Assembly: GCF_030123105.1 (NCBI RefSeq)
Contig: NZ_CP126095.1
Location: 5,704,001-5,768,000 of the forward strand
Reading direction: 5' to 3'
Length of the DNA: 64,000 bases
Source: Paenibacillus sp. G2S3
Lineage (GTDB): Bacteria > Bacillota > Bacilli > Paenibacillales > Paenibacillaceae
Shown in pieces: positions 1-64,000 of the stretch. Under the pieces are notes generated by a model. That model was not told the origin of the DNA, did no database searches, and worked only from the letters and a program-made list of their open reading frames with translations. A program made the translations under genes and the position numbers. Within the stretch, counting starts at the first letter, position 1. Every line of letters begins with the position of its first letter.

Positions 1-1
1 A

Positions 2-178
2 GCCTGCAAATATACTACCCCAAGACTGTCTACCATCCGTCAGAACAAAGAACGTCTTGGTATTCTCGCTGCCCATATGCTCTATGATTTGATTAACAAT
101 CAGTCGGGTGGCGGTTCATTTGTAGTGGAGCCCGTACTTGTTGTGCGCGAGTCCTGCGGAAACCAATTGAAATTCTAG
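2..178 (+). CDS. LacI-family transcriptional regulator, C-terminal fragment (5' part outside window)
   Basis: An open frame enters from the left edge and stops at the TAG at 176-178. The 58 residues read as the end of a LacI/GalR-type sugar-responsive repressor: TTPRLSTIRQNKERLG, then a helix ending AAHMLYDLIN, a short linker, and the closing strand VEPVLVVRESC. This order (PxLSTIxQ, helix, 'xPxLVxRES') is typical of the last part of the periplasmic-binding-protein-like domain. The DNA-binding domain is not in the window, so target and ligand cannot be told. It is convergent with the giant surface-protein gene, and a shared hairpin lies between them. Confidence 0.8.
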   Translation, partial: ACKYTTPRLSTIRQNKERLGILAAHMLYDLINNQSGGGSFVVEPVLVVRESCGNQLKF

Positions 179-192
179 GGCATAACATTAAT

Positions 193-266
193 AAATCCCC
201 TCAAAGTTTACAACGCCTCGACCTCGATACGAAGTCTAAGGCATTGTCTAACTTGAGGGGATTTTT
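193..266. terminator. Probable bidirectional terminator between convergent genes
   Basis: AAATCCCCTCAA (193-204) is repeated inverted as TTGAGGGGATTT (253-264) with a T run after it on the + strand. The loop is long (about 48 nt). It lies between the LacI fragment and the 3' end of the surface-protein gene. Confidence 0.6.
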
Positions 267-291
267 CATGTCGGAAGCTTAAAATTTCATT

Positions 292-3200
292 CTAGAATTT
301 CGCAAGTAGATTGGAAATACTCTGAGCTGCCTCGGCACGGGTTGTCATCGATTGCGGAAGGAAGTTACCCTCCTGATGACCCGACAGAAGCTTAGCTTCT
401 AGCGCACCTTGTACATAGGTTACTGCCCAAAAACTAACTTTAGAGCTGTCATTAGTCGGATGGAATGAGCCTGCTTCCGGCTTAACGCCCGTACGATATG
501 CAAAGGCTCTTACCAGCATAGCTGCCATTTCCTCGTGAGTAATCTGTTGATTTGGTTCAAAACGATCCTCGGATACGCCTAGAATAATGCCTGCCTCAAA
601 GGTAGCATTAACGCCCTCTTCATACCACGATCCAGCAACTACATCTTGGAATGAAGTCGAACGGCTCGCAGTTAAAGAAAGGGCTCTGCTGAGGAGAGCT
701 GCATATTCCGCTCTTGTGATGGAACCCGATGGGTTAAACATAGAGTCAGATTGGCCCTTCACGATCTGTTTAGCAGATAGTTCCTGAATGGTCTTGTATG
801 CCCAGTGACTTTCAGGTACATCACGGTAGCTGCTTTGTAACGAAAGAACAACGTATTGACTAAAATGACTCAAATCTACGGTAAGACTGGTTTTGGACGG
901 ATTCATTGTCCCCCCTAGATAGGTAAAGCCACCATTTTCCTCGATACGATAAATACCCGCCAGTGCTGGATTGTTTCCATTCAGAATCGGTAATGTTATT
1001 TTCACAGGTACAGGGAATTGCTTCAGTGAATAATTATTACCAGACTCATCTGACATGATTAATGAGAAGTCCATGATGTCACCAACCCGTAAATACGGTG
1101 GAGCTATCGTCAGATGATTCGATTGAATGGCCTCCATCTTCAAAATTATCGTTGCTGTCTTCGCAGTGGATGGCAGAAGCTTACGAAGCTCATTCAATAC
1201 TTTGGAGGACATAACGGCACGAACCCCATTCACTTGAATCTCTAGATCCCTATTGCCGATCTGATCGAGTTGATCGATTGGAATCATAACTTGATTCTTA
1301 TCCGCTTGAAGCTGCAAAATGATGTTTCCTTCAGCACTCTTCGTTAAGAGTTCATCTGGGATAACAACCGCCCCTGTAGGCAGCTCCGGCTTCACCACCA
1401 CTGGCAGCGTAACATTTAATCCCGGGTTACCCCCACTCGTTGGTGGTGTTGTCGGCGTATCATTTTCACGCATAACAGTAATTGTGTAGATCTGCTTGGT
1501 CCCATCTTGAGCTGTCACAGTTACGGTGATCATATTAGTGCCGACATATAAATCTCCACTACCTGTTATCGATACGGTAGCCATAGGATCTGCTAATGTA
1601 TAGGTTACTCGCGTAACGGTTGTAGTGTAAGGTACAGTCATTTCATAGTTGTATTGCCCAGAGGTAAATCCACGCACCGTAGTTCCGTTAACACGAAGAT
1701 CTACCAAATCTGCATTGCTTGAAGACTCCGCTTCAGGCTGACGCGTAATGATGATCGTATAAATATTTAGTAATTCGTCTTGAGCGGTCACGGTAACCTT
1801 CACGACGTTCCTACCAACCTCAAGGGCTCCACTACCCGTAATCTTAACTACGCTAGTCGGATCGTATGCCGTATAGGTAATATCCGTTACCGACGTACTA
1901 TAGGGAACCGTTACGTTATAGTTCAACGTACTAGGTGCAAAAGCTGGCAGAGTTTCCCCATCCATTCGTAGATCGGACAGCAGAATTTGGTTAGGTAAGG
2001 ATTCTGACTCACGGATGACGATAATGGTATACACATTCGAGCTGCCGTCTGGAGCTTGGACATGCACTTCCACCAGATTCTCGCCTACTTGCAGAGATTT
2101 ACCACCTATGACATGAACGCTTAGCAAAGGATCTGCTACCTTATAAGTGATCTCTGCGACCGAAACATTATTCGGTACACGAATCGCATAGTTCATTTGA
2201 TCCGGTGTGAAGCCGATCAACGATTGACCGTTTACCTGAAGATCTACTAGTGTTGCCTGAGAGATCTGTACTTCTTTAGTTGCAGTGGTCAAATTCGGCA
2301 TCGTTTCATGCCCTTTCGCATCTGCAATCATCGCTTGCGTAATTTGTACAGCAGTAGCCTTTTCTTGTGGTGATACTCGTAGCTTAAGAATCGGAGCATC
2401 AGCTTGAATGCCATTCGTTGAGGTTAGAATGATTCTTGTTACTCCATTAACCGTCTCCTTGCGCACAATCTTAACGCCAGGTTGAGCCGGTTCAATCGAT
2501 GAGAAGTTGAGATTGCTGGAGTCCACATTCAAATCAATGGCTGTCACATCTGAAGTCGCATTGTTGATCGATACTTCATAACCGTTAACCTTTTGCGTAG
2601 CAGCATCAACTAATTTCGTGAATTGCAAGTCTGCAGCACCTGGTTGTTTCTGTTCAGTCTGCGGTATGAACATACCGTCAATGACATGAGAATCTCCAAT
2701 CGTTGGATTCAAGCCAAGTGCAGTTAGAACCGTTGCAGCCAAATCTCTCGTATTCCCACCTTGCAACAATTTTTCCTTCCCTGCTTCAGTGGCTACAGTT
2801 CTACCATTCGCCGCGAAGAAGATTGTGGTGGCAAGGGGCTCATCTTGCCCATGACTTGTTGCCATGCCCAAAGTTCCGTCTGCATTCTCTTTACCCCCAC
2901 CATGGTCAGGTAGCATGAGTATGAGCGTGTCTTCCAACAAATGATTGTTCTTTAAAGCATCATAAATGGTCTGGATGTTCTTATCCGTCTTCTTTATTTG
3001 CTCATAATACGACTTCGTATAGAATCCATCACCGTGGCCCGCTCCATCCATATCATCCAATTGGAAGAAGATTAACGAGGTATCTTTCGCTTTGCCGCTA
3101 GCTGCGTATTGCGTGAACGCCGCTACATCAGCTTCATCTCCTAGGGAATAACCTTCGACACCAACAGAAGGTTCAATATGCCCCTGAACGATGTTGCTCC

Positions 3201-6200
3201 AGGTGGAGAATACCGTTTGTTTAGTAGCAGGCAATGCCTCCCTAATTTTTTTGAATACCGTTGGGTAGTCCCATGATTCACTGTATGTGTAGGCTGCGGT
3301 ATCGTCATTATATAGACCATGCTTTTCATAACCAACACCATTGATCATCGAGCCCCAGTTTGGAGATGAGCTGGAAGGTAATGTAGTTTTAGCCGTATAG
3401 CTAATAGCTCCATGCTCGATAATATTCCGAATGGCTGGAATTTGCAGGCGATCGCCTACCTTTTCTTTCTTGGCGCTAGGCGTCTCCCAATAAGGAGCAT
3501 CCTTGGAGACCGCTATACCCCCACCATCAATCCCGATAACAATTACACGTTTATAAGGTTGGTATTGGGCTTGGGCAGCTATATCTGCTAACTCTTTATC
3601 TGAAATATCTTGCGCAAGTGCAAGGTCACCTATCGTAACATAACCATCTGCATTAAGATCTTCGGAAACTTTAGCATGGATCTGAATAACGGCAGGCGCC
3701 GATTCAAATGCCTTAATCGTTAGTTTTGTTGATCCAGTATAGAAATCCGCATGCTTAACTTCAATGATGCCTTGGCCGGAAGCACCAAGCGTATTGAATT
3801 TGAGCTCCGAGATTCTGGACTTTGCATACTCCAGCGGATTCTCGATGTTATAGACATTACCTCCTGGTAGTTCTAGTCTAACGATACCAGGGGTCGAAAC
3901 GTCTGTCTTCGTTGCGCGCGAGGCGCTGACAAATTCGAACTGTTCTGAATCATAGGCAATCTCAACGACAGCTTTGTCCACTTTAGTCGTCATGTCAGGT
4001 GTACGCAGATCTAGGTTATATCGGAATTGCGTACCTTGAACCGTATGCTTAGCTCCAATCAGATTTAATGATCCTGAAAAATCCTCAATAGAAGCGAGCG
4101 GCGGAGCACTATTATACATATTAGAAACTTCCTGCGCAGTTAATGTTCTTCCATACATATGAAGCTCATCAAGCTGTACTTGCAGCGCGTTGCTGTAATT
4201 GCCTGTACCATCATTGCCGATCATGGTTGACAATCCGGTATCCAGGGTACCTGTCCGACCTGCAATGGTCATAGTGCTAGCGATTCCCTGATAGTTCGTG
4301 CCATTGACTTTGGTCACATTAACAGGAACACCATCTTTATAAAAATCAACTCGCCCTGAAGCACGATCATGCGATATGGCGATATGATGCCAGGTGCCGT
4401 CTACAACATTTGGAATTTGGGCATCTGCACGCGATTCGCCGGATGTATTAAAGTTCCATTGGAGTGCACTTCCCTTCAGCGCTAAGGCATAACCTACATT
4501 TGCACCGGAATCCCAATTTTTGTTGGATAGAATCGCAGGGTCTCCTGAGACAGAAGGCGATTTAACCCAGAATGCGAACGAGAAATTCTTGTCCTTGCCG
4601 AATTGCAGACTTGCTGGCTTGCCAAGATCAACATATTGCAGCGCTGAGCTCTTGGAATCGATACTCAAGGCTTGTCCGACGCGACCTTTCACGAACTGTG
4701 GATCTTTAACCGGTGTTGCCGGTATAGCATTTACAGATTGATCCTCCAAATTATTCTCGAAGGACATCTGTAGAAGTGTATCCGCAGAGAGCACTGAGCT
4801 ACCGGTAAAATCGATTTCACTCATACTGGTGAATAAAGCGGTTGGGTTATAGGTGCTCGTGACAACAAATTTCACATATCTACCTTGTATCGCTTTATCC
4901 AGCATATTGAAATCTTGATAGCTCGTGCCTTTCCAGGTTTTCTGGAATGTGCCGCTCGCTTTATTCGCCGGATTGCTCAGGTACGCCGGATCGGTCAAAT
5001 CCGATAATTGATCCGAGGCGTAGAGTTCAAAATCCTTTGGAAATTCCAGAGCCGTCTGACTTAAGCGGCTAGTGCGCCCAATACCAGTTAAGTTCTTACT
5101 GCCCTTCATGTCGATAATCACCCAATGTGGAAATGAAGCGACAGGCTCCTGCCATTTGGAATGCCAAATCGTAGCCGTATCGTTATCTAGGATGTTCGCA
5201 GCATTGGCATTTTCATTGTCCGCATAAGAACTAAAGGAGTTGATAGTGAATGCGTTCTTAGAAATAAAGGAATATATTGCTGCCTGTTGTATTTTTTTAT
5301 AGACCCACTGAAGCTCGACATAAGCAAGGTCAATTTCGGTTGGGCTATTACTTGCCGTCAGTTGTCTGGCTTTCTGAAGTTGGTTCGCAAGCTCGTCCAG
5401 TTGGTCTTTCGGGTAAGATACACCACTGACTTTATCGCTGTTCTTTTGGAAGGAAGCAGCATCATGAATTAATGTGGTGAGCTGTTCAAAGGTAAAGAGC
5501 TGAACACCCTTATAGGAATCCGACAATGCTTTGTTTTCCGTAGCTGTGAGCGATCTCTTCCAGATTCTCAGATCATCTATGGTAATCGTTGCTCCGCCAT
5601 TTCCTTTGTTGCCATCCACACCAATCAGCGTGTTAAAGGTTGTATCTACACTTTGAGTACCAAGCGAGGCAATACTCCCCGATGCCTTCTCCGTCCCATC
5701 TACATAAACTTTTGCTAAGTTGTTTGTTCTGTCCGCTGTAATGGTAAAGAGATGCCACTCCGTTCCGACACTTGATGCTGTAATATCCGCTCTTTTCGTT
5801 CCATCACTGATATTTAAGGTCATGCCATTGGTGGAGGCAGGTCCAATATACCAGCCTAGGTTACCGCCACTATTCCAGTTCTTATTGGAAAGGATAGTCT
5901 GATCTCCGGAAAGATTGCCTTTGTGCCAGAAAGACACGGTGAAGATTCCTGCTCCGAATTTCAAATCATCTCGTTTTCCCAAATCAATATAATTACTATT
6001 GCCCGCTGCAATGATCGCGGCTTTATTGGATTTACCATCGACATACGTTACATTGCCTGCGAGACTTGCAAGCCCTGTCACGTCTTTAGCATCATCAGAT
6101 AGGTTTCCATCCAATTTCATATCGACAACTAGATCTTTCCACATGGTCGATGGATCAATTGGTGTCAGTTCAGGTGCTTCATTGCCGGCTGTAAACGATT

Positions 6201-7812
6201 GCTCTAGCGTTGCAGAGCGATTCCCGTAGGCATCAACAGCCGTCACTTGAACAATGTACGAAGTTTGAGGTGCAAGTCCTTCGAGTGGAATATTCATTAC
6301 ATTCGGAATCGGGGAAAAATAGTAGTCAGAGAATACATTTACTGATTTGCTGCTGACTCCAGATCTTTTATCGATGACATTAATCTCATAATGATGCATA
6401 GATTGATCATCTTTCGCTTGCTTAAAGGAAAGTAAAGGTATCTTATCCTGATTCGTTATGTCGAGTTCACTACTAAATACAGGAGCAACCTTATTACGGT
6501 TGGCCGTCGTGTACTTGAAATTGCTCTTAATCGCTTCATTCGTCGAGCCTTTTAGCTGAATGACCCACTTGTCTCCAGCAACTGAACCCGCACTGTTGAA
6601 TGGAGGCTGCGGCTCAGCCGTCCATTTGCCGTCTGTGTAGATATCTCCAGGATCTGCGTTAAACGCAATCCGATCCACTTCAACCCGATCCGCATACACC
6701 TCAATGAAGTCGGCCTGACTCACAGGAAATTCAAAACGTCCTTCAAGTCCCTTCTTAGTCACTTGGGAGTACCCGCGATCGGATTCAATGTAAGACATGG
6801 AGCCGAGGTTGACCGAAGTAAAATCCTTCTGGTAGATGGAGCGATCATCACTAATATTCAGATGGGAGTGTCCTGAGAAGGTAATCACTTGAGGATAGTC
6901 TTTGAGATCGGAATAAAGATTAGGATTCGATGCCTGCTGCCCATCCATTACCGTATTCGATATAGGTTGGTGTACATTCACGAATATGGGAGTATTCTGA
7001 TTTTTCGGATCAGCTGTGAGCTCTGCAAGTCTACCCCTTAGCCAATTACGCTGGCCTGTATCTGAGTTGTAGTTGTTCCCGTTTAAAAATAAGAAATGAT
7101 AGCCACCGATTTCAGATTCATAATAGCCATTCGGCTGGCTTGTGAACCAGTCCACAGGATAATGTTCGTTGACTTTAGCAACGGTGGAATCGTGGTTACC
7201 TATAGCCATTCGGATCTGAGTGTTATTCCACTGCTTTCTAGCTAAATTTTGCTCAAAAATTTCCCGAACCATCACATGATCATTGGGTTTGTCGTTCCCA
7301 TTATCATTAATCATATCACCAACGACGAGTATCGCATCCGGGTTCGGGAAAATCGACCCTATGGTATCAAAGAATTGGGTGTAACGTGCATCTGCTGAAG
7401 CATGTGAGCCTACATGTACGTCAGACATCGCTACAAACTGGAGCAATGGCTTTTCTTTGGTTTTGATGATATAAGAGAAGGTTACTCCTTTACTAGCTAC
7501 ACCATCCTTGATCGTAATGGCAGACAAATTCGTTGTTTTGGAAATCGAGATCGGCCCGTTATATTTCAAACTATGAACATCCGGAAGTGTGCCGTCGAGT
7601 GTATAGTAAATGTCAGCATTCTGCGTTGCAGTTGTGAGGTGGATCGTCTGCGCTTCTTCATATCGGCCGGTGGGTACAGAAGTCGTTGGTTGATCTACAG
7701 ATAGAATCTCAGATTCTTCAGCTGCAAACACAGGGGTGATATTCGGCATCGTAGAACAAATCACTGTGAGTGCCAGTAATAATGCAACAAATTTCCTACC
7801 TTTTCTGAACAA
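292..7812 (-). CDS. Giant SLH-anchored surface protein with calcineurin-like phosphoesterase and alkaline-phosphatase/phosphodiesterase-type domains
   Basis: About 2,506 residues, intact. A signal peptide (basic FRKGRK, hydrophobic core, cut near VFA-A) is followed in order by: a chitobiase/HEX C-type sandwich (residues ~40-120); a calcineurin-like metallophosphoesterase (~125-385) with SDVHVG, GDMIND, GNHDS, HQPIS and SGHSH; an Fn3-like stretch; a LamG-type lectin domain (~560-780); a helical spacer; an F5/8-type discoidin domain (~850-1010); a second LamG (~1040-1240); a cohesin-like domain; a dockerin-like loop (DLNADGYVTIGDL); a type-I phosphodiesterase/alkaline-phosphatase fold (~1420-1690) with IGIDGGG, LPSSSSPNWGS, DDMDGAGHG and PDHGGG; three cadherin-like sandwich repeats; and three C-terminal SLH domains that should bind cell-wall polymer. 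The start is placed at TTG 7812 because GGGAGAG sits 6 nt before it; ATG 7818 is the alternative. Likely role: cell-wall-attached phosphate-ester or phosphodiester hydrolysis. The substrate is unknown. Confidence 0.88.
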   Translation of the reverse strand: MFRKGRKFVALLLALTVICSTMPNITPVFAAEESEILSVDQPTTSVPTGRYEEAQTIHLTTATQNADIYYTLDGTLPDVHSLKYNGPISISKTTNLSAITIKDGVASKGVTFSYIIKTKEKPLLQFVAMSDVHVGSHASADARYTQFFDTIGSIFPNPDAILVVGDMINDNGNDKPNDHVMVREIFEQNLARKQWNNTQIRMAIGNHDSTVAKVNEHYPVDWFTSQPNGYYESEIGGYHFLFLNGNNYNSDTGQRNWLRGRLAELTADPKNQNTPIFVNVHQPISNTVMDGQQASNPNLYSDLKDYPQVITFSGHSHLNISDDRSIYQKDFTSVNLGSMSYIESDRGYSQVTKKGLEGRFEFPVSQADFIEVYADRVEVDRIAFNADPGDIYTDGKWTAEPQPPFNSAGSVAGDKWVIQLKGSTNEAIKSNFKYTTANRNKVAPVFSSELDITNQDKIPLLSFKQAKDDQSMHHYEINVIDKRSGVSSKSVNVFSDYYFSPIPNVMNIPLEGLAPQTSYIVQVTAVDAYGNRSATLEQSFTAGNEAPELTPIDPSTMWKDLVVDMKLDGNLSDDAKDVTGLASLAGNVTYVDGKSNKAAIIAAGNSNYIDLGKRDDLKFGAGIFTVSFWHKGNLSGDQTILSNKNWNSGGNLGWYIGPASTNGMTLNISDGTKRADITASSVGTEWHLFTITADRTNNLAKVYVDGTEKASGSIASLGTQSVDTTFNTLIGVDGNKGNGGATITIDDLRIWKRSLTATENKALSDSYKGVQLFTFEQLTTLIHDAASFQKNSDKVSGVSYPKDQLDELANQLQKARQLTASNSPTEIDLAYVELQWVYKKIQQAAIYSFISKNAFTINSFSSYADNENANAANILDNDTATIWHSKWQEPVASFPHWVIIDMKGSKNLTGIGRTSRLSQTALEFPKDFELYASDQLSDLTDPAYLSNPANKASGTFQKTWKGTSYQDFNMLDKAIQGRYVKFVVTSTYNPTALFTSMSEIDFTGSSVLSADTLLQMSFENNLEDQSVNAIPATPVKDPQFVKGRVGQALSIDSKSSALQYVDLGKPASLQFGKDKNFSFAFWVKSPSVSGDPAILSNKNWDSGANVGYALALKGSALQWNFNTSGESRADAQIPNVVDGTWHHIAISHDRASGRVDFYKDGVPVNVTKVNGTNYQGIASTMTIAGRTGTLDTGLSTMIGNDGTGNYSNALQVQLDELHMYGRTLTAQEVSNMYNSAPPLASIEDFSGSLNLIGAKHTVQGTQFRYNLDLRTPDMTTKVDKAVVEIAYDSEQFEFVSASRATKTDVSTPGIVRLELPGGNVYNIENPLEYAKSRISELKFNTLGASGQGIIEVKHADFYTGSTKLTIKAFESAPAVIQIHAKVSEDLNADGYVTIGDLALAQDISDKELADIAAQAQYQPYKRVIVIGIDGGGIAVSKDAPYWETPSAKKEKVGDRLQIPAIRNIIEHGAISYTAKTTLPSSSSPNWGSMINGVGYEKHGLYNDDTAAYTYSESWDYPTVFKKIREALPATKQTVFSTWSNIVQGHIEPSVGVEGYSLGDEADVAAFTQYAASGKAKDTSLIFFQLDDMDGAGHGDGFYTKSYYEQIKKTDKNIQTIYDALKNNHLLEDTLILMLPDHGGGKENADGTLGMATSHGQDEPLATTIFFAANGRTVATEAGKEKLLQGGNTRDLAATVLTALGLNPTIGDSHVIDGMFIPQTEQKQPGAADLQFTKLVDAATQKVNGYEVSINNATSDVTAIDLNVDSSNLNFSSIEPAQPGVKIVRKETVNGVTRIILTSTNGIQADAPILKLRVSPQEKATAVQITQAMIADAKGHETMPNLTTATKEVQISQATLVDLQVNGQSLIGFTPDQMNYAIRVPNNVSVAEITYKVADPLLSVHVIGGKSLQVGENLVEVHVQAPDGSSNVYTIIVIRESESLPNQILLSDLRMDGETLPAFAPSTLNYNVTVPYSTSVTDITYTAYDPTSVVKITGSGALEVGRNVVKVTVTAQDELLNIYTIIITRQPEAESSSNADLVDLRVNGTTVRGFTSGQYNYEMTVPYTTTVTRVTYTLADPMATVSITGSGDLYVGTNMITVTVTAQDGTKQIYTITVMRENDTPTTPPTSGGNPGLNVTLPVVVKPELPTGAVVIPDELLTKSAEGNIILQLQADKNQVMIPIDQLDQIGNRDLEIQVNGVRAVMSSKVLNELRKLLPSTAKTATIILKMEAIQSNHLTIAPPYLRVGDIMDFSLIMSDESGNNYSLKQFPVPVKITLPILNGNNPALAGIYRIEENGGFTYLGGTMNPSKTSLTVDLSHFSQYVVLSLQSSYRDVPESHWAYKTIQELSAKQIVKGQSDSMFNPSGSITRAEYAALLSRALSLTASRSTSFQDVVAGSWYEEGVNATFEAGIILGVSEDRFEPNQQITHEEMAAMLVRAFAYRTGVKPEAGSFHPTNDSSKVSFWAVTYVQGALEAKLLSGHQEGNFLPQSMTTRAEAAQSISNLLAKF

Positions 7813-7827
7813 AATCATCTCTCCCAA

Positions 7828-8189
7828 GCATTATTTTATAGTTTTGAATCCCATGAGAACTCTCCATCGACAAAAGAGCTAACTACCCTTATCTCGGATA
7901 TATTCGATAACTCCTCCTTTCTTCATCCTATTCAAATTACATCCCATACTATTTTTTTGGTAGACTGGGGTCTGCTGTGTTTATTGTAGGTATGGATTAT
8001 TTGCCTAGCATTAAATATCTGTAAACTTCAAAAGATGCATCCAAAGGCTGTGATATGGGTCGAAATGACTAACTCAATCCCAAAAGACGCCTAATAGATG
8101 AACAAAATATGCATATCATTAGCCGAACATGATCATAACAGTAGCCAAATACATGCATAACATATGCCCGAAAATACTTTTAGTAATGA
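7828..8189. other. Intergenic region, upstream of the giant surface-protein gene
   Basis: About 360 nt between the start of the surface-protein gene and the fabH terminator. It should hold the surface-protein promoter. No convincing -35/-10 pair, RNA motif or small gene was recognised. Confidence 0.4.
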
Positions 8190-8191
8190 AA

Positions 8192-8232
8192 CAAAAACGA
8201 CCATCCCTCGGAAAAATACCGAGAAATGGTCG
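8192..8232 (-). terminator. Terminator of fabH
   Basis: Two-step stem: GACCAT and CTCGG pair with CCGAG and ATGGTC around an A-rich loop. Read on the minus strand it is followed by GTTTTTG. It lies 42 nt past the fabH stop. Confidence 0.75.
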
Positions 8233-8274
8233 CAGCTTTAACAATATTTTATTATTTATGTTTACTCGAACAAC

Positions 8275-9285
8275 TCACAATAACGTTGGCTCCCCTACTA
8301 GTTCATCCAAGTTCAGCTCCACCAGTTGGCCCGCCTGCGTCAGCCCCGCACCAAAGCCATACATCAGAATCTTGTGCCCGTTCTTTACTTTGCCTTCACG
8401 AATGCCCAAATCAAGAGCCAAGGGAATCGTTGCGGCAGAAGTATTGCCAAAATTCACAAGACTATGCAGCACTTGCTCCATTGGATAGTTCAAGCGTTCG
8501 CAAATCGGCTCAATCATTCGCATATTTGCGCTGTGTGGAATAAACCAATCGACTTGCTTCAGGCCTACTTCTGCTTTTTCAAGCAGCTGCTGTACACCGA
8601 GAGGAACAGTTCTGACCGCCCAGCGAAACACCTCGCGTCCGTTCTGTACGAGCATCTGTGTATCTACCAGTTCAATATTATTCACCGTATGGGCTAGACC
8701 CGTGCGATACACATGATGCGCGCCGCTGCCATCACTAGCTAGCTGAAAGCCTAAAAATCCCGTCGATTGCTTATCACTCTCCACAAGCACTGCACCGGCC
8801 CCATCACCAAAAAGGATACATGTACTGCGATCAGTATAATCTGTAATCTTGGAGATCGTATCCGCACCAATCACTAGAACCTTACGGTGCATCCCTGAAG
8901 CAACATAGCTATGAGCTGTATGAAGCGCATATACAAAACCTGCACAGGCTGCGCTCAAATCTATAGCTCCTGCAGTCTGCGGAATATTTAAGCGGTCTTG
9001 AATCAAAGAAGCTACTGAGGGAAAGGAAAAATCAGGTGTACTAGTAGCTACAAGGACCATATCCACATCCTCAACGCTTTTTCCATAACGTTTCATTAGA
9101 TCCTGTACTGCCGATACACATAAATCGCTTGTGTATTCATCCTGCCGACTAATTCTGCGTTCACGAATTCCAGTACGCCCCACAATCCACTCATTATCAG
9201 TATCCACCATCTGCTCAAGATCGGCATTGGTCAGTCTTTTAGCCGGGACATAAGTTCCGATAGCTGTAATTTTTGCACCTGTCAT
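8275..9285 (-). CDS. fabH: Beta-ketoacyl-ACP synthase III
   Basis: Catalyses the first condensation of type II fatty-acid synthesis, joining an acyl-CoA primer to malonyl-ACP in the cytoplasm. The 336-residue length is normal for FabH. The Cys-His-Asn triad is visible: Cys in AACAGF, His in IPHSANMRM and Asn in NFGNTSAATIP, with the N-terminal TGIRERR and the GDGAGA loop. The start ATG at 9285 is preceded by GAGGTG at 6 nt spacing; an in-frame GTG at 9294 falls inside that ribosome site and is rejected. The gene stands alone, with a FapR-like palindrome 30 nt upstream and a terminator downstream. Firmicutes often carry two FabH paralogues, and an isolated copy outside the fab cluster fits the second one. 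Intact frame. Confidence 0.95.
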   Translation of the reverse strand: MTGAKITAIGTYVPAKRLTNADLEQMVDTDNEWIVGRTGIRERRISRQDEYTSDLCVSAVQDLMKRYGKSVEDVDMVLVATSTPDFSFPSVASLIQDRLNIPQTAGAIDLSAACAGFVYALHTAHSYVASGMHRKVLVIGADTISKITDYTDRSTCILFGDGAGAVLVESDKQSTGFLGFQLASDGSGAHHVYRTGLAHTVNNIELVDTQMLVQNGREVFRWAVRTVPLGVQQLLEKAEVGLKQVDWFIPHSANMRMIEPICERLNYPMEQVLHSLVNFGNTSAATIPLALDLGIREGKVKNGHKILMYGFGAGLTQAGQLVELNLDELVGEPTLL

Positions 9286-9314
9286 TCCAATCACCTCTTC
9301 ATTTAGTATCTGAT

Positions 9315-9333
9315 ATTAGTACTTGGTACTAAT
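9315..9333. promoter_or_regulatory. FapR-type operator upstream of fabH
   Basis: TTAGTACTTGGTACTAA (9316-9332) is a perfect 7-3-7 inverted repeat, extended by one flanking A/T pair. It closely matches the known FapR (malonyl-CoA-responsive repressor) operator, whose core is TTAGTACCTAGT-like, and lies directly upstream of a fatty-acid gene. Family knowledge supports repression when malonyl-CoA is low. Confidence 0.75.
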
Positions 9334-9417
9334 TATAACTCTACACCTGCTATAAAGTAAAGAATGCCGGTAAAGCAGCATGGCTTCCCGGCACTTTCAA
9401 TACATATCTCGAACTAC

Positions 9418-10131
9418 TTAAGCACGATTTACTTTGCGGTGTTTTCTTTTTCTGACGAAAAATAGAATCGCAGCAATGATTACCACCACTAGGATGATTA
9501 ACACGATCACTATATTCCATACATTTGGCACATAAAGCTGCATTTTGATCGGCTCCGTATCCCCCAGGGTAACATTCCAGGTAAGTGTTCTGCCTTCATC
9601 AACGGCTGCATTATTATCACCAATTAGGTCTATTGGCAACGTTAATTTAAAATCAAATGCCAAGTTTTTCAGCACCGCCCGAATAATCGGCTTTGATAAA
9701 CTCAGCGTTCCCATGTTATCCATAATGGTATCCATATAGCTATTAAATTGAGGCTGCGCCTCAACATCATACGTGGTATATAACAAATTCTTTTTGGTAA
9801 CGAGCTGTAGATCCACAATATCTAGCCCAGTAGAGGTTGAACCTATATCCTCAAATGAAGTGTAATTTTTCTGGATTTGATAGACTGTAGATTTTCCCTC
9901 TTGTCTGCTCTCTAGCTGAATCCCTTCCTCCTTCAGTTTGTCTGTCAGGCTCTTCTCCATTTTATCGCTGATCAATGCTTCTGTTCGGGAATCCAATTTC
10001 ACATTCATTGCTAAATCTACACTTTGATTCTTATTCACCGTGACGTGAACGGTACCATTAGAGCATCCCGATATTAGTATCATCATTAAGAGCAGTGTTA
10101 GGATCGTCAAGCCTCTCCATTTTAACGGCAT
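9418..10131 (-). CDS. Membrane-anchored lipoprotein, LppM/DUF3153-like
   Basis: About 237 residues. The N-terminus has a lipoprotein signal, a hydrophobic stretch ending ILISGCSNG with the lipobox cysteine. A beta-rich extracellular domain follows, opening with VHVTVNKNQSVDLAMNVKL. The C-terminus has a strong transmembrane helix (IVIVLIILVVVIIAAILFF) and a basic tail (RKRKHRK), so the protein would be tethered at both ends with the domain outside the cell. The layout resembles DUF3153/LppM proteins, but that assignment is from memory. ATG 10131 is preferred, with AAGGG ten nt upstream; a TTG at 10140 is the alternative. It is transcribed toward fabH but separated from it by the FapR site, so probably a separate unit. 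Function unknown. Confidence 0.7.
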   Translation of the reverse strand: MPLKWRGLTILTLLLMMILISGCSNGTVHVTVNKNQSVDLAMNVKLDSRTEALISDKMEKSLTDKLKEEGIQLESRQEGKSTVYQIQKNYTSFEDIGSTSTGLDIVDLQLVTKKNLLYTTYDVEAQPQFNSYMDTIMDNMGTLSLSKPIIRAVLKNLAFDFKLTLPIDLIGDNNAAVDEGRTLTWNVTLGDTEPIKMQLYVPNVWNIVIVLIILVVVIIAAILFFVRKRKHRKVNRA

Positions 10132-10274
10132 TTTCCTCAAACCCTTCAGTAATATGTATTCATAAAACAGGTACCCATGCTCTAAAGGCTAACTCATTTA
10201 TATCATAGAATCAAATTCTATATGAATGAATAATCAAATTTCAGAACCATCAAACTTAAACTTTATACTCGCAC

Positions 10275-10323
10275 AAAAAAGAGGCTAAACCTTAAGTAAT
10301 AATTACTCATGAGGTAGCCTCTC
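10275..10323 (-). terminator. Terminator read on the minus strand
   Basis: AGAGGCTA and TAGCCTCT form an 8 bp stem, followed on the minus strand by a run of six T. It sits 135 nt upstream of the lipoprotein gene and about 450 nt past the MATE gene stop, so it insulates the lipoprotein gene from upstream transcription. Confidence 0.7.
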
Positions 10324-10420
10324 TTAAAAACATCACCCAACACCCACAGCTCGGTGGGAGTTTGCGCAGCAGATGGGGATTGTGCTTGGCGCGCATAGGG
10401 TGCTCAGTGGTGCTTTGAAT

Positions 10421-10463
10421 GCTTGATGTTTGTTGACGCTTGATATTTGTTGACGCTTGATGT
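10421..10463. repeat. Short tandem repeat
   Basis: A 17 nt unit built on CGCTTGATRTTTGTTGA is repeated about two and a half times with one or two changes. It lies just outside intergenic palindromic element A and has no coding frame. Confidence 0.6.
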
Positions 10464-10487
10464 TACTTGCAGCTCTCAAAGTTGCTA

Positions 10488-10669
10488 TTGGACTCCAGAG
10501 TCGCTATTTCCGAAAAAACGCCTCTTTGGGGCAACTATCGGACTCCAGAGACACTACCGGCGCAAAATGACAGCATTATGGGCAATTTTTCGAGGAATAG
10601 CGCCTCTCCAGTCCGAAATTATTCAAAAAAGGCTCTAAATTGGCAAATAGCTGCATCTGAGTCCGAAAG
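10488..10669. repeat. Intergenic palindromic element, copy A
   Basis: Four modules: TTGGACTCCAGAGTCGCTAT (10488) and TCGGACTCCAGAGACACTA (10538) in direct orientation, then inverted GCGCCTCTCCAGTCCGAA (10600) and CTGCATCTGAGTCCGAAAG (10651). The GGAC cores start at 10490 and 10540, the GTCC cores at 10611 and 10661, giving spacings of 50, 71 and 50. The dyad axis is at 10577. A diverged partial module may continue to about 10740. It lies between the MATE 3' end and the minus-strand terminator at 10275-10323. Open frames over it are not genes. Confidence 0.8.
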
Positions 10670-10782
10670 CACATCGCCCTTCAGCAAACACACTCCGCTG
10701 CCGTCACAAAATGCTACTCAACAAACAAAGTCCGACTCTAAAAGCACTCCATTGCCCACCAGGGTGGACTATAGAGTTCCGC

Positions 10783-12180
10783 TCATGTAGTTAACGAAGC
10801 GCTTCTTTTCCCGGCTCCATGTAGTGAGGCATTCTCTTCACTCAAGCCGATATCCGCCTGACGGAGAACTTTTCTCCCTCTCCAGCGCATTAGAACAAGC
10901 ATCCCCCGCACAAATTCATCAGCAATCATACAGCAGTAGATCCCCGTGAGCCCCCAGCCTAAGCTGATTCCAAACCAGTAAGAACATCCCACTCCAATAA
11001 TGGACATAGACACGATAGAAGTATACATCGTATAACGGGTATCGCCGATGGCGTTCAGCGCATTACCCATGCCCATGTTCAGCATTTTGCAAGGTTGCAG
11101 TAGGAGATTTAGGGCCAATAGGGAAATCCCAATCGCAATAATCCGCGGGTCAGAAGTGAAATAACCTAGCAGATTCCTGCCGAAAAGAAATAGCAGTAAC
11201 ATGTTCGCTGTTACAATGGCCAAGCCGATATACAGTGTTCGATATGCACTACGATAGGCCTCTTTCAGTTTGCCTGCCCCGAACAAATGCGCAATCTGTA
11301 TCTGTCCGGCTAGCGCGATTGCATATCCTAACGTGAAGCAAAAGGACTCTAAGGTATTAAGATAAGTCCGTGCGGCTAACGCTTCAGCTCCCAGTGCGGC
11401 TAGAAAGGAATAAACAATCAGCTGCGAGAACACCCAGCAGGAAGAATTAATTCCAAGTGGCCAAGCAATCTTTATAATTTCCTTGAATAACTTACCGTTG
11501 AATATACGAAAATCTCTAAGTCTAATCTTAATCTCGAACGAACCTCTAAACATGCTATACAGCATGATCACTCCGACCAGTCTACTGATAATACTTGAGA
11601 TCGCAATTCCCGCAAGCCCTAGCTGTGGCAGACCGAACATCCCGAATATAAAAATATAGTTCAGAATAATGTGGATGACATTTATGATGATCCCTGTGTA
11701 CATTGGTCCTCTGGTGTTCCCTGTATTACGAATCGCTGTACCAAGGGAAGCAATCATCCCTACCAAAAACAGACCGCCGCCGACATACGAGATATAGATA
11801 TTGGACAGTGATAATAGCTCAGGCGATATATTTAGAATCCCCGCTATTGGACCCGCATAGAAGAACAGGATGATACTCACGACAATACCAAGGATCAGAC
11901 TAACCGATACGCCCATAATTGCAATCGTACGCGCTTCGCTGAAACGTTTTGAACCCATTCTTTGCGCGATCAGGATACCTGCCCCACCTGCAAAGGTGGT
12001 AAAAAGTGTGGTCAACGCACCGAACAATTGATTGGAAATGCCGACTACGGCAACTGCATCGTCAGAAATACGGCTGACCATGAGCGTATCCACCGTACCT
12101 AGCAGGGTCTGTAGAATCACCTCTATAAATATAGGCCAAGCCAATACCCATAGTCCAAAGCCCTGTCTTTCTTTTTTCAC
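10783..12180 (-). CDS. MATE-family multidrug/organic-cation efflux transporter
   Basis: About 465 residues, twelve hydrophobic helices in two pseudo-symmetric halves. The first helix carries WPIFIEVILQTLLGTVDTLMVS, a typical MATE opening (PxxxxxxLxxxxGxxDTxMVs); the middle has GNTRGPM and GDTRYTM in equivalent positions of the two halves. Such proteins export cationic compounds by Na+ or H+ antiport at the cytoplasmic membrane. The start is GTG 12180, eight nt after AGAGGAGGG; the frame is open further upstream but lacks a better site. It is divergent from the AraC gene at 12342 with a 160 nt shared control region, so that regulator may control it. No terminator was seen before repeat element A. 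The substrate is unknown. Confidence 0.9.
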   Translation of the reverse strand: MKKERQGFGLWVLAWPIFIEVILQTLLGTVDTLMVSRISDDAVAVVGISNQLFGALTTLFTTFAGGAGILIAQRMGSKRFSEARTIAIMGVSVSLILGIVVSIILFFYAGPIAGILNISPELLSLSNIYISYVGGGLFLVGMIASLGTAIRNTGNTRGPMYTGIIINVIHIILNYIFIFGMFGLPQLGLAGIAISSIISRLVGVIMLYSMFRGSFEIKIRLRDFRIFNGKLFKEIIKIAWPLGINSSCWVFSQLIVYSFLAALGAEALAARTYLNTLESFCFTLGYAIALAGQIQIAHLFGAGKLKEAYRSAYRTLYIGLAIVTANMLLLFLFGRNLLGYFTSDPRIIAIGISLLALNLLLQPCKMLNMGMGNALNAIGDTRYTMYTSIVSMSIIGVGCSYWFGISLGWGLTGIYCCMIADEFVRGMLVLMRWRGRKVLRQADIGLSEENASLHGAGKRSASLTT

Positions 12181-12341
12181 TAAACAAACCCTCCTCTTAA
12201 ACCAAACATATAGACTGGACCAAAGAAACAGCATATTTTTTCTTTAGGTCAGACTAAATTATAGATGATATACTTTTGGTGATGGTACAGATTTCAAACC
12301 AATAATTTCATTATTCCAACCTCATAAAAGGAGATCTCTCC

Positions 12342-13223
12342 ATGAACATTTTTAATTTTACCGTCCCGCCAATGCTCTACTATATCGTAAGTGGATTGCA
12401 CTCCTTCTCACCCGGTCATTACCACATGAGCCGTCACAATATCAAGGTGTTTGACTTGCTTGTAGTCAAGCAGGGTTGCCTATATATGAATGAAGGAGGT
12501 CTCACCTTTCAGATTAGAGCAGGTCAGGCACTGCTTCTTCGCCCAGATAGTCATCATTTCAGTACAGACAGCTGTAAAGAGCCCACCTCTTATTACTGGC
12601 TTCATTTTCAGACAGTGGGCGATTGGACTCTCTCCGAGGCTACGGCTACAGCACCAGAGACAGAACACACCAGAGCGGAGCATCCTCTTCATTCTGACGA
12701 ATTTAATATACGCACTTTTACCTTACAGCTGCCCCAATATACCACTTTGCTACAACCGTCCAAGATGGAAGAACTGCTCTCGCAGCTGAATCAACTAGCG
12801 CCTAATTCCCATTTGAGCGATACTCCATTTCAGCAGCAGTTGCTATTCCAAGAGGTTCTTCAGCAATTATCCGCCTCTCTGAGCCAAGAGCGTCCCTCTC
12901 CCTCGAAAATATGTGCGGAGCAAGCTGCCTCCTATCTGCGCAGTCATTTTCGCGAGCACATCACAGCACAGCAGCTTGGGGAGAACCTGAACTTTCACCC
13001 TGTATATATCGCTCGCTGCATGAAAAAGGAGTATGGCTGTGCACCCATGGATTACCTACTGCACTACCGGATTCAGCAGAGTAAACTGTTACTGATGCAG
13101 ACTAGTTATACGATTGCCCGGATCGCCGAGGAGGTCGGTTTCAATCAGGCACCTTATTTCAGCTTCAGCTTCGTCCGTATTGAGGGGACCACTCCACGGG
13201 AATTCCGCCAACGTTTCTCGTAA
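12342..13223 (+). CDS. AraC-family transcriptional regulator with N-terminal cupin domain
   Basis: 293 residues. The N-terminal ~160 residues look like the AraC cupin sensor (FDLLVVKQGCLYMNEGG, then the RAGQALLLRPDSHHFS turn). The C-terminal ~100 residues form two helix-turn-helix motifs: ITAQQLGENLNFHPVYIARC in the first, and YTIARIAEEVGFNQAPYFS followed by TPREFRQRF in the second. The start ATG follows AAAGGAGAT at good spacing. It is divergent from the MATE transporter and converges on the binding-protein gene at 13298. Its likely target is the MATE gene or its own promoter; the effector, possibly a sugar, cannot be told. Intact. Confidence 0.9.
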   Translation: MNIFNFTVPPMLYYIVSGLHSFSPGHYHMSRHNIKVFDLLVVKQGCLYMNEGGLTFQIRAGQALLLRPDSHHFSTDSCKEPTSYYWLHFQTVGDWTLSEATATAPETEHTRAEHPLHSDEFNIRTFTLQLPQYTTLLQPSKMEELLSQLNQLAPNSHLSDTPFQQQLLFQEVLQQLSASLSQERPSPSKICAEQAASYLRSHFREHITAQQLGENLNFHPVYIARCMKKEYGCAPMDYLLHYRIQQSKLLLMQTSYTIARIAEEVGFNQAPYFSFSFVRIEGTTPREFRQRFS

Positions 13224-13244
13224 CCCTAAACACGCTAAAGAACG

Positions 13245-13289
13245 CAAAAAAGGGCTGCTCCCCGCCACATGGCTTAAGGAACATCCCTT
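13245..13289 (-). terminator. Terminator of the first sugar ABC operon
   Basis: AAGGGATGTTCC and GGAGCAGCCCTT pair with two mismatches around a ~16 nt loop, followed by six T on the minus strand. It lies just past the stop of the binding-protein gene at 13298. Confidence 0.7.
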
Positions 13290-13297
13290 GCTGCTCT

Positions 13298-14902
13298 TTA
13301 CTTCAAACCCTTCTCCTGTACGTAAGCATCCCACTGCTTGATATATTCGGTCTGGATTTTCTCAAGACCGGCTTGCTTAGCCTTTTCCATAAAGGTGGCT
13401 AGACCCGCATCAACATCCTCTACCAATCCAGCTTGCAGCGGATACAGGTATTGCTTCTCTACCTGCTCCAACGCCGCTTTTTCAGCCTGATAAGAAGTAT
13501 AATCCTCTGCAAATCCTGTGAAGATATCCGGTTTCTGAATCTTATCAAGCTCAGCGAAAATCTCTTTGACGCCATCATAAGATTTGTCGAATATCATAAA
13601 TTCCGGATTCCGCCATGCCCAGCCGTTCATCCCTTCACGAGTGAAACCGTTCGTAGAAGCGTCTCCAATCAGTTCATAATAACCATTCGCATCAACCTTA
13701 TAATTTTTTCCTTCAACACCGTATTGCGTCAACTGATTATAACGTTTATCCATAACCATCTTCTCATAGAAGGCTAATGCACGATCCGGGTTTTTGCTGC
13801 CCTTCGGAATAGCGAACCCATTATGAATAGGGTGCACCGGTGTTGCGTAACCGATGGTTTTACCGTAAGGATAATAACCCAGCTCCCAATCTGGATGGGC
13901 TGCTTTAACTTTCATCAGCGTATCGTTGAAGCGGGTCGGGTTATCTCCAAAAATACTTGCCGCTTTTCCTGCAATAATCGGAGCTTGAAGAGTATCCTTC
14001 ACATTCAATACATTTTTGGAGATTAAGCCTTTTTCCTGCCATCGTCTCATGGTCAGCAGTTCCTCTTTATGTTCCTCCGAGCCCCAGTAAAGATAAGCCT
14101 TCGAAGGATCGCTGTACTTGATTCCGATACCATAAGGCAGCGGGCTTCCGACCATAGCGGTAAGTGTGGTGTAGACATCATGCAGATTCCCCCTAACATC
14201 ACTGTTAAAGGATGCCGGCGACATCTTCGGTTCATTCTTCTTTATACCTTCCATATAAGCCTCATAGCTGGCCAGATCGGTTGGCTGAGGCAGATTATAT
14301 TTCTTGCGAAGATCCTCACGCCATACGAAACCATTCGTTACATATTCCTTATAGGTCGCAGGTACAGTGTAGATCTTGCCATCAATCTTAACTGCATCCC
14401 ACATATCCTGCGGTACAAATTGCTGGAGCGCTGGAGCAGCCGTCGGCAGCAAATCATCTATAGCTAAAAAAGCTCCTTTTTTAGCGTAAGCTTGATACTG
14501 TGTCCAGTCCGCAGTGAAGATCAAATCAATCGATTGGCCAGAAGACAGCAGCAATTTATACTTCTGATCCCAATCTGTCCAAGTTGTATAGTTGAATTTA
14601 ACGGTAGCATTCAGATCTTCTTCAGCCATCTTATTAATTTCCGCTTCAATGCTCGAAAGATCCTTAGGGGCATCGCCCAGCATATAAAATTGCAGTTCAA
14701 CCTTCTTCGATGTATCCAGCCCCGTTTTCTCCTCTGTCCCGGCGTTGGTACTCTGAGCTGTCTCCCCTCCGTTGTTGCTCTCTTTTACCGCTGCATTATC
14801 CCCGTTCGTGGAACTAGAATTTCCCCCACAGCCTGCCAGTAGAGCCAAGCTCAGTACTGAAGTGAGCAGAATAGACATGCTTTTGCCCCGTAGCTTATTC
14901 AT
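13298..14902 (-). CDS. Extracellular carbohydrate-binding lipoprotein of ABC importer (LplA type)
   Basis: 534 residues. A lipoprotein signal ends LALLAGCGGN, followed by a low-complexity Ser/Asn/Gly linker, then a family-1-type solute-binding fold with LQFYMLGDAPKDLSSIE near the start, as in LplA-like proteins that capture oligosaccharides. The C-terminus ends EYIKQWDAYVQEKG, also usual for this group. The start ATG has GGGAGG upstream. It is the last gene of a three-gene operon: permease 16884-15883, permease 15871-14978, then this gene. No ATPase is encoded here; such systems normally use a shared MsmX-type ATPase. The sugar is unknown. Intact. Confidence 0.9.
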   Translation of the reverse strand: MNKLRGKSMSILLTSVLSLALLAGCGGNSSSTNGDNAAVKESNNGGETAQSTNAGTEEKTGLDTSKKVELQFYMLGDAPKDLSSIEAEINKMAEEDLNATVKFNYTTWTDWDQKYKLLLSSGQSIDLIFTADWTQYQAYAKKGAFLAIDDLLPTAAPALQQFVPQDMWDAVKIDGKIYTVPATYKEYVTNGFVWREDLRKKYNLPQPTDLASYEAYMEGIKKNEPKMSPASFNSDVRGNLHDVYTTLTAMVGSPLPYGIGIKYSDPSKAYLYWGSEEHKEELLTMRRWQEKGLISKNVLNVKDTLQAPIIAGKAASIFGDNPTRFNDTLMKVKAAHPDWELGYYPYGKTIGYATPVHPIHNGFAIPKGSKNPDRALAFYEKMVMDKRYNQLTQYGVEGKNYKVDANGYYELIGDASTNGFTREGMNGWAWRNPEFMIFDKSYDGVKEIFAELDKIQKPDIFTGFAEDYTSYQAEKAALEQVEKQYLYPLQAGLVEDVDAGLATFMEKAKQAGLEKIQTEYIKQWDAYVQEKGLK

Positions 14903-14977
14903 CTGAATCCTCCCTTTTCACTATGATTCTATGTTAGCCGACTTTACCTAAGCCCGGGTAGGGGTAAGGTTGCGGTT

Positions 14978-15871
14978 CTAACCTTTTACAGCTCCGATGG
15001 TCAACCCTTTGACGAAGTAACGCTGAACGAACGGGTATAGAAATAGAATCGGTCCCGTCACAACAATCGCCATCGCCATTTTGGTAGACTCAGCAGGGAC
15101 TTCCGTAGCCAGCGACACCCCAGTTCCAGCTCCCATTTGCGCAATGAACTGCGCTGAATTGATAACATTGTACAGATAGAATTGCAGTTGATATTTATGG
15201 GTGTCATTAATGAACAGTGAAGATGTGAACCAGTCATTCCAGTAATACAATGCCAGGAACAATCCAACTGTAGCGATCCCTGGCATGGAGAGCTTGAGCA
15301 CGATCTGCCAGTAGATTCTGAAATCACCGGCCCCGTCTATTTTTCCAGAATCGAACAACTCCTCGGGGACTGCTGATTTAATGAAGTTCTTCATTAAAAT
15401 AATCAAGAATGGCGTCATCAGACCAGGTAGCACCAGTACAGCATAGGAATCTAGCAAGCCGAGGTATTTGGTGATCATGATGTACCACGGGACAAGTCCT
15501 CCACCAAACAAAGTCGTAAAGTATATATAGAAGGAAAAGGTATTCCGATATTTAAAATCCTTGCGGGCTAACACGTAACCGGCCATTGTCATGAAGAAAA
15601 GCCCAAGTATCGTTCCTATCAAAGTTGTGGTGGCTGTGACGGCATACGCACGCAACACTTCATCCGGGAAGATGAATACTGTCTTATAGCCTTCAAGGGA
15701 GAACTGCCCCGGAATCAGATGATAGCCATCCCGGATAATAGATTCATTACTAGTCAATGACGCCGAAATTATTAGCAAAAAGGGCAGTAAACAAGCTATC
15801 GACAGACCAATGATGACCACATAGGCAATCCAATGAAGCATTCGAGTATATTTATCCGTTTGAATTCTCAT
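14978..15871 (-). CDS. Carbohydrate ABC transporter permease (LplC/YtcP type)
   Basis: 297 residues, six membrane helices. The binding-protein-dependent permease loop for ATPase contact is present as SGKIDGAGDFRIYWQIVLKLSMP (EAAxxDGAG-type). The C-terminus PFVQRYFVKGLTIGAVKG is the classic end of YtcP/MalG-like subunits. AGGAGG precedes the ATG. It starts 11 nt after the partner permease stops, so the two are co-transcribed and form the membrane heterodimer. Intact. Confidence 0.92.
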   Translation of the reverse strand: MRIQTDKYTRMLHWIAYVVIIGLSIACLLPFLLIISASLTSNESIIRDGYHLIPGQFSLEGYKTVFIFPDEVLRAYAVTATTTLIGTILGLFFMTMAGYVLARKDFKYRNTFSFYIYFTTLFGGGLVPWYIMITKYLGLLDSYAVLVLPGLMTPFLIILMKNFIKSAVPEELFDSGKIDGAGDFRIYWQIVLKLSMPGIATVGLFLALYYWNDWFTSSLFINDTHKYQLQFYLYNVINSAQFIAQMGAGTGVSLATEVPAESTKMAMAIVVTGPILFLYPFVQRYFVKGLTIGAVKG

Positions 15872-15882
15872 TTCTTATCCTC

Positions 15883-16884
15883 CTAGAACAGGGCGTAGTC
15901 ATCGTTTATTTTGCGAATAATATAGTTGACCGTCATAATCAGGACAAAGCCGAACAAGGATTGATAGACTCCGGCAGCTGTTGCCATGCCCACATCGAAG
16001 GTTACTTTAAGCGAACGGTATACATAGGTATCAAGAATATCTGTCGTATTGTAGAGCAGCCCGTTATTGCCTATTAATTGATAGAAAAGATCGAACTGGC
16101 CTTTCATGATACTGCCGAGCGCGAAGAGCAGCAGCACTACAAAGGTTGATTTCAGCATCGGCACCGTAATATACCAAATTCGTTGAATAATATTAGCGCC
16201 ATCAATCTTGGCCGCTTCATAATATTCGTCACTGATGCCTGTAATCGCCGCCAGATAGATAACCATGCTGTAGCCGAGATTTTTCCAAAGATAAAAGATT
16301 ATGATCAGAAAGATCCAAGCCCAAGGTTTACTGTAAACGTCGACCGGATCAAGGCCAAATTGGATGAGCATTGTGTTTAAGAAACCGCTGTCATAATTAA
16401 ACAAGTTGTAGACGATTACGCTGAGAATTACAAAGGATACGAAATAGGGCAGAAACATTACCGATTGGCTAATCTTTTTAAACCATTTTCCATTGAGTTC
16501 ACTAAGCAGGATTGCACAGGCAATCGCCAGCACATTCCCCAGTACAATAAAAGCGATATTGTATCCTATCGTGTTCATTGTGAGCTTCACCAGCGTACCG
16601 GATCTCCAGAGAAACTCGAAATTCTGCAACCCGACAAACTTGGAATTGAACATACTACTGTTGAAGTCGAATTGAGTGAACGCATAATAGATGCCTACCA
16701 TTGGAAAATAGGAATTCACCAGAAAAAAGATCAAGGTGGGCAGCAGCATCAGAAACATTACCCGATTGTGCACCAGTTCATACAGAAATCCTTTCTTCTT
16801 TCTTCTCGTTCGTAAGCGTGCTCTACCATCAGCCTGGATGCCAAGTTCGACGGTTGAGATTCCTTTGGATGAGGTTTGGCTCAA
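15883..16884 (-). CDS. Carbohydrate ABC transporter permease (LplB type)
   Basis: 333 residues, six membrane helices after a basic N-terminal tail. It opens its membrane part with FLMLLPTLIFFLVNSYFPM and has the ATPase-contact loop EAAKIDGANIIQRIWYITVP. The start is TTG 16884 after AGGGGAG at 9 nt. This is the first gene of the operon and is divergent from the membrane AraC regulator at 17272, which is the usual arrangement for a sensor-regulator controlling its cognate importer. Intact. Confidence 0.92.
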   Translation of the reverse strand: MSQTSSKGISTVELGIQADGRARLRTRRKKKGFLYELVHNRVMFLMLLPTLIFFLVNSYFPMVGIYYAFTQFDFNSSMFNSKFVGLQNFEFLWRSGTLVKLTMNTIGYNIAFIVLGNVLAIACAILLSELNGKWFKKISQSVMFLPYFVSFVILSVIVYNLFNYDSGFLNTMLIQFGLDPVDVYSKPWAWIFLIIIFYLWKNLGYSMVIYLAAITGISDEYYEAAKIDGANIIQRIWYITVPMLKSTFVVLLLFALGSIMKGQFDLFYQLIGNNGLLYNTTDILDTYVYRSLKVTFDVGMATAAGVYQSLFGFVLIMTVNYIIRKINDDYALF

Positions 16885-17271
16885 GTTCTCTCACTCCCCT
16901 TAATATAGAAACTGCATAATTCCACTATAGGGAGATTCTCCTGAACACAGAAGTGAAGCTTACAAGCCTTATTGCACAAACTTGCGAAACAGGGACTGAA
17001 CAATTGGGGTATTTATGTAAAAGTACTCAAGAGCCTTCGAAAGACCTTAAGGCTTGTCTATTTCCGATTAACGCTTATAATTCTTGTAGAAAATGCTGTT
17101 ATGTACACAAATATTTAGTTTGTTCACTACCTGCAGATAGGAAAAATACAGCATTCTAAGGTTGCTTCACTGTTCCGTTCACTCTTAGCGATTTATAATA
17201 AAAGAACTTCATAAGATGAATTCACCCAGAGCCTTACCCAAGGAAGTTATATGATGATCAGGGGGGACGGT
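16885..17271. other. Divergent control region of sugar importer and AraC sensor-regulator
   Basis: About 390 nt without a credible gene. It should hold both promoters and the regulator's binding sites. I saw no clear cre box, riboswitch or long inverted repeat; short open frames here have no supporting ribosome site. Confidence 0.5.
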
Positions 17272-19506
17272 ATGAAGAATAATGATCTACGAAGAAAAAG
17301 ACTACTGTACGGCAAGCTGCTCACCACCATAACCCTTTGCATATCGTTAACCCTTCTTGTCTCTACATTTGTCTACTATACGTACTACATCGGCGTCGAG
17401 AAGACGCAGACCTTTCGCTCCGATCTAAGAGACCTGACCCAGACTGGCAAAAAAGTGGTCAACATGGCTGAAGTCGCGCAAACGCTTTCATTTCAACTGT
17501 ATCGAACCAGTACGATTTCCCATCTGTTGTTCTACAACAAGCCTTCTATTTATGAAGTGACGGCGGCGATGTCCGATCTCGGAAACTACTTAAATTCCAT
17601 GCCATATATTGAATCCATCTACGTATATAATCCGAACAATGACACGGTTTATATCTCGGCTGCGCAAGGGCAGAACGGAGTGTACACCACACGAGAATTA
17701 GAGGACACTGAAATCATACAGATGCTGAATCATTATCAGGATTACAAAACCTTCACGCCGATTCCGCGAACCTATTCAATAGATGATCCTGAAAAGAAAA
17801 CCATCTCAGTCTATACTTACCTCTGCTATGATGCGATCAATTGGGACCGCTCTATTAATTCTGCGGTTATTGTTAACATCTCTGCAGCTTGGATCAATAA
17901 AGAACTGGCTAACGGGAACACTCCAGGTAGTGGTAGTACCTACATTTTGGATGACCAAGACCGATTTCTGTCGGGGAATACGCTGACACTGGAGAAGCTG
18001 TCTGGGGAGGAAAACAGTTGGCTGGAGCATCAAGTAAAAGCACGTTCTGCCGGCTATTTTACCGCCCCTTTTAGAGGGAATAAATCACTGGTGTCCTATA
18101 CCTCACCCGATTCGCTTGGCTGGCAATATGTGCGCATTACTCCTTATGGGTTAATCACTGAACAGACCAATCAAATACGTAATACTACACTTCTGATTTC
18201 TCTAATTATTTTATTGTTCGGTCTTGTTATTTCTAGAGTGCTGTCCAAACGACTCTATCTGCCGATAGATTCCATCGTAAGCCGAATGAATACGCTTGAA
18301 GCGGATAAACGCAACAGCATGTTTACGATTAGACAGAATTCATTACGTAATCTTGTTCTCGGTATAAGAGCCCCCCACAGCAGCCGTTCTAGTGATTTTG
18401 AACAACTAAGTATTGCTTTCAGCTTTAACGAAGGCTATCGGCTTGTATTGCTGCGTATTGATGAATACAATATCCTGCGACAAGAACGAGGTGCTTATCT
18501 ACTTGCATACAAGTTCGCCATCATGAATATTGCCTCAGAAATTTGCGGTCAGACTTATCAAGTGGAAAGCGTAGATATGAACGATGACAGCGTAGTAATG
18601 TTACTTAGCAGTATGACGTCCGCGGAGCATCTCGATTCGGAATTAATCGAAGTGTTGCTACGACAAATTCGCGTAGCCTGCTGCGACTATTTAAAAATCG
18701 GTCTGTCGCTAGTATACAGTCCCATCAGTGATAATCCAGATGTACTAAACCGGGTATACAGTCAGGCTAGAGAAGCCTCTAAGCATAGGCTGTTTTATGG
18801 TCACGGCTGTCTGATCAATGCCGAGCGTATTAGTGAGCTTAAGAACAACCTCTACGCCTATCCGGCTGACAGTGAGAAGAAGCTGGTCGACGCCCTTACG
18901 AGCGGAAGAACCGATGAAGCCCGCAGTCATTTCTCCGAAATTCTACGTGAAATGGAGCAATATCCGTATCATGTGCTGGAGTTGACGGTTTCAAGGGTGA
19001 CGCTAACGATTAAACGAATCGTCGACAACATCAGGAAGCTTAGTCCTACCTCCACAGAAGGAATAATGGTGATGCCAGCGCTTGAAAATTATGAGACCAT
19101 AGAAGAATTTGAAGCAGCTTTTTACCAGCTTTTTGATCATATTCAGGAATTCCAGGCGGATAAGCGCAGCTCCAAGCAAAGCGATCTGATCCGGCAAATC
19201 AACCAAACCATCCAGCAATCTTATATGGACCCCTGCCTGAGTCTAAATCAAATTGCCGATGAACTTAATATGTCTCCGATCTATGTCAGCAGACTATATA
19301 AGCAGCAGACCCTAACCACTATTGTGGATGTCATCATGGATGTACGAATGAAAGAAGTATGTCGCCTTCTGGTCGAGACCGATCTGTCGGTATCAGATAT
19401 TGCTGAAATGACTGGCTTCACCAGCAGTTCTTATCTCCATCGAATGTTCAAACGCAACTTCAGCCTCACACCGATAGAGTACAGACGTGCCAAGAACAGT
19501 TCATAG
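17272..19506 (+). CDS. Membrane-bound AraC-family sensor-regulator (YesS-like)
   Basis: About 744 residues. A basic N-terminus is followed by transmembrane helix 1 (LLTTITLCISLTLLVSTFVY), a ~270-residue extracytoplasmic sensor, and helix 2 (TLLISLIILLFGLVISRVL). A cytoplasmic linker follows and then a C-terminal AraC DNA-binding domain: LSLNQIADELNMSPIYVSRL in the first helix-turn-helix, and VSDIAEMTGFTSSSYLHRMF plus LTPIEYRR in the second. Family knowledge: these one-piece regulators sense sugars outside the cell and activate the adjacent ABC importer, here the divergent operon from 16884. The ATG at 17272 has AGGGGGG upstream; in-frame ATGs at 17251 and 17254 precede that site and are rejected. 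Intact. Confidence 0.88.
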   Translation: MKNNDLRRKRLLYGKLLTTITLCISLTLLVSTFVYYTYYIGVEKTQTFRSDLRDLTQTGKKVVNMAEVAQTLSFQLYRTSTISHLLFYNKPSIYEVTAAMSDLGNYLNSMPYIESIYVYNPNNDTVYISAAQGQNGVYTTRELEDTEIIQMLNHYQDYKTFTPIPRTYSIDDPEKKTISVYTYLCYDAINWDRSINSAVIVNISAAWINKELANGNTPGSGSTYILDDQDRFLSGNTLTLEKLSGEENSWLEHQVKARSAGYFTAPFRGNKSLVSYTSPDSLGWQYVRITPYGLITEQTNQIRNTTLLISLIILLFGLVISRVLSKRLYLPIDSIVSRMNTLEADKRNSMFTIRQNSLRNLVLGIRAPHSSRSSDFEQLSIAFSFNEGYRLVLLRIDEYNILRQERGAYLLAYKFAIMNIASEICGQTYQVESVDMNDDSVVMLLSSMTSAEHLDSELIEVLLRQIRVACCDYLKIGLSLVYSPISDNPDVLNRVYSQAREASKHRLFYGHGCLINAERISELKNNLYAYPADSEKKLVDALTSGRTDEARSHFSEILREMEQYPYHVLELTVSRVTLTIKRIVDNIRKLSPTSTEGIMVMPALENYETIEEFEAAFYQLFDHIQEFQADKRSSKQSDLIRQINQTIQQSYMDPCLSLNQIADELNMSPIYVSRLYKQQTLTTIVDVIMDVRMKEVCRLLVETDLSVSDIAEMTGFTSSSYLHRMFKRNFSLTPIEYRRAKNSS

Positions 19507-19529
19507 TACTAATGACCTCTCTACTCCAA

Positions 19530-19578
19530 AAAGATGGGTGCTCCAGCAGCCATTTCAACGGCCTTTGGAACACCCATC
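19530..19578. terminator. Bidirectional-looking hairpin terminator
   Basis: GATGGGTGCTCC and GGAACACCCATC pair at 11 of 12 positions. On the minus strand it is followed by CTTTTTGG, so it was probably the terminator of the broken minus-strand gene at 19592-19783. It can also end the AraC transcript. Confidence 0.65.
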
Positions 19579-19591
19579 GTTATCCTTTAGA

Positions 19592-19783
19592 TTATTAAAA
19601 TACCTTTACAACATTGGCTTCATTCTCGCCTGCAAGAATAGTGAACTCTTTTTGCTGAATTTCAACAATTCGAACAGCTTCTGAACAACAGGACGTTCTA
19701 CCTGAGCATCAATTTCATCTTTAGTATAATAATGGCGATTAATGTTACGTCCTTCTTTTGTGCTTTCGAGCAGTTCAACTGAA
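19592..19783 (-). pseudogene. Remnant of a sucrose-phosphorylase-like (GtfA, GH13) gene, C-terminal part
   Basis: Two minus-strand frames together read as the end of a GtfA-type phosphorylase: LLESTKEGRNINRHYYTKDE, then QVERPVVQKLFELLKF, matching my recollection of the conserved GRxINRHYYT...RPVVxxL region. After a frame change and apparent internal loss comes a C-terminal tail, EIQQKEFTILAGENEAN, ending VVKVF and a stop near 19592. The ~450 upstream residues and the catalytic barrel are absent. At about 19783 the sequence switches abruptly to a plus-strand LacI remnant, which marks a deletion junction. A dedicated terminator still follows. The identification rests on recalled motifs. Confidence 0.6.
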
Positions 19784-19955
19784 CAGCAAGGCATTCGAGT
19801 GCCCGAGCAACTGAAAATCATCGGTTATGATTACCACAGCTTTACACGCATGCTTCAGAGTCCTAAATTAACTACCATTATGCAGCCTAGTGATCTAATC
19901 GGGGTCATGCCGACAAATACCCTCCTGCAAATGATCGAAAGTGCTGACGGAGAGC
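19784..19955 (+). pseudogene. Remnant of a LacI/ScrR-type regulator, C-terminal part
   Basis: The plus strand encodes GIRVPEQLKIIGYDYHS, then LQSPKLTTIMQPSDLIG and LLQMIESADGEL, the C-terminal third of a LacI-family sugar repressor. There is no DNA-binding domain, no start and no ribosome site. It abuts the sucrose-phosphorylase-like remnant tail to tail. A repressor beside a sucrose-type enzyme fits a former sucrose-utilisation locus that was deleted through its middle. The terminator at 19985 probably belonged to it. Confidence 0.65.
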
Positions 19956-19984
19956 TGATCGCAATACTACTTAACTTATCTATT

Positions 19985-20023
19985 AAAAAGGCAGACTACC
20001 GTTTTTTGGTAGCCTGCCTTTTT
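19985..20023. terminator. Strong bidirectional terminator
   Basis: AAAAAGGCAGACTACC and GGTAGCCTGCCTTTTT form a 16-position stem with one mismatch and a T-rich 7 nt loop. It sits between the LacI remnant and the collagen-like gene. Confidence 0.85.
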
Positions 20024-20156
20024 GTTATGGTTACATTTATATCGACTCTCACCGTGATTATTGTAACAACTTCCGCTTCTCAGAATATGCTGATTGGGCA
20101 GGTTCCCAATTTTTAAAGGAATGAAGAGGAGAAGCTCAAGGAGGAGATACAGAAAC

Positions 20157-22462
20157 ATGTCGGATCATAATCATAGACCCTTTAAAGGTGAAGCTATCCT
20201 AAACAAGCAAGGAAGAATAAGCAGTCCTATTAGAAAAAGGGAGTGCGCCGCTCTATTAAAAATAGTCACTGAGCTCTCTGCAGTGGTACCTCCCGCACTT
20301 ACGAATCCCACAACACTTCATATTACGAATCTTCAAAGAGTGTTAAGAGAACTCATGGAATTCTTGCATGACGCTAAGATATGCAGCCCTTTTAGAACGG
20401 AGCTTCTTTCTGTAGTAGAAATAACCATTGTATCTACTGAAGTCAGTCCCTTCTCAGTCGTAAGCGTTGGCACCAATCTTCAACAGCTGTTAGCCGAGTT
20501 ATTATCTTTTATTCTCGCTACGAAGATTGACACTCATTGCAAAGATCAGTTGGTAATTCAAATCAGACATATTCAGGCTTCTATTTCACAAGCACTTGGC
20601 TTACCTATTAAGGGTGCGACGGGGCCACAGGGACCCCAAGGGCCACAAGGACCTCAAGGACCTCAAGGGCTTCAGGGGCCTCAAGGATCTACTGGTGCAG
20701 GGCTGCAAGGAATTGTAGTCTTTAATCCCACACAAAGTCCTTCTTATCCAGCAGGTCAAGTAGTAACCTACAATGGCAGCACCTATATAGCTACCGTTGC
20801 TGGACCTACCGGAATACCAGGTACTTCACCAGATTATTTATTAATTGCTGGTGGAGCTACTGGAGCTCAAGGGCCTCAAGGACCTCAGGGACCACAGGGA
20901 CCTCAGGGGCCTACTGGAGCAGGGTTGCAAGGAATTGTAGTCTTTAATCCCGTACAAAGTCCTTCTTATCCAGCAGGTCAAGTAGTAACCTACAATGGCA
21001 GCACCTATATAGCTACCGTTGCTGGACCTACTGGAATACCAGGTAGTTCAACAGATTATCTGTTAATTGCTGGTGGCGCTACGGGACCTCAAGGGCCACA
21101 AGGACCACAAGGCGTGCAAGGGATTCAAGGGCCAACAGGTGCGCAAGGACCAACGGGTCCAGGCGCAGGAGCAACGGGCGCTACAGGCGTAACGGGCGAC
21201 CCAGGTGTCGCAGGGGCAACGGGCGCTACAGGCACGACAGGGACTGCTGGCGCTGCGGGGGTTACCGGGGCGACAGGGACCGCTGGCGCTGCGGGGGCTA
21301 CCGGGGCGACAGGGACTGCTGGCGCTGCGGGGGTTACCGGGGCGACGGGGACCGCTGGCGCTGCGGGGGTTACCGGGGCGACGGGGACTGCTGGCGCTGC
21401 CGGGGCTACTGGAGCGACGGGGACCGCTGGCGCTGCCGGGGCTACCGGAGCGACAGGGACTGCTGGCGCTGCGGGGTTACCGGGGCGACGGGGACTGCTG
21501 GCGCTGCCGGGGCTACTGGAGCGACGGGGACTGCTGGCGCTGCGGGGGCTACCGGAGCGACAGGAACTGCTGGCGCTGCGGGGGTTACCGGGGCGACGGG
21601 GACTGCTGGCGCTGCCGGGGCTACCGGGGCGACAGGGACTGCTGGCGCTGCCGGGGCTACTGGCGCGACGGGGACCGCCGGCGCTGCGGGGGCTACTGGC
21701 GCGACGGGGACTGCTGGCGCTGCGGGGGTTACCGGGGCGACGGGGACTGCTGGCGCTGCGGGGGTTACCGGGGCGACAGGGACTGCTGGCGCTGCGGGGG
21801 CTACTGGCGCGACGGGGACTGCTGGCGCTGCCGGGGCTACCGGGGCTACCGGGGCGACAGGGACTGCCGGCGCTGCCGGGGCTACTGGCGTAACGGGTGC
21901 TATCGGAGCTACTGGTGTTACAGGTGTTACTGGCGTTACTGGGGCTGGTGCAATCATTCCGCTGGCATCTGGAGGACCTATTATTATGACCACGATTTTA
22001 GGTGGTTTGGTTGGAACAACAAGCCTTATAGGCTTCGGAAGTTCAGCCACAGGCATTTCTCTTGTTGGCGGTAATATAGATTTGACAGGTACTGTCCTAG
22101 GTCCGCTTATCAACTTTGCATTCTCGACTCCTCGTGCAGGAGTGATAACATCACTTGCAGCTTACTTCAGTAATACCATAGCTTTATCGCTGCTTGGTAC
22201 TACGGTAAATGTAACAGCACAATTGTACGAATCTGCCACACCAAATAACACATTCACTGCTATTCCAGGCGCAATAGTACCACTTCCACCTATCACCGGT
22301 ACTATTAATTTAGGAACTTTTGTCAGTGGAGTTACAAATGGTATCAATTTCCCTGTAACAGCGCAGACACGTCTTCTCATGGTATTTTCAGCTACTGCAA
22401 CAGGACTTAGCCTTGTAAATACAGTCACTGGTTATGCAAGTGCTGGCTATACTATTGATTAA
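20157..22462 (+). CDS. Collagen-like repeat (exosporium/BclA-type) protein, frame broken by one missing G
   Basis: Restored length is 768 residues. A helical N-terminal domain (~150 residues, ending [12 protein letters not shown]) is followed by Gly-Pro-Gln collagen repeats. These flank two near-identical globular modules ([10 protein letters not shown]...[16 protein letters not shown]) that resemble small carbohydrate-binding modules. Then come ~18 Gly-Xaa-Thr/Ala repeats and a C-terminal beta-rich domain (~160 residues from [10 protein letters not shown] to the stop) like the trimerising head of BclA-type proteins. The ATG at 20157 has AAGGAGG upstream. The frame breaks at 21473-21476, where GCGGGG replaces the GCGGGGG of neighbouring repeat units; adding one G restores the frame to the TAA at 22462. 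Likely a spore-surface or cell-surface filament. It stands alone, with its own terminator. Confidence 0.85.
20694..21083 (+). repeat. Direct duplication of a ~165 nt globular module within the collagen-like gene
   Basis: Copies at 20694-20860 and 20916-21083 (period 222 nt) are almost identical at the DNA level, with only scattered changes, and are separated by Gly-Pro-Gln repeats. This points to recent duplication. Confidence 0.85.
21235..21890 (+). repeat. Tandem 36 nt repeats encoding a Gly-Xaa-Thr/Ala collagen-like tract
   Basis: About 18 GC-rich units of 36 nt, built on GGGACTGCTGGCGCTGC followed by GGGGGTTACCGGGGCGAC or close variants, encode 12-residue GTAGAAGxTGAT blocks. The final unit has a 9 nt insertion. 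The tract contains the frameshifting G run at 21473. It also creates long meaningless open frames in other frames and on the other strand. Confidence 0.9.
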
Positions 22463-22483
22463 TTAATCACACTAATACAAACT

Positions 22484-22525
22484 AAAACATCTGCCACTCC
22501 ATAAAAGGAGTGGCAGATGTTTTTA
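22484..22525 (+). terminator. Terminator of the collagen-like gene
   Basis: ACATCTGCCACTCC pairs perfectly with GGAGTGGCAGATGT around a 6 nt loop and is followed by TTTTA, 22 nt past the stop. Confidence 0.9.
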
Positions 22526-22557
22526 TAGTAATATAAGATTTAAAATTTCTTAATCTT

Positions 22558-22739
22558 TCGGACTCAGATGCCGCTATTCGTTCATTTATCGCCTCAAAGA
22601 GGGATTTTCGGACCGGAAAGACGCTATTGAGCAAAAATGGGGGTCAACTTCGTCTTTTTTGTGCAAATAACGCCTCTGGGGTCCGATAGCAATCCAAAAG
22701 AGGAGAATACTACAAATAAGAGCCCCTAAGTCCGATAGC
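22558..22739. repeat. Intergenic palindromic element, copy B
   Basis: Direct modules TCGGACTCAGATGCCGCTA (22558) and TCGGACCGGAAAGACGCTA (22608), then inverted AACGCCTCTGGGGTCCGATA (22669) and GCCCCTAAGTCCGATAGC (22722). GGAC cores start at 22560 and 22610, GTCC cores at 22681 and 22731: spacings 50, 71 and 50, identical to copy A. It ends about 60 nt past the cysteine desulfurase stop, where no ordinary terminator was found. Confidence 0.8.
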
Positions 22740-22798
22740 AAGTCTATTTTCTCGGAATCATACTAGTCGCCATTAGCTACTCCATTCCTGACAATCTA

Positions 22799-23911
22799 CT
22801 ATAACAAATACGCTTTCAGCTTCCCGATAACCTCATCGATCTCCGCTTTTGTCGTATACCGTCCCACACTGAATCGAATCGCTCCCTGCCCAATGTCCTC
22901 CGAAACACGCATGGCCTTTAATACAGGTGAGAGCGAGGTTTCTCCAGCATGGCAAGCTGAGCCTGTTGAGGCAGCCACATCTTCTAGCGAAGCAATAACT
23001 TCGTGACCCACCGCTCCAAGAAAACTAACGTTAAGCGTGTTGGGCAATCGCTTATGCAGATGACCGTTTAAATGAATTTTTTCTCCAAAAGACTCCTGTA
23101 GATTTTCGAAGAAATAGTCTGTAATTTGCCCAACTCTCTCTCTGGAAGCAGAGTCCGCAGCAAGCTCACAGGCTTTTCCTAATCCAATAATATACGGTGT
23201 GTTTTCCGTTCCGGCACGTCTTCCCTTCTCATGCCCCGCTCCATGAATTAAAGGTTCAATATGAATTCCTTCTCGGATATACAATGCCCCGATCCCCTTA
23301 GGTGCATATAATTTGTGACCTGCAAGGGTCAGAAAGTCTACCCCCAAATCTGCCACATCCAGCACTACTTTTCCAGCGGACTGCGAAGCATCAGTATGAA
23401 CAAGAACACCCCGTTCGTGGCAGGCCTCGGCTATTTCTTTGATCGGTTGGATCGTTCCGGTTTCGTTATTAGAATGCATAATGGAGACGAGTATGGTTTG
23501 ATCCGTAAGCTGCTCTTTTACATCCTCAACAGCAACCATCCCATACGAATCAACAGGTACATACGTAATGGAGTAACCCAACTGCTCCAGATACTGACAA
23601 GGTTTAATCACCGCAGGATGCTCTACAGCAGACACAATAATATGATTGCCTTTATGTCGATACGTTTGGGCGACTCCCTTAATGACAGTATTATTCGATT
23701 CGCTGCCCCCGCTTGTAAAAAGTACCTCACCCGGCGTACAATTCAGAAAATCAGCCACCTGTTGTCTCGCTTGCTCTATTCCGGATTTCGCGTCTCTTCC
23801 CAAACTATGACTGCTCGAAGGATTCCCAAAATACCCATAAAGATATGGAATCATAACCTCTGCTACTTCCTTATCAACAGGTGTGGTAGCGTTATAGTCT
23901 AAATAGATCAT
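22799..23911 (-). CDS. Cysteine desulfurase (NifS/IscS family)
   Basis: 370 residues, a PLP-dependent enzyme that removes sulfur, or selenium from selenocysteine, as a persulfide or perselenide. It opens with MIYLDYNATTPVD. The PLP lysine lies in LAGHKLYAPKG, the HTDASQSAGK motif is present, and the active cysteine is in TGSACHAGE. The start ATG has GAGGAGG upstream at a rather long 13 nt. It is the last gene of the selD-mnmH-desulfurase run, 68 nt after mnmH, so it probably supplies selenium or sulfur to that pathway rather than general Fe-S assembly. Both roles remain possible. Intact. Confidence 0.92.
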   Translation of the reverse strand: MIYLDYNATTPVDKEVAEVMIPYLYGYFGNPSSSHSLGRDAKSGIEQARQQVADFLNCTPGEVLFTSGGSESNNTVIKGVAQTYRHKGNHIIVSAVEHPAVIKPCQYLEQLGYSITYVPVDSYGMVAVEDVKEQLTDQTILVSIMHSNNETGTIQPIKEIAEACHERGVLVHTDASQSAGKVVLDVADLGVDFLTLAGHKLYAPKGIGALYIREGIHIEPLIHGAGHEKGRRAGTENTPYIIGLGKACELAADSASRERVGQITDYFFENLQESFGEKIHLNGHLHKRLPNTLNVSFLGAVGHEVIASLEDVAASTGSACHAGETSLSPVLKAMRVSEDIGQGAIRFSVGRYTTKAEIDEVIGKLKAYLL

Positions 23912-23979
23912 CTGTTACGCAGAGCCTCCTCTAAACCCTTCATACATTACGATACATAAAGCTTATACTTCCCGATCAT

Positions 23980-24999
23980 TTAAAAAGAGCGCACCGCAGC
24001 CTCAGCTTCGTCCAAATTGTTCACCTTAAAGGTAACTCTCTCAATGCCTTCATACTGAGTAGAAGTATAATCGTATTTAGGATCATAGTAGTACTCTAAC
24101 AGCAGAGCCACAGCTTCCCCGAATAAATCGGCTTGTAAGCACCGCTCGATTTCTGCCGCAATAGGGATATGAATTCGGGATTTAATACTCCGAAATGCTG
24201 AAATGCACTGCTCTTTAAATTCTTCTGGTCGATAATCCTCAAGGATTTGCTGCACTCTGGCTTGCAATGGCATCTCAATCCAAATCTGTGTTCCGATCTC
24301 TTTCTGCTCGGCCATAAATGGGGGCATTACGACCTTCCCAATCTTTTTGCTTTCCGCTTCAAACAATACATTAGGAGAATCTCCAAGCTTAATTAATTCC
24401 TCCATAAGAAGACTATCGAACGTTTTCTGATTGTTTGCATGAAGTCCGATCTCGCCAAAAATAGAACCGCGGTGACCCGCCATCCCCTCCAAATCCAGAA
24501 CAGGATAGCCCTGTGCCTTCAGGCGGTGCAGAAGGTTTGTTTTACCTGTACCCGTATTACCGTGAATCACATAAGGCTTCGCCTTGAATTTATAGGACTC
24601 CAGTTCGTCGAGTACCCATTTACGGTAAGCTTTATAGCCGCCAATCAGTCGGTAAGCGTGAATATCCATTAAAGAAAGTACGGTCGCAGTTGTACGACTG
24701 CGCATACCTCCCCTCCAGCAGAATACAGCCTTGTCGCCTTGAATCGCAGCGAATTCTTTGACAAAAGACGGTAGCTTCGCCGCAGCAATCTCCAGACCGC
24801 GTTCTTTCGCAGCCTGCACACTTGTCTGTTTATACAACGTACCCACTTCTGCCCGTTCCTCATCGTCAAAAAAAGGAATATTCAGGCTCTCCGGCAATGT
24901 CGAATCTTTATATTCAGAAGGAGATCGAACGTCGATAACGGTGATCTGCTTCTTATTCTTTAACACTCTTAGTTCTTCCAGTGTAATATCCTGAAACAA
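23980..24999 (-). CDS. mnmH: tRNA 2-selenouridine synthase
   Basis: 339 residues (also called SelU/YbbB). The N-terminal rhodanese domain has its catalytic cysteine in VFCWRGGMRSRT. The C-terminal P-loop domain has Walker A GNTGTGKTNLL. The enzyme replaces sulfur with selenium at the wobble uridine of certain tRNAs via a geranylated intermediate, using selenophosphate from SelD. The start is TTG 24999, four nt after AGAGGAGAGAG. It lies 57 nt downstream of selD and upstream of the desulfurase on the same strand, forming one functional module. Intact and of normal length. Confidence 0.95.
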   Translation of the reverse strand: MFQDITLEELRVLKNKKQITVIDVRSPSEYKDSTLPESLNIPFFDDEERAEVGTLYKQTSVQAAKERGLEIAAAKLPSFVKEFAAIQGDKAVFCWRGGMRSRTTATVLSLMDIHAYRLIGGYKAYRKWVLDELESYKFKAKPYVIHGNTGTGKTNLLHRLKAQGYPVLDLEGMAGHRGSIFGEIGLHANNQKTFDSLLMEELIKLGDSPNVLFEAESKKIGKVVMPPFMAEQKEIGTQIWIEMPLQARVQQILEDYRPEEFKEQCISAFRSIKSRIHIPIAAEIERCLQADLFGEAVALLLEYYYDPKYDYTSTQYEGIERVTFKVNNLDEAEAAVRSF

Positions 25000-25056
25000 T
25001 GCGCTCTCTCCTCTGGTGGCTAACTTCGTAGGTTGCCTCTAAGCTGAACTCCATCG

Positions 25057-26114
25057 TTATTGTGCAGCTATAACTGCAATCTGACCCGGATGATCTTCCG
25101 TTACCTCTCCGATCAAAGCCGCTTCTACACCTGCATCTACTAACTCTTTTAGCAAATCCTCGCTTTGTTCAGGAGCAACAGAGATCAGCAGTCCGCCAGA
25201 AGTCACCGCATCACACAGAATATAGCGGCTTAGTTGGTCCATCTCTTCCGGATAAAGAATACTGCCCTCCAAATGGGCAAAGTTATTTTTAGTGCCGCCT
25301 GGAACAAAGCCCTGCTCCGCAAGCTCTCTAACTCTTGGCAGCATCGGTACATCCCCTTGACGAATAATCAGGCCGTGATTGCTCCCTTTAGCCATTTCCG
25401 AGGCATGTCCCAGCAGCCCGAATCCGGTAACATCTGTACAAGCATGAACATCATAGGGCTCCATGATTTCAGCCGCTTTTTTATTCAGTGTAGACATTAC
25501 TGTCGTAAGGCGTGTGGTTTCTTCAGGAGATAGCTGATCCTTTTTAATAGATGTTGTTAAGATTCCCACACCGATAGGCTTCGTTAGTATCAGCTTGTCC
25601 CCTACTTGCGCGCCCGCATTCGTTCTTACTTTGTCCGGATGCACAAGGCCCGTAACGGCCAATCCGAATTTAGGCTCTTTATCGTCGATAGAATGTCCAC
25701 CTACAAGCGTCGCTCCAGCTTCCTGTACTTTATCCGCAGCACCACGCAAAATGTCACCTAGAATACTTTTGTCCAGAACAGAGATAGGAAAAGCCACAAT
25801 ATTTAGCACCGTAAGCGGCTTTCCGCCCATCGCGTAAATATCGCTTAACGCATTGGCTGCTGCAATTTGTCCAAAAGAATAAGGGTCGTCCACAATTGGC
25901 GTGAAAAAATCAACAGTTTGTACCAACGCTAAATCATCACTTAAACGATACACGCCTGCATCATCACTAGTATCCAGACCTACTAGTAGATCCGGGTTAG
26001 GAACGGTTGGTGGCAGACTGCGAATGACCTGCATAAGATCGGCGGGACCGATTTTGCAGCCGCAGCCCCCTTTGAAGATAATGAAGTCAATTTTATAGTT
26101 TCGGCTTGAGACAT
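25057..26114 (-). CDS. selD: Selenide, water dikinase (selenophosphate synthetase), frame broken near the N-terminus
   Basis: Restored length is about 352 residues. It makes selenophosphate from selenide and ATP. The body reads LLVGLDTSDDAGVYRLSDD, FFTPIVDDPYSFGQIAAANA and ALVGGHSIDD-type motifs typical of SelD. The catalytic segment GGCGCKIGPADL, with Cys rather than selenocysteine, lies upstream in a different frame from the initiator. An ATG at 26114 (a second at 26117) follows AAAGGAAG and reads MSQAETIKLTSLSSKG. The two parts join if the run of five C at 26066-26070 had one more base. First gene of the selD-mnmH-desulfurase group. No selA or selB was seen in the window, so the visible use is tRNA modification. 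Confidence 0.92.
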
Positions 26115-26200
26115 CATGACTCAGCTTCCTTTAGATAGTTAATATCGAATATATTTAATCTTACATCAGTAGACAGCATTGTACAAAATACAGATATACA

Positions 26201-26246
26201 AAAGAACGTCCCGTAGCCAGTTCATACCCCCGGCTATAGGACGCCC
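26201..26246 (-). terminator. Terminator of the hydrolase transcription unit
   Basis: CGTCCTATAGCC and GGCTACGGGACG pair with a mismatch around a ~14 nt loop, followed on the minus strand by TTCTTTTG. It lies 80 nt past the hydrolase stop. Confidence 0.6.
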
Positions 26247-26327
26247 TCATTTCTCACTTCAACGCTAACTCTCCATATCAGACGCGCGAAGGGCTTTATG
26301 CATTCTCTGATGCTTCCACCACTAGGA

Positions 26328-27135
26328 TCAACTGATCTGCTGAGTGTCCTGCTGTTTCTCCAAAAACCGCTGAAGAATAGCATTAAATTTCTCCGGCTGA
26401 CACAGATTACTAGGATCTAATGCGTTAGGAATAATCACTAACTGAGCATGCGGCAGCTGAGACACCATGTCCTTCATACAATTAACTCCAAATTCACTAA
26501 AGTCACCAACAATACATAACGCGGGACGCTTAAAAGTCTTTAGGCATCTAGTGTAATCCACATGGCTCGTAGCCAGCCTTTGCCGATACAGTTCCCGTGG
26601 ACGTTTGTCGAGAAGTCCTCTTCTAATCTCGTTATAAGCCAGGTTCCAGCGTTCCCGATACATCATACGAATCGAAGGCAGTACAAGCTCACTTGGGGCA
26701 TAATACATTAACCAACTGCAATAGGCAGCCATAAGCTGGATTTTACCGACTATCGTTGACGCCTGACTTCTACAGAAGCTATCCGCGACAACAATCGCTT
26801 TTACTCGCTCTGGATATTGTTTCGCTATATGTTGAACGACGAGCCCCCATAGGCGCTCCCGACAAAAACAGCCTCACGAATGCCCAAATCATTCAATAGC
26901 ATAATTATATCTAAGCATTGGGTTTCAATAATCTCGTTTGGGGCCTGCAGCAATTCACCTGATTTGCCATTCCCCGTAAATCACACAAAATCACTTTATA
27001 TTTATCAGAAAAATACTCCAATTGTGGCTTAAACATACTATGTGTTAATCCATGTCCATGGATAAACACAACCGGAGTCCCTGTTCCATTGATTTCGTAA
27101 TAGAGCGAAGTTCCATTCAGTTTAGCAATAGGCAA
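26328..27135 (-). CDS. Alpha/beta-fold hydrolase under c-di-AMP riboswitch, two frame breaks
   Basis: Restored length is about 269 residues. The N-terminus reads LNGTSLYYEINGTGTPVVFIHGHGLTHSMF, with the HGHG oxyanion-hole strand, then ILCDLRGNGKS. After the nucleophile elbow VFVGSAYGGL (GxSxxG-like, but with the Ser before Ala-Tyr) comes a cap and then FKRPALCIVGDFSEFG and PNALDPSNLCQPEKFN. The active-site His is not obvious. Breaks are one missing base in C4 at 26972-26975 and one in C5 at 26844-26848. The start is probably TTG 27135, six nt after GAGGTG; ATG 27153 overlaps that site. It is directly downstream of the riboswitch terminator. The substrate is unknown, and the unusual elbow makes catalysis itself uncertain. 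Confidence 0.75.
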
Positions 27136-27191
27136 AGTTAACACCTCTTTCATAGATAGGTTCTACAACGATATGTGCTTTTTAACGCAGC

Positions 27192-27217
27192 AAAAACCAC
27201 AGAGGGATACTCTGTGG
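27192..27217 (-). terminator. Riboswitch expression-platform terminator
   Basis: CCACAGAG pairs perfectly with CTCTGTGG around a 5 nt loop and is followed on the minus strand by TTTTTG. It is placed between the c-di-AMP aptamer and the hydrolase start. Confidence 0.8.
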
Positions 27218-27240
27218 CTATTCATCATCAAATACGCCAT

Positions 27241-27425
27241 TCATCCTCTCTCCATACGCTTACGAGGTTAGCTGTCGGATTCGGGCAGTGAGAGTTGCCC
27301 TACCTGTATGGATGCACTACTATGCACCTGTAACAGGATTCACCCCATAACTAGTAACGACGGTTACATCGATTCCCAGTTGTTGGTTCCCCCGCTTTCC
27401 ATAACGGAAATTAAGCGGACTTCTT
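27241..27425 (-). ncRNA. c-di-AMP riboswitch (ydaO/yuaA leader)
   Basis: The minus strand shows the conserved ydaO elements in order: GTCCGCTTAA at 27420, GGAAAGCGGGGGAACC, GGGGTGAATCC, TAGGGCAACTCTC, and the closing CCGACAGCTAACCTCGTAAG before GAGAGG at 27245. This RNA class binds cyclic di-AMP and usually turns expression off. A sigma-A-like promoter lies upstream and a terminator hairpin follows, then the alpha/beta hydrolase gene. Known targets are mostly potassium transporters and cell-wall enzymes, so this target is unusual. Confidence 0.92.
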
Positions 27426-27449
27426 ATGTAATTGTCAGTTATGTGATGA

Positions 27450-27478
27450 ATCATACTCCGTGTAAGGTTTCTTGTAAA
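27450..27478 (-). promoter_or_regulatory. Sigma-A-type promoter of the riboswitch transcript
   Basis: TTTACA and TATGAT with a 17 nt spacer on the minus strand. Transcription would begin near 27443, just ahead of the aptamer. Confidence 0.65.
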
Positions 27479-27582
27479 GTTGAGCCTTGGGCAAAATAAT
27501 GTTGAAAGCCATGCTTTTCATTTCATATTGAGCATGCACTTCGTTTTCTCTTTCTTTTGCTCTTGTTTACTCGGTTTATTAA

Positions 27583-27630
27583 GAAAAAGCCGAGCGGTTA
27601 TCAGAGATCAATCCCTGAACCACTCGGCTT
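27583..27630 (-). terminator. Terminator of the 57-residue protein gene
   Basis: GCCGAG/CTCGGC, GGTT/AACC and CAG/CTG form a stacked stem, followed on the minus strand by CTTTTTC. It lies just past the small-gene stop. Confidence 0.8.
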
Positions 27631-27648
27631 CTTTATACAATCATATGG

Positions 27649-27821
27649 CTACAACAGATCGGCGTTTTTCAATGCATGCTCCCAGCTTGGAAAAAGAACA
27701 GCGCACTTCTCATAAGATCAGGATCGCTTTGCTTCACTTGTTTTTTGCTGATCGAGCTTCCGTCATTTTGAAGCTTTTTGATACGATTTAACACTTCATC
27801 AGCCTCCAAAGGAATTTCCAT
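27649..27821 (-). CDS. Small uncharacterised protein, ~57 residues, probable single frame break
   Basis: ATG 27821 follows AAAGGAGTG at good spacing and reads MEIPLEADEVLNRIKKLQ, then SISKKQVKQSDPDLMRSALF. In the frame as given the gene stops at 27669 after 50 residues. One extra base in the A5 run at 27691-27695 (plus-strand view) continues it as FPSWEHALKNADLL to a stop at 27649, just before a good terminator. The SWEHALKNA segment recalls the short 'W..A...A' repeats found beside DNA-binding domains, so a small nucleic-acid-binding role is conceivable, but I do not recognise the protein. A gene with its own ribosome site and terminator is well supported. Confidence 0.65.
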
Positions 27822-27905
27822 TGAAACACTCCTTTCTCAGTGACCTGGTTTCCAATCATTTTCTCCATAATATGCAAATTTATTCTTCATTTCGATTCAT
27901 ACGGA

Positions 27906-28699
27906 TTAAACCAGCTGATAAATCGGTTGTTCAGCAATAAAATAAGTAGGAATCATTGGGTACTTCTCTGCCAGAACTTCAGCTAAATATTTCATCCCCG
28001 GGGCTTCACTCTCCGCGTGGCCTAACATGATCAGCGCATTCGATCTGCCTTGGTGGACTGCATCCCTCACATATTCCGGTGTTTCCCATTCGGGACCCTC
28101 GCCAGCAATAATTAAATCAAGATTGTGCTGATTAAAAGAGGAATAGCCATCGTCCCGCCTCCTCTGTAACCTACTAATATCCCCACATGTCTGCAGGTTT
28201 GAGATAGGTCGCCGGCAACACGTACATAGGGGATGCCTAGCATTCTTTTTATATACTGAGCCGCTTCACTTACTGTCATGGCCGGAATCGTTAGGATTGA
28301 AGCAGTGGCCTGCTGCTCATCCACATAGGCTGACCACTCAAGCTCTCGTAACAAACCCGCCATGATCCCATCCGGTTTATGCCGATGCCAATAATCATGA
28401 TAACGAAAAATAGCCAGTTCAGAACGCTCAATCAAACTCAATTTCGTGCGATACACAGGGTCACCCTTTAACCACTCACTCGTCTCATGATGACTGTAAT
28501 ACACACCTTCATGTGTAATCAGCAAATTGGCGTTCATAGTAATCGCTCGCTCCACAACATATTGTGTAGCACAAAATGCCGTAACTATCCCTGTAATCAC
28601 CGTTTCTGGATTACCTGGCTTAAGTATATCCACAGTCTCATCTATCTGTTCCACAGTACCTATTAAATCTTCCAGAATCGTTTTAATTGTGATGCTCAC
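27906..28699 (-). CDS. Nif3-like dinuclear metal-centre family protein (one frame break)
   Basis: Restored length is 264 residues. It begins MSITIKTILEDLIGTVEQ and has ANLLITHEGVYYSHH (the metal-binding H-E region), RYHDYWHRHKPDGI and TCRHVGILVGYRGGG. Past the break it has LDLIIAGEGPEWETPEYVRD, ALIMLGHAESEAPG and a closing helix. These resemble the Nif3/YqfO (GTP cyclohydrolase I type 2) fold, whose histidine and acidic ligands hold two metals; the biochemical role of the family is unsettled. The break is one missing base in the A4 run (plus strand) at 28134-28137, and repair carries the frame to the stop at 27906. It may be co-transcribed with the small downstream gene (84 nt gap). Confidence 0.8.
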
Positions 28700-28746
28700 T
28701 TTAAACCTCCCTTTGAGATTTATTCTACTAATCTATCAACATAAAT

Positions 28747-28777
28747 AACCCGTCCTTATTTGATATAAGGACGGGTT
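28747..28777. terminator. Hairpin between the Nif3-like gene and the xylanase
   Basis: AACCCGTCCTTAT pairs perfectly with ATAAGGACGGGTT around a 5 nt loop. It lies 22 nt past the xylanase stop and ends the xylan operon on the minus strand, although its T tail is weak. Confidence 0.75.
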
Positions 28778-28799
28778 ATTGGTTCACTCCTAGAGCGAA

Positions 28800-29829
28800 C
28801 TATACACTCAAGGATTCCGTGGCAGAAGCGATAATCCGGTGGAAGGCTGGCTTCGGCTTATGCCCTTCATCAAATAGAAACGGCCAGTTCTTCCGTCCAC
28901 GAACAGGGAAATCATCCAGCCAAGTATAGTCATCTGCTGCTCCCCAGAAAGTAACCGAGCTAATCACGTCACGGTATTCTTTCAGCAGGGCAAACATCGC
29001 TTCGTATCGTTCTGCCTGCAATTCAAGCAGATCAGCTTGGTGCAGCCTTTAGATCCTTACGTTTGTCATCGAAACGAAACATGGATACATCCAGCTCAGT
29101 CAATTGGAGCTGAAGTCCTAACGATGCATATTTCTCAATAGCTGCTCGTATATCGTCTAAGCTCGGATCATATAGATTCCAATGTGCCTGCAATCCGACG
29201 CCATGAATCGGCACTTCCTGCTCCAGTAGCGACTTCACCAGTTCATAGATTTTGTCGCGCTTAAAGGGATGGGATTCGTTATAGTCGTTGTAGAATAATA
29301 ATGCCTTTGGATCGGCTTCATGGGCGAATTCAAACGCTTTGGCGATAAAATCCGGGCCCACAATGTCGAGCCACTTCGAATGGCGAAGAAGTTCTTCTCC
29401 CTCATCAGCGATTACCTCGTTTACAACATCCCAAGCATAAATATCTTCCTTATAACGTCCTACAACGGTCTGAATATGTGATTTGACTCGTGCAAGTAAA
29501 ATTTCTTTGCTTACAAGTCCTCCGTTCTTATCCTCAAACAACCAATCCGTAGTCTGATTGTGCCAGACCAAGGTATGTCCGCGCATTGCCATCTTATGCT
29601 TCCGGGCGAAGGCAACCAACTGGTCTGCCGCCCTAAAGTTATAAATATCCTCAAGTGGATGCAAACTTTCAAATTTCATTTCATTCTCAGCGGTTATACT
29701 GTTGAAATGATAAGCAAGCAAAGGCTCCTGCGATTGGATCGTTAATGGGCTAACGGCTGCGCCAATCTTAAAATCGTCTGCGAATACCGTCTTTAGTGCA
29801 GGCTCTGTAAAATCACTAGCTTGTCTCAA
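28800..29829 (-). CDS. GH10 endo-1,4-beta-xylanase, intracellular (one frame break)
   Basis: Restored length is about 342 residues, a single GH10 barrel without signal peptide, so probably acting on imported xylo-oligosaccharides or aldouronates in the cytoplasm. Motifs: NSITAENEMKFESLHP, RGHTLVWHNQTTDW, the acid/base Glu in DVVNEVI and the nucleophile Glu in QLTELDVSMF. The C-terminal part reads SSVTFWGAADDYTWLDDFP. The frame breaks near 29033-29040 (one base extra, or two missing), after DLKAAP and before ADLLELQAERY. The start is TTG 29829 after AGGAGGG. Last gene of the xylan locus, downstream of the GH43 gene. Confidence 0.9.
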
Positions 29830-29874
29830 CAATCTCCCTCCTAACAAATGTATTAATATTCCGTATTCGAAGTA

Positions 29875-31407
29875 TTATGAACGATAATCGAACCAATCAA
29901 AGTAGGCAGGTACCTCAGCCACTTTGCCATGAGCCGTCGCATATAGGCCAATAACAACACCTGTAAATCCGTTTCCTTTTACAGCTTGAGGAGATAATGG
30001 GTACGCTGCCGCTGTAGATAGCTCGATCCATTCCTGACCATCCAAAGAATAATATAAGGCGTATTCCGTTAGCTCCGCACAAATTTTCAGATACAGACGC
30101 CCAGCAGTCGTCGGAACCTCAGCCGCCACATGTGTTGTTCCATCAACGGTTAAATAAGCTGCAATCACTCTTTGTCCATTTCTTTGCGATAGAGCAATTT
30201 CATAATGTGCATGCTCATCCAATCTAGCACACAGTCCCGCTGCTTCACCGTCCACACTAGGATTAAACTCCAGTAATGTGCTCCATTCTGCTGAAGTATG
30301 CTGCTGTCTTCTTCCTATAAAAGCTACCTGTCCGATTTCACTGAGACCCTCAGATTGACCCCGAAGAGATAACCAGCCCGGGCGTTTATTTAGAGACCAG
30401 CTTGCCTCAGTGGGATTACGAAGAAAGGTCATTGCGAACGGCAATACATCGTCATCAAAATCATATCTTCCACTATAAGCAGGTGTAGGCGATGAGCCGG
30501 GTACTCGAGAGACCTTCATCTCCAGTCCTACGGTATCTTCATTATTATCAATCATGGGCCACCCATCTTCTTTCCACTTTACAGGCGCAAGAAAAGTCTC
30601 CCGCCCAAGCACGGTGTACTTGGATTCCACCAGTCTTACTCCAAGAAATACAGCCCACCAATCCCCGTTCTGATCTTCGATCAAATCGGCATGTCCTAAA
30701 TACTGAATGGGATTCTCTGTACGGCTGTGGGTCAATATCGGATGCGGCAATCGTTCAAACGATCCATACGGAGAGGAGCTGCGGCCAATGATCTCGCGAT
30801 GCTCCTTAGCCGTTCCACCTGAAGCACTCATGATATAATACAGCCCATTTATTCGATACAAATGCGGCCCTTCCGTCCAAGGCCCACCATCTCCGGTCCA
30901 GATGACAACAGGCTCAGTTAATGCGCTCCCCGTAGCAATATCAATCTCATATTGAATAACATGGGAATCATAATCCGCGCCCTGCTGTGTGGTAACATAT
31001 ACGGTTCCATCCTCATCAAACATCAAGGAGGGATCAATGCCCCCATAGGGGATCAAGATCGGATCTGACCAAGGACCTGCTGGATTCGTAGCCGTTACGT
31101 AGAAATTACCTTTTCCACGTACATCGGTTGTGATCATATAAAAAGTACCGTCATGATACCGGATCGTTGGCGCATATATGCCATCAGAGCTGTTACAGCT
31201 ACGTATATCTAGCTGACTCAAACGATCCAGTACATGACCTATCTGTGTCCAGTGAATCAAATCCTGACTATGAAATATCGGTACTCCAGGGAAATATTCA
31301 AAGGAGCTACAAACCAAATAGTAGTCATCCCCTGCCCGTGTGATGCTTGGATCGGGATAGAAGCCCGGAAGTATTGGGTTATTGTATGTGATTGAAGACT
31401 CTATCAT
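29875..31407 (-). CDS. GH43 beta-xylosidase / arabinofuranosidase
   Basis: 510 residues, no signal peptide. The five-bladed propeller begins NPILPGFYPDPSI with the catalytic base Asp. GGIDPSLMFDEDG carries the transition-state Asp, and TEGPHLYRING the general-acid Glu. A C-terminal jelly-roll (from about residue 320, RYDFDDDVLPFAMTFLRNP) matches XynB-type two-domain enzymes. It would release xylose from the ends of oligosaccharides produced by the neighbouring GH10 enzyme. It sits between the importer permease (50 nt away) and xylanase. The ribosome site is weak, so the start is not certain. Intact. Confidence 0.92.
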   Translation of the reverse strand: MIESSITYNNPILPGFYPDPSITRAGDDYYLVCSSFEYFPGVPIFHSQDLIHWTQIGHVLDRLSQLDIRSCNSSDGIYAPTIRYHDGTFYMITTDVRGKGNFYVTATNPAGPWSDPILIPYGGIDPSLMFDEDGTVYVTTQQGADYDSHVIQYEIDIATGSALTEPVVIWTGDGGPWTEGPHLYRINGLYYIMSASGGTAKEHREIIGRSSSPYGSFERLPHPILTHSRTENPIQYLGHADLIEDQNGDWWAVFLGVRLVESKYTVLGRETFLAPVKWKEDGWPMIDNNEDTVGLEMKVSRVPGSSPTPAYSGRYDFDDDVLPFAMTFLRNPTEASWSLNKRPGWLSLRGQSEGLSEIGQVAFIGRRQQHTSAEWSTLLEFNPSVDGEAAGLCARLDEHAHYEIALSQRNGQRVIAAYLTVDGTTHVAAEVPTTAGRLYLKICAELTEYALYYSLDGQEWIELSTAAAYPLSPQAVKGNGFTGVVIGLYATAHGKVAEVPAYFDWFDYRS

Positions 31408-31457
31408 GGGTTAACAGACAACCTTCCCAGCTCTGATTAGTAATAGAAGAAAGCTGT

Positions 31458-32416
31458 TTATTCCTTTACACTTCCTACGTTCAAGCCCACTACAAAATAC
31501 TTCTGCATAAACGGATAAACTAACAATATAGGTACGGACGCTACAATTGTGATCGCTGCTCGGATCGACAGCGGAGTCACCATCGCTTTTGCCGATTCCT
31601 GATTCATCCCTACCCCCGCTGCGACGTTAGGGTTACTGTTGGAGTTCATCGTTGAGGACAATAACTTCATCAGCTCATATTGCAGGGTACTCAGTTCTTG
31701 TCTAGAAGACGTATACAGGAAAGCATCAAACCAGGAATTCCAAGCGCCTACAGCTACAAAGAGCGCAATCGTAGCCAATACTGGCTTACATAGAGGGAAG
31801 ACCACTCTCATAAAAATCTTAAAATCTCCAGCTCCATCTATTCGTGCGGATTCAAGCAAACTCTCTGGAAGCGTGCCGATATACGTCCGTATAACGATCA
31901 TATTAAAAGCGCTCATCATAGATGGTAAAATGTATACCCAGAAGCTATTAAGCAAATGTAGCTCCTTGATCAAGAAATATCCAGGGATCAGACCTGCACT
32001 AAAATACATCGTAAGTACAAAGATGATCGTGATCGGTTTCCGAAACACATACTCTTTCCGGCTTAAAGTATAAGCAAGCATTGTGGTCAGGAAAATATTC
32101 AAGATCGTAGAAATCACTGTTCGTGCTACCGAAATTCCAAATGCATCGAAGATGGTTCCTGAAGCAAAAATGGCTTTATAGTTTTGTGTAGTCCAGACCC
32201 GTGGCCATAAGTAAATCCCGCCGCGGATGGTATCATTACCTGTATTGAAGGAAACAGCTATGGTGTTGAGAAAGGGGTATAAAGTAATTACGACCAAACA
32301 CACCATAAAGATTGTATTAAAAGTGTTAAAAGAATCGGCTCCAGGCCGTTGTTACCTAAACGTCTCTTCGCGATCACACCTGCAGTTTTCTGAGGGCTAA
32401 TTTGTTGGTTTGCCAT
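31458..32416 (-). CDS. Carbohydrate ABC transporter permease (YtcP/LplC type), one frame break
   Basis: Restored length is 319 residues. ATG 32416 opens MANQQISPQKTAGVIAKRR and LEPILLTL. One missing base in the A4 run at 32319-32322 (plus strand) shifts the frame; repair gives FNTIFMVCLVVITLYPF, and the rest is intact. Six helices, ATPase-contact loop ARIDGAGDFKIFMRVVFPL, and the typical end PFMQKYFVVGLNVGSVKE. It pairs with the LplB-type permease, which stops two nt upstream of this start, and with the binding protein at 33476. Together they import xylan fragments, as judged by the GH10/GH43 neighbours. Confidence 0.9.
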
Positions 32417-32418
32417 GA

Positions 32419-33385
32419 TTATAACAGCCTCTCTTCCCCTAGCCGCTTCGCAGTCCAGTTCGCAAACAGCAGTAAAGTTACACTAACGACAGTTTTGAAA
32501 ATACCGCCTGCAGTGGCCAATGAATAATTCCCTTGAGCAATCCCGTATTTAAGTACGAAAATATCGATGGTTTCGGACCAATCCACAACCAGACCGTTAC
32601 CTAGTAGATATTGCACTTCAAAACCTGCTTCGAGCACATGCCCCACGGACATAATCAACAAAATCACGATGGTTGCTTTAATCCCCGGCAGAGTGACATA
32701 TGCCATTTTCTTATAACGGTTGGCTCCATCGATTTCAGCAGCTTCATATAAAGCTGGATCAATCGAAGCAATGGCGGCCAAATAAATAATCGTGTTCCAA
32801 CCAACTTCCTTCCAAACATGTGAAGCCCCAACAATTCCCCAGAAGTACTTTCCTTCACTAAGCCAGAGAATCGGTTCCTTAATCAGATGTAGCTTCATCA
32901 GAACAATGTTGACAATACCATCATTGATCGAGAGAGAAGTGGCAACAATTCCAGTTACAATGATCCACGAGAGAAAATGGGGCAAATATGAGATGGTCTG
33001 CACTGTTCTTTTCCAGAATACCTTCTTGATTTCATTCAGCAGCAGAGCCAGAATTATAGCTGTTACAAATCCTAAAATCAGATTAATGATACCCATCGCA
33101 AGCGTATTGCGCAGTACTCGCAAGAAGTTATCGTCCGTAAAAGAAACTTGAAATGTTTGAAGCCTACCCATGTTTGTTCGCTAAAAGCACGGGCTGGTTT
33201 ATAGTCTTGAAACGCCATGGTCCATCCCCAGACTGGGACGTAAGCAAAAAGAATGATATAAAGCATCAAAGGCACAGACATCCAGATCAATTGCTTCTGA
33301 TTCTTAATCAAAGACCAAGTAATAGGCTGTTTCTTTTTTCTTTTTGGATGCCGGTCAACTTTTTTCCTGCTAAGATCTCATCCAT
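32419..33385 (-). CDS. Carbohydrate ABC transporter permease (LplB type), two frame breaks
   Basis: Restored length is 322 residues. It opens MDEILAGKKLTGIQ, then a basic stretch, then KQPITWSLIKNQKQLIWMSV and LMLYIILFAYVPVWGW. The first break is one missing base in the adjacent T6/T5 runs at 33334-33345; the second is in A4 at 33139-33142, after which TDDNFLRVLRNTLAMG continues. The ATPase-contact loop is EAAEIDGANRYKKMAYVTLP. First permease of the xylo-oligosaccharide importer, directly upstream of the partner permease. Confidence 0.9.
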
Positions 33386-33417
33386 ATATAGTAATCTCCC
33401 CACGCAATCCTATATTT

Positions 33418-33453
33418 CAGTAGGTGGAAGGCTCGATAGCCCTCCACCTACTG
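33418..33453 (-). other. Intra-operon hairpin between binding-protein and permease genes
   Basis: CAGTAGGTGGA and TCCACCTACTG form an 11 bp perfect stem extended by GGC/GCC. No T run follows on the minus strand, so it is more likely an mRNA-stabilising or processing hairpin than a terminator. In this position it would keep the binding-protein transcript above permease levels. Confidence 0.7.
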
Positions 33454-33475
33454 ATCTTATTCATAGAATTTCTGC

Positions 33476-35175
33476 TTATTTACTCCACTTTTCAATTCTC
33501 CATTTAATTTGCTCGTTGATTTTATCTTCATAGGCTTTGACATCAACTTTGCCGATTTGTGCTACATATTCGCTCCAAGCAGAGTCGAATTCGTTTGGAT
33601 TAGCCAATATTACTTTTGGCAAGTACTTAGTAGAGGTATCATTAAGCTTGGTGTTAGCCACCTTAGCGTCAGACCCTTCCACCAAGTCAATAGACCAGGC
33701 TGGATAAGCTACAGGATTGGCAGGAGGTTCACTGAAGAAATCCACATAACTATTAAATCCGTAAGCATCAAGAATTTCTTTGTCGTACGGCTTTAGACCC
33801 GCTTTATATTCTTCAGGCTGTGCAGCGGCGTCTGTCGCATTCCCATCACTATAGCTACCCTCTATCTTAGGTGCGAAGGCCATAAATGATTTTGCTTTAT
33901 TGGCTAATTGCCATGTAGCATCAGCAGCTTGATCGCGTTGCTCTTGTGTTCTCATAAATCTGCCATTCTCAACGATGTAATCTTCTCCTTCAATTCCCCA
34001 AGAGAGCGTCTTCTGCCAATCTTCTTGAATTAACGTATCTAGAAGCTTGATAATCTTCACTGGATCTTTGGCATTCACACTAATCCCGAAGCCGTTATTC
34101 AAGTTAAGCACCGCAAGATCACGGTAATAGTCTTTCGTAGCGGTATCATATACAAGTGGAAGTCCTACATATGTTCTTTCGATCTTCCCTTGTGTGGTCA
34201 GGGAATCTTCTGCAGCATTAAAGTTCCAATGCTGATCAAACATTCCTAGAACAGTACCACTGGACAATTTAGCCATGTATTGGTCGTAGTTCTGTACGAA
34301 AGCTTCTTTATCAATCAGCCCTTTTGCATTCGCTTCGTTAAGTTTTTGATAGTATTGCTTAGCATAGTCTTTATCTGCAAATATCTCTGCTACACCATCC
34401 TTAACAACAACTCCACCATCGTTCGGATGACCGATCAAGTGCTGAGGAGCATTAAAGAGACCCCAGTTTCTCCAGTCATTGTTAAGAATTTCAAATCCGA
34501 TTGTTGGACTTCCATCAATCGTTGGGTACTTTTCTTTATATTTGGCAATAAGGTCGAAATACTCATCCAGCGTTTTCACCTTTGGATAACCAAATTCTTT
34601 AAGGATCGCTTTTTGAATCCAGAACGCAGGTCCTGAATACCAAGAGCTATTTACTTTACCGTTATAAACGCCATAGTTAGGCAGAATATAGATGTGACCG
34701 TCATTAGGGTCTTTCATCATGTTCCAGTAATCTGCATAATGCGCTTTCAAATTTGGTGCGTATTGCTCGATCAGATCTTCAAGCGGAATAAATGCGCCCG
34801 CTCCTGTCAATTTCGTATTGCCTGTCATCACATCCGGATAGTCCTGACCAGCAATCATAACCCCAAGCTTCTGGTTGATATCCCCTGCCAAAAACTCAAA
34901 ATTAAAAGTGGCACCTGTTTCATCTTTGATTTTCTTGTAAATTTTGTTGTCCGGAGTTGGCTGTTGACCCGCCTCACCTATGAAAATACTAACGTCAAAT
35001 GGTTCTATCTTCTTGTCATCTGTTCCAGCAGCAGTTGCAGCTGCTGATTCTGCTGGTTTGTTCTCTCCCTTAGCAGTATTACTGCTGTTATTTCCACCGC
35101 ACCCTGCTAGGGTTAAACTTAGGGATACCACAGCAATCAGACTAAGTTTGAACTTTGATATTGACTTGCCCCCAT
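33476..35175 (-). CDS. Extracellular oligosaccharide-binding lipoprotein (LplA type), frame break at start
   Basis: Restored length is about 566 residues. The lipoprotein signal runs KFKLSLIAVVSLSLTLAGCGGN, followed by a Ser/Ala/Glu-rich linker and a large solute-binding fold (VSIFIGEAGQQPTPDNKIYK; IGFEILNNDWRNWGLF). ATG 35175 has GGAGGTG at four nt, but the next codons need six G where only five are present (35169-35173 on the plus strand); repair reads MGGKSISKFK. The long frame also continues upstream without a ribosome site. It belongs with the two permeases and xylan hydrolases, so xylo-oligosaccharide or aldouronate binding is inferred, not shown. Confidence 0.9.
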
Positions 35176-35208
35176 AAAGCACCTCCATATTTTGTTGGTG
35201 TAGCAATA

Positions 35209-35224
35209 TTGTAAGCCCTTACAA
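35209..35224. promoter_or_regulatory. Palindrome resembling a cre/LacI-type operator upstream of the binding-protein gene
   Basis: TTGTAAG-CC-CTTACAA is a perfect 7-2-7 inverted repeat. It resembles a CcpA cre box except that the central CG is CC. It lies 33 nt before the start of the oligosaccharide-binding gene, a sensible place for catabolite control. Confidence 0.45.
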
Positions 35225-35289
35225 CTTAAATTATAGAGGTGATAATGCATTGATAATACGCCAGAACTAAAGGTGTACCCCCAAAAAGT

Positions 35290-36827
35290 TTAGGTATTCT
35301 GATGTTTAAATTCATTAGGGCTCATATGCATCTTTTTTCAAATTGTTTGAGGAACTGACTATAATTGGAATAGCCTACTTTCTCAGCGATCTCACTGTTT
35401 TTCAGCTTGCCATGTTGAAGTAAACGTGTGGATTCCTTAATCCGGAGGTCATGCAGCTGCTCATTAAAATTAATGCCATTCTTCTTAATTAATAATTGCC
35501 CTAGATAAACTGGATGTAGGAAGAATACCTCCGACAGCTTCTTAATCGTAAGGTTTTCGCGATAATGCTCTTCAATATAGTTGTTAATTTCCTGTATAAT
35601 CCCCTGTGATTTTTGGCTCTGTTCTTTCAGAAGAATTTCAATACTCGCCTCACCACATGCTAGTAAATTCCGCATTAAATCGTTCAACTTCATCATCGAG
35701 TCCCGCATTTCAGGGATTGTTATTTGAGTTAACAAGGATGACACCTGAACTTCACTAGCTTCCGAAGTAAATTCAACAATCTTATACATAATATGAATAA
35801 CGATCTTCTTCACAACCTCTGGAGCGATGCGCATCTCACGAAAACTACGAGAGGCCAAGTCCACAGCTTGTTTAAATCCTTTTGTGTCCAGTGTGTTAAT
35901 AGGTCTCATTAAGTCATACATCAATTGAATTTGATCATAGTGATAGCTGAACTGACTATCCTTGGTTCCCTGATAGGTCAAAAACCCCGAATGATCAGAA
36001 TTGTAAAAATAATACATTAACGCTTCTTTTGCCGTTCGATAACTATTCGCAATTTGAAGCAAGGAGCTCTCACTAGCCCCTACTGCAATATACATGGCTT
36101 GCTTGGGGCGTTCATTTAGCAAGGGAGATACTGCAGGGTATATTGCGGCACCTTCATTAAACTCCGAAGGATATCCGTATACAATTCCAAAGCAATAGGC
36201 CTCCAGATCAATCAGAAACATCGATTCCGTATTCGTTAGGAGAGCTACTGCCTTCTCTCTTATTTCCGTATACATCGTCGGGTCTGTCTGTAGTAAACAA
36301 ATATTCCAAAGGCTTTGGCCTTCCGATAAACAGGTAAGTAATGTGAAATCCGATTTATCTTCCGCTTTCTCATTCAGAATATTCTTAAGAAGAGAGATAA
36401 CTTCCTCTGAGGTTGCCATTTGATTTAGGCTTCGCTTCTCTGTTTCCTGTTCTAATTCCCGATAGATCTCCTTCAATTCTTCTGCCGCCTCTTCTTCGAA
36501 AAGCGGCTTCATCAGATAATGATTAATGCCGTAGCGTATAGCTGTCTTAGCATATTCAAACTCACTATAACCGCTGAGTATGGCAAACTTAATCTTCTTA
36601 GTCTCCTCTTGCTGCCAGGCTGCAACCATCTCCAGGCCATTCATCAGTGGCATATTTACATCTGTAATTACAAGATCCGGCAGAAGCTGCTTCATTAACT
36701 GTAAGCCCTCTTTGCCATTACTGGAGGTTCCACACACCTCAAAGCCAAGCGCCTGCCAGTCTATCCATAATTGCATCCCCTCTAGGGCACTGGGCTCATC
36801 ATCGATCAACAATACTTTGTATTTCAT
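35290..36827 (-). CDS. Response regulator, YesN type (receiver + AraC DNA-binding), frame break near C-terminus
   Basis: About 512 residues after repair. The receiver opens KVLLIDDEPSALEGM, with the phospho-acceptor Asp in LVITDVNMPLMNG and Lys in YLMKPL. A long central helical linker follows, then the AraC domain: LTIKKLSEVFFLHPVYLGQL and NSEIAEKVGYSNYSQFLKQF. As read it ends prematurely after EKRCI. One more base in T6 at 35333-35338 gives MHMSPNEFKHQNT and a stop at 35290, the standard TPxEFR-like ending. ATG 36827 follows GAGGG. It starts about 15 nt after the kinase stop, so it is the kinase's operon partner. Confidence 0.9.
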
Positions 36828-36842
36828 AGGCTCCCTCACTTT

Positions 36843-38646
36843 CTAGCTATTTTTTCGTTCCAGGAGCTTTAACGGAATGCCGAACGTGACAACAGTCCCT
36901 TCATTTGGGATACTGTTGATTTCAAAGCGAACCTGATCCTCATAATATAACTCCAGTCTGCGATACACGTTGCGAATTCCGATATTCGTTCCCGAGGAGG
37001 CTTCTTCATTTTGAACATTAAATAATATTTCTTTAAGCTGGCTCGGTTCGATCCCTTTGCCATTATCTGAAATCGTAACTTGCAAACGGCCATCCAAGAT
37101 TTCCGTCTTTACTTTAATGATGCCGAGTCCTTCTATGGTTTGCAGGCCATGTTTACAGGAATTTTCTACTAACGGCTGCATGCTTAGCTTCGGAATTTTA
37201 TATTGTAGCGACTGCTCATCGATCTCAAATTGATATTCAAATTTATCTCTGAAGCGGAATTTCTCAATTTTTAAATACATCTCAATAAAAGTCATTTCTT
37301 CTTCCAATGTAACGAGATCTTCCTTCCAGCTAAGCAGTCTTCTTAGTAATTTGGATAAGCTCTTAATGATATCTGTAACATCGGAGTAATTATTTTTGGT
37401 ACAGACTACTAGAATGGCATTTAACGTATTAAATAGAAAATGAGGGTTCATCTGACTTTGCAGAAAATTCAATTCAGCCCTTACCCTTTCCATTTCCAGA
37501 CTATTCTTCTGAATCTCCAGCTTGTATACATCATTGATCAGAGAATTAATTCTAGTCGTCATCATGTTAAAATTGCGTATCAATCCGCCAATTTCATCCT
37601 GACCTTCATCGATTCGAATCAAATCAAATTTCTCATTCGTTACCTTCTGCATATGTCTGGACAACCGTTTTACCCGATAATTGTAGGATCTCAACATTAC
37701 ATATAAAAAGGCGGTAGTGAGCAAGGTTACGATGGAGGCCAGAATACCGGCATAAATTCGAATCTCCAGTATTGCCTGAGCAATACGCTCCCCTTGTGTA
37801 ACCCCTATAATTCGCCAGCCTTTTATATAACTAGCCCCGCCAACGGACACACTATGTACGTCTTCCTTGTGCTCATCATCAAGTAGCTTGAACACAGGAT
37901 AAGGATCCTTCGTACCTCTCTGATACCCGCTCTGTGCAGACATAATGATTTCATCCTGCTCGTTGACCAGATAAAGACTCAAATAATCCTTTTCTCTGAT
38001 AATGACGTCATATATTTTACTAAGATCCAAGTCGATTCTAAGCAGCTTCTCAAATGTATTCAGTGAGCTGTACACGTCCATTCGCTCAATCACACTCAAA
38101 TAAGGGGCAGTAGAAGCCACATTAGGTGCTTCGCTCATATGATAAGCAGCAAGAAACACATGTTTATTTGCAGCCCTGAACTGCTTATACCATTCGCTCT
38201 CCTTTACCTTGTCAGTGATAACCTGATAGTTACTACCGGAAACAATGGTGTCATTATTCGTAAATACAGTAATCCGTTCAAGCTGATTGTTAACTGGCAT
38301 ATAGCTGTTCATCCGGCCTCGCAGCTGTTCGTCGAAGGTATCATAAAATTCAATAGAGTTCCCATACTTCCGCTCAAGCAGTTCATACAGATTCTTATCG
38401 GAGGACAGCGTATAGCTGACTGCTACTCCACCCTCAATAAAATCTTGAATATCCTTTCTGGCTCTCTCTAAAGAAATTTCTAAGTTCTGTTGCTCTCTAG
38501 ATTTAATCAAATCTGAAATCCGATCCAAAAAACAAGGTTAATAATAATGATAGGAAGGAGAACGCCTATAATGTAAATGAGGGAAAATTTATAGTTCAGT
38601 GGAATGTCATTCACTACTTTTCTAAATCTAAATTTTTTCTCTCCAT
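36843..38646 (-). CDS. Sensor histidine kinase, YesM type (two frame breaks at N-terminus)
   Basis: Restored length is 601 residues. The N-terminus from ATG 38646 reads MERK, then FRFRKVVNDIPLNYKFS and transmembrane helix 1 (LIYIIGVLLPIIIINLVF). An extracytoplasmic sensor spans to about residue 300. Helix 2 (GILASIVTLLTTAFLYVML), a HAMP linker (QDEIGGLIRNFNMM), the phospho-His box NPHFLFNTLNAILV and the ATP-binding lid SDNGKGI follow. Breaks are one missing base in each of A6 at 38527-38532 and T6 at 38633-38638. Family members sense plant-polysaccharide sugars and phosphorylate YesN regulators. It is flanked by two YesN genes. Confidence 0.9.
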
Positions 38647-38671
38647 ATGAAACACCTTGCTTCCCCTAGAG

Positions 38672-40203
38672 CTAATGGTTTTTATTTTCATTTTTATAGA
38701 CGGATGGTACTACCCCTACAATCAGCTTGAACTTATCTATAAAATAGTCTGTGTTTGAGAATCCCACCTGCACCGCTATATCCGATATTTTCAGCTGCGT
38801 TCGCTTTAGCAGACTTTTGGCTTCCTCAATCCTTTTGGCATTTAAATATTCACTAAAGCCCTGACCCGTTTGTTTCCTGAATAGCTGGCCCAAATAGGTA
38901 GAATTGATATGAAATTGCCGTGCTAAATCCTGAAGCTTCAATTTATTCCGAAATTCACGATCCACATACTGAATCACCTTGTAAATCGTATTTCGTTCAT
39001 TCTGCTGCTCTAATTCAGATAGATAGACCGTCGCCAGCATACACAGACTTTGAACATAACGGCTTAATACAAAATAATCATTTAATTCACCTAGATTTCC
39101 ATACTCTTGCTGAAGCTTTATCATCATCGTATCCGGGACACCATTCATTTGGGCTATCAGTGTACAGATCGTAAACTCTAAATGGGCCACCTGGGCTTGC
39201 ACGACCTCAATCGTCAGCAGATTCTCTACGAAAGAGGCGAACGTTTCTTTTATACATGGCTGTATCTGTTCTATATCATTTGCCAGTACCTTATCCAGCA
39301 GCAGTTTGAAGTGATCCTCATGGTGTTCTTTCTTCTTTAGGATCCTAAGCTCGCTATAATAAAAGATCCCCTTCTTCTGCTGATGTGTCTTTCGTTTCCA
39401 TACATCTAGTGCCTGCATATAGATTTCTCGAATCGAGCCTATGCCTACCATTCTAGCGCTAATCGCTAGGAGTACCGGTTCATGTAATTGTTCAGCGATA
39501 TCCGAACGAATCTGGTTGAAGATAACTTCCAGACTCTCATTCCCAATAGAAGCAGACTCAAGAATGATCCCTGTTCTTCCCGATCGATCTTGAAAAAACG
39601 GGTACATCCCTCTGGAAAATAGTCGACGATCCGTAGATGAAATGGACTCATAGACGTGGCAGGTTCGATGAGAATACACATTAACTCTGCATTCGCTTGA
39701 AGCTTCAACGTGCTCCGGGTTAGAAGCTCTAAATTTTCGTTATACTCGCCTTGAATTAGACGGTTGACGATATTGTTTACGATAAAGAATTGCTTCTTAT
39801 TAAGCTCTTTATTGGAAGCGATTTCATTTTGGATCATAGGCGTAATCCTGCTTAATAAGGACTCTATTTCTTCATCATCAATAGGTTTTAATAGATAGTC
39901 ATTCACTCGTTGTTGCAATGCCGTACGTGCATATTTAAAATCATCATACCCGGTCAATACTACAAATTTCGGAGGGTTTGTCATCACTTCATTCAGCTTT
40001 GCAATAAGCTCGAGACCATTAATAACCGGCATATTAATGTCCGTTAGGACCAATTCCGGTTTATATTCTTGTATAAGTCTCATCGCTTCTGAGCCATTAT
40101 GGGCTTCCCCGCACACTTCAAAGCCATATTTCTCCCAGTCAATCATCGTTCTCAGCCCTTCAAGTACCCAGGGCTCATCATCCACGATCAGAACCTTCAG
40201 CAT
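38672..40203 (-). CDS. Second response regulator, YesN type (one frame break)
   Basis: Restored length is 510 residues. The receiver begins MLKVLIVDDEPWVLEGL, with Asp in LVLTDINMPVINGL and Lys in YLLKPI. A central linker leads to an AraC domain (KLQDLARQFHINSTYLGQLF; ISDIAVQVGFSNTDYFIDKF; end GVVPSVYKNENK). The break is one missing base in A6 at 39593-39598, within RFF/QDRSGRT. The start ATG has TTGGAG upstream. First gene of a run with the kinase (26 nt gap) and the second regulator, so one kinase may serve two regulators. Confidence 0.9.
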
Positions 40204-40344
40204 GATGTTCGCTCCAATCTCCTAAGATAAGGCTCACTTTTCTTATGAAAATATATATTATGCTATCACAATTGGATATTGTTGTGAATTCATAATTTTT
40301 CCTTCTTTTGCTTGAACTAGTGTTTTCCTCCTTAAAAAAACAAC

Positions 40345-40379
40345 AAAAAAACGATGCATCTAGACTCTCAGACACATCG
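40345..40379 (-). terminator. Terminator of the ada transcription unit
   Basis: CGATGTGTCT pairs with AGATGCATCG (two G-T wobbles) and is followed on the minus strand by seven T. It lies 31 nt past the ada stop. Confidence 0.8.
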
Positions 40380-40409
40380 AAATTAGTACACTTTTAGTAG
40401 ATATTCTAC

Positions 40410-41461
40410 CTAGGAACTACGGTTGTTCTCATGATTGATTAACCATTCTTTTCTTGCAATCCCGCCGCCATAGCCGCCTAATTCACCGTTACTATTGATC
40501 ACTCGATGACACGGGACCAAGATCGATAATTGATTCGCTCCATTAGCTCTGGCTACCGCACGACAAGCAGAAGGGTTGTTTATATTCTCTGCAAGCTCCT
40601 TGTAAGATACCGTCTGACCTACAGGAATTCTTCGGAGTTCATTCCATACCTTTTGCTGAAAATCAGAGCCTAAATAACGAATCGGCGTTTGGAATTCCGT
40701 AAGATTACCTGCGAAATAGAGAGTTAATTCCTCTTCAATCTGCTCTAGCACGGGTACTTTTTCAGGCAAAAGAGTTGCATTTAAGCGGGTACGTAATCTC
40801 TTAATCTCGTTCTCAAGTCCCTTTCGATCCACGAATTCCAGCAGTAAAAGGTACTCTTCATCTGCGATCGCAAGCATAGATCCTAATAACGTTTCTATCC
40901 AGGTACAGTACAGCACTTTAATCTGCTTGGAGTGATTCGGGACCGTCCCCATCGTTCGTGAAAAAGCATCTCTAAATCCATTACTCGAATCGTATCCGCT
41001 GTCCAGCTGTGCGTTAATGATAGAATCCCCATTCCTGATATGTTTGAATGCCAGCCCTAAACGTCTTGAACGTGCATATTCAATAAAGGTCATTCCAAAT
41101 TGCTTCTTAAATTGTCGGCGTGCTGTATTTGCACTAATCGACAGCTCATCAAAATCTTTATCGGTCCATTTTCTTTCCGGATTATGCTCAATAGCTTCAA
41201 CAAGAAGCTTTACTTCTGAAGACATTTTCGTGGGATTGGACAAGGGTTGGCATCTTTTACATGGTCTATATGACGCTAACAAAGCTTCTTTGGCTGTTGC
41301 GAAAAACTCGCAATTTTCTTTATATGGCTTTTTAGCCGGGCAAGTTGGCCTGCACATAATACCTGTTGTTTTTACGCCGACAAAAAATACACCTTCATAA
41401 TTGGAGTTTTTTCGACTAACATCTCATAATATTTATCGATTTGCTGTTTATTAGTGATCAT
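40410..41461 (-). CDS. ada: Bifunctional transcriptional activator / O6-methylguanine-DNA methyltransferase (one frame break)
   Basis: Restored length is 350 residues. The N-terminal Ada zinc domain begins MITNKQQIDKYYEMLVEK and continues GVFFVGVKTTGIMCRPTC with the cysteines of CRPTCPAKKP and YRPCKRCQP. A central AraC helix-turn-helix follows (ISANTARRQFKKQFGMTFIE). The C-terminal methyltransferase has the acceptor Cys in ILVPCHRVINSNG. The protein repairs alkylated DNA and activates the adaptive response once methylated at the zinc site. The break is one missing base in T6 at 41407-41412. The start is 7 nt after the previous gene's stop, so the two are co-transcribed; the ribosome site is weak. 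Confidence 0.93.
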
Positions 41462-41468
41462 AGTATCG

Positions 41469-42256
41469 TTAGCTCATTTCTAAATAATGTGCGGGTCGCT
41501 GCAGAATGATTCGAGCATTATCTTGAATATTATGCTGTGCTTGAAAGTAACTATACGGACCATAGCTAATTCTTTTTACGCCAAGCTCCTGCAATTCAAC
41601 ATTTGAAATCATACCATCCATTACCATAACATTTACAGGCAGTGGTGACTGTTGCACAAAATGTTCAATCAAACTTCGATCAGTGAGCCCTGGTATAAAA
41701 ATCCCATCCGCTCCAGCCTCAGCGTAAGCACAGGTACGCTCTATGGCTTCATTCACTAAATCCAAAGAATGCTTCCCATTTTTAAAAAGAGATCGGTTCT
41801 GGCGTTAATAAACACCTTCTTCTGAAGTTTGGCTGCCACTTGCTGTATAGTTCGTATACGATGACTTTGTTCCTCGATCGCCCATAATTCATCGCCCGGA
41901 TGATTCACCTTTTGATCCTCAAAATTAATCCCACAGATGTCTAGCTGGAATAATTGTTCCATGTTATTGGCTAAGGACTCTACATCTACAGCATACCCAC
42001 CCTCAATATCTACCGTCAATGGCACCGATACATGTTCTGCTATTCTCAAAACAGACCACAGCAGCTGCTCAAATGAGAGCTGTTCACCGTCCGAATATCC
42101 CCATGCGTCCGCCATAGCGAAGCTACTTGTGGCAATAGCCTGTGAACCCGCTTTTTCTATCGCTTTAGCCGAAGCTACATTCCAGCAGTTATACAGCATT
42201 AGCGGATTTTCTTGATCGTGCAAAGACTTAAAATAGTCATAGTCATTTCGGTTCAT
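41469..42256 (-). CDS. Isocitrate lyase / PEP mutase family enzyme (one frame break)
   Basis: Restored length is 262 residues. TIM-barrel motifs of the PEP-mutase/isocitrate-lyase superfamily: LYNCWNVASAKAIEKAG near the N-terminus, PLTVDIEGGYA (metal-binding Asp), GINFEDQ, and FINARTDLFLK, then YAEAGADGIFIPGL after the break. The catalytic KKCGH loop of true isocitrate lyase is not seen, so it is closer to the short 2-methylisocitrate-lyase, oxaloacetate-decarboxylase or phosphonopyruvate-hydrolase-like group; the exact reaction is unknown. The break is one missing base in T5 at 41779-41783. GGAGATGA precedes ATG 42256. It heads a two-gene unit with ada. Confidence 0.85.
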
Positions 42257-42412
42257 CAGTGGTCATCTCCATTAAATAGAATAGCACCACTATATAATAG
42301 CCATTGATCCGTCATACCAGAAAAATTAACACCAATCTTTTACGCAAAAAAACACCGATTGATGATCTCATCCTATAAGGACCTGATCATATCATCGATG
42401 TTAGTTTACAGT

Positions 42413-43344
42413 TTAAAGTTCTGCCTTACGGAGTGATGGTTTGGAGGATGGTTTGGGTGACTTTTTCCCTGTTCGCATCGGTATGATTTGTGGTGCCGCG
42501 ATTCCGATCAGAACGACGAAAATCCCAACCCACCGAAGCAGGGACACTTCTTCTTGCAGGACTAACACGGAGGCTACAACAGCTGCCGGCAACTCCGCCG
42601 CACCTAGAATCGTTCCCAGACCTGAACCCAGTTTCGGAACACCGATAGAAAAGAAAAGCACAGGAATAACTATACCAAGTAGTCCTAAAGGTAGACCATA
42701 CTTCCACAGTCCATCTGTAAGTGCTCCGTCATAAATAAAGGAAGGCGAAAAAACAACCATAATAATAATCATTGCACTTGTAGTCATATACAAGCTTTTA
42801 TTCACAGCAGGTACCTGCGTAGCCACTCTTCCACTGACAAAAATATAAAAGGCAAACGACACCGCAGACATCAAACCAAAAACAATACCACTCGTAGTCA
42901 TTTCGCCTACACTAGGTTCTAGAATCCCCCCAGCTAATATTGTTCCTATCAGAAGGATAAGCATCGAAATTACTTTCTCTCGACTAGGCCATTTTCTATC
43001 TACAACAGCCTCCAGAATCACACCAATCCAAGTAAATTGGAATAAGAGAACGATCGCAATCGAAGCAGGTAATTGTTCAACGGCAAATCCATAGAAGATC
43101 CCCGTCATACTAATGGTAATCCCAGCGCCTAATAACGAAGCACCTACTTTTAACCCGAGTTTTTTCGAGAAAATAATACAACTAACAATAGCAGCATGCA
43201 CCATCCAAAAAAGTATTGCGACCCGACCAGTTGCTGCATTCGAAAGCCATCATTCATTCCAAGCTTGACGATCGTGGAGAGCGATCCATAACTACATGCA
43301 CCTATAAATACTAGTAATGCATATTTGAGTAACTTCATATTCAT
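42413..43344 (-). CDS. EamA/DMT-superfamily transporter (one frame break)
   Basis: Restored length is 310 residues, ten predicted membrane helices in two EamA repeats. The first begins MNMKLLKYALLVFIGACSYG; the second includes GIVFGLMSAVSFAFYIFVSG and LGTILGAAELPAAVVASVLV. These proteins export metabolites or amino acids. The break is one missing base in T6 at 43160-43165, joining FSRKK to LGLKVGASLL. ATG 43344 follows an AGAAAGGAAAG site. It has its own promoter and a leader ending in a strong hairpin, suggesting regulated attenuation. The substrate is unknown. Confidence 0.88.
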
Positions 43345-43402
43345 CGTAATTCTTTCCTTTCTGTTGAACCGTCCTATTGAACCGTTCAAATCACATAATA
43401 AA

Positions 43403-43515
43403 GCCCCTTGTCATCGAAATGACAAGGGGCGACTGAAACCAAAGAATACATCTTTGACAAAATTCCGCCACTCCATCCACAGGATAGAGTTTGGTTTATT
43501 TACTTATAACAACAC
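43403..43515 (-). promoter_or_regulatory. Structured leader with attenuator-like terminator upstream of the EamA gene
   Basis: On the minus strand AACCAAA and TTTGGTT enclose a small hairpin (CTCTATCC/GGATGGAG) and an unpaired stretch. These are followed by GCCCCTTGTCAT pairing with ATGACAAGGGGC and TTTATTAT. The terminator lies 59 nt before the start codon. I could not match it to a T-box or to any riboswitch class I know. Confidence 0.6.
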
Positions 43516-43520
43516 GGATT

Positions 43521-43549
43521 ATAATATGATAAATCACACAGGGTGTCAA
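43521..43549 (-). promoter_or_regulatory. Sigma-A-type promoter of the EamA leader
   Basis: TTGACA and TATTAT with a 17 nt spacer on the minus strand, placing the start of transcription just upstream of the structured leader. Confidence 0.75.
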
Positions 43550-43579
43550 CTTGAAATGTTTACATTAGACTCATTTCGG

Positions 43580-46237
43580 TTATATTTCAAATTCTTCTGT
43601 AGAATTTGAAAGACCACCATTCTGTACACCACTATTATTGGCTACAGCAAGAACATACACCTTATATTTGACACCTTTAACAATTGAATCGCCGTTAACA
43701 TCCCTTGTCGCAGTGGATATGGAAGGATTCGTCCCGTTAGGGGTTACAGACGTATAATACGAGGACCTCACCTCAATAGCATCCGCAGAACCAAAACCTT
43801 GTTTGGAAGGAACCACCAATACTCGATATTCTGAAATATTGGACTCATTGGCTGATTTTACGAAACTAATCAGGATTCTCCCATTCTCCTCTTTATACGT
43901 TACATTGGTTACAGAGCTCACTGGGCTCTTAGTCGTAGATAACGTAATAACCGATGACTCCCAGGACAAAGCATTTGGACCGGCATAATTCCCACTACCG
44001 ACAGATAACACATACACTTTATAGCTGGTTCCATCCTTTATCAAATTGCCACGTACGTCTCTGGCTGAGGCATCTAATACTTGACTCGTACTATTGCCTG
44101 AAGTACTTACCGAAGTGTAGTTTGAACTGGATACATTATTCGCTTCGGATAGGCTGAAGCTGCTGTAATAGGACGTAGGTACCACCATAATCCGGTATTG
44201 GTTAATGTACGTTTCATCTGTGGCATGGCTAAATGACACCTTCAAATCTCGGCCATCGCCATAGTCGTTAACATCACTAACACTCAAGTTTGTAACGGCC
44301 TTTACGCTGGAATCATTCAACAATGTAATGACTGATGAAGCGGATGAGAGCACATTCGAATCCCAATAAATCCCGCTTCCGATGGTTAACACATACACTC
44401 TATAGCTAGTTCCATTCTTTATCAAAGCGCCGAGAACGTCTCTAGTTGACGAATTCAATACTTGACTGGTAGAAGACCCAGATGTACTCACCGATGTATA
44501 GTTGCTACTTGAAACATTATTCGCTTCAGCTAAACTAAAGCTGCTGTAATAGGATGTGGGTACTACCATAATCCGATACTGGCTAATATAGGTTTCGTCC
44601 GTCGCATGAGTGAAGGATACTCTCAAATCTCGGCCATCACCATAGTCGTTAACGTCACTGACATTCAAGTTTGAGACGATACTCACACTAGAATCATTCA
44701 ACAACGTAATGACCGATGAAGGTGACGAAAGCACATTGCCAGTATTACTGCTTCCAATAGAAAAAATATATACTTTATAGTTGACTCCATTCTTTATCAA
44801 AGCTCCACGTACATCTCTGGTTGATGAAGTCAATACTTGATTGGTTGTAGTACCTGTTGTACTCACTGCTGTATAGTAGGCACTGGTTATATTATTGGCT
44901 TCAGCTAAACTAAAGCTACTGTAATAGGACGTCGGAACTACCAGGATACGATACTGGCTAATATAGGTTTCGTCCGTCGCATGAGTAAATGATACCCTCA
45001 AATCTCGGCCATCATTATAGTTGTTAACGTCGCTAACACTTAAGTTAGAAACTCCTATGTTGGACAGCGTAATTGCTGATGAAACAGAAGACAACACATT
45101 ATTTGCTGCATTACTGCTATCAATTGCCATGGCAAACACTCTGTAGCTCACGCCAGTTTTAACAAGAGCTCCGTCCACATCTCTGGCTCCTGAAGATAAA
45201 ATTTGCGTGATATTATTACCCGTCTTGCTGACTAACGTGTAATTAGCACTGGTCACATTATTTGCTGTAGCTAAATTAAAATTCGAATAATTAATAGCTT
45301 TGACAACAAATATCCGATAAGAACTTACCTTCGACTCATCTGACAGCTTATTGAAGCTTACCGATAAATCTCTTCCATCCCCATAATCGCTTATATCATT
45401 TACTTGTACATTATTTATTGCCGCTACAGTCTTATTCACTAGTGTCATAATGGAGGACCCACTAGAAAGTGCACTAGTATTACTTCCTTTACCAACCGTC
45501 AAGACATAAGCCACATACGCTTGATTACTCTTAATTGAATCACCATCAACCGTCCTCGAAGCAGACGTCAATTGAATCGAAGGATTAGTGCCTGTTGGTA
45601 ATACCGTAGAATAATTGTAAGAGGTTATCGTTTGTGCGGACGACAAGTTGAGAATATTCCCTGATTTCACAATCAAAACACGGTAATGATCCACTAGTGA
45701 CTCATTTGCCGCTCGAGTGAAGCTAACCTGAAGATCACGACCATCACCGAAATCACTCACATCCTGCGCTACTACGTTGGATACTGGGCCTGCATTTCCA
45801 ACGTTAGAGGCTGAAGTCGTTATTGTTACTACTTGCGTCTTGGGGTTCCATCCCACTTCATGACCCAGTGCTTCACTGACGAACCTTGTTGGAACCATCG
45901 TTCTCCCCTTCAGATTCAAACCAGGCACGTCTAGAGTTACAGCCTTATTGTTAATGGTGGCGGTCTTTGAGCCAATCTTTAACATAATCGTTGTATCATC
46001 TTTAGTTGCAGTTACAGTTTGTGCTTTTTGATTCCACTTGATGGTGGCATTAAAGGCTTCGAAAATAGCCCGCAACGGCACCATCGTCCGTCCATTCACC
46101 ATCACCGGTGCTTGATCTGTAGATAATCGAACCCCGTCAATAATAATACTGATCGGAGTAGCAGCCTTTACAGAGGATTGAAACATCATCGGAAAGACTA
46201 CTAAAACTACTAAAATTGAAATCCATAACTTCTTCAC
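43580..46237 (-). CDS. Secreted protein with copper-amine-oxidase N-terminal-type domain and six tandem Fn3-like modules
   Basis: About 885 residues, intact. A signal peptide (KKLWISILVVLVVFPMMFQ, cut after VKA-A) leads to a pair of copper-amine-oxidase N-like repeats: NGRTMVPLRAIFEAFNATIKW and GRTMVPTRFVSEALGHEVGW. These domains are common in Paenibacillus surface proteins and are not themselves oxidases. Six modules of ~115-130 residues follow, each opening like SDVNDYGDGRDLRVSFTHAT and containing YRIMVVPTSYYSSF. Modules three to five are near-identical at DNA level, with a period of about 375-381 nt. GTG 46237 follows AGGAGGGTG at five nt; no enzyme domain is seen. Likely an adhesive or cell-wall stalk. 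Confidence 0.85.
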   Translation of the reverse strand: MKKLWISILVVLVVFPMMFQSSVKAATPISIIIDGVRLSTDQAPVMVNGRTMVPLRAIFEAFNATIKWNQKAQTVTATKDDTTIMLKIGSKTATINNKAVTLDVPGLNLKGRTMVPTRFVSEALGHEVGWNPKTQVVTITTSASNVGNAGPVSNVVAQDVSDFGDGRDLQVSFTRAANESLVDHYRVLIVKSGNILNLSSAQTITSYNYSTVLPTGTNPSIQLTSASRTVDGDSIKSNQAYVAYVLTVGKGSNTSALSSGSSIMTLVNKTVAAINNVQVNDISDYGDGRDLSVSFNKLSDESKVSSYRIFVVKAINYSNFNLATANNVTSANYTLVSKTGNNITQILSSGARDVDGALVKTGVSYRVFAMAIDSSNAANNVLSSVSSAITLSNIGVSNLSVSDVNNYNDGRDLRVSFTHATDETYISQYRILVVPTSYYSSFSLAEANNITSAYYTAVSTTGTTTNQVLTSSTRDVRGALIKNGVNYKVYIFSIGSSNTGNVLSSPSSVITLLNDSSVSIVSNLNVSDVNDYGDGRDLRVSFTHATDETYISQYRIMVVPTSYYSSFSLAEANNVSSSNYTSVSTSGSSTSQVLNSSTRDVLGALIKNGTSYRVYVLTIGSGIYWDSNVLSSASSVITLLNDSSVKAVTNLSVSDVNDYGDGRDLKVSFSHATDETYINQYRIMVVPTSYYSSFSLSEANNVSSSNYTSVSTSGNSTSQVLDASARDVRGNLIKDGTSYKVYVLSVGSGNYAGPNALSWESSVITLSTTKSPVSSVTNVTYKEENGRILISFVKSANESNISEYRVLVVPSKQGFGSADAIEVRSSYYTSVTPNGTNPSISTATRDVNGDSIVKGVKYKVYVLAVANNSGVQNGGLSNSTEEFEI

Positions 46238-46373
46238 AGATCCACCCTCCTGGAATGACGAATACATTTTTTACCTACTCATCTGACGCTTCTAAGTATA
46301 TAAAAGTTTCATGATTTATAGGTTACAAAAAATAATCTAGACTCTCCCCTCCATCCTCCACACCCCCTCTTGG

Positions 46374-46406
46374 AAAAGAAAAAGGAAAGAGCAGTGCGCT
46401 CTCTCC
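46374..46406 (-). terminator. Terminator of the PBP gene
   Basis: GGAGAGAGC pairs with GCTCTTTCC (one wobble) around a 5 nt loop, followed on the minus strand by TTTTTC. It lies 23 nt past the stop. Confidence 0.75.
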
Positions 46407-46428
46407 TTTCAATTATTCGTTCATATTT

Positions 46429-48481
46429 TTAACAATATTTTTTCGGAATTCCATCTAATCCATACTCCCAATCATAAGCATCAAAAATTTTTCTAGCTAC
46501 AGGTGCGGCGCTATTTGATCCGAATCCACCTTCTGGAATGACTACAGCCACAGCAAGTTTTGGATTATCACGTGGTGCAAAGGCTATGAACACTCCGTTA
46601 TCCCGGTTAATTTTTTTACTATCCGTTTGTTGTGAAGTCCCTGTTTTACGAGCAAAATCATAGGGGAAATCACCGAAGGCACTTTTAACGTCACTGTTCA
46701 TCCCTTTCTTGATTTCCCGCCAAAAGGACTTATCAAAATTGGTCACTTCATCAAGCACTTCCCGTTTGAATTCTTTGATAACCTTCCCGTTCGAGTCAGT
46801 AATTTTACTTACTAGCTGTGGTTTGATTCGTTGCCCTTCATTGGCTAAAGTAGCTGCATATTGCGCCAACTGAAGAACTGTGTAACGCCCCTGCTGTCCA
46901 AATGAAGCATACACAAGCGCAGACTGAACGGATCCAGCTTTCGCTTCAGCTTTATAATTCAAATCACCCAAGTATTCCCTAGGTAAACCTATCCCTGTTG
47001 GAATACCGAGACCGAATTCTTTCATATATGTGTCCCATACACCAATAGCCTTAGATTTGTATTTGTCGTACAATTTTTTCCCGATCATATCAACCATATA
47101 TACGTTTGAAGATTTTTCAATTGCTGTGTGAGGATACAAAGAGCCGTATACATGATTCGATGAATTCCTTACAAAGGTCTCATGTCCCTCTCTACCAAAC
47201 GAGGTAATTCCTTTATCTTGATAAGTAGAAGATGTATTTATAAAACCCTCTTTTAATCCAATCAGTACACTTAATGGTTTTATTGTCGAGCCGAGCAGCA
47301 CAGTGGATTCGAAATTATGCCCCGATCTTCCTGATGAAAAGGGAGTGATCGTTCCGTTTTGATAATGCTTTTCGATTTGTTCGTACTTCTCCGGTAATAT
47401 CGAACCCGTAGCCCAATAATTGGTATCATAATCAGGCATACTTGCCATCGTAATAATATTGCCTGTATCGACCTCCATGGCTACAGCGTAACCTGTTAAA
47501 GCATCAGGATGTGTTTCCCCCTGTACTGTATGCGAATGCAACCACTGAATCTGCTCTTTAATGGCCTCTTCGGTCTTCAGCTGAATTTTTTATTTATCGT
47601 GGTCCAGATATTGCTCCCTTTAACCGGGGGTTCAATATTAACGATTTTTTCCGCCATGTTCTGCGGATCTACTGAAACTTCCTTATAACCATTCTGTCCC
47701 CGCAGCTCCTTCTGGTATTGCAGCTCCAAGCCATCAAAGCCTACGAGCTCATCCTCTTTATAGTTAAGTCCAGGGTCCTGATTATTTTTCATCGCCTGAA
47801 GTACATCCTTATAAAGATCTAAACTTGTAGAGGATTTAAAAAACTTCACATAGCCAACAGCTTGTACAGCCACTGTATCGGTATCATAATGCCTAGAGCT
47901 TTCCTCTAACACTTCAAGATTAGGATATTCGTTTTTATGCTCCAAAAAATAAGCAATTTCTTTCTTGGATAAGCCTGATTTAATTCTTCGAGCCACATAT
48001 CCAGATGATTTTTTAGAATATAAATCCATGGCCTCAAGGATCTCTTCTGTTGTTATTTTTTTATCATTAGGATCACCATAGGTTTCGAAGGCTTCTGCTA
48101 ACTTGCCAGCCAGTGCCTTAGAATTATTATTTGCCTCAGCAGTTAATGTAGTTTTTTGGTCGTTTTATCTGTTTTTGTAGCAGTATATTCCTTTTGCAAA
48201 GTTAGATATAAAGATTGAACAGGCGTAGAATACGCCAATTCCTCACCTTCAGCCGCGAGAATACTCCCTCGGATAGCCGATAATGGCACTATTTTTGTAT
48301 CCCGATTAGCCTCAGCTTCAGTTAGCGTAGATCCTTCGACAAATTGCAAGACTGCAAGACGAAGGATAATCACACAAAAAATAATAAAAGTGCTAAAGAA
48401 AAAAATATTGATTCTTAATTCACCAGAGTTATTTATAGTTTTGCTGCCGCCTCGTATACCTTTTCCGTCGAAGAGTCTCAC
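46429..48481 (-). CDS. Class B penicillin-binding protein (transpeptidase), two frame breaks
   Basis: Restored length is about 684 residues. A short cytoplasmic tail and one membrane anchor (INIFFFSTFIIFCVIILRLAV) precede the PBP dimerisation domain. The transpeptidase domain has the active Ser in GSTIKPLS, the second motif SSN in IEKSSNVYM, and the third in FARKTGTSQQ. It cross-links peptidoglycan outside the membrane, in the PBP2/elongation-like subclass by size and layout; the exact paralogue is uncertain. Breaks are one missing base in T6 at 48152-48157 and one in T6 at 47586-47591. It is a single-gene unit with its own terminator. No SEDS partner is visible in the window. Confidence 0.9.
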
Positions 48482-48603
48482 ATAATCCCACTCCTTATTT
48501 CCAAAATTCTACAACATAAGAATCAAGTATAAACTAGCAAACTAAAATATACAAAATTAAGAATAATAGTTAAATAATTGTTCACAATCGATAATATCCA
48601 ATT

Positions 48604-48640
48604 AAAAAGCAGCGATCCTCGGGATGGGAGAATCGCTGCT
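48604..48640. terminator. Terminator-like hairpin upstream of the PBP gene
   Basis: AGCAGCGAT pairs perfectly with ATCGCTGCT around a 15 nt loop, with T runs on both strands. It separates the PBP promoter from repeat element C. Confidence 0.7.
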
Positions 48641-48698
48641 CTGTGTTTTTGGGCGGTGGTAGCCTGCACCTATGAATTGTCATCATTTGCTGAAGCTT

Positions 48699-48881
48699 AC
48701 GGACCCAGATGACGTTATTTGCAAGATTTTAGCCTTTGGAGCTTGGTTTCGGACTCCAGCGACATTATTCCCTTGGAAGAGGAGCAAATTGAGTACTTTT
48801 CATGCCAATAGTCGCTATGCAGTCCGTTGTCAATTCAAATGCAAAATAAAGCGGCGTTTAAGTCAGCTGTGTCCGATAGCT
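48699..48881. repeat. Intergenic palindromic element, copy C
   Basis: Direct modules ACGGACCCAGATGACGTTAT (48699) and TCGGACTCCAGCGACATTAT (48749), then inverted ATAGTCGCTATGCAGTCCGT (48808) and AGTCAGCTGTGTCCGATAGC (48861). GGAC cores start at 48701 and 48751, GTCC cores at 48822 and 48871: spacings 50, 71 and 49. It lies past the 3' end of the Fec-type permease gene, beyond another hairpin. The open frame across it is not credible as a gene. Confidence 0.78.
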
Positions 48882-48950
48882 AGCGTAAGCGAAAGTCTTA
48901 ATCGAATGAACCGAAGTTGGAGGAGTTCTAGATCGAGTAAGCCCTAACTA

Positions 48951-49003
48951 ATCAGGGGTGCCTCATCGGCCATTTTTATGGCTTATGGGCACCCTGATTT
49001 TTT
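48951..49003 (+). terminator. Hairpin with T run next to the permease 3' end
   Basis: ATCAGGGGTGCC and GGGCACCCTGAT form the outer stem with an inner GGCCA/TGGC stem, followed by six T on the plus strand. It acts best for plus-strand transcription, that is, out of repeat element C. Confidence 0.65.
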
Positions 49004-49018
49004 CTCTATAGCAAAACC

Positions 49019-51088
49019 TTACACTTTTCTAACCTGAGACCGGTACATCAAGAACAAGAAATACGGAGCTCCGATCAACATTATTATAAGACCCGACGGA
49101 ATTTCTTTAGGCGCCATAATGGTTCTTCCCAGCGTATCCGCAATCACGAGCATTAATCCGCCAAGTAATCCTGACAGAACAATGGATCGTCTCGTATGAT
49201 GCCCAACCATCATCCGTACTCGCATGCGGCGCCATAAGTCCGAGAAATCCAATGGTTCCTACACTGGCAACGGCTCCTGCTGCAAGCATCACACCGATAA
49301 TCATGGCCCAGAGCCGAGTTCCGCGAACGGGCAGGCCCAGACCAGTCGAACTCTCATCGCCAAATGCTAGCAAATCGAATTTACGTCCCAAATAATAAGC
49401 TATTGGAACGAGTACAATCAGGAAGATAAATAAGCTATTAAATTGATTCCAGCTTCGTCCGTAAGTCGAACCTGTTAACCAAATTAAGGAGCTGCTGCTC
49501 CATAGACTGCCCTTGACGATCATGACCTGTATTCCCGCAGAGGCAATTGCTGATACTGCAATTCCAAGCAGAATAAGGACAGATGGATTCAAGGCTCTAC
49601 GCCATGCCATAACAAACACAAAGGCTGCAGCCAAAGCACCACCCGCAATTGCTGCAATAGGGACTGCTAATACCGTCAGTGCCGGAAAAGCAACCATTAC
49701 GGTTAACGCCCCCAAGCCAGCACCAGAGGTCACACCAATAATGGAGGCGTCAGCTAGTGGATTTCGGACAGCGCTTTGAATCAAGACACCGCTAATGGCA
49801 AGCGCGATACCGCCTCCAGCCGCAACGAGTGTACGTGGAAGCCGTAAATTCAGCAGGACGGAATAAGATCCATCTCCGCTGTGGACAAGACTGCTCAGCA
49901 GCTCGCTGATCGGTATTCTCGTTCCCCCAAGTGATAGACTCACAAGGATAACAACGATGAGCAGTGCGCTCATAAATATCACCGTCGGAACAAAGCGCAT
50001 CCGAAGCGCAGTTCCACCTATATTCATAGATGACTGACCAGAGCCTGAACCTGATATATTTTTCATCTTGGTGAGGACCAGCCAAATAAGCCAAGGCGCT
50101 CCAATAATCGCCATAACCGCCCCAACTGGCATCTCACCTACACTGCTACGAACCATACGCGCAAGCGTATCCGCTGCCGTAATGAGCAGTGCTCCCCACA
50201 GCGCACTCGCAGGAATGAGCAGGTAATGCTTTCGAATACCGCTAAGCCGAACCAGATGAGGAGCCACCAGACCCACAAATCCGATCGGACCGACTACACT
50301 GACCACGACCGCAGCCAACAATACAGATAAGCCTAAACCTAACCCCCGTGCCAATCCAACACGTTGCCCGAGTGAACGAGCAGTGGACTCATCGAGCTCC
50401 AGCGCATCAAACTGCCTACCTGCGAGCATAGCTGCTATAAGCAATGGAATAACAAAAGGCCAGGCATACTTAACACCGTCCCAATCTAGCTGAATCAGTG
50501 AGCCTGAGCCCCATAAGAATAGGTTTTGTGTTTCGTTCTTGTTAAAAATATGTAGGGCCGATGTAAACGCGCCGAGAACCATAGACACGATCATACCTGA
50601 TAAAGCCAGTCGGACAGGTGTAGCTCCCTTGCCACCGCTAAGCAAATAGGCGGCTAAGGCTGCAAGCAATCCCCTGCTACTGCAAGCAGAAATGGGAACT
50701 CATGCTGCAAAGCTGGAAAAGTAACCATACCAAGGACAACCATAAAATAAGCTCCAGCATTAATCCCCAGTGTATCTGAGGAAGCGAGCGGATTCTTCGT
50801 TATCGTTTGCAATAATGCTCCAGCCGCAGCCAGAGCGGCACCAGCCAAAAGGCCAATCACCGTACGTGGCATCCGGATATCCCAGAGCAGATTATGTTCC
50901 ATCACATCCTGGCGATTTAGCAATCCCTCCAATACCGTAGCTGCAGGGATTTTGGCTTCACCGAAGCCTAGGCTTAGAATGGACAGAACAAAGAGGGCGG
51001 CAAGGCCGCCCCCAAATATTCCAATGATTCGCCAAGTCATTCCACTTGAGGCTTCTTTGCTACTCTTCCCGTTCATAAAAGCACTCAT
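49019..51088 (-). CDS. Fused double FecCD/FhuB-type iron-siderophore permease (two frame breaks)
   Basis: About 689 residues with two complete BtuC-type permease halves, as in FhuB, instead of two genes. Half one: LWDIRMPRTVIGLLAGAALA, GPIGFVGLVAPHLVRLSG. Half two: LLNLRLPRTLVAAGGGIALA, GTIGFLGLMAPHAVRMMVG, end FLFLMYRSQVRKV. The break at 50671-50674 is one missing base in C4 and joins AVAG to LLAALAAYLL; near 49220 one extra base separates APH from VRMMVG. It overlaps the upstream binding-protein gene by ATGA (51085-51088), so they are translationally coupled. No ATPase follows; a shared FhuC/YusV-type ATPase elsewhere is expected. Confidence 0.9.
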
Positions 51089-52107
51089 TTCGTTAATGTA
51101 TTTACTACTTCATCCACGATAACTTTGGAGGAAATCGGACCGCCAAACACCCAAGTAGTACTGCTCAATCCGAAAGTACGATTCTCTTTCACAAAGTTAA
51201 GGCCGTTCCAAACGGAGTTATCCTTCAGTTCTTTCGTGAAAATATTATCATCCTTCTGAACGATATACATCAGGTTCGTATCCTGAACAGCCGGCAATGC
51301 TTCAACCGTTGATGTAGTGAAGCCATAAACTTCGAAATTTGCAGGTTTCCAGTCGTTCTTCAGACCAATTCGATCCAACGTTTGAACAGCCAGTGAGTTG
51401 TCTGTAAAGAGACGCATCGTTGCTGCATTCTGATAGCTGTAAGCTTGTGTCAGCACGTAATTCATGCCTTCTTTACCTGCTTCAGCCAGCTTTGCCTTCG
51501 CTTCCGCATAATGTGCATCCAGGTCAGCAAGAACCTTGTCGCCTTCCGCGGTTTTACCAACAGCCGCTGCAATCGTTTTGAAAGTATCTTCCATTAACGT
51601 ATACTGATTGCCTTGTCCTTCTTCCGGATACAGACCGAAAATCAGTGTTGGAGCGATGCCTTTTAATTGATCATAAATTCCTTCATGTCCACCCGTATTC
51701 GCAATAATCAAATCTGGCTTTAATGAAGCAATGGTCTCTAAATCCGGCTCGTCGCGTGAACCAACATCCGTTACACTTGCATCGAGTGGTACTTCAGAAG
51801 TTACATATAACTTGTAGTTTTCGTTATCGGCGTTCCCCACCGGCTGCATTCCGAGCGCAATAATATCTTCTGTAAATGTCCACTCCAGAACTACAACCTT
51901 TTGCGCAGGCTTATCCAGCTTAACCTCGCCTTTAGAATCTTTTAATACGATCGGACCGCCTGTAGATTCACTACTTGCGTTTTCAGAAGCTGGTTTGTCA
52001 TTTGCTCCCGCGTTCGATGTTGAATTATTCTTTTGGTTAGTACCACAGCCCGATACTACCAATATGATAGCAATAACCATAAATAAACTAATTAGCCTTT
52101 TTTGCAT
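51085..52107 (-). CDS. Iron-siderophore substrate-binding lipoprotein (FeuA/FhuD type)
   Basis: 340 residues. The lipoprotein signal LISLFMVIAIILVVSGCGTN has the lipobox Cys. The class III binding fold is marked by VVVLEWTFTEDIIALGMQPVG in the first lobe, the ETIASLKPDLIIANTGG strand, the long spanning helix near TLMEDTFKTIAAAVG and the closing KVIVDEVVNTLTK. It captures ferric siderophore and hands it to the fused permease. GGGGG lies nine nt before the ATG. Two Fur boxes stand upstream, so iron repression is expected. Intact. Confidence 0.92.
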   Translation of the reverse strand: MQKRLISLFMVIAIILVVSGCGTNQKNNSTSNAGANDKPASENASSESTGGPIVLKDSKGEVKLDKPAQKVVVLEWTFTEDIIALGMQPVGNADNENYKLYVTSEVPLDASVTDVGSRDEPDLETIASLKPDLIIANTGGHEGIYDQLKGIAPTLIFGLYPEEGQGNQYTLMEDTFKTIAAAVGKTAEGDKVLADLDAHYAEAKAKLAEAGKEGMNYVLTQAYSYQNAATMRLFTDNSLAVQTLDRIGLKNDWKPANFEVYGFTTSTVEALPAVQDTNLMYIVQKDDNIFTKELKDNSVWNGLNFVKENRTFGLSSTTWVFGGPISSKVIVDEVVNTLTK

Positions 52108-52149
52108 TTTCTTTATCCCCCTGTATGTAACACTCGAAGTTATATTCTA

Positions 52150-52164
52150 TGATAATTGTTATCA
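52150..52164. promoter_or_regulatory. Fur box 1
   Basis: TGATAATTGTTATCA, a 7-1-7 inverted repeat with one mismatch pair to the Bacillus Fur consensus TGATAATNATTATCA, 43 nt before the binding-protein start. Confidence 0.8.
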
Positions 52165-52170
52165 TTCTAT

Positions 52171-52185
52171 TGATAATGATTATCA
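52171..52185. promoter_or_regulatory. Fur box 2
   Basis: TGATAATGATTATCA, a perfect match to the Bacillus 7-1-7 Fur consensus. It begins 21 nt from the first box, so two Fur dimers could bind side by side on one face of the helix. Confidence 0.9.
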
Positions 52186-52263
52186 TAGATAACATAATAG
52201 TTATCTTATACGTGATTCCACCGAAAGTCAAAGTTAAAATTTAAGATAGAAGGACTTCCCTCT

Positions 52264-52291
52264 AAAAAAAGCCCTAATAAATCAAGGGCTT
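52264..52291 (-). terminator. Terminator of licT
   Basis: AAGCCCT and AGGGCTT around a 9 nt loop, followed on the minus strand by a run of T (seven A at 52264-52270). It lies 22 nt past the licT stop. Confidence 0.85.
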
Positions 52292-52312
52292 CCTTGATCA
52301 TTAGGATGTTTG

Positions 52313-53150
52313 CTACTCCATTTTTTGGTTTGTGATTCTTTCAATGTGTATAGTGAGATAAAGCATCTCATCATTTGTTAATTCACGATTGTAGGTTTTA
52401 TCAATATAGATTTTTATTTTCTCAACGCTGGCAAAAGCTTCTTTATATTGCTCCTTCACTAAATTAAATAAGCCATTCTCATTATCTGGCGGTGGAGTAC
52501 CGTTGATGAGACGTTGTGCAAAAAATTTCAAGTGAGTGATAAAGCGATAATAAGCAAGGGATTCCTCGTCGTACTCTAGTCTGAAATGGTGCTTCACGAT
52601 ATTTAAAATGTCATTCATAATCTTCGTAATATTCACCATATTCGGCATCTCTTCATTCAGTTCAGCATTCACCAGATGAAGAGCAATATGTCCAGCCTCA
52701 TCCTCGGGAAGCCTAACGCCGAACTTTGAATGAATAATTTGAAGTGCAGCTTTCCCAACCTCATACTCTTCCTTGTAAAATTTTTGATCTCCCAAAGCAT
52801 GGCGTTTTTAATCCTCATCCCTTTTGAGAAACGCTCCAAGGCAAAGCTGATATGATCGGTCAGACTGATGTAGATACTATCATCCAGCATTTTACCTAAT
52901 TGCAGCTTGGCGAAATTGATAATCTCTTCTGAAAGCTCCATATGCTCTATTGGAATCTCAGAAAGCAGCGTTTTTAGCTTATCAGAAAGCTTTTGATTGC
53001 TTAAAGTGAAGATCTTTTCAATTTTGTCTTCTTCTAGATAGTCCCCTTGTTTTTTCTTAAAGGCAAGTCCTCTTCCCATGACTACCAGTTCAAAATTTTG
53101 ATCATCTATGACAGTAACAACATTGTTGTTTAACACTTTTCGATCCGCAT
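52313..53150 (-). CDS. licT: BglG/LicT-family transcription antiterminator (two frame breaks)
   Basis: Restored length is 279 residues. The N-terminal RNA-binding CAT domain reads MRIEKVLNNNVVTVIDDQN and LVVMGRGLAFKKKQGD. PRD1 holds MELSEEIINFAKLQLG and SLTDHISFALERF; PRD2 follows with DEAGHIALHLVNAEL and YLTIHIERI. The PRD histidines are targets of PTS phosphorylation. Breaks are one missing base in T4 at 53137-53140, just after the start, and one in T5 at 52781-52785. It binds RAT sites to prevent termination when beta-glucosides are present. Its own leader carries a RAT plus terminator, and another RAT precedes bglP, so it is self-controlled and is the bglP regulator. Confidence 0.92.
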
Positions 53151-53175
53151 ACGGCAACCCCTTGTACCAAAAATT

Positions 53176-53251
53176 AAAAAGGCAAAACCAAAAGTAACCA
53201 TTAAACAAATGGCTAAACTTCGGGTTTTGCCTGCACGACCAGTAACAATCC
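53176..53251 (-). promoter_or_regulatory. RAT site and overlapping terminator in the licT leader
   Basis: The minus strand reads GGATTGTTACTG, a short loop, then GCAGGCAAAACC (RAT at 53251-53222), matching LicT/SacT-type RAT sites. GGCAAAACC also pairs with GGTTTTGCC, which is followed by five T, forming a terminator that is mutually exclusive with the RAT hairpin. Confidence 0.88.
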
Positions 53252-53357
53252 ACAATTATTAATTTATAAAAATCATACCATGGACTTATTTAATCGACAA
53301 GCATCTAGCAATCCCTTCCATTATGCGCAACTAGCTATATTTTTATTAAGTTTTTCA

Positions 53358-53400
53358 TAAAAAATCGACCTCTCAGCATCCATACTAAGAGATCGATTTC
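53358..53400 (-). terminator. Terminator of bglP
   Basis: AAATCGATCTCT pairs with GAGAGGTCGATTT (one wobble) and is followed on the minus strand by TTT. It lies 29 nt past the bglP stop. Confidence 0.75.
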
Positions 53401-53428
53401 GTGTTAATTCTTATGGCCAGCCACTAAA

Positions 53429-55299
53429 TCAAACTACAACCGTCATCAAATCCTCGCCCGGCGTGATCGCTGCCTTCTTGGTGCCAATGACATCACTATA
53501 GTTAGCTGTATTGGTAATAATGATTGGCGTTGTGCTTTGATAGCCTTCATTTTTTATTTGTTCCAGATCAAATTCAATCAGTAGGTCGCCCTGTTTAACC
53601 GTTGCTCCTTCTTCCACTTTCACATCAAAGTATTTCCCTTTTAACTTCACGGTTTCTATACCGATATGGATCAGGACTTCAACGCCATCATCCGATACGA
53701 CTGCAATACAATGACCTGTTCTGAAAATGGTGGATACAACCCCACTTACCGGGGAGTACAGCTTGCCTTCTGAAGGTTCGATTGCCATCCCCTTGCCCAT
53801 TGCTTCAGAAGCAAATGCAGCATCATCTACTGAGGATAAAGGGATTACGTTACCAGCAAGAGGGCTTACAATAGTTGTACTTTTCACAGCGTGTGGAAGA
53901 ATAACTTCGCTCTTTTCAGTATTCGTATTCGTCTTTTCTTCTACACCATTCGATGTTTGTTCCTCAGCACTCAGTTTCTTTTGTCTTCAAAACCAAAGAA
54001 CATCGTAATCACCATAGCCAATATAATCGTCCCAAGAGCTATAAGCGCTTGAATAGCTAAAGGAGAGAATGCGGGAAGACTTAATACACTCACAAATGCG
54101 AATACTTCCATTTTTACACCAGCAAGACCCGACATCGCTCCACCTAGACCACCGGCAATAGATACATAAATAAAAGTCCGTTTGTAACGTGTCAACAATC
54201 CGTAAATAATAGGTTCAGTTACGCCTGAGAGCGCGCCAGGTAAAAAGGTACTTCCGGCTAATGTTTTCAACTTTTTGTCTTTTGTTTTCAAGAAAATCCC
54301 TAAGGCTACACCAAGCTGGGCGAAAATAGCCATACCTGCCATTGCATAGATCGGATCTCCACCCTTAGCAATGTTTTCAAGAATAATCGGAACGAGTCCC
54401 CAGTGCAAACCGAGCACGGTCAGGTACGTCCAGGAAATCCCCACAATTGCACCCGTAATAATACCACTCTTACTGCTGAGGAACACAATAGCGTCTCCGA
54501 TTAAGTTCCCTACATTCACTCCAAACGGTCCGAAAACCAAAATGGTTAAAGGAACAATTAACATCAAACATAACATAGGTACCAAGAACAATTGTAAATC
54601 CTTGTGTATAAATTTTCTTAGTTGCTTATCTAGTAAAGCATATATACAGATGGCGATGAAAATCGGAAAAACGCTCGATGAATAATCCGACATTACTAAA
54701 GGAATACCTAGAAAATGTGGAGATTCAACACTGGCTAATCCCGTAATATTAGGTTCGAGTAAGGCCGCACCGATAGCGCCCCCTACATAAGCATTTACAC
54801 CAAGTCTAATCGATAACGTAATGCCTAGGAAAATTGGCAGAAAGTAAAACACAGCATTACTAGCGCCGGCTAATACTTTGTAAGTCTCTCCATCCGCCGC
54901 TAAAACATTTAACGAAGTCAGTACAGTTAATAGCGCTTTCAACATACCCGCACCCGCTAAGGCACCAATTAAAGGCGAGAAGCTTCTAGAAATCACATCA
55001 AAAATCAGGGTTCCTATAGGTTTCTTAACCGTATTATCGCCAGAATTACTATTAGGGGATATGGATTTGCTTATCTCTTTATAAACATCAGCAACATGAG
55101 TACCCACAATAACTTGGAATTGTCCCCCTTTGCTAACTGCACCAATAATCCCTTCCATTTTATCCAGCTTTTCTTTATCAACTTTCTGTTCATCATTAAG
55201 CGTGAATCTTAGTCGAGTAGCACAGTGAATTACGTTGTTAATATTTTTCTCTCCACCGACAGATTGAATGATGTCTTTACCTAGCTGTTCATAACTCAT
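53429..55299 (-). CDS. bglP: Beta-glucoside-specific PTS enzyme IIBCA (one frame break)
   Basis: Restored length is 623 residues, IIB-IIC-IIA in one chain. IIB: phospho-Cys in NNVIHCATRLRFTL. IIC: about ten membrane helices (residues ~105-440), with GAIVGISWTYLTVLGLHWGL and SGVTEPIIYGLLTRYK. A hydrophilic linker (LSAEEQTSNGVEEKTNT) follows, then the IIA(Glc)-type domain with phospho-His in VLIHIGIETVKLKG. As read, IIBC stops at 53971 and IIA appears separate; one extra base in T3 at 53975-53977 joins them through the linker. It imports and phosphorylates aryl- or cello-type beta-glucosides. It is controlled by the RAT leader at 55355-55444 and followed by licT. Confidence 0.93.
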
Positions 55300-55354
55300 T
55301 ATCCTACACCCCTTTGGTAACCGATATATTAATCAATCGAGAAGGAATGAACGC

Positions 55355-55444
55355 AAAAAACCTAAATCGCATTCATGCACGAGAGAGAAATCTCCCGTAA
55401 ACATAAATGAAACTTAGGTTTTGCCTGCTATGCAGTAGCAATCC
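55355..55444 (-). promoter_or_regulatory. RAT site and overlapping terminator in the bglP leader
   Basis: GGATTGCTACTG then GCAGGCAAAACC on the minus strand (RAT at 55444-55416) closely matches the licT-leader RAT. The downstream competing stem uses AAACCTAA with TTTAGGTTTTTT, ending in a T run at 55360-55355. LicT binding would open transcription into bglP. Confidence 0.88.
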
Positions 55445-55506
55445 TGATATCCGATTAATTGTTATTTACAAATTAACATGTTCAATTCATGATGTCAACC
55501 GACATC

Positions 55507-56995
<1,489 letters not shown>

Positions 56996-57033
56996 ACATG
57001 TCAAGTACTAATCATGCGAAGGAGAACAAGCCG

Positions 57034-58002
57034 ATGTCCACTCTTGACGAAATTGCTAAACTGTCGGGCTTTTCCAAAGCCACGGTGTCCCGCGTCCTAA
57101 ACGAATCGCCCCATGTTAGTAAGGAGACTCGTGAGAAAATTCTCGCCATCATGAAGGAGGCGGACTATGTCCCTAACCGCAATGCCATTTCTTTATCCAA
57201 AGGTCAAACGCAGCAAATCGGCATGATCACCATGGACCTAAACGAGCTTATTCTGAGCTTTATGAACAGCTTCGTCGAAATCTCCGATCATTATGGTTAT
57301 CAGACGATTATTTATACTACCGGCGGGGATAAGCAGAAGGAGCTTCAGGCCTTTGAGGATCTCAAAATGAAACGAGTCGACGCCCTGCTCATCCTGACCT
57401 CCGTCAACGCACAGAATGTTATCTCTTCCTACTGCAAATACGGACCAATCGTATCCTGGCAGCGTATGGACCATCCTGAAATACCGTCCGTTGCCATGAA
57501 CCAGTATGATGGATATGCACTTGCTCTGGAGCATCTGATAGAGCGAGGTTATAAGCGCATCGCTAATGCTTTCGGCCGTCCTAGCAGCATCAATACCCAC
57601 AGCAGACGCCTGGCCTATGAGCAAATCATGATCAAATATAATCTTCCCGTTATCGAGAAATGGTATTACTCCACGATCTATGGAATCCGAGATGGAGAGC
57701 AATTGGTGCGGACCCTAATGGGACAACCTGATCAGCCGGATGCTATTCTGTGCGCCAATGATTTGGTTGCCGTAGGCGTCCTTAGCGAAGCGCGCAGGCA
57801 GAATTTGAACGTGCCTGGGGATCTCGCTATCGTTGGTTTTGATAATTCGGAGCTGTCGCAGACGCTCGGAATCACCACTGTACGGAATCCGATTGCGGGA
57901 CAGGCGGAGAATGCTTTTCTTCTGTTGGCTCCAGCGCTGCTTGGTAGGGACATGGAGCTGCAGCCGCTGTCGTTTCAACTAATCCAACGGGAGACAACCT
58001 AG
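57034..58002 (+). CDS. LacI-family transcriptional regulator
   Basis: About 322 residues. The N-terminal helix-turn-helix reads TLDEIAKLSGFSKATVSRVL, followed by the hinge helix and a periplasmic-binding-protein-like core: QQIGMITMDLNELILSF, DALLILTSVNAQN, PDAILCANDLVAVGVL, and LAIVGFDNSELSQTLGITTV. ATG 57034 follows AAGGAG at nine nt; an in-frame ATG at 56998 lacks a site and would overlap the candidate operator. It is divergent from the GH1 gene, whose repression by this protein and relief by a beta-glucoside phosphate is a reasonable inference. Intact. Confidence 0.9.
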   Translation: MSTLDEIAKLSGFSKATVSRVLNESPHVSKETREKILAIMKEADYVPNRNAISLSKGQTQQIGMITMDLNELILSFMNSFVEISDHYGYQTIIYTTGGDKQKELQAFEDLKMKRVDALLILTSVNAQNVISSYCKYGPIVSWQRMDHPEIPSVAMNQYDGYALALEHLIERGYKRIANAFGRPSSINTHSRRLAYEQIMIKYNLPVIEKWYYSTIYGIRDGEQLVRTLMGQPDQPDAILCANDLVAVGVLSEARRQNLNVPGDLAIVGFDNSELSQTLGITTVRNPIAGQAENAFLLLAPALLGRDMELQPLSFQLIQRETT

Positions 58003-58095
58003 TTTGCCCAACCACTAAAGATTTTGTCTTTAGTACTTTTATCAATTAGAATTATGGGAAATGCGGACAAATCCGAAACCTATTGGAGTGAAACC

Positions 58096-58766
58096 ATGAT
58101 TAAGATCCTCGTTGTGGAAGACGATAAGCATGTCAGAAAGCTGATGAACGCTGTCCTGAAACGGGAAGGTTATGAAGTATTAACCGCCGAGAATGGAATC
58201 CAGGCACTGGAGGTTCTTGAAGTCCAGCATATTGATCTAATTATTCTCGATATCATGATGCCGGGGATGGATGGTTATGAATTTGCCGAAGAGCTAAGGA
58301 ATGCCAACAACATGATCCCGATCCTCATGGCCACGGCCAAACAGCTTCCAGAAGATAAGAAAAAGGATTCCGCCTCGGAACCGACGATTATATGACAAAA
58401 CCTGTGGATACAGAAGAAATGCTGTTGAGAATACAAGCCCTTCTGCGCCGCTCGCAGATTGTAAGCGCCCGTAAGCTTGTAGTCGGTAAAATTATTCTTG
58501 ATTTCGATGCGTTAACAGTAACTCGAGATAATGAAAAACAGATGCTTCCCCAGAAAGAATTCCATCTCCTCTATAAGCTTTTATCCTATCCTGAGCGCAT
58601 TTTCACTCGAATCCAGCTGATGGACGAAATCTGGGGGATGGACAGCGAAACTACGGACACTACGGTTAATGTACATATCAACCGCTTGCGGAAACGGTTT
58701 GAAAACTATCCGGAATTCGAACTTGTGTCCGTCCGCGGTCTCGGATACAAGGCGGTGAGAAAATGA
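58096..58766 (+). CDS. Response regulator, OmpR/PhoB type (one frame break)
   Basis: Restored length is 223 residues. The receiver opens MIKILVVEDDKHVRKLM, with the phospho-acceptor Asp in LIILDIMMPGMDG and Lys in DYMTKPVDTEE. The C-terminal winged helix has KEFHLLYKLLSYPERIFTR and VNVHINRLRKRFE. The frame breaks at 58365-58366 (GG, one base short), between EDKKK and GFRLGTDDYMTK. ATG 58096 follows GGAGTG. It overlaps the kinase start by ATGA. It probably controls the adjacent ABC exporter. Confidence 0.92.
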
Positions 58767-59813
58767 TCAAAAAGCTAAGCAGCAAAATCAGTCTGCCAAT
58801 CTACTTCTCGATTGCTGTATTCATTATTTTCCTCATCACAGTGTTAATCACCGGAATTCTGACCTACTTGTCCTTGGCCTTCGGCCTGCTCGATGAGCGG
58901 ATTCTTCAGGACAAAAAATTCTCACCTTGATTATATTGATTGCCTGCATTATTATCGGCACCGTCACATCAGTAATTACCAGTCGCAGGATGCTGAAATC
59001 AATCCGCTCATTTATTGATGCTATTGACCAACTGGCCGGAGGCGATTTCTCCATGCGGCTGCAGCTCAAGCACCCTCCTGAATTCAAGATTCTTTCAGAG
59101 AATATTAACCGGATGGCCGAGGAACTGGGTGGCATTGAAATTCTGCGAACAGACTTTGTAAACAATTTTTCCCATGAATTCCGTACTCCGATTGTATCGA
59201 TTAAAGGGTTCGCTGAAATCTTGAAGGATGACGAGCTGAGTAAGGATGAACGGAATGAATATCTGGATATTGTTATCGAGGAATCTACCCGTCTGGCTAC
59301 ACTGGCCTCCAATGTATTGAACCTCTCCAAAGTGGAAGCACAGGCAATATTAACCGACCGGCAGCCCTTCAATGTCGGAGAACAAATTCGCCAATGTGTC
59401 CTGCTACTGCATGCTAAACTTACGAAAAAGCATATTTCCTTCAAAGCCAACGTACAGGACTATATGGTACCTGGGAATAAAGAGATGCTGAACCAGGTCT
59501 GGCTGAATTTATTGGACAATGCGATTAAATTCACTCCCGAGCACGGCGAAATCGAAGTTACTATGAAGCAGATGAAAGATCAGATCGAAATTACGTTCCG
59601 TGATAATGGAGCAGGCATCAGTCCAAGTGCACTTCCCAAGGTCTTCGACAAGTTCTATCAGCAAGATACCTCTCACTCTACTGCCGGTAATGGCCTGGGG
59701 CTTACGATTGTCCGAAAAATCATTGATCTGCACGGCGGAACCGTCACCTGCGACAGTGTTCCAATGCAAGAAACTATCTTTACAATACTACTCCTGCTTC
59801 GCAAAAGCCTTGA
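58763..59813 (+). CDS. Sensor histidine kinase (two frame breaks)
   Basis: About 350 residues after repair. The N-terminal helix (FSIAVFIIFLITVLITGILT) and a second helix (LIILIACIIIGTVTSVI) are separated by a very short outside loop, an intramembrane-sensing-like layout. HAMP (SIRSFIDAIDQLAGGDFSM), the His box NFSHEFRTPIVSIKGF, the N box WLNLLDNAIKFTP, DNGAGI and the NGLGLTIV lid follow. The first break is one missing base in A6 at 58913-58918. A second, at about 59793 (CC, one short), would end the protein as LLPASQKP at 59813, inside the terminator, instead of running through it. Co-transcribed with the regulator. Confidence 0.88.
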
Positions 59814-59843
59814 TAGAACCGTTGGGTTCTTTCAGGGCTTTTC
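59803..59843 (+). terminator. Terminator of the two-component operon
   Basis: AAAAGCC/GGGCTTTT outer and GAACC/GGTTC inner stems, followed by a T-rich stretch. The as-read kinase frame runs through it, which argues that the true kinase stop is at 59813. Confidence 0.7.
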
Positions 59844-59923
59844 ACTTTTTCAGTAAAAGTTAACTTTCAGTTTATCATTCTCCGTTAAGATCATAGCAAC
59901 GATAATGCAAAGGAGTCATTCTT

Positions 59924-61680
59924 ATGTTGAAATTACTCAAGAATCTGGAACCCAAAGAATGGTTCTTATTCGGTATCAGTCTCATGTTCATTATCGCTCA
60001 AGTCTGGCTGGATTTAGAACTGCCTGACTACATGAGTGATATTACTCGGCTGATCCAGACACCAGGAAGCGAAATGAATGAAATCCCTTGTCGCAGGCGG
60101 TTGGATGCTGCTCTGTGCTCTTGGCAGTCTGGCGACCTCGGTTGTTGTAGCGGGCATTGCGGCGAGAATAGCGGCCGATTTGTCTGCAAGATTGCGTTCC
60201 AAATTGTTCGATAAGGTACAATCCTTTTCGATGGAGGAGATCAGTAACTTCTCAACAGCCAGTCTAATTACCCGTTCCACGAATGACATTACGCAAGTAC
60301 AAATGCTGATTGTGATCGGCTTACAGCTACTTGTGAAAGCACCCATCCTCGCAGTGTGGGCGATACTCAAGATTTCGGGCAAAAGCTGGGAGTGGACTCT
60401 TACGACAGGTGCCGCGGTCGCATTGCTAGTGGTTATTGTCGCAGTCTGTATCGTGCTCGTCCTGCCTAAATTTAAAAGCTGCAGCTGCTTACAGATAATC
60501 TGAATCGTGTATCCAGAGAGAATCTTAACGGTCTTCGTGTCATCCGGGCGTATAATGCCGAGGAATATCAAGAACAGAAGTTCGCTGTAGCTAACAACGA
60601 GCTTACCAGTACCAACCTATTTGCCAACAATGTAATGACCCTATTGATGCCGAGTATTACTTTGATTATGAGTGGACTCAGTCTCTCCATCTACTGGGTA
60701 GGTGCAGTACTCATTCAAGCAGCCGAGGGCACTGCCAAGATGGGCTTGTTCTCAGATATGATCGTATTCTCATCTTATGCCATGCAAGTGGTTATGGCCT
60801 TTATGATGCTGATTATGATCTTTATTCTACTGCCCCGTGCTCAAGTATCGGCTAAACGTATCAATGAAGTGCTAGAAACATTACCTAGCTTGAAGAATGG
60901 ATCAGTCACTCAATTCCCTGTAAAGCGAGAAGATGAAATTGAATTCAAGGGGTTAGCTTCAAATATCCAGATGCAGAGGAATATGTGTTGGAGAACATCA
61001 GCTTCACGGCGAAGCAGGGGGAGACGGTTGCTTTTATCGGATCTACAGGCTGCGGGAAAAGTACACTTGTTAACCTCATTCCCCGTTTCTATGATGCTAC
61101 AGAAGGCGAAGTGCTGGTAAATGGTATCAATGTCAGAGAATACGACCAGCAAGCGCTGCGGAATAAAATGGGCTATGTCTCTCAGAAGGCTGTTCTATTT
61201 GGCGGAACAGTGTCCTCCAATATTGCATTTGGTGAGAACGGCTCCGGTCAGGTCCTCAGTTCAGATATTGTAGATGCGGTGTACACTTCCCAATCCTCTG
61301 AATTTGTAGAAAAGCTAGAGGGGAACTACGATGCCCATATCGCCCAAGGCGGATCAAATCTGTCTGGCGGGCAAAAACAACGGCTGTCGATTGCCAGAGC
61401 GATTGCCCGGCGCCCAGAAATATTAATTTTTGACGATTCTTTCTCGGCGCTTGACTATAAGACTGACCGCAAACTGCGCAGTGAGCTTAAGAAAGACGCG
61501 AATGATTCAACGATGCTGATCGTTGCACAGCGTATTGGTACGATTAAAGATGCCGACAAGATCATTGTGCTGGAAGCCGGACGAATCGCAGGTATGGGAA
61601 CCCATGACGAACTAATGCAGTCCTGCGACGTCTATCAGGAAATAGCTTATTCTCAGCTTACGAAGGAGGAGCTTGCATAA
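59924..61680 (+). CDS. ABC exporter half-transporter with degenerate ATPase site (three frame breaks)
   Basis: Restored length is 585 residues: a six-helix exporter domain (from LKNLEPKEWFLFGISLMF) and an ATPase domain with Walker A GSTGCGKSTLV and signature LSGGQKQRLSIARA. Walker B reads ILIFDDSFSALD, with Asp in place of the catalytic Glu, and the H-loop reads IVAQRIGTI, with Gln instead of His. This is the non-catalytic half of BmrC/EfrA/LmrC-type heterodimers. Frames change at 60085-60087 (one extra C), 60474-60477 (A4, one short) and 60949-60952 (G4, one short). AAAGGAG precedes the start. The partner gene overlaps by TAATG. Likely drug or lipid export, under the upstream two-component system. 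Confidence 0.92.
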
Positions 61681-63441
61681 TGAAAACCAAAAATAAAGGC
61701 CAGAATACATGGAGCAAGCTGCTCCGCTACTGCCGTAAATATGTTCCGGTTATTGCGATTGCGCTAATCTGCGCGGCAGCTGGAACGGTGCTCACGTTAT
61801 TCGGTCCGGACAAACTCTCCGAGATCACCGACAAAATTACAGCTGGTCTTGCCAGCAGCATCGATATGGACGGCATTACTACCATTGGTATTACCCTCGT
61901 CGTAATTTACGGCGTCGGTGCGTTGTTGTCACTCTCGCAAGGCTTGATCATGTCGATTATTACCCAGAAGGTCTCGAAGAAATTAAGAACTGATCTGGCT
62001 CATAAAATGAACAAACTTCCAATCTCCTACTATAATAAATCGGCCACAGGTGATATTTTATCCCGGGTAACGAATGATGTAGATACTATCGGGCAATCGA
62101 TGAATCAAAGTATAGGTAATGTCGTGACCGCCATAGCTATGTTCGTCGGTTCGATCGTCATGATGCTGAAGACCAATGTAATTATGACCCTTACCGCTAT
62201 CGTCGCAACGATCATCGGCTTTGGCCTTATGGTGGTCATTATGAAGAAATCGCAGAAATATTTTGCTAGCCAGCAGGAGTATTTAGGTAAAATCAACGGT
62301 CATGTCGAAGAAGTGTACACAGGACATAATGTAGTTAAAGCGTATAATGGCGAAGCGCAGATGCGCACTACCTTCCAGGAATTAAATCAGGGGCTGAAGA
62401 ACAGCGCCTTCAAAGCGCAATTCCTCTCTGGGCTGATGCCACCGCTGATGGGCTTTATTGGTAATCTAGGATTCGTTGCCGTCTGTATCGTTGGTGGTGT
62501 ACTCGCCATGAACGGCACGATTTCATTTGGGGTTATCGTCGCCTTCATTATGTATGTACGTTACTTTACCCAGCCGTTGTCCCAGATTGCCCAGGCAGCG
62601 CAGAGTCTGCAAGCTGCATCTGCAAGCTGGCGGACGCGTGTTCGAATTTCTGGAGGCTGAGGAAATGGAAGACGAGAGCCACAAAGAGAACACACTGCCA
62701 ACTGCTAAAGGTAAAGTGAAATTTGACCAAGTACAATTTGCGTATGAGACTTCAGAAAAACTGATTATCAATAACTTCTCGACAGATGTAAAACCTGGGC
62801 AAAAAGTGGCTATCGTTGGTCCTACCGGCGCAGGCAAAACTACGCTGGTCAATCTGCTCATCCGATTCAACGAATTGACGGGCGGAGAAATCTACATCGA
62901 TGACACGCCGATCAGCAGCCTGACGAGAGAGAATATTCATGATCTGTTCTGTATGGTCCTGCAGGATACTTGGCTGTTTGAGGGTACCATCAAAGAGAAC
63001 CTGATTTACAATCAGCAGAACATAACAGACGAGAAGCTTATAGAGGCTTGCAAGTCCGTTGGCCTGCACCGCTTTATTAAATCCTTAAGTGAAGGATACA
63101 ACACCGTACTGAACGATAAGGTTAATCTGTCCGCCGGACAAAAGCAGCAGCTGACCATCGCTCGCGCGATGCTGAAAGATGCGCCAATGCTCATTCTTGA
63201 TGAAGCTACAAGCTCAGTGGATACCCGTACAGAGCTGCTGATTCAACAGGCGATGGATAAGCTTATGGAAGGCAGAACCTCTTTCGTTATCGCACACCGG
63301 CTCTCAACGATCAAGAATGCTGATGTGATTCTGGTCCTGAAGGACGGCGATATCCTGGAAAGCGGCAGCCACGCAGAATTACTGGCTCAGAACGGATTCT
63401 ATGCAGAGCTCTACAATAGCCAGTTTGAGCAGGCTTCATAA
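61680..63441 (+). CDS. ABC exporter half-transporter with catalytic ATPase site (one frame break)
   Basis: Restored length is 586 residues. The membrane domain includes the KIITDKITAGL-like elbow and SYYNKSATGDILSRVTNDVD. The ATPase domain has Walker A GPTGAGKTTLV, signature LSAGQKQQLTIARA, Walker B MLILDEATSSVD with catalytic Glu, and the H-loop VIAHRLSTIKNAD. It is thus the catalytic half, completing the heterodimer with the preceding gene. The frame changes near 62623-62625 (one extra A, or two missing), between QAAS and AGGRVFEFLEAEE. The start overlaps the previous stop by one base. Downstream is a strong terminator. Confidence 0.93.
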
Positions 63442-63479
63442 TCGAAGCTTGCAAATCCTCTCTTATTTCCCTCATAATA

Positions 63480-63530
63480 AAAACGATAAAAAACTGCAAC
63501 TCAATCATGAGCTTGCAGTTTTTTATCGTT
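63480..63530. terminator. Strong bidirectional terminator between convergent genes
   Basis: AACGATAAAAAACTGCAA pairs with TTGCAGTTTTTTATCGTT around a 12 nt loop, with A/T runs inside the stem. It ends both the exporter operon and the methyltransferase gene. Confidence 0.9.
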
Positions 63531-63557
63531 AATACTCTGTTCCTTTTTTAAAGCAGC

Positions 63558-64000
63558 TTAAACCTTCCGCTGCCGCATTCCCTCAAACAGCAAAATCGTC
63601 GCTGCCATCGCCGCATTCAGCGATTCCGCCCGCCCTGCCATCGGGATAATGATACTCTTGTCCACGAGTCGCGCCGTTTCCGGCGAAATCCCCTTACCCT
63701 CGCTGCCAATCAACAACCACTGGCTGCCATGAAAATCGTGCTCATAGCATGATTCTTCACCCTGAAGCGAAGTGCTCACCAGCAGTGTCCCATTTTCCCG
63801 GGCCTGTGGCAAAATCTCACTTAAATCTCCCTCCACCACAGGGAGATGGAACATTGAGCCCATCGTGGAACGAATGGTCTTCGGATTGTAGAGGTCGGCA
63901 CACCCTTGGCCGAGGATCACTCCGTCTGCTTCCGCTGCATCCGCGCTGCGGATGATGGTGCCGACATTGCCGGGGTCCTGGACACCGTCCAGGACAACCA
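63558..64000 (-). CDS. TrmH/SpoU-family RNA 2'-O-methyltransferase, C-terminal part (5' end outside window)
   Basis: The frame is open to the right edge. All three SpoU motifs are present in the visible ~147 residues: DPGNVGTIIRSADA (motif 1), WLLIGSEGKGIS (motif 2) and IPMAGRAESLNAAMAATILL (motif 3, deep trefoil knot SAM site). It methylates a ribose in rRNA or tRNA; which nucleotide cannot be told from this part. A substrate-binding N-terminal domain (SpoU_sub_bind) may lie outside. It converges with the exporter operon. Confidence 0.92.
   Translation of the reverse strand, partial: VVLDGVQDPGNVGTIIRSADAAEADGVILGQGCADLYNPKTIRSTMGSMFHLPVVEGDLSEILPQARENGTLLVSTSLQGEESCYEHDFHGSQWLLIGSEGKGISPETARLVDKSIIIPMAGRAESLNAAMAATILLFEGMRQRKV

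Follow-up and report, generated by a model that had tools for sequence, protein, structure and literature searches.

A helically phased four-module DNA element dispersed in Paenibacillus sp. G2S3 and its relatives: a possible platform for a wrapped nucleoprotein particle

Three copies of an intergenic palindromic repeat lie in the 64,000-nucleotide stretch of Paenibacillus sp. G2S3 DNA analyzed here (the window; NZ_CP126095.1, positions 5,704,001 to 5,768,000), and they raise the question of what holds the geometry of such a repeat nearly constant while its sequence drifts. The original prediction had offered either selection on a hairpin fold or a non-autonomous mobile element. All three copies were recovered where they had been reported, each with two GGAC modules followed by two GTCC modules (Table 1). 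Core-to-core distances agreed with those predicted for copy 1 (50-71-50) and copy 3 (50-71-49), but copy 2 measured 50-71-49, one base off the predicted 50-71-50. In most genomes the module consensus is TAACG-N11-C[G/C]YTA (21 bp), with TWWCG as the left half in the G2S3 genome. The module pattern matched nine times in the window, eight of these inside the three copies, against 1.6 matches expected; as none of 100 shuffles reached nine, the copies are not due to chance.

Table 1. Positions of the three elements and their modules within the window.
Feature	Positions	Strand	Remark
Element copy 1, whole	10484..10670	-	orientation from profile
Copy 1 module 1	10490..10508	+	pattern match
Copy 1 module 2	10540..10558	+	4 mismatches
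Copy 1 module 3	10596..10614	-	pattern match
Copy 1 module 4	10646..10664	-	pattern match
Element copy 2, whole	22554..22739	+	full length at orthologous G007 site; broken in five low-copy relatives
Copy 2 module 1	22560..22578	+	pattern match
Copy 2 module 2	22610..22628	+	pattern match
Copy 2 module 3	22666..22684	-	pattern match
Copy 2 module 4	22715..22733	-	four-module element search
Element copy 3, whole	48695..48880	+	
Copy 3 module 1	48701..48719	+	pattern match
Copy 3 module 2	48751..48769	+	pattern match
Copy 3 module 3	48807..48825	-	four-module element search
Copy 3 module 4	48856..48874	-	four-module element search

Searches for further copies in this genome and its relatives found many. 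In the G2S3 genome, 78 loci together carry no fewer than 120 elements. The module pattern has 289 genome-wide matches vs 23 for the reversed pattern, and 90 four-module elements were identified in about 1 Mb of its sequence, consisting mostly of the surroundings of module-pattern matches. Tandem arrays occur at 17 of the 78 loci; linkers in the eight arrays inspected were homologous from unit to unit, indicating local duplication. Across an order-wide sample, family matches were present in 182 of 246 genomes and absent from 64, and copy number among congeners ranged from none found to over 120. Other families, as well as genomes beyond the order, show this architecture with different cores, the core depending on lineage (GGAC, GGACG, GGAAC or GAAC). 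Outside the order, the weak matches in G323 were convincing by eye, as was one with three modules in G857, from another class; those in G528 and G616 were unconvincing by eye and were discarded. No named repeat or RNA family among those searched matched the elements, in line with the initial impression of an undescribed family, and a literature search with subscription journals mostly outside its coverage found no earlier description of the four-module layout.

Each element spans about 185 bp, with its modules (M1, M2, M3 and M4) arranged around a dyad. Start-to-start module spacing was exactly 50-56-50 bp (50-71-50 core to core) in 69 of 90 own-genome elements, in a search admitting only spacings of 49-51, 54-58 and 49-51; other genomes, searched with wide centre ranges, agreed with this. 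With cross-species spacer identity at 35% vs 25% by chance, the claim of conserved spacing despite drifting sequence was upheld. Throughout the element, A/T-rich positions are repeated with a 10.1-bp spacing, a pattern that ends where the element ends, periodic power being 3.5 inside elements vs 0.04 and 0.03 in the flanks (n = 90). In 40 own-genome elements the A/T period was 10.1-10.2, with a spacer power of 2.03, whereas the highest of 500 column shuffles reached 0.70; 40 further elements gave a period of 10.15. The bootstrap period was 10.10-10.15 in a set of 95 elements (spacer identity 0.347) selected on the M1-M2 doublet together with the position expected for the right half. Among close doublet pairs, the right doublet fell at offset 124-125 in 42 of 52. 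In genus g26 the outer spacings were 50 and 50 in all 31 elements and the centre was one helical turn longer (66 in 26 elements, 65 in four, 56 in one, none near a half turn).

Orthologous elements of G000 and G007, those of G007 having been selected by profile score, a criterion biased towards intact elements, contained 6 indel events vs 118 in their flanks across all 12 pairs, and 5 events (7 bases) vs 26 (181 bases) in the five pairs whose match was unbroken through both flanks. Divergence in the seven ungapped pairs was 4.5% in cores, 9.7% in modules and 19.6% in spacers. Copy 2 has a full-length orthologue in high-copy G007 and is broken in low-copy G134, G069, G058, G023 and G062; deletion remnants persist in four of these five relatives, and nearly nothing remains in G062. 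At the copy 3 site, G134, G069 and G007 carry unrelated sequence.

The ~175-nt hairpin originally proposed was not supported. The modules are complementary (68%), but no such complementarity exists in the spacers (39%) or the centre (37%), and spacers within one element paired no better than those taken from different elements (z 0.04 and -1.06). A structured RNA or hairpin-forming transcript would fit the stable folds predicted from the inverted modules (z < -2 against dinucleotide shuffles in 34 of 40 elements), a pair-count covariation score of 0.200 vs 0.159 shuffled that none of 500 shuffles reached, and, within the own-genome set, agreement between M1 and M4 (z 3.9; M2-M3 z -2.4, M2-M4 z 2.7). 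However, the fold excess mostly disappeared when the modules were kept and the spacers shuffled (mean z -0.70; z < -2 in 3 of 40). Direct-repeat modules in the named-genome set agreed as much as inverted ones, with z 3.1-5.9 for the pairs unable to pair in the hairpin (M1-M2, M3-M4, M1-M3, M2-M4) vs 1.1 for M1-M4 and 4.6 for M2-M3. We attribute the own-genome M1-M4 agreement and the covariation score, which point the other way, to members of a lineage or subfamily having module sequence types in common; mutual information on oriented elements was negative for compensatory changes in a fold. At the gathering threshold, Rfam returned a single match in the whole window, a riboswitch away from the elements, and at E up to 1 the copy 2 region gave sub-threshold matches only, mostly over the neighbouring terminator; no Rfam family was placed over the elements. 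Furthermore, 10.1-bp phasing and variants longer by 10 bp concern B-DNA. On the shuffled folds and the lack of within-element complementarity in spacers and centre, an RNA or hairpin role was rejected, and we consider it hardly credible. The phasing, the whole-turn change of the centre, the scarcity of indels and the non-complementary spacers instead indicate that the constraint acts mainly on double-stranded DNA geometry; of the predicted selection on a fold, the selection is retained and the hairpin is not.

The placement of the elements was examined in relation to neighbouring genes. Of 44 gaps holding elements, 20 were convergent and 4 divergent, vs 58 and 86 among all 342 gaps. Any insertion would likewise be least harmful in convergent intergenic sequence, a point counted against the wrapping reading given below. 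Replication orientation was considered and dismissed as a bias (47 of 78 loci, on an assumed origin), and the element gap around that origin was not unusual (P 0.65). An operator or enhancer of particular neighbouring genes would be compatible with the intergenic position and dimer-like modules, but divergent, promoter-bearing gaps are the least used. In the regions compared, no neighbour recurred beyond common families (e.g., ABC ATPases, response regulators, AraC, LysR and LacI types); a recurrent gene as partner was rejected, since only pairs of paralogues appeared, the ten annotated all belonging to common families. Regulation of neighbours is thus highly improbable. The convergent, intergenic placement and symmetric phased A/T-G/C pattern could also indicate a preferred DNA gyrase site, similar to BIME-2 or the strong site of Mu, where convergent transcription accumulates positive supercoils. 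This, too, seems improbable, if slightly less so: gyrase is to our knowledge universal, yet the elements have been lost in many species, and gyrase sites do not feature specific 21-bp modules whose cores differ by lineage. The known gyrase motif is likewise symmetric, phased and ~130 bp long, but according to PMC6379681 its period is 10.75 bp and lies in two 47-bp arms that flank a 36-bp centre; no such period was found in our elements, which keep 10.1 bp continuously through the centre.

The other answer originally offered, a mobile element, takes its strongest form as a persistent REPIN-like or MITE-like miniature element moved in trans by an unlinked recombinase, with the four sites forming a recombination complex and decay following loss of the recombinase. 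Highly variable copy number among congeners, the parallel decay in five relatives and the tandem arrays would all fit, as would two dispersed copies in G081 that are 90% alike, with similarity beginning at the element and stopping within about 6 bases of it. Against this, the inspected arrays are local, and only 2 of 2287 far pairs in the own genome exceed 80% identity, both involving one locus that shares some flank. Target duplications of 2-9 bp, tested at offsets 3-11, were not clearly enriched at any of them in 54 own loci and 93 named elements (best z 4.2, resting on three elements). Terminal inverted repeats exist (M1/M4), yet the inner M2/M3 carry the same kind of sequence, and the terminal bases are of no other kind than those of the inner modules. 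Once inserted, a transposon copy would be free to drift; the orthologous elements, by contrast, retain their spacing and have fewer indels than their flanks. An autonomous transposon with cargo between the halves was rejected because few M1-M2 doublets lack a right half (3 of 33 re-examined, with two more running off the stretch). A RAYT partner was also rejected: Y1_Tnp (PF01797) is present in 5 of 11 high-copy genomes (G007, G039, G014, G044, G022) and one of nine low- or no-copy genomes (G021), but absent from G068, G081, G158, G197 and the two genomes with most module matches, G001 and G000. Phage or plasmid origin was dismissed on the near-absence of matches, in queries that see only close relatives (among all viral contigs, a single stretch matched one pattern and nothing matched a second; no plasmid or phage record for the one element queried). 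Mobility in the form originally suggested was therefore not borne out, and the in trans version appears unlikely.

We consider it fairly probable, judging from sequence, that the element is a double-stranded platform for the assembly of a nucleoprotein particle with two-fold symmetry. Each module would be read by a dimer of a putative sequence-specific protein whose preference varies with lineage as the cores do, and the DNA would be wrapped with A/T minor grooves facing inward. A period below 10.5 suggests a left-handed wrap like that of a nucleosome, the handedness being inferred from the period only. The particle may act where it sits on the chromosome, in many cases flanked by the 3′ ends of convergent genes, in an architectural or topological role (e.g., supercoil insulator or anchor), with each site maintained by selection and the elements presumably decaying together once the protein is lost. 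Loss by deletion in relatives keeping few copies is counted in favour of wrapping, as are the preference for convergent gaps and the recurrence of the architecture with other cores. On the other side, no candidate partner protein was found, the neighbours in the regions compared being common families, and own-genome spacers are 47% identical, so common descent of the copies is visible there. In addition, patchy copy number and absence from 64 genomes would be odd for a basic chromosome-organizing element.

In the general view, positioned nucleosome-like particles with specific sites are absent from bacterial chromosomes. More tentatively, and with somewhat more doubt than belief, we propose that Bacilli carry a widespread counterpart of the positioned nucleosome, with up to over a hundred sites per genome, a phasing-encoded wrap of ~185 bp (18 turns, one genus having 19) around a dedicated protein core of four dimers, a recognition sequence co-evolving with a putative DNA-binding protein, and a set of sites that decays when that protein is lost. 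A family that reaches over 100 copies in some genomes, with strongly diverged spacers and strict phasing, points to a new nucleoprotein system, either chromosome-organizing or selfish, in this large soil-bacterial group, and sister species that have retained or lost the elements offer a natural genetic experiment.

Several known systems resemble this family in part. Nucleosome-positioning DNA has an A/T period of 10.2 around a dyad, comparable to the 10.1-10.2 bp observed here, but the present elements are bacterial and carry four sequence-specific modules. Resolvase res sites and tyrosine-recombinase intasomes combine several sites with helically phased spacings in wrapped complexes; they are single sites with a linked recombinase, whereas here over 100 copies are dispersed with no recombinase seen beside them. 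REP/REPIN-RAYT systems of Proteobacteria likewise place many intergenic inverted repeats in one genome and persist for long, but each REP is a short hairpin associated with a Y1 RAYT gene, in contrast to a 185-bp phased duplex whose spacers are not specifically complementary and whose carriers include six genomes without Y1_Tnp. The bcr1 repeat of the Bacillus cereus group likewise comes from Bacilli and is comparable in length (167 bp in a table of PMC2267715; 147 in work cited there), with mobile-element characteristics ascribed to it by a title cited in that paper; it is described there as a stem-loop family, and this description sets it apart from the present one. Strong gyrase sites and BIME-2 of E. 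coli share a symmetric, phased G/C alternation read as wrapping, and BIME-2 an intergenic position, but the gyrase motif as presented in PMC6379681 leaves its centre outside the periodic arms and is degenerate, without the fixed modules that characterize the elements described here.

Duplex-DNA geometry is the best-conserved property of the intergenic element, in which four modules (M1 and M2 direct, M3 and M4 inverted around a central axis) are separated by two spacers and a centre. The window spans bases 5,704,001-5,768,000, and its three copies lie where originally predicted. The predicted core-to-core distances held for copies 1 (50-71-50) and 3 (50-71-49), but copy 2, predicted as 50-71-50, was found to be 50-71-49. 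The module pattern gave 9 matches in the window, 8 of them within the three copies, far above the 1.6 expected by chance, and 289 matches genome-wide against 23 for the reversed pattern. The search for further copies in the host genome (a single contig of 6.70 Mb) was also borne out, with a profile recovering at least 120 distinct elements at no fewer than 78 loci. At least 17 of these loci hold tandem arrays of 2-5 elements; in the 8 arrays inspected, the linkers of successive units are homologous to one another.

Coordinates of the window copies and of other features observed
Feature	Sequence	Position	Strand	Observation
Copy 1	window	10484..10670	-	
Copy 2	window	22554..22739	+	
Copy 3	window	48695..48880	+	
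c-di-AMP (ydaO/yuaA) riboswitch	window	27241-27427	-	102 bits (Rfam)
Open reading frame	window	292-7827	-	2511 aa
Short degraded module halves	L053	7932-8000		head to tail without spacers, directly after three-unit array
Two elements in opposite orientation	L305 (Paenibacillus phocaensis)	1471-1614		adjoining or overlapping
Profile R1 match	L428 (G857, another class of the phylum)	1501-1628		three modules visible, E 8e-6
Possible variant	L404 (G591, other family of the class)	1475-1620		core AAGGCA...TGCCTT, two modules 50 bp apart; single weak match

A scan of about 1 Mb of the own genome, mostly regions retrieved around module matches, with allowed spacings of 49-51, 54-58 and 49-51, found 90 four-module elements; module starts are exactly 50-56-50 bp apart in 69 and off by 1-2 bp in the other 21. 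The elements are only partly symmetric, and the own-genome profile was built from 40 non-redundant elements (<80% identity) among these 69 after orientation. Across many genomes 64 elements were located, 45 with exact 50-56-50 spacing, 40 of these distinct. Among the 160 modules of the latter, 106 have TAACG as their left half (mostly TWWCG in the own genome) and 116 have C[G/C]YTA as their right half; the module itself is therefore a degenerate dyad, and each may be bound by a dimer. In named genomes the right half lay 105-107 from M1 in 113 of 131 cases, the other 18 scoring too low for placement. A second script found it within 1 bp of each spacing in 28 of 33 doublets below its threshold; three had no full right half (L248, L261 and one in L305) and two ran off the fetched stretch. 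In one genus (g26) both outer spacings are 50 in all 31 elements, and the centre, allowed to range over 40-84, is 66 in 26, 65 in 4 and 56 in 1, the additional 10 bp carrying one additional A/T peak. Steps of a whole turn, with no half-turn variants, are what binding of a protein to one face of the duplex would require.

In aligned own-genome elements, A/T content oscillates strongly with a period of 10.1 bp between the first module and the last, spacers included (spacer power 2.03 versus at most 0.70 in 500 shuffles). This phasing recurs in 95 named-genome elements selected for an M1-M2 doublet with the right half in its most common position (bootstrap period 10.10-10.15). Their spacer identity is 35%, composition alone predicting 25%; the corresponding own-genome values are 47% and 26%. 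Beyond the element the signal disappears (power 3.5 inside versus 0.04 and 0.03 outside, n = 90).

Carriers retain the geometry at orthologous sites; deletions have removed it in sister species. Twenty elements of the high-copy carrier G007 were fetched by profile score, 12 of them at loci orthologous to fetched elements of G000, likewise high-copy. The indel contrast, an upper estimate because choice by score favours intact G007 elements, was 6 events (8 bases) within elements of 175 bp versus 118 (1172 bases) in about 288 bp of flank per pair for all 12 pairs, several flanks holding larger rearrangements, and 5 (7 bases) versus 26 (181 bases) for the 5 pairs with a continuous match across element and flanks (L382, L383, L389, L393, L394). 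In 7 ungapped pairs the cores diverge by 4.5%, the modules by 9.7% and the spacers by 19.6%. Copy 2, which was not score-chosen, is full length in G007 with four modules and one changed core base in module 4; its site is broken by deletions in the low-copy sister species G134, G069, G058, G023 and G062. G023 retains an almost complete copy 3 and G062 a degraded one; in G134, G069 and G007 the site holds different sequence. Profile matches on both strands number at least 150 each in G000, G007, G001 and G081, 78 in G158, 29 in G134, 35 in G069 and 24 in G058; module matches number 37 in G062, and 18 in G023, an incomplete genome.

The element had been proposed to form a ~175 nt hairpin pairing modules 1 with 4 and 2 with 3, but it is not mainly a hairpin. 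Complementarity across the axis is 68% in modules, 39% in spacers and 37% in the centre, and spacers matched each other's complement no better within than between elements (0.391 vs 0.390, n = 40; 0.340 vs 0.351, n = 83). Predicted RNA stability stems mostly from the modules, and Rfam searches of the window found no family over the elements. Covariation, a check suggested with the original prediction, gave mixed results: the pair-count score exceeded all 500 shuffles and own-genome M1-M4 agree (z 3.9), which we count in favour of a hairpin or RNA, but spacers and centre showed no within-element pairing excess. We attribute both signals to module sequence types common to lineages and subfamilies. 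In the named set the non-hairpin pairs M1-M2, M3-M4, M1-M3 and M2-M4 agree within elements (z 3.1-5.9) as strongly as hairpin pair M2-M3 (4.6) and above M1-M4 (1.1); in the own genome M2-M4 also agree (2.7) and M2-M3 fall below chance (-2.4).

The main rival to a protein-bound duplex is a commensal element mobilised in trans. Y1 transposases (RAYT type) occur in 5 of the 11 high-copy genomes and in 1 of the 9 with few or no copies; G001 and G000, where module matches are most numerous, have none. No target duplication was found at 54 own-genome loci and 93 named elements. G007, G039 and G014 each have between five and nine matches to Y1 transposase, some of them interrupted by stop codons. Classed with a simple gene finder written for this analysis, 20 of 54 own-genome loci lie in convergent gaps, 20 in tandem and 4 in divergent ones, and 10 overlap short ORF calls; all gaps of at least 100 bp in the same regions, element gaps included, number 58, 198 and 86 respectively. 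Where neighbour genes match from one locus to another, they are paralogues belonging to common families. Under the favoured protein-bound duplex reading, a lineage-specific dimeric protein would occupy all four modules and the ~185 bp would be wrapped so that the A/T minor grooves face inward; a period shorter than 10.5 points to left-handed wrapping. The most likely role would be in chromosome architecture or supercoil insulation, to which we give roughly even odds if the DNA is wrapped.

Profile R1 matches 182 of 246 genomes of the order (E <= 0.001), 45 of 398 in the class sample (10 outside the order) and, at 1e-5, 7 of 398 in the phylum sample, with G857 outside the class. At E <= 1e-4 the broader profile R2 matches 47 of 398, of which 12 lie outside the order; these include the 7 genomes from which its seeds were in part drawn. 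Cores differ between lineages: GGAC(C/T), GGACG, GGAAC and GAAC occur, G323 has GGAT, and G330 and G585 carry palindromic versions. Named carriers among the matches listed (at least 119 stretches) are Paenibacillus species, a Paenibacillaceae MAG, Fontibacillus phaseoli and Cohnella caldifontis. On viral contigs, one stretch matches one pattern and none another.

No description of this four-module layout was found in the papers searched, and the accessible part of the P. vortex genome paper counts repeats without describing it. The gyrase motif (PMC6379681) has two 47-bp arms around a 36-bp centre; its 10.75-bp period is confined to these arms, whereas the shorter period of the element runs continuously.
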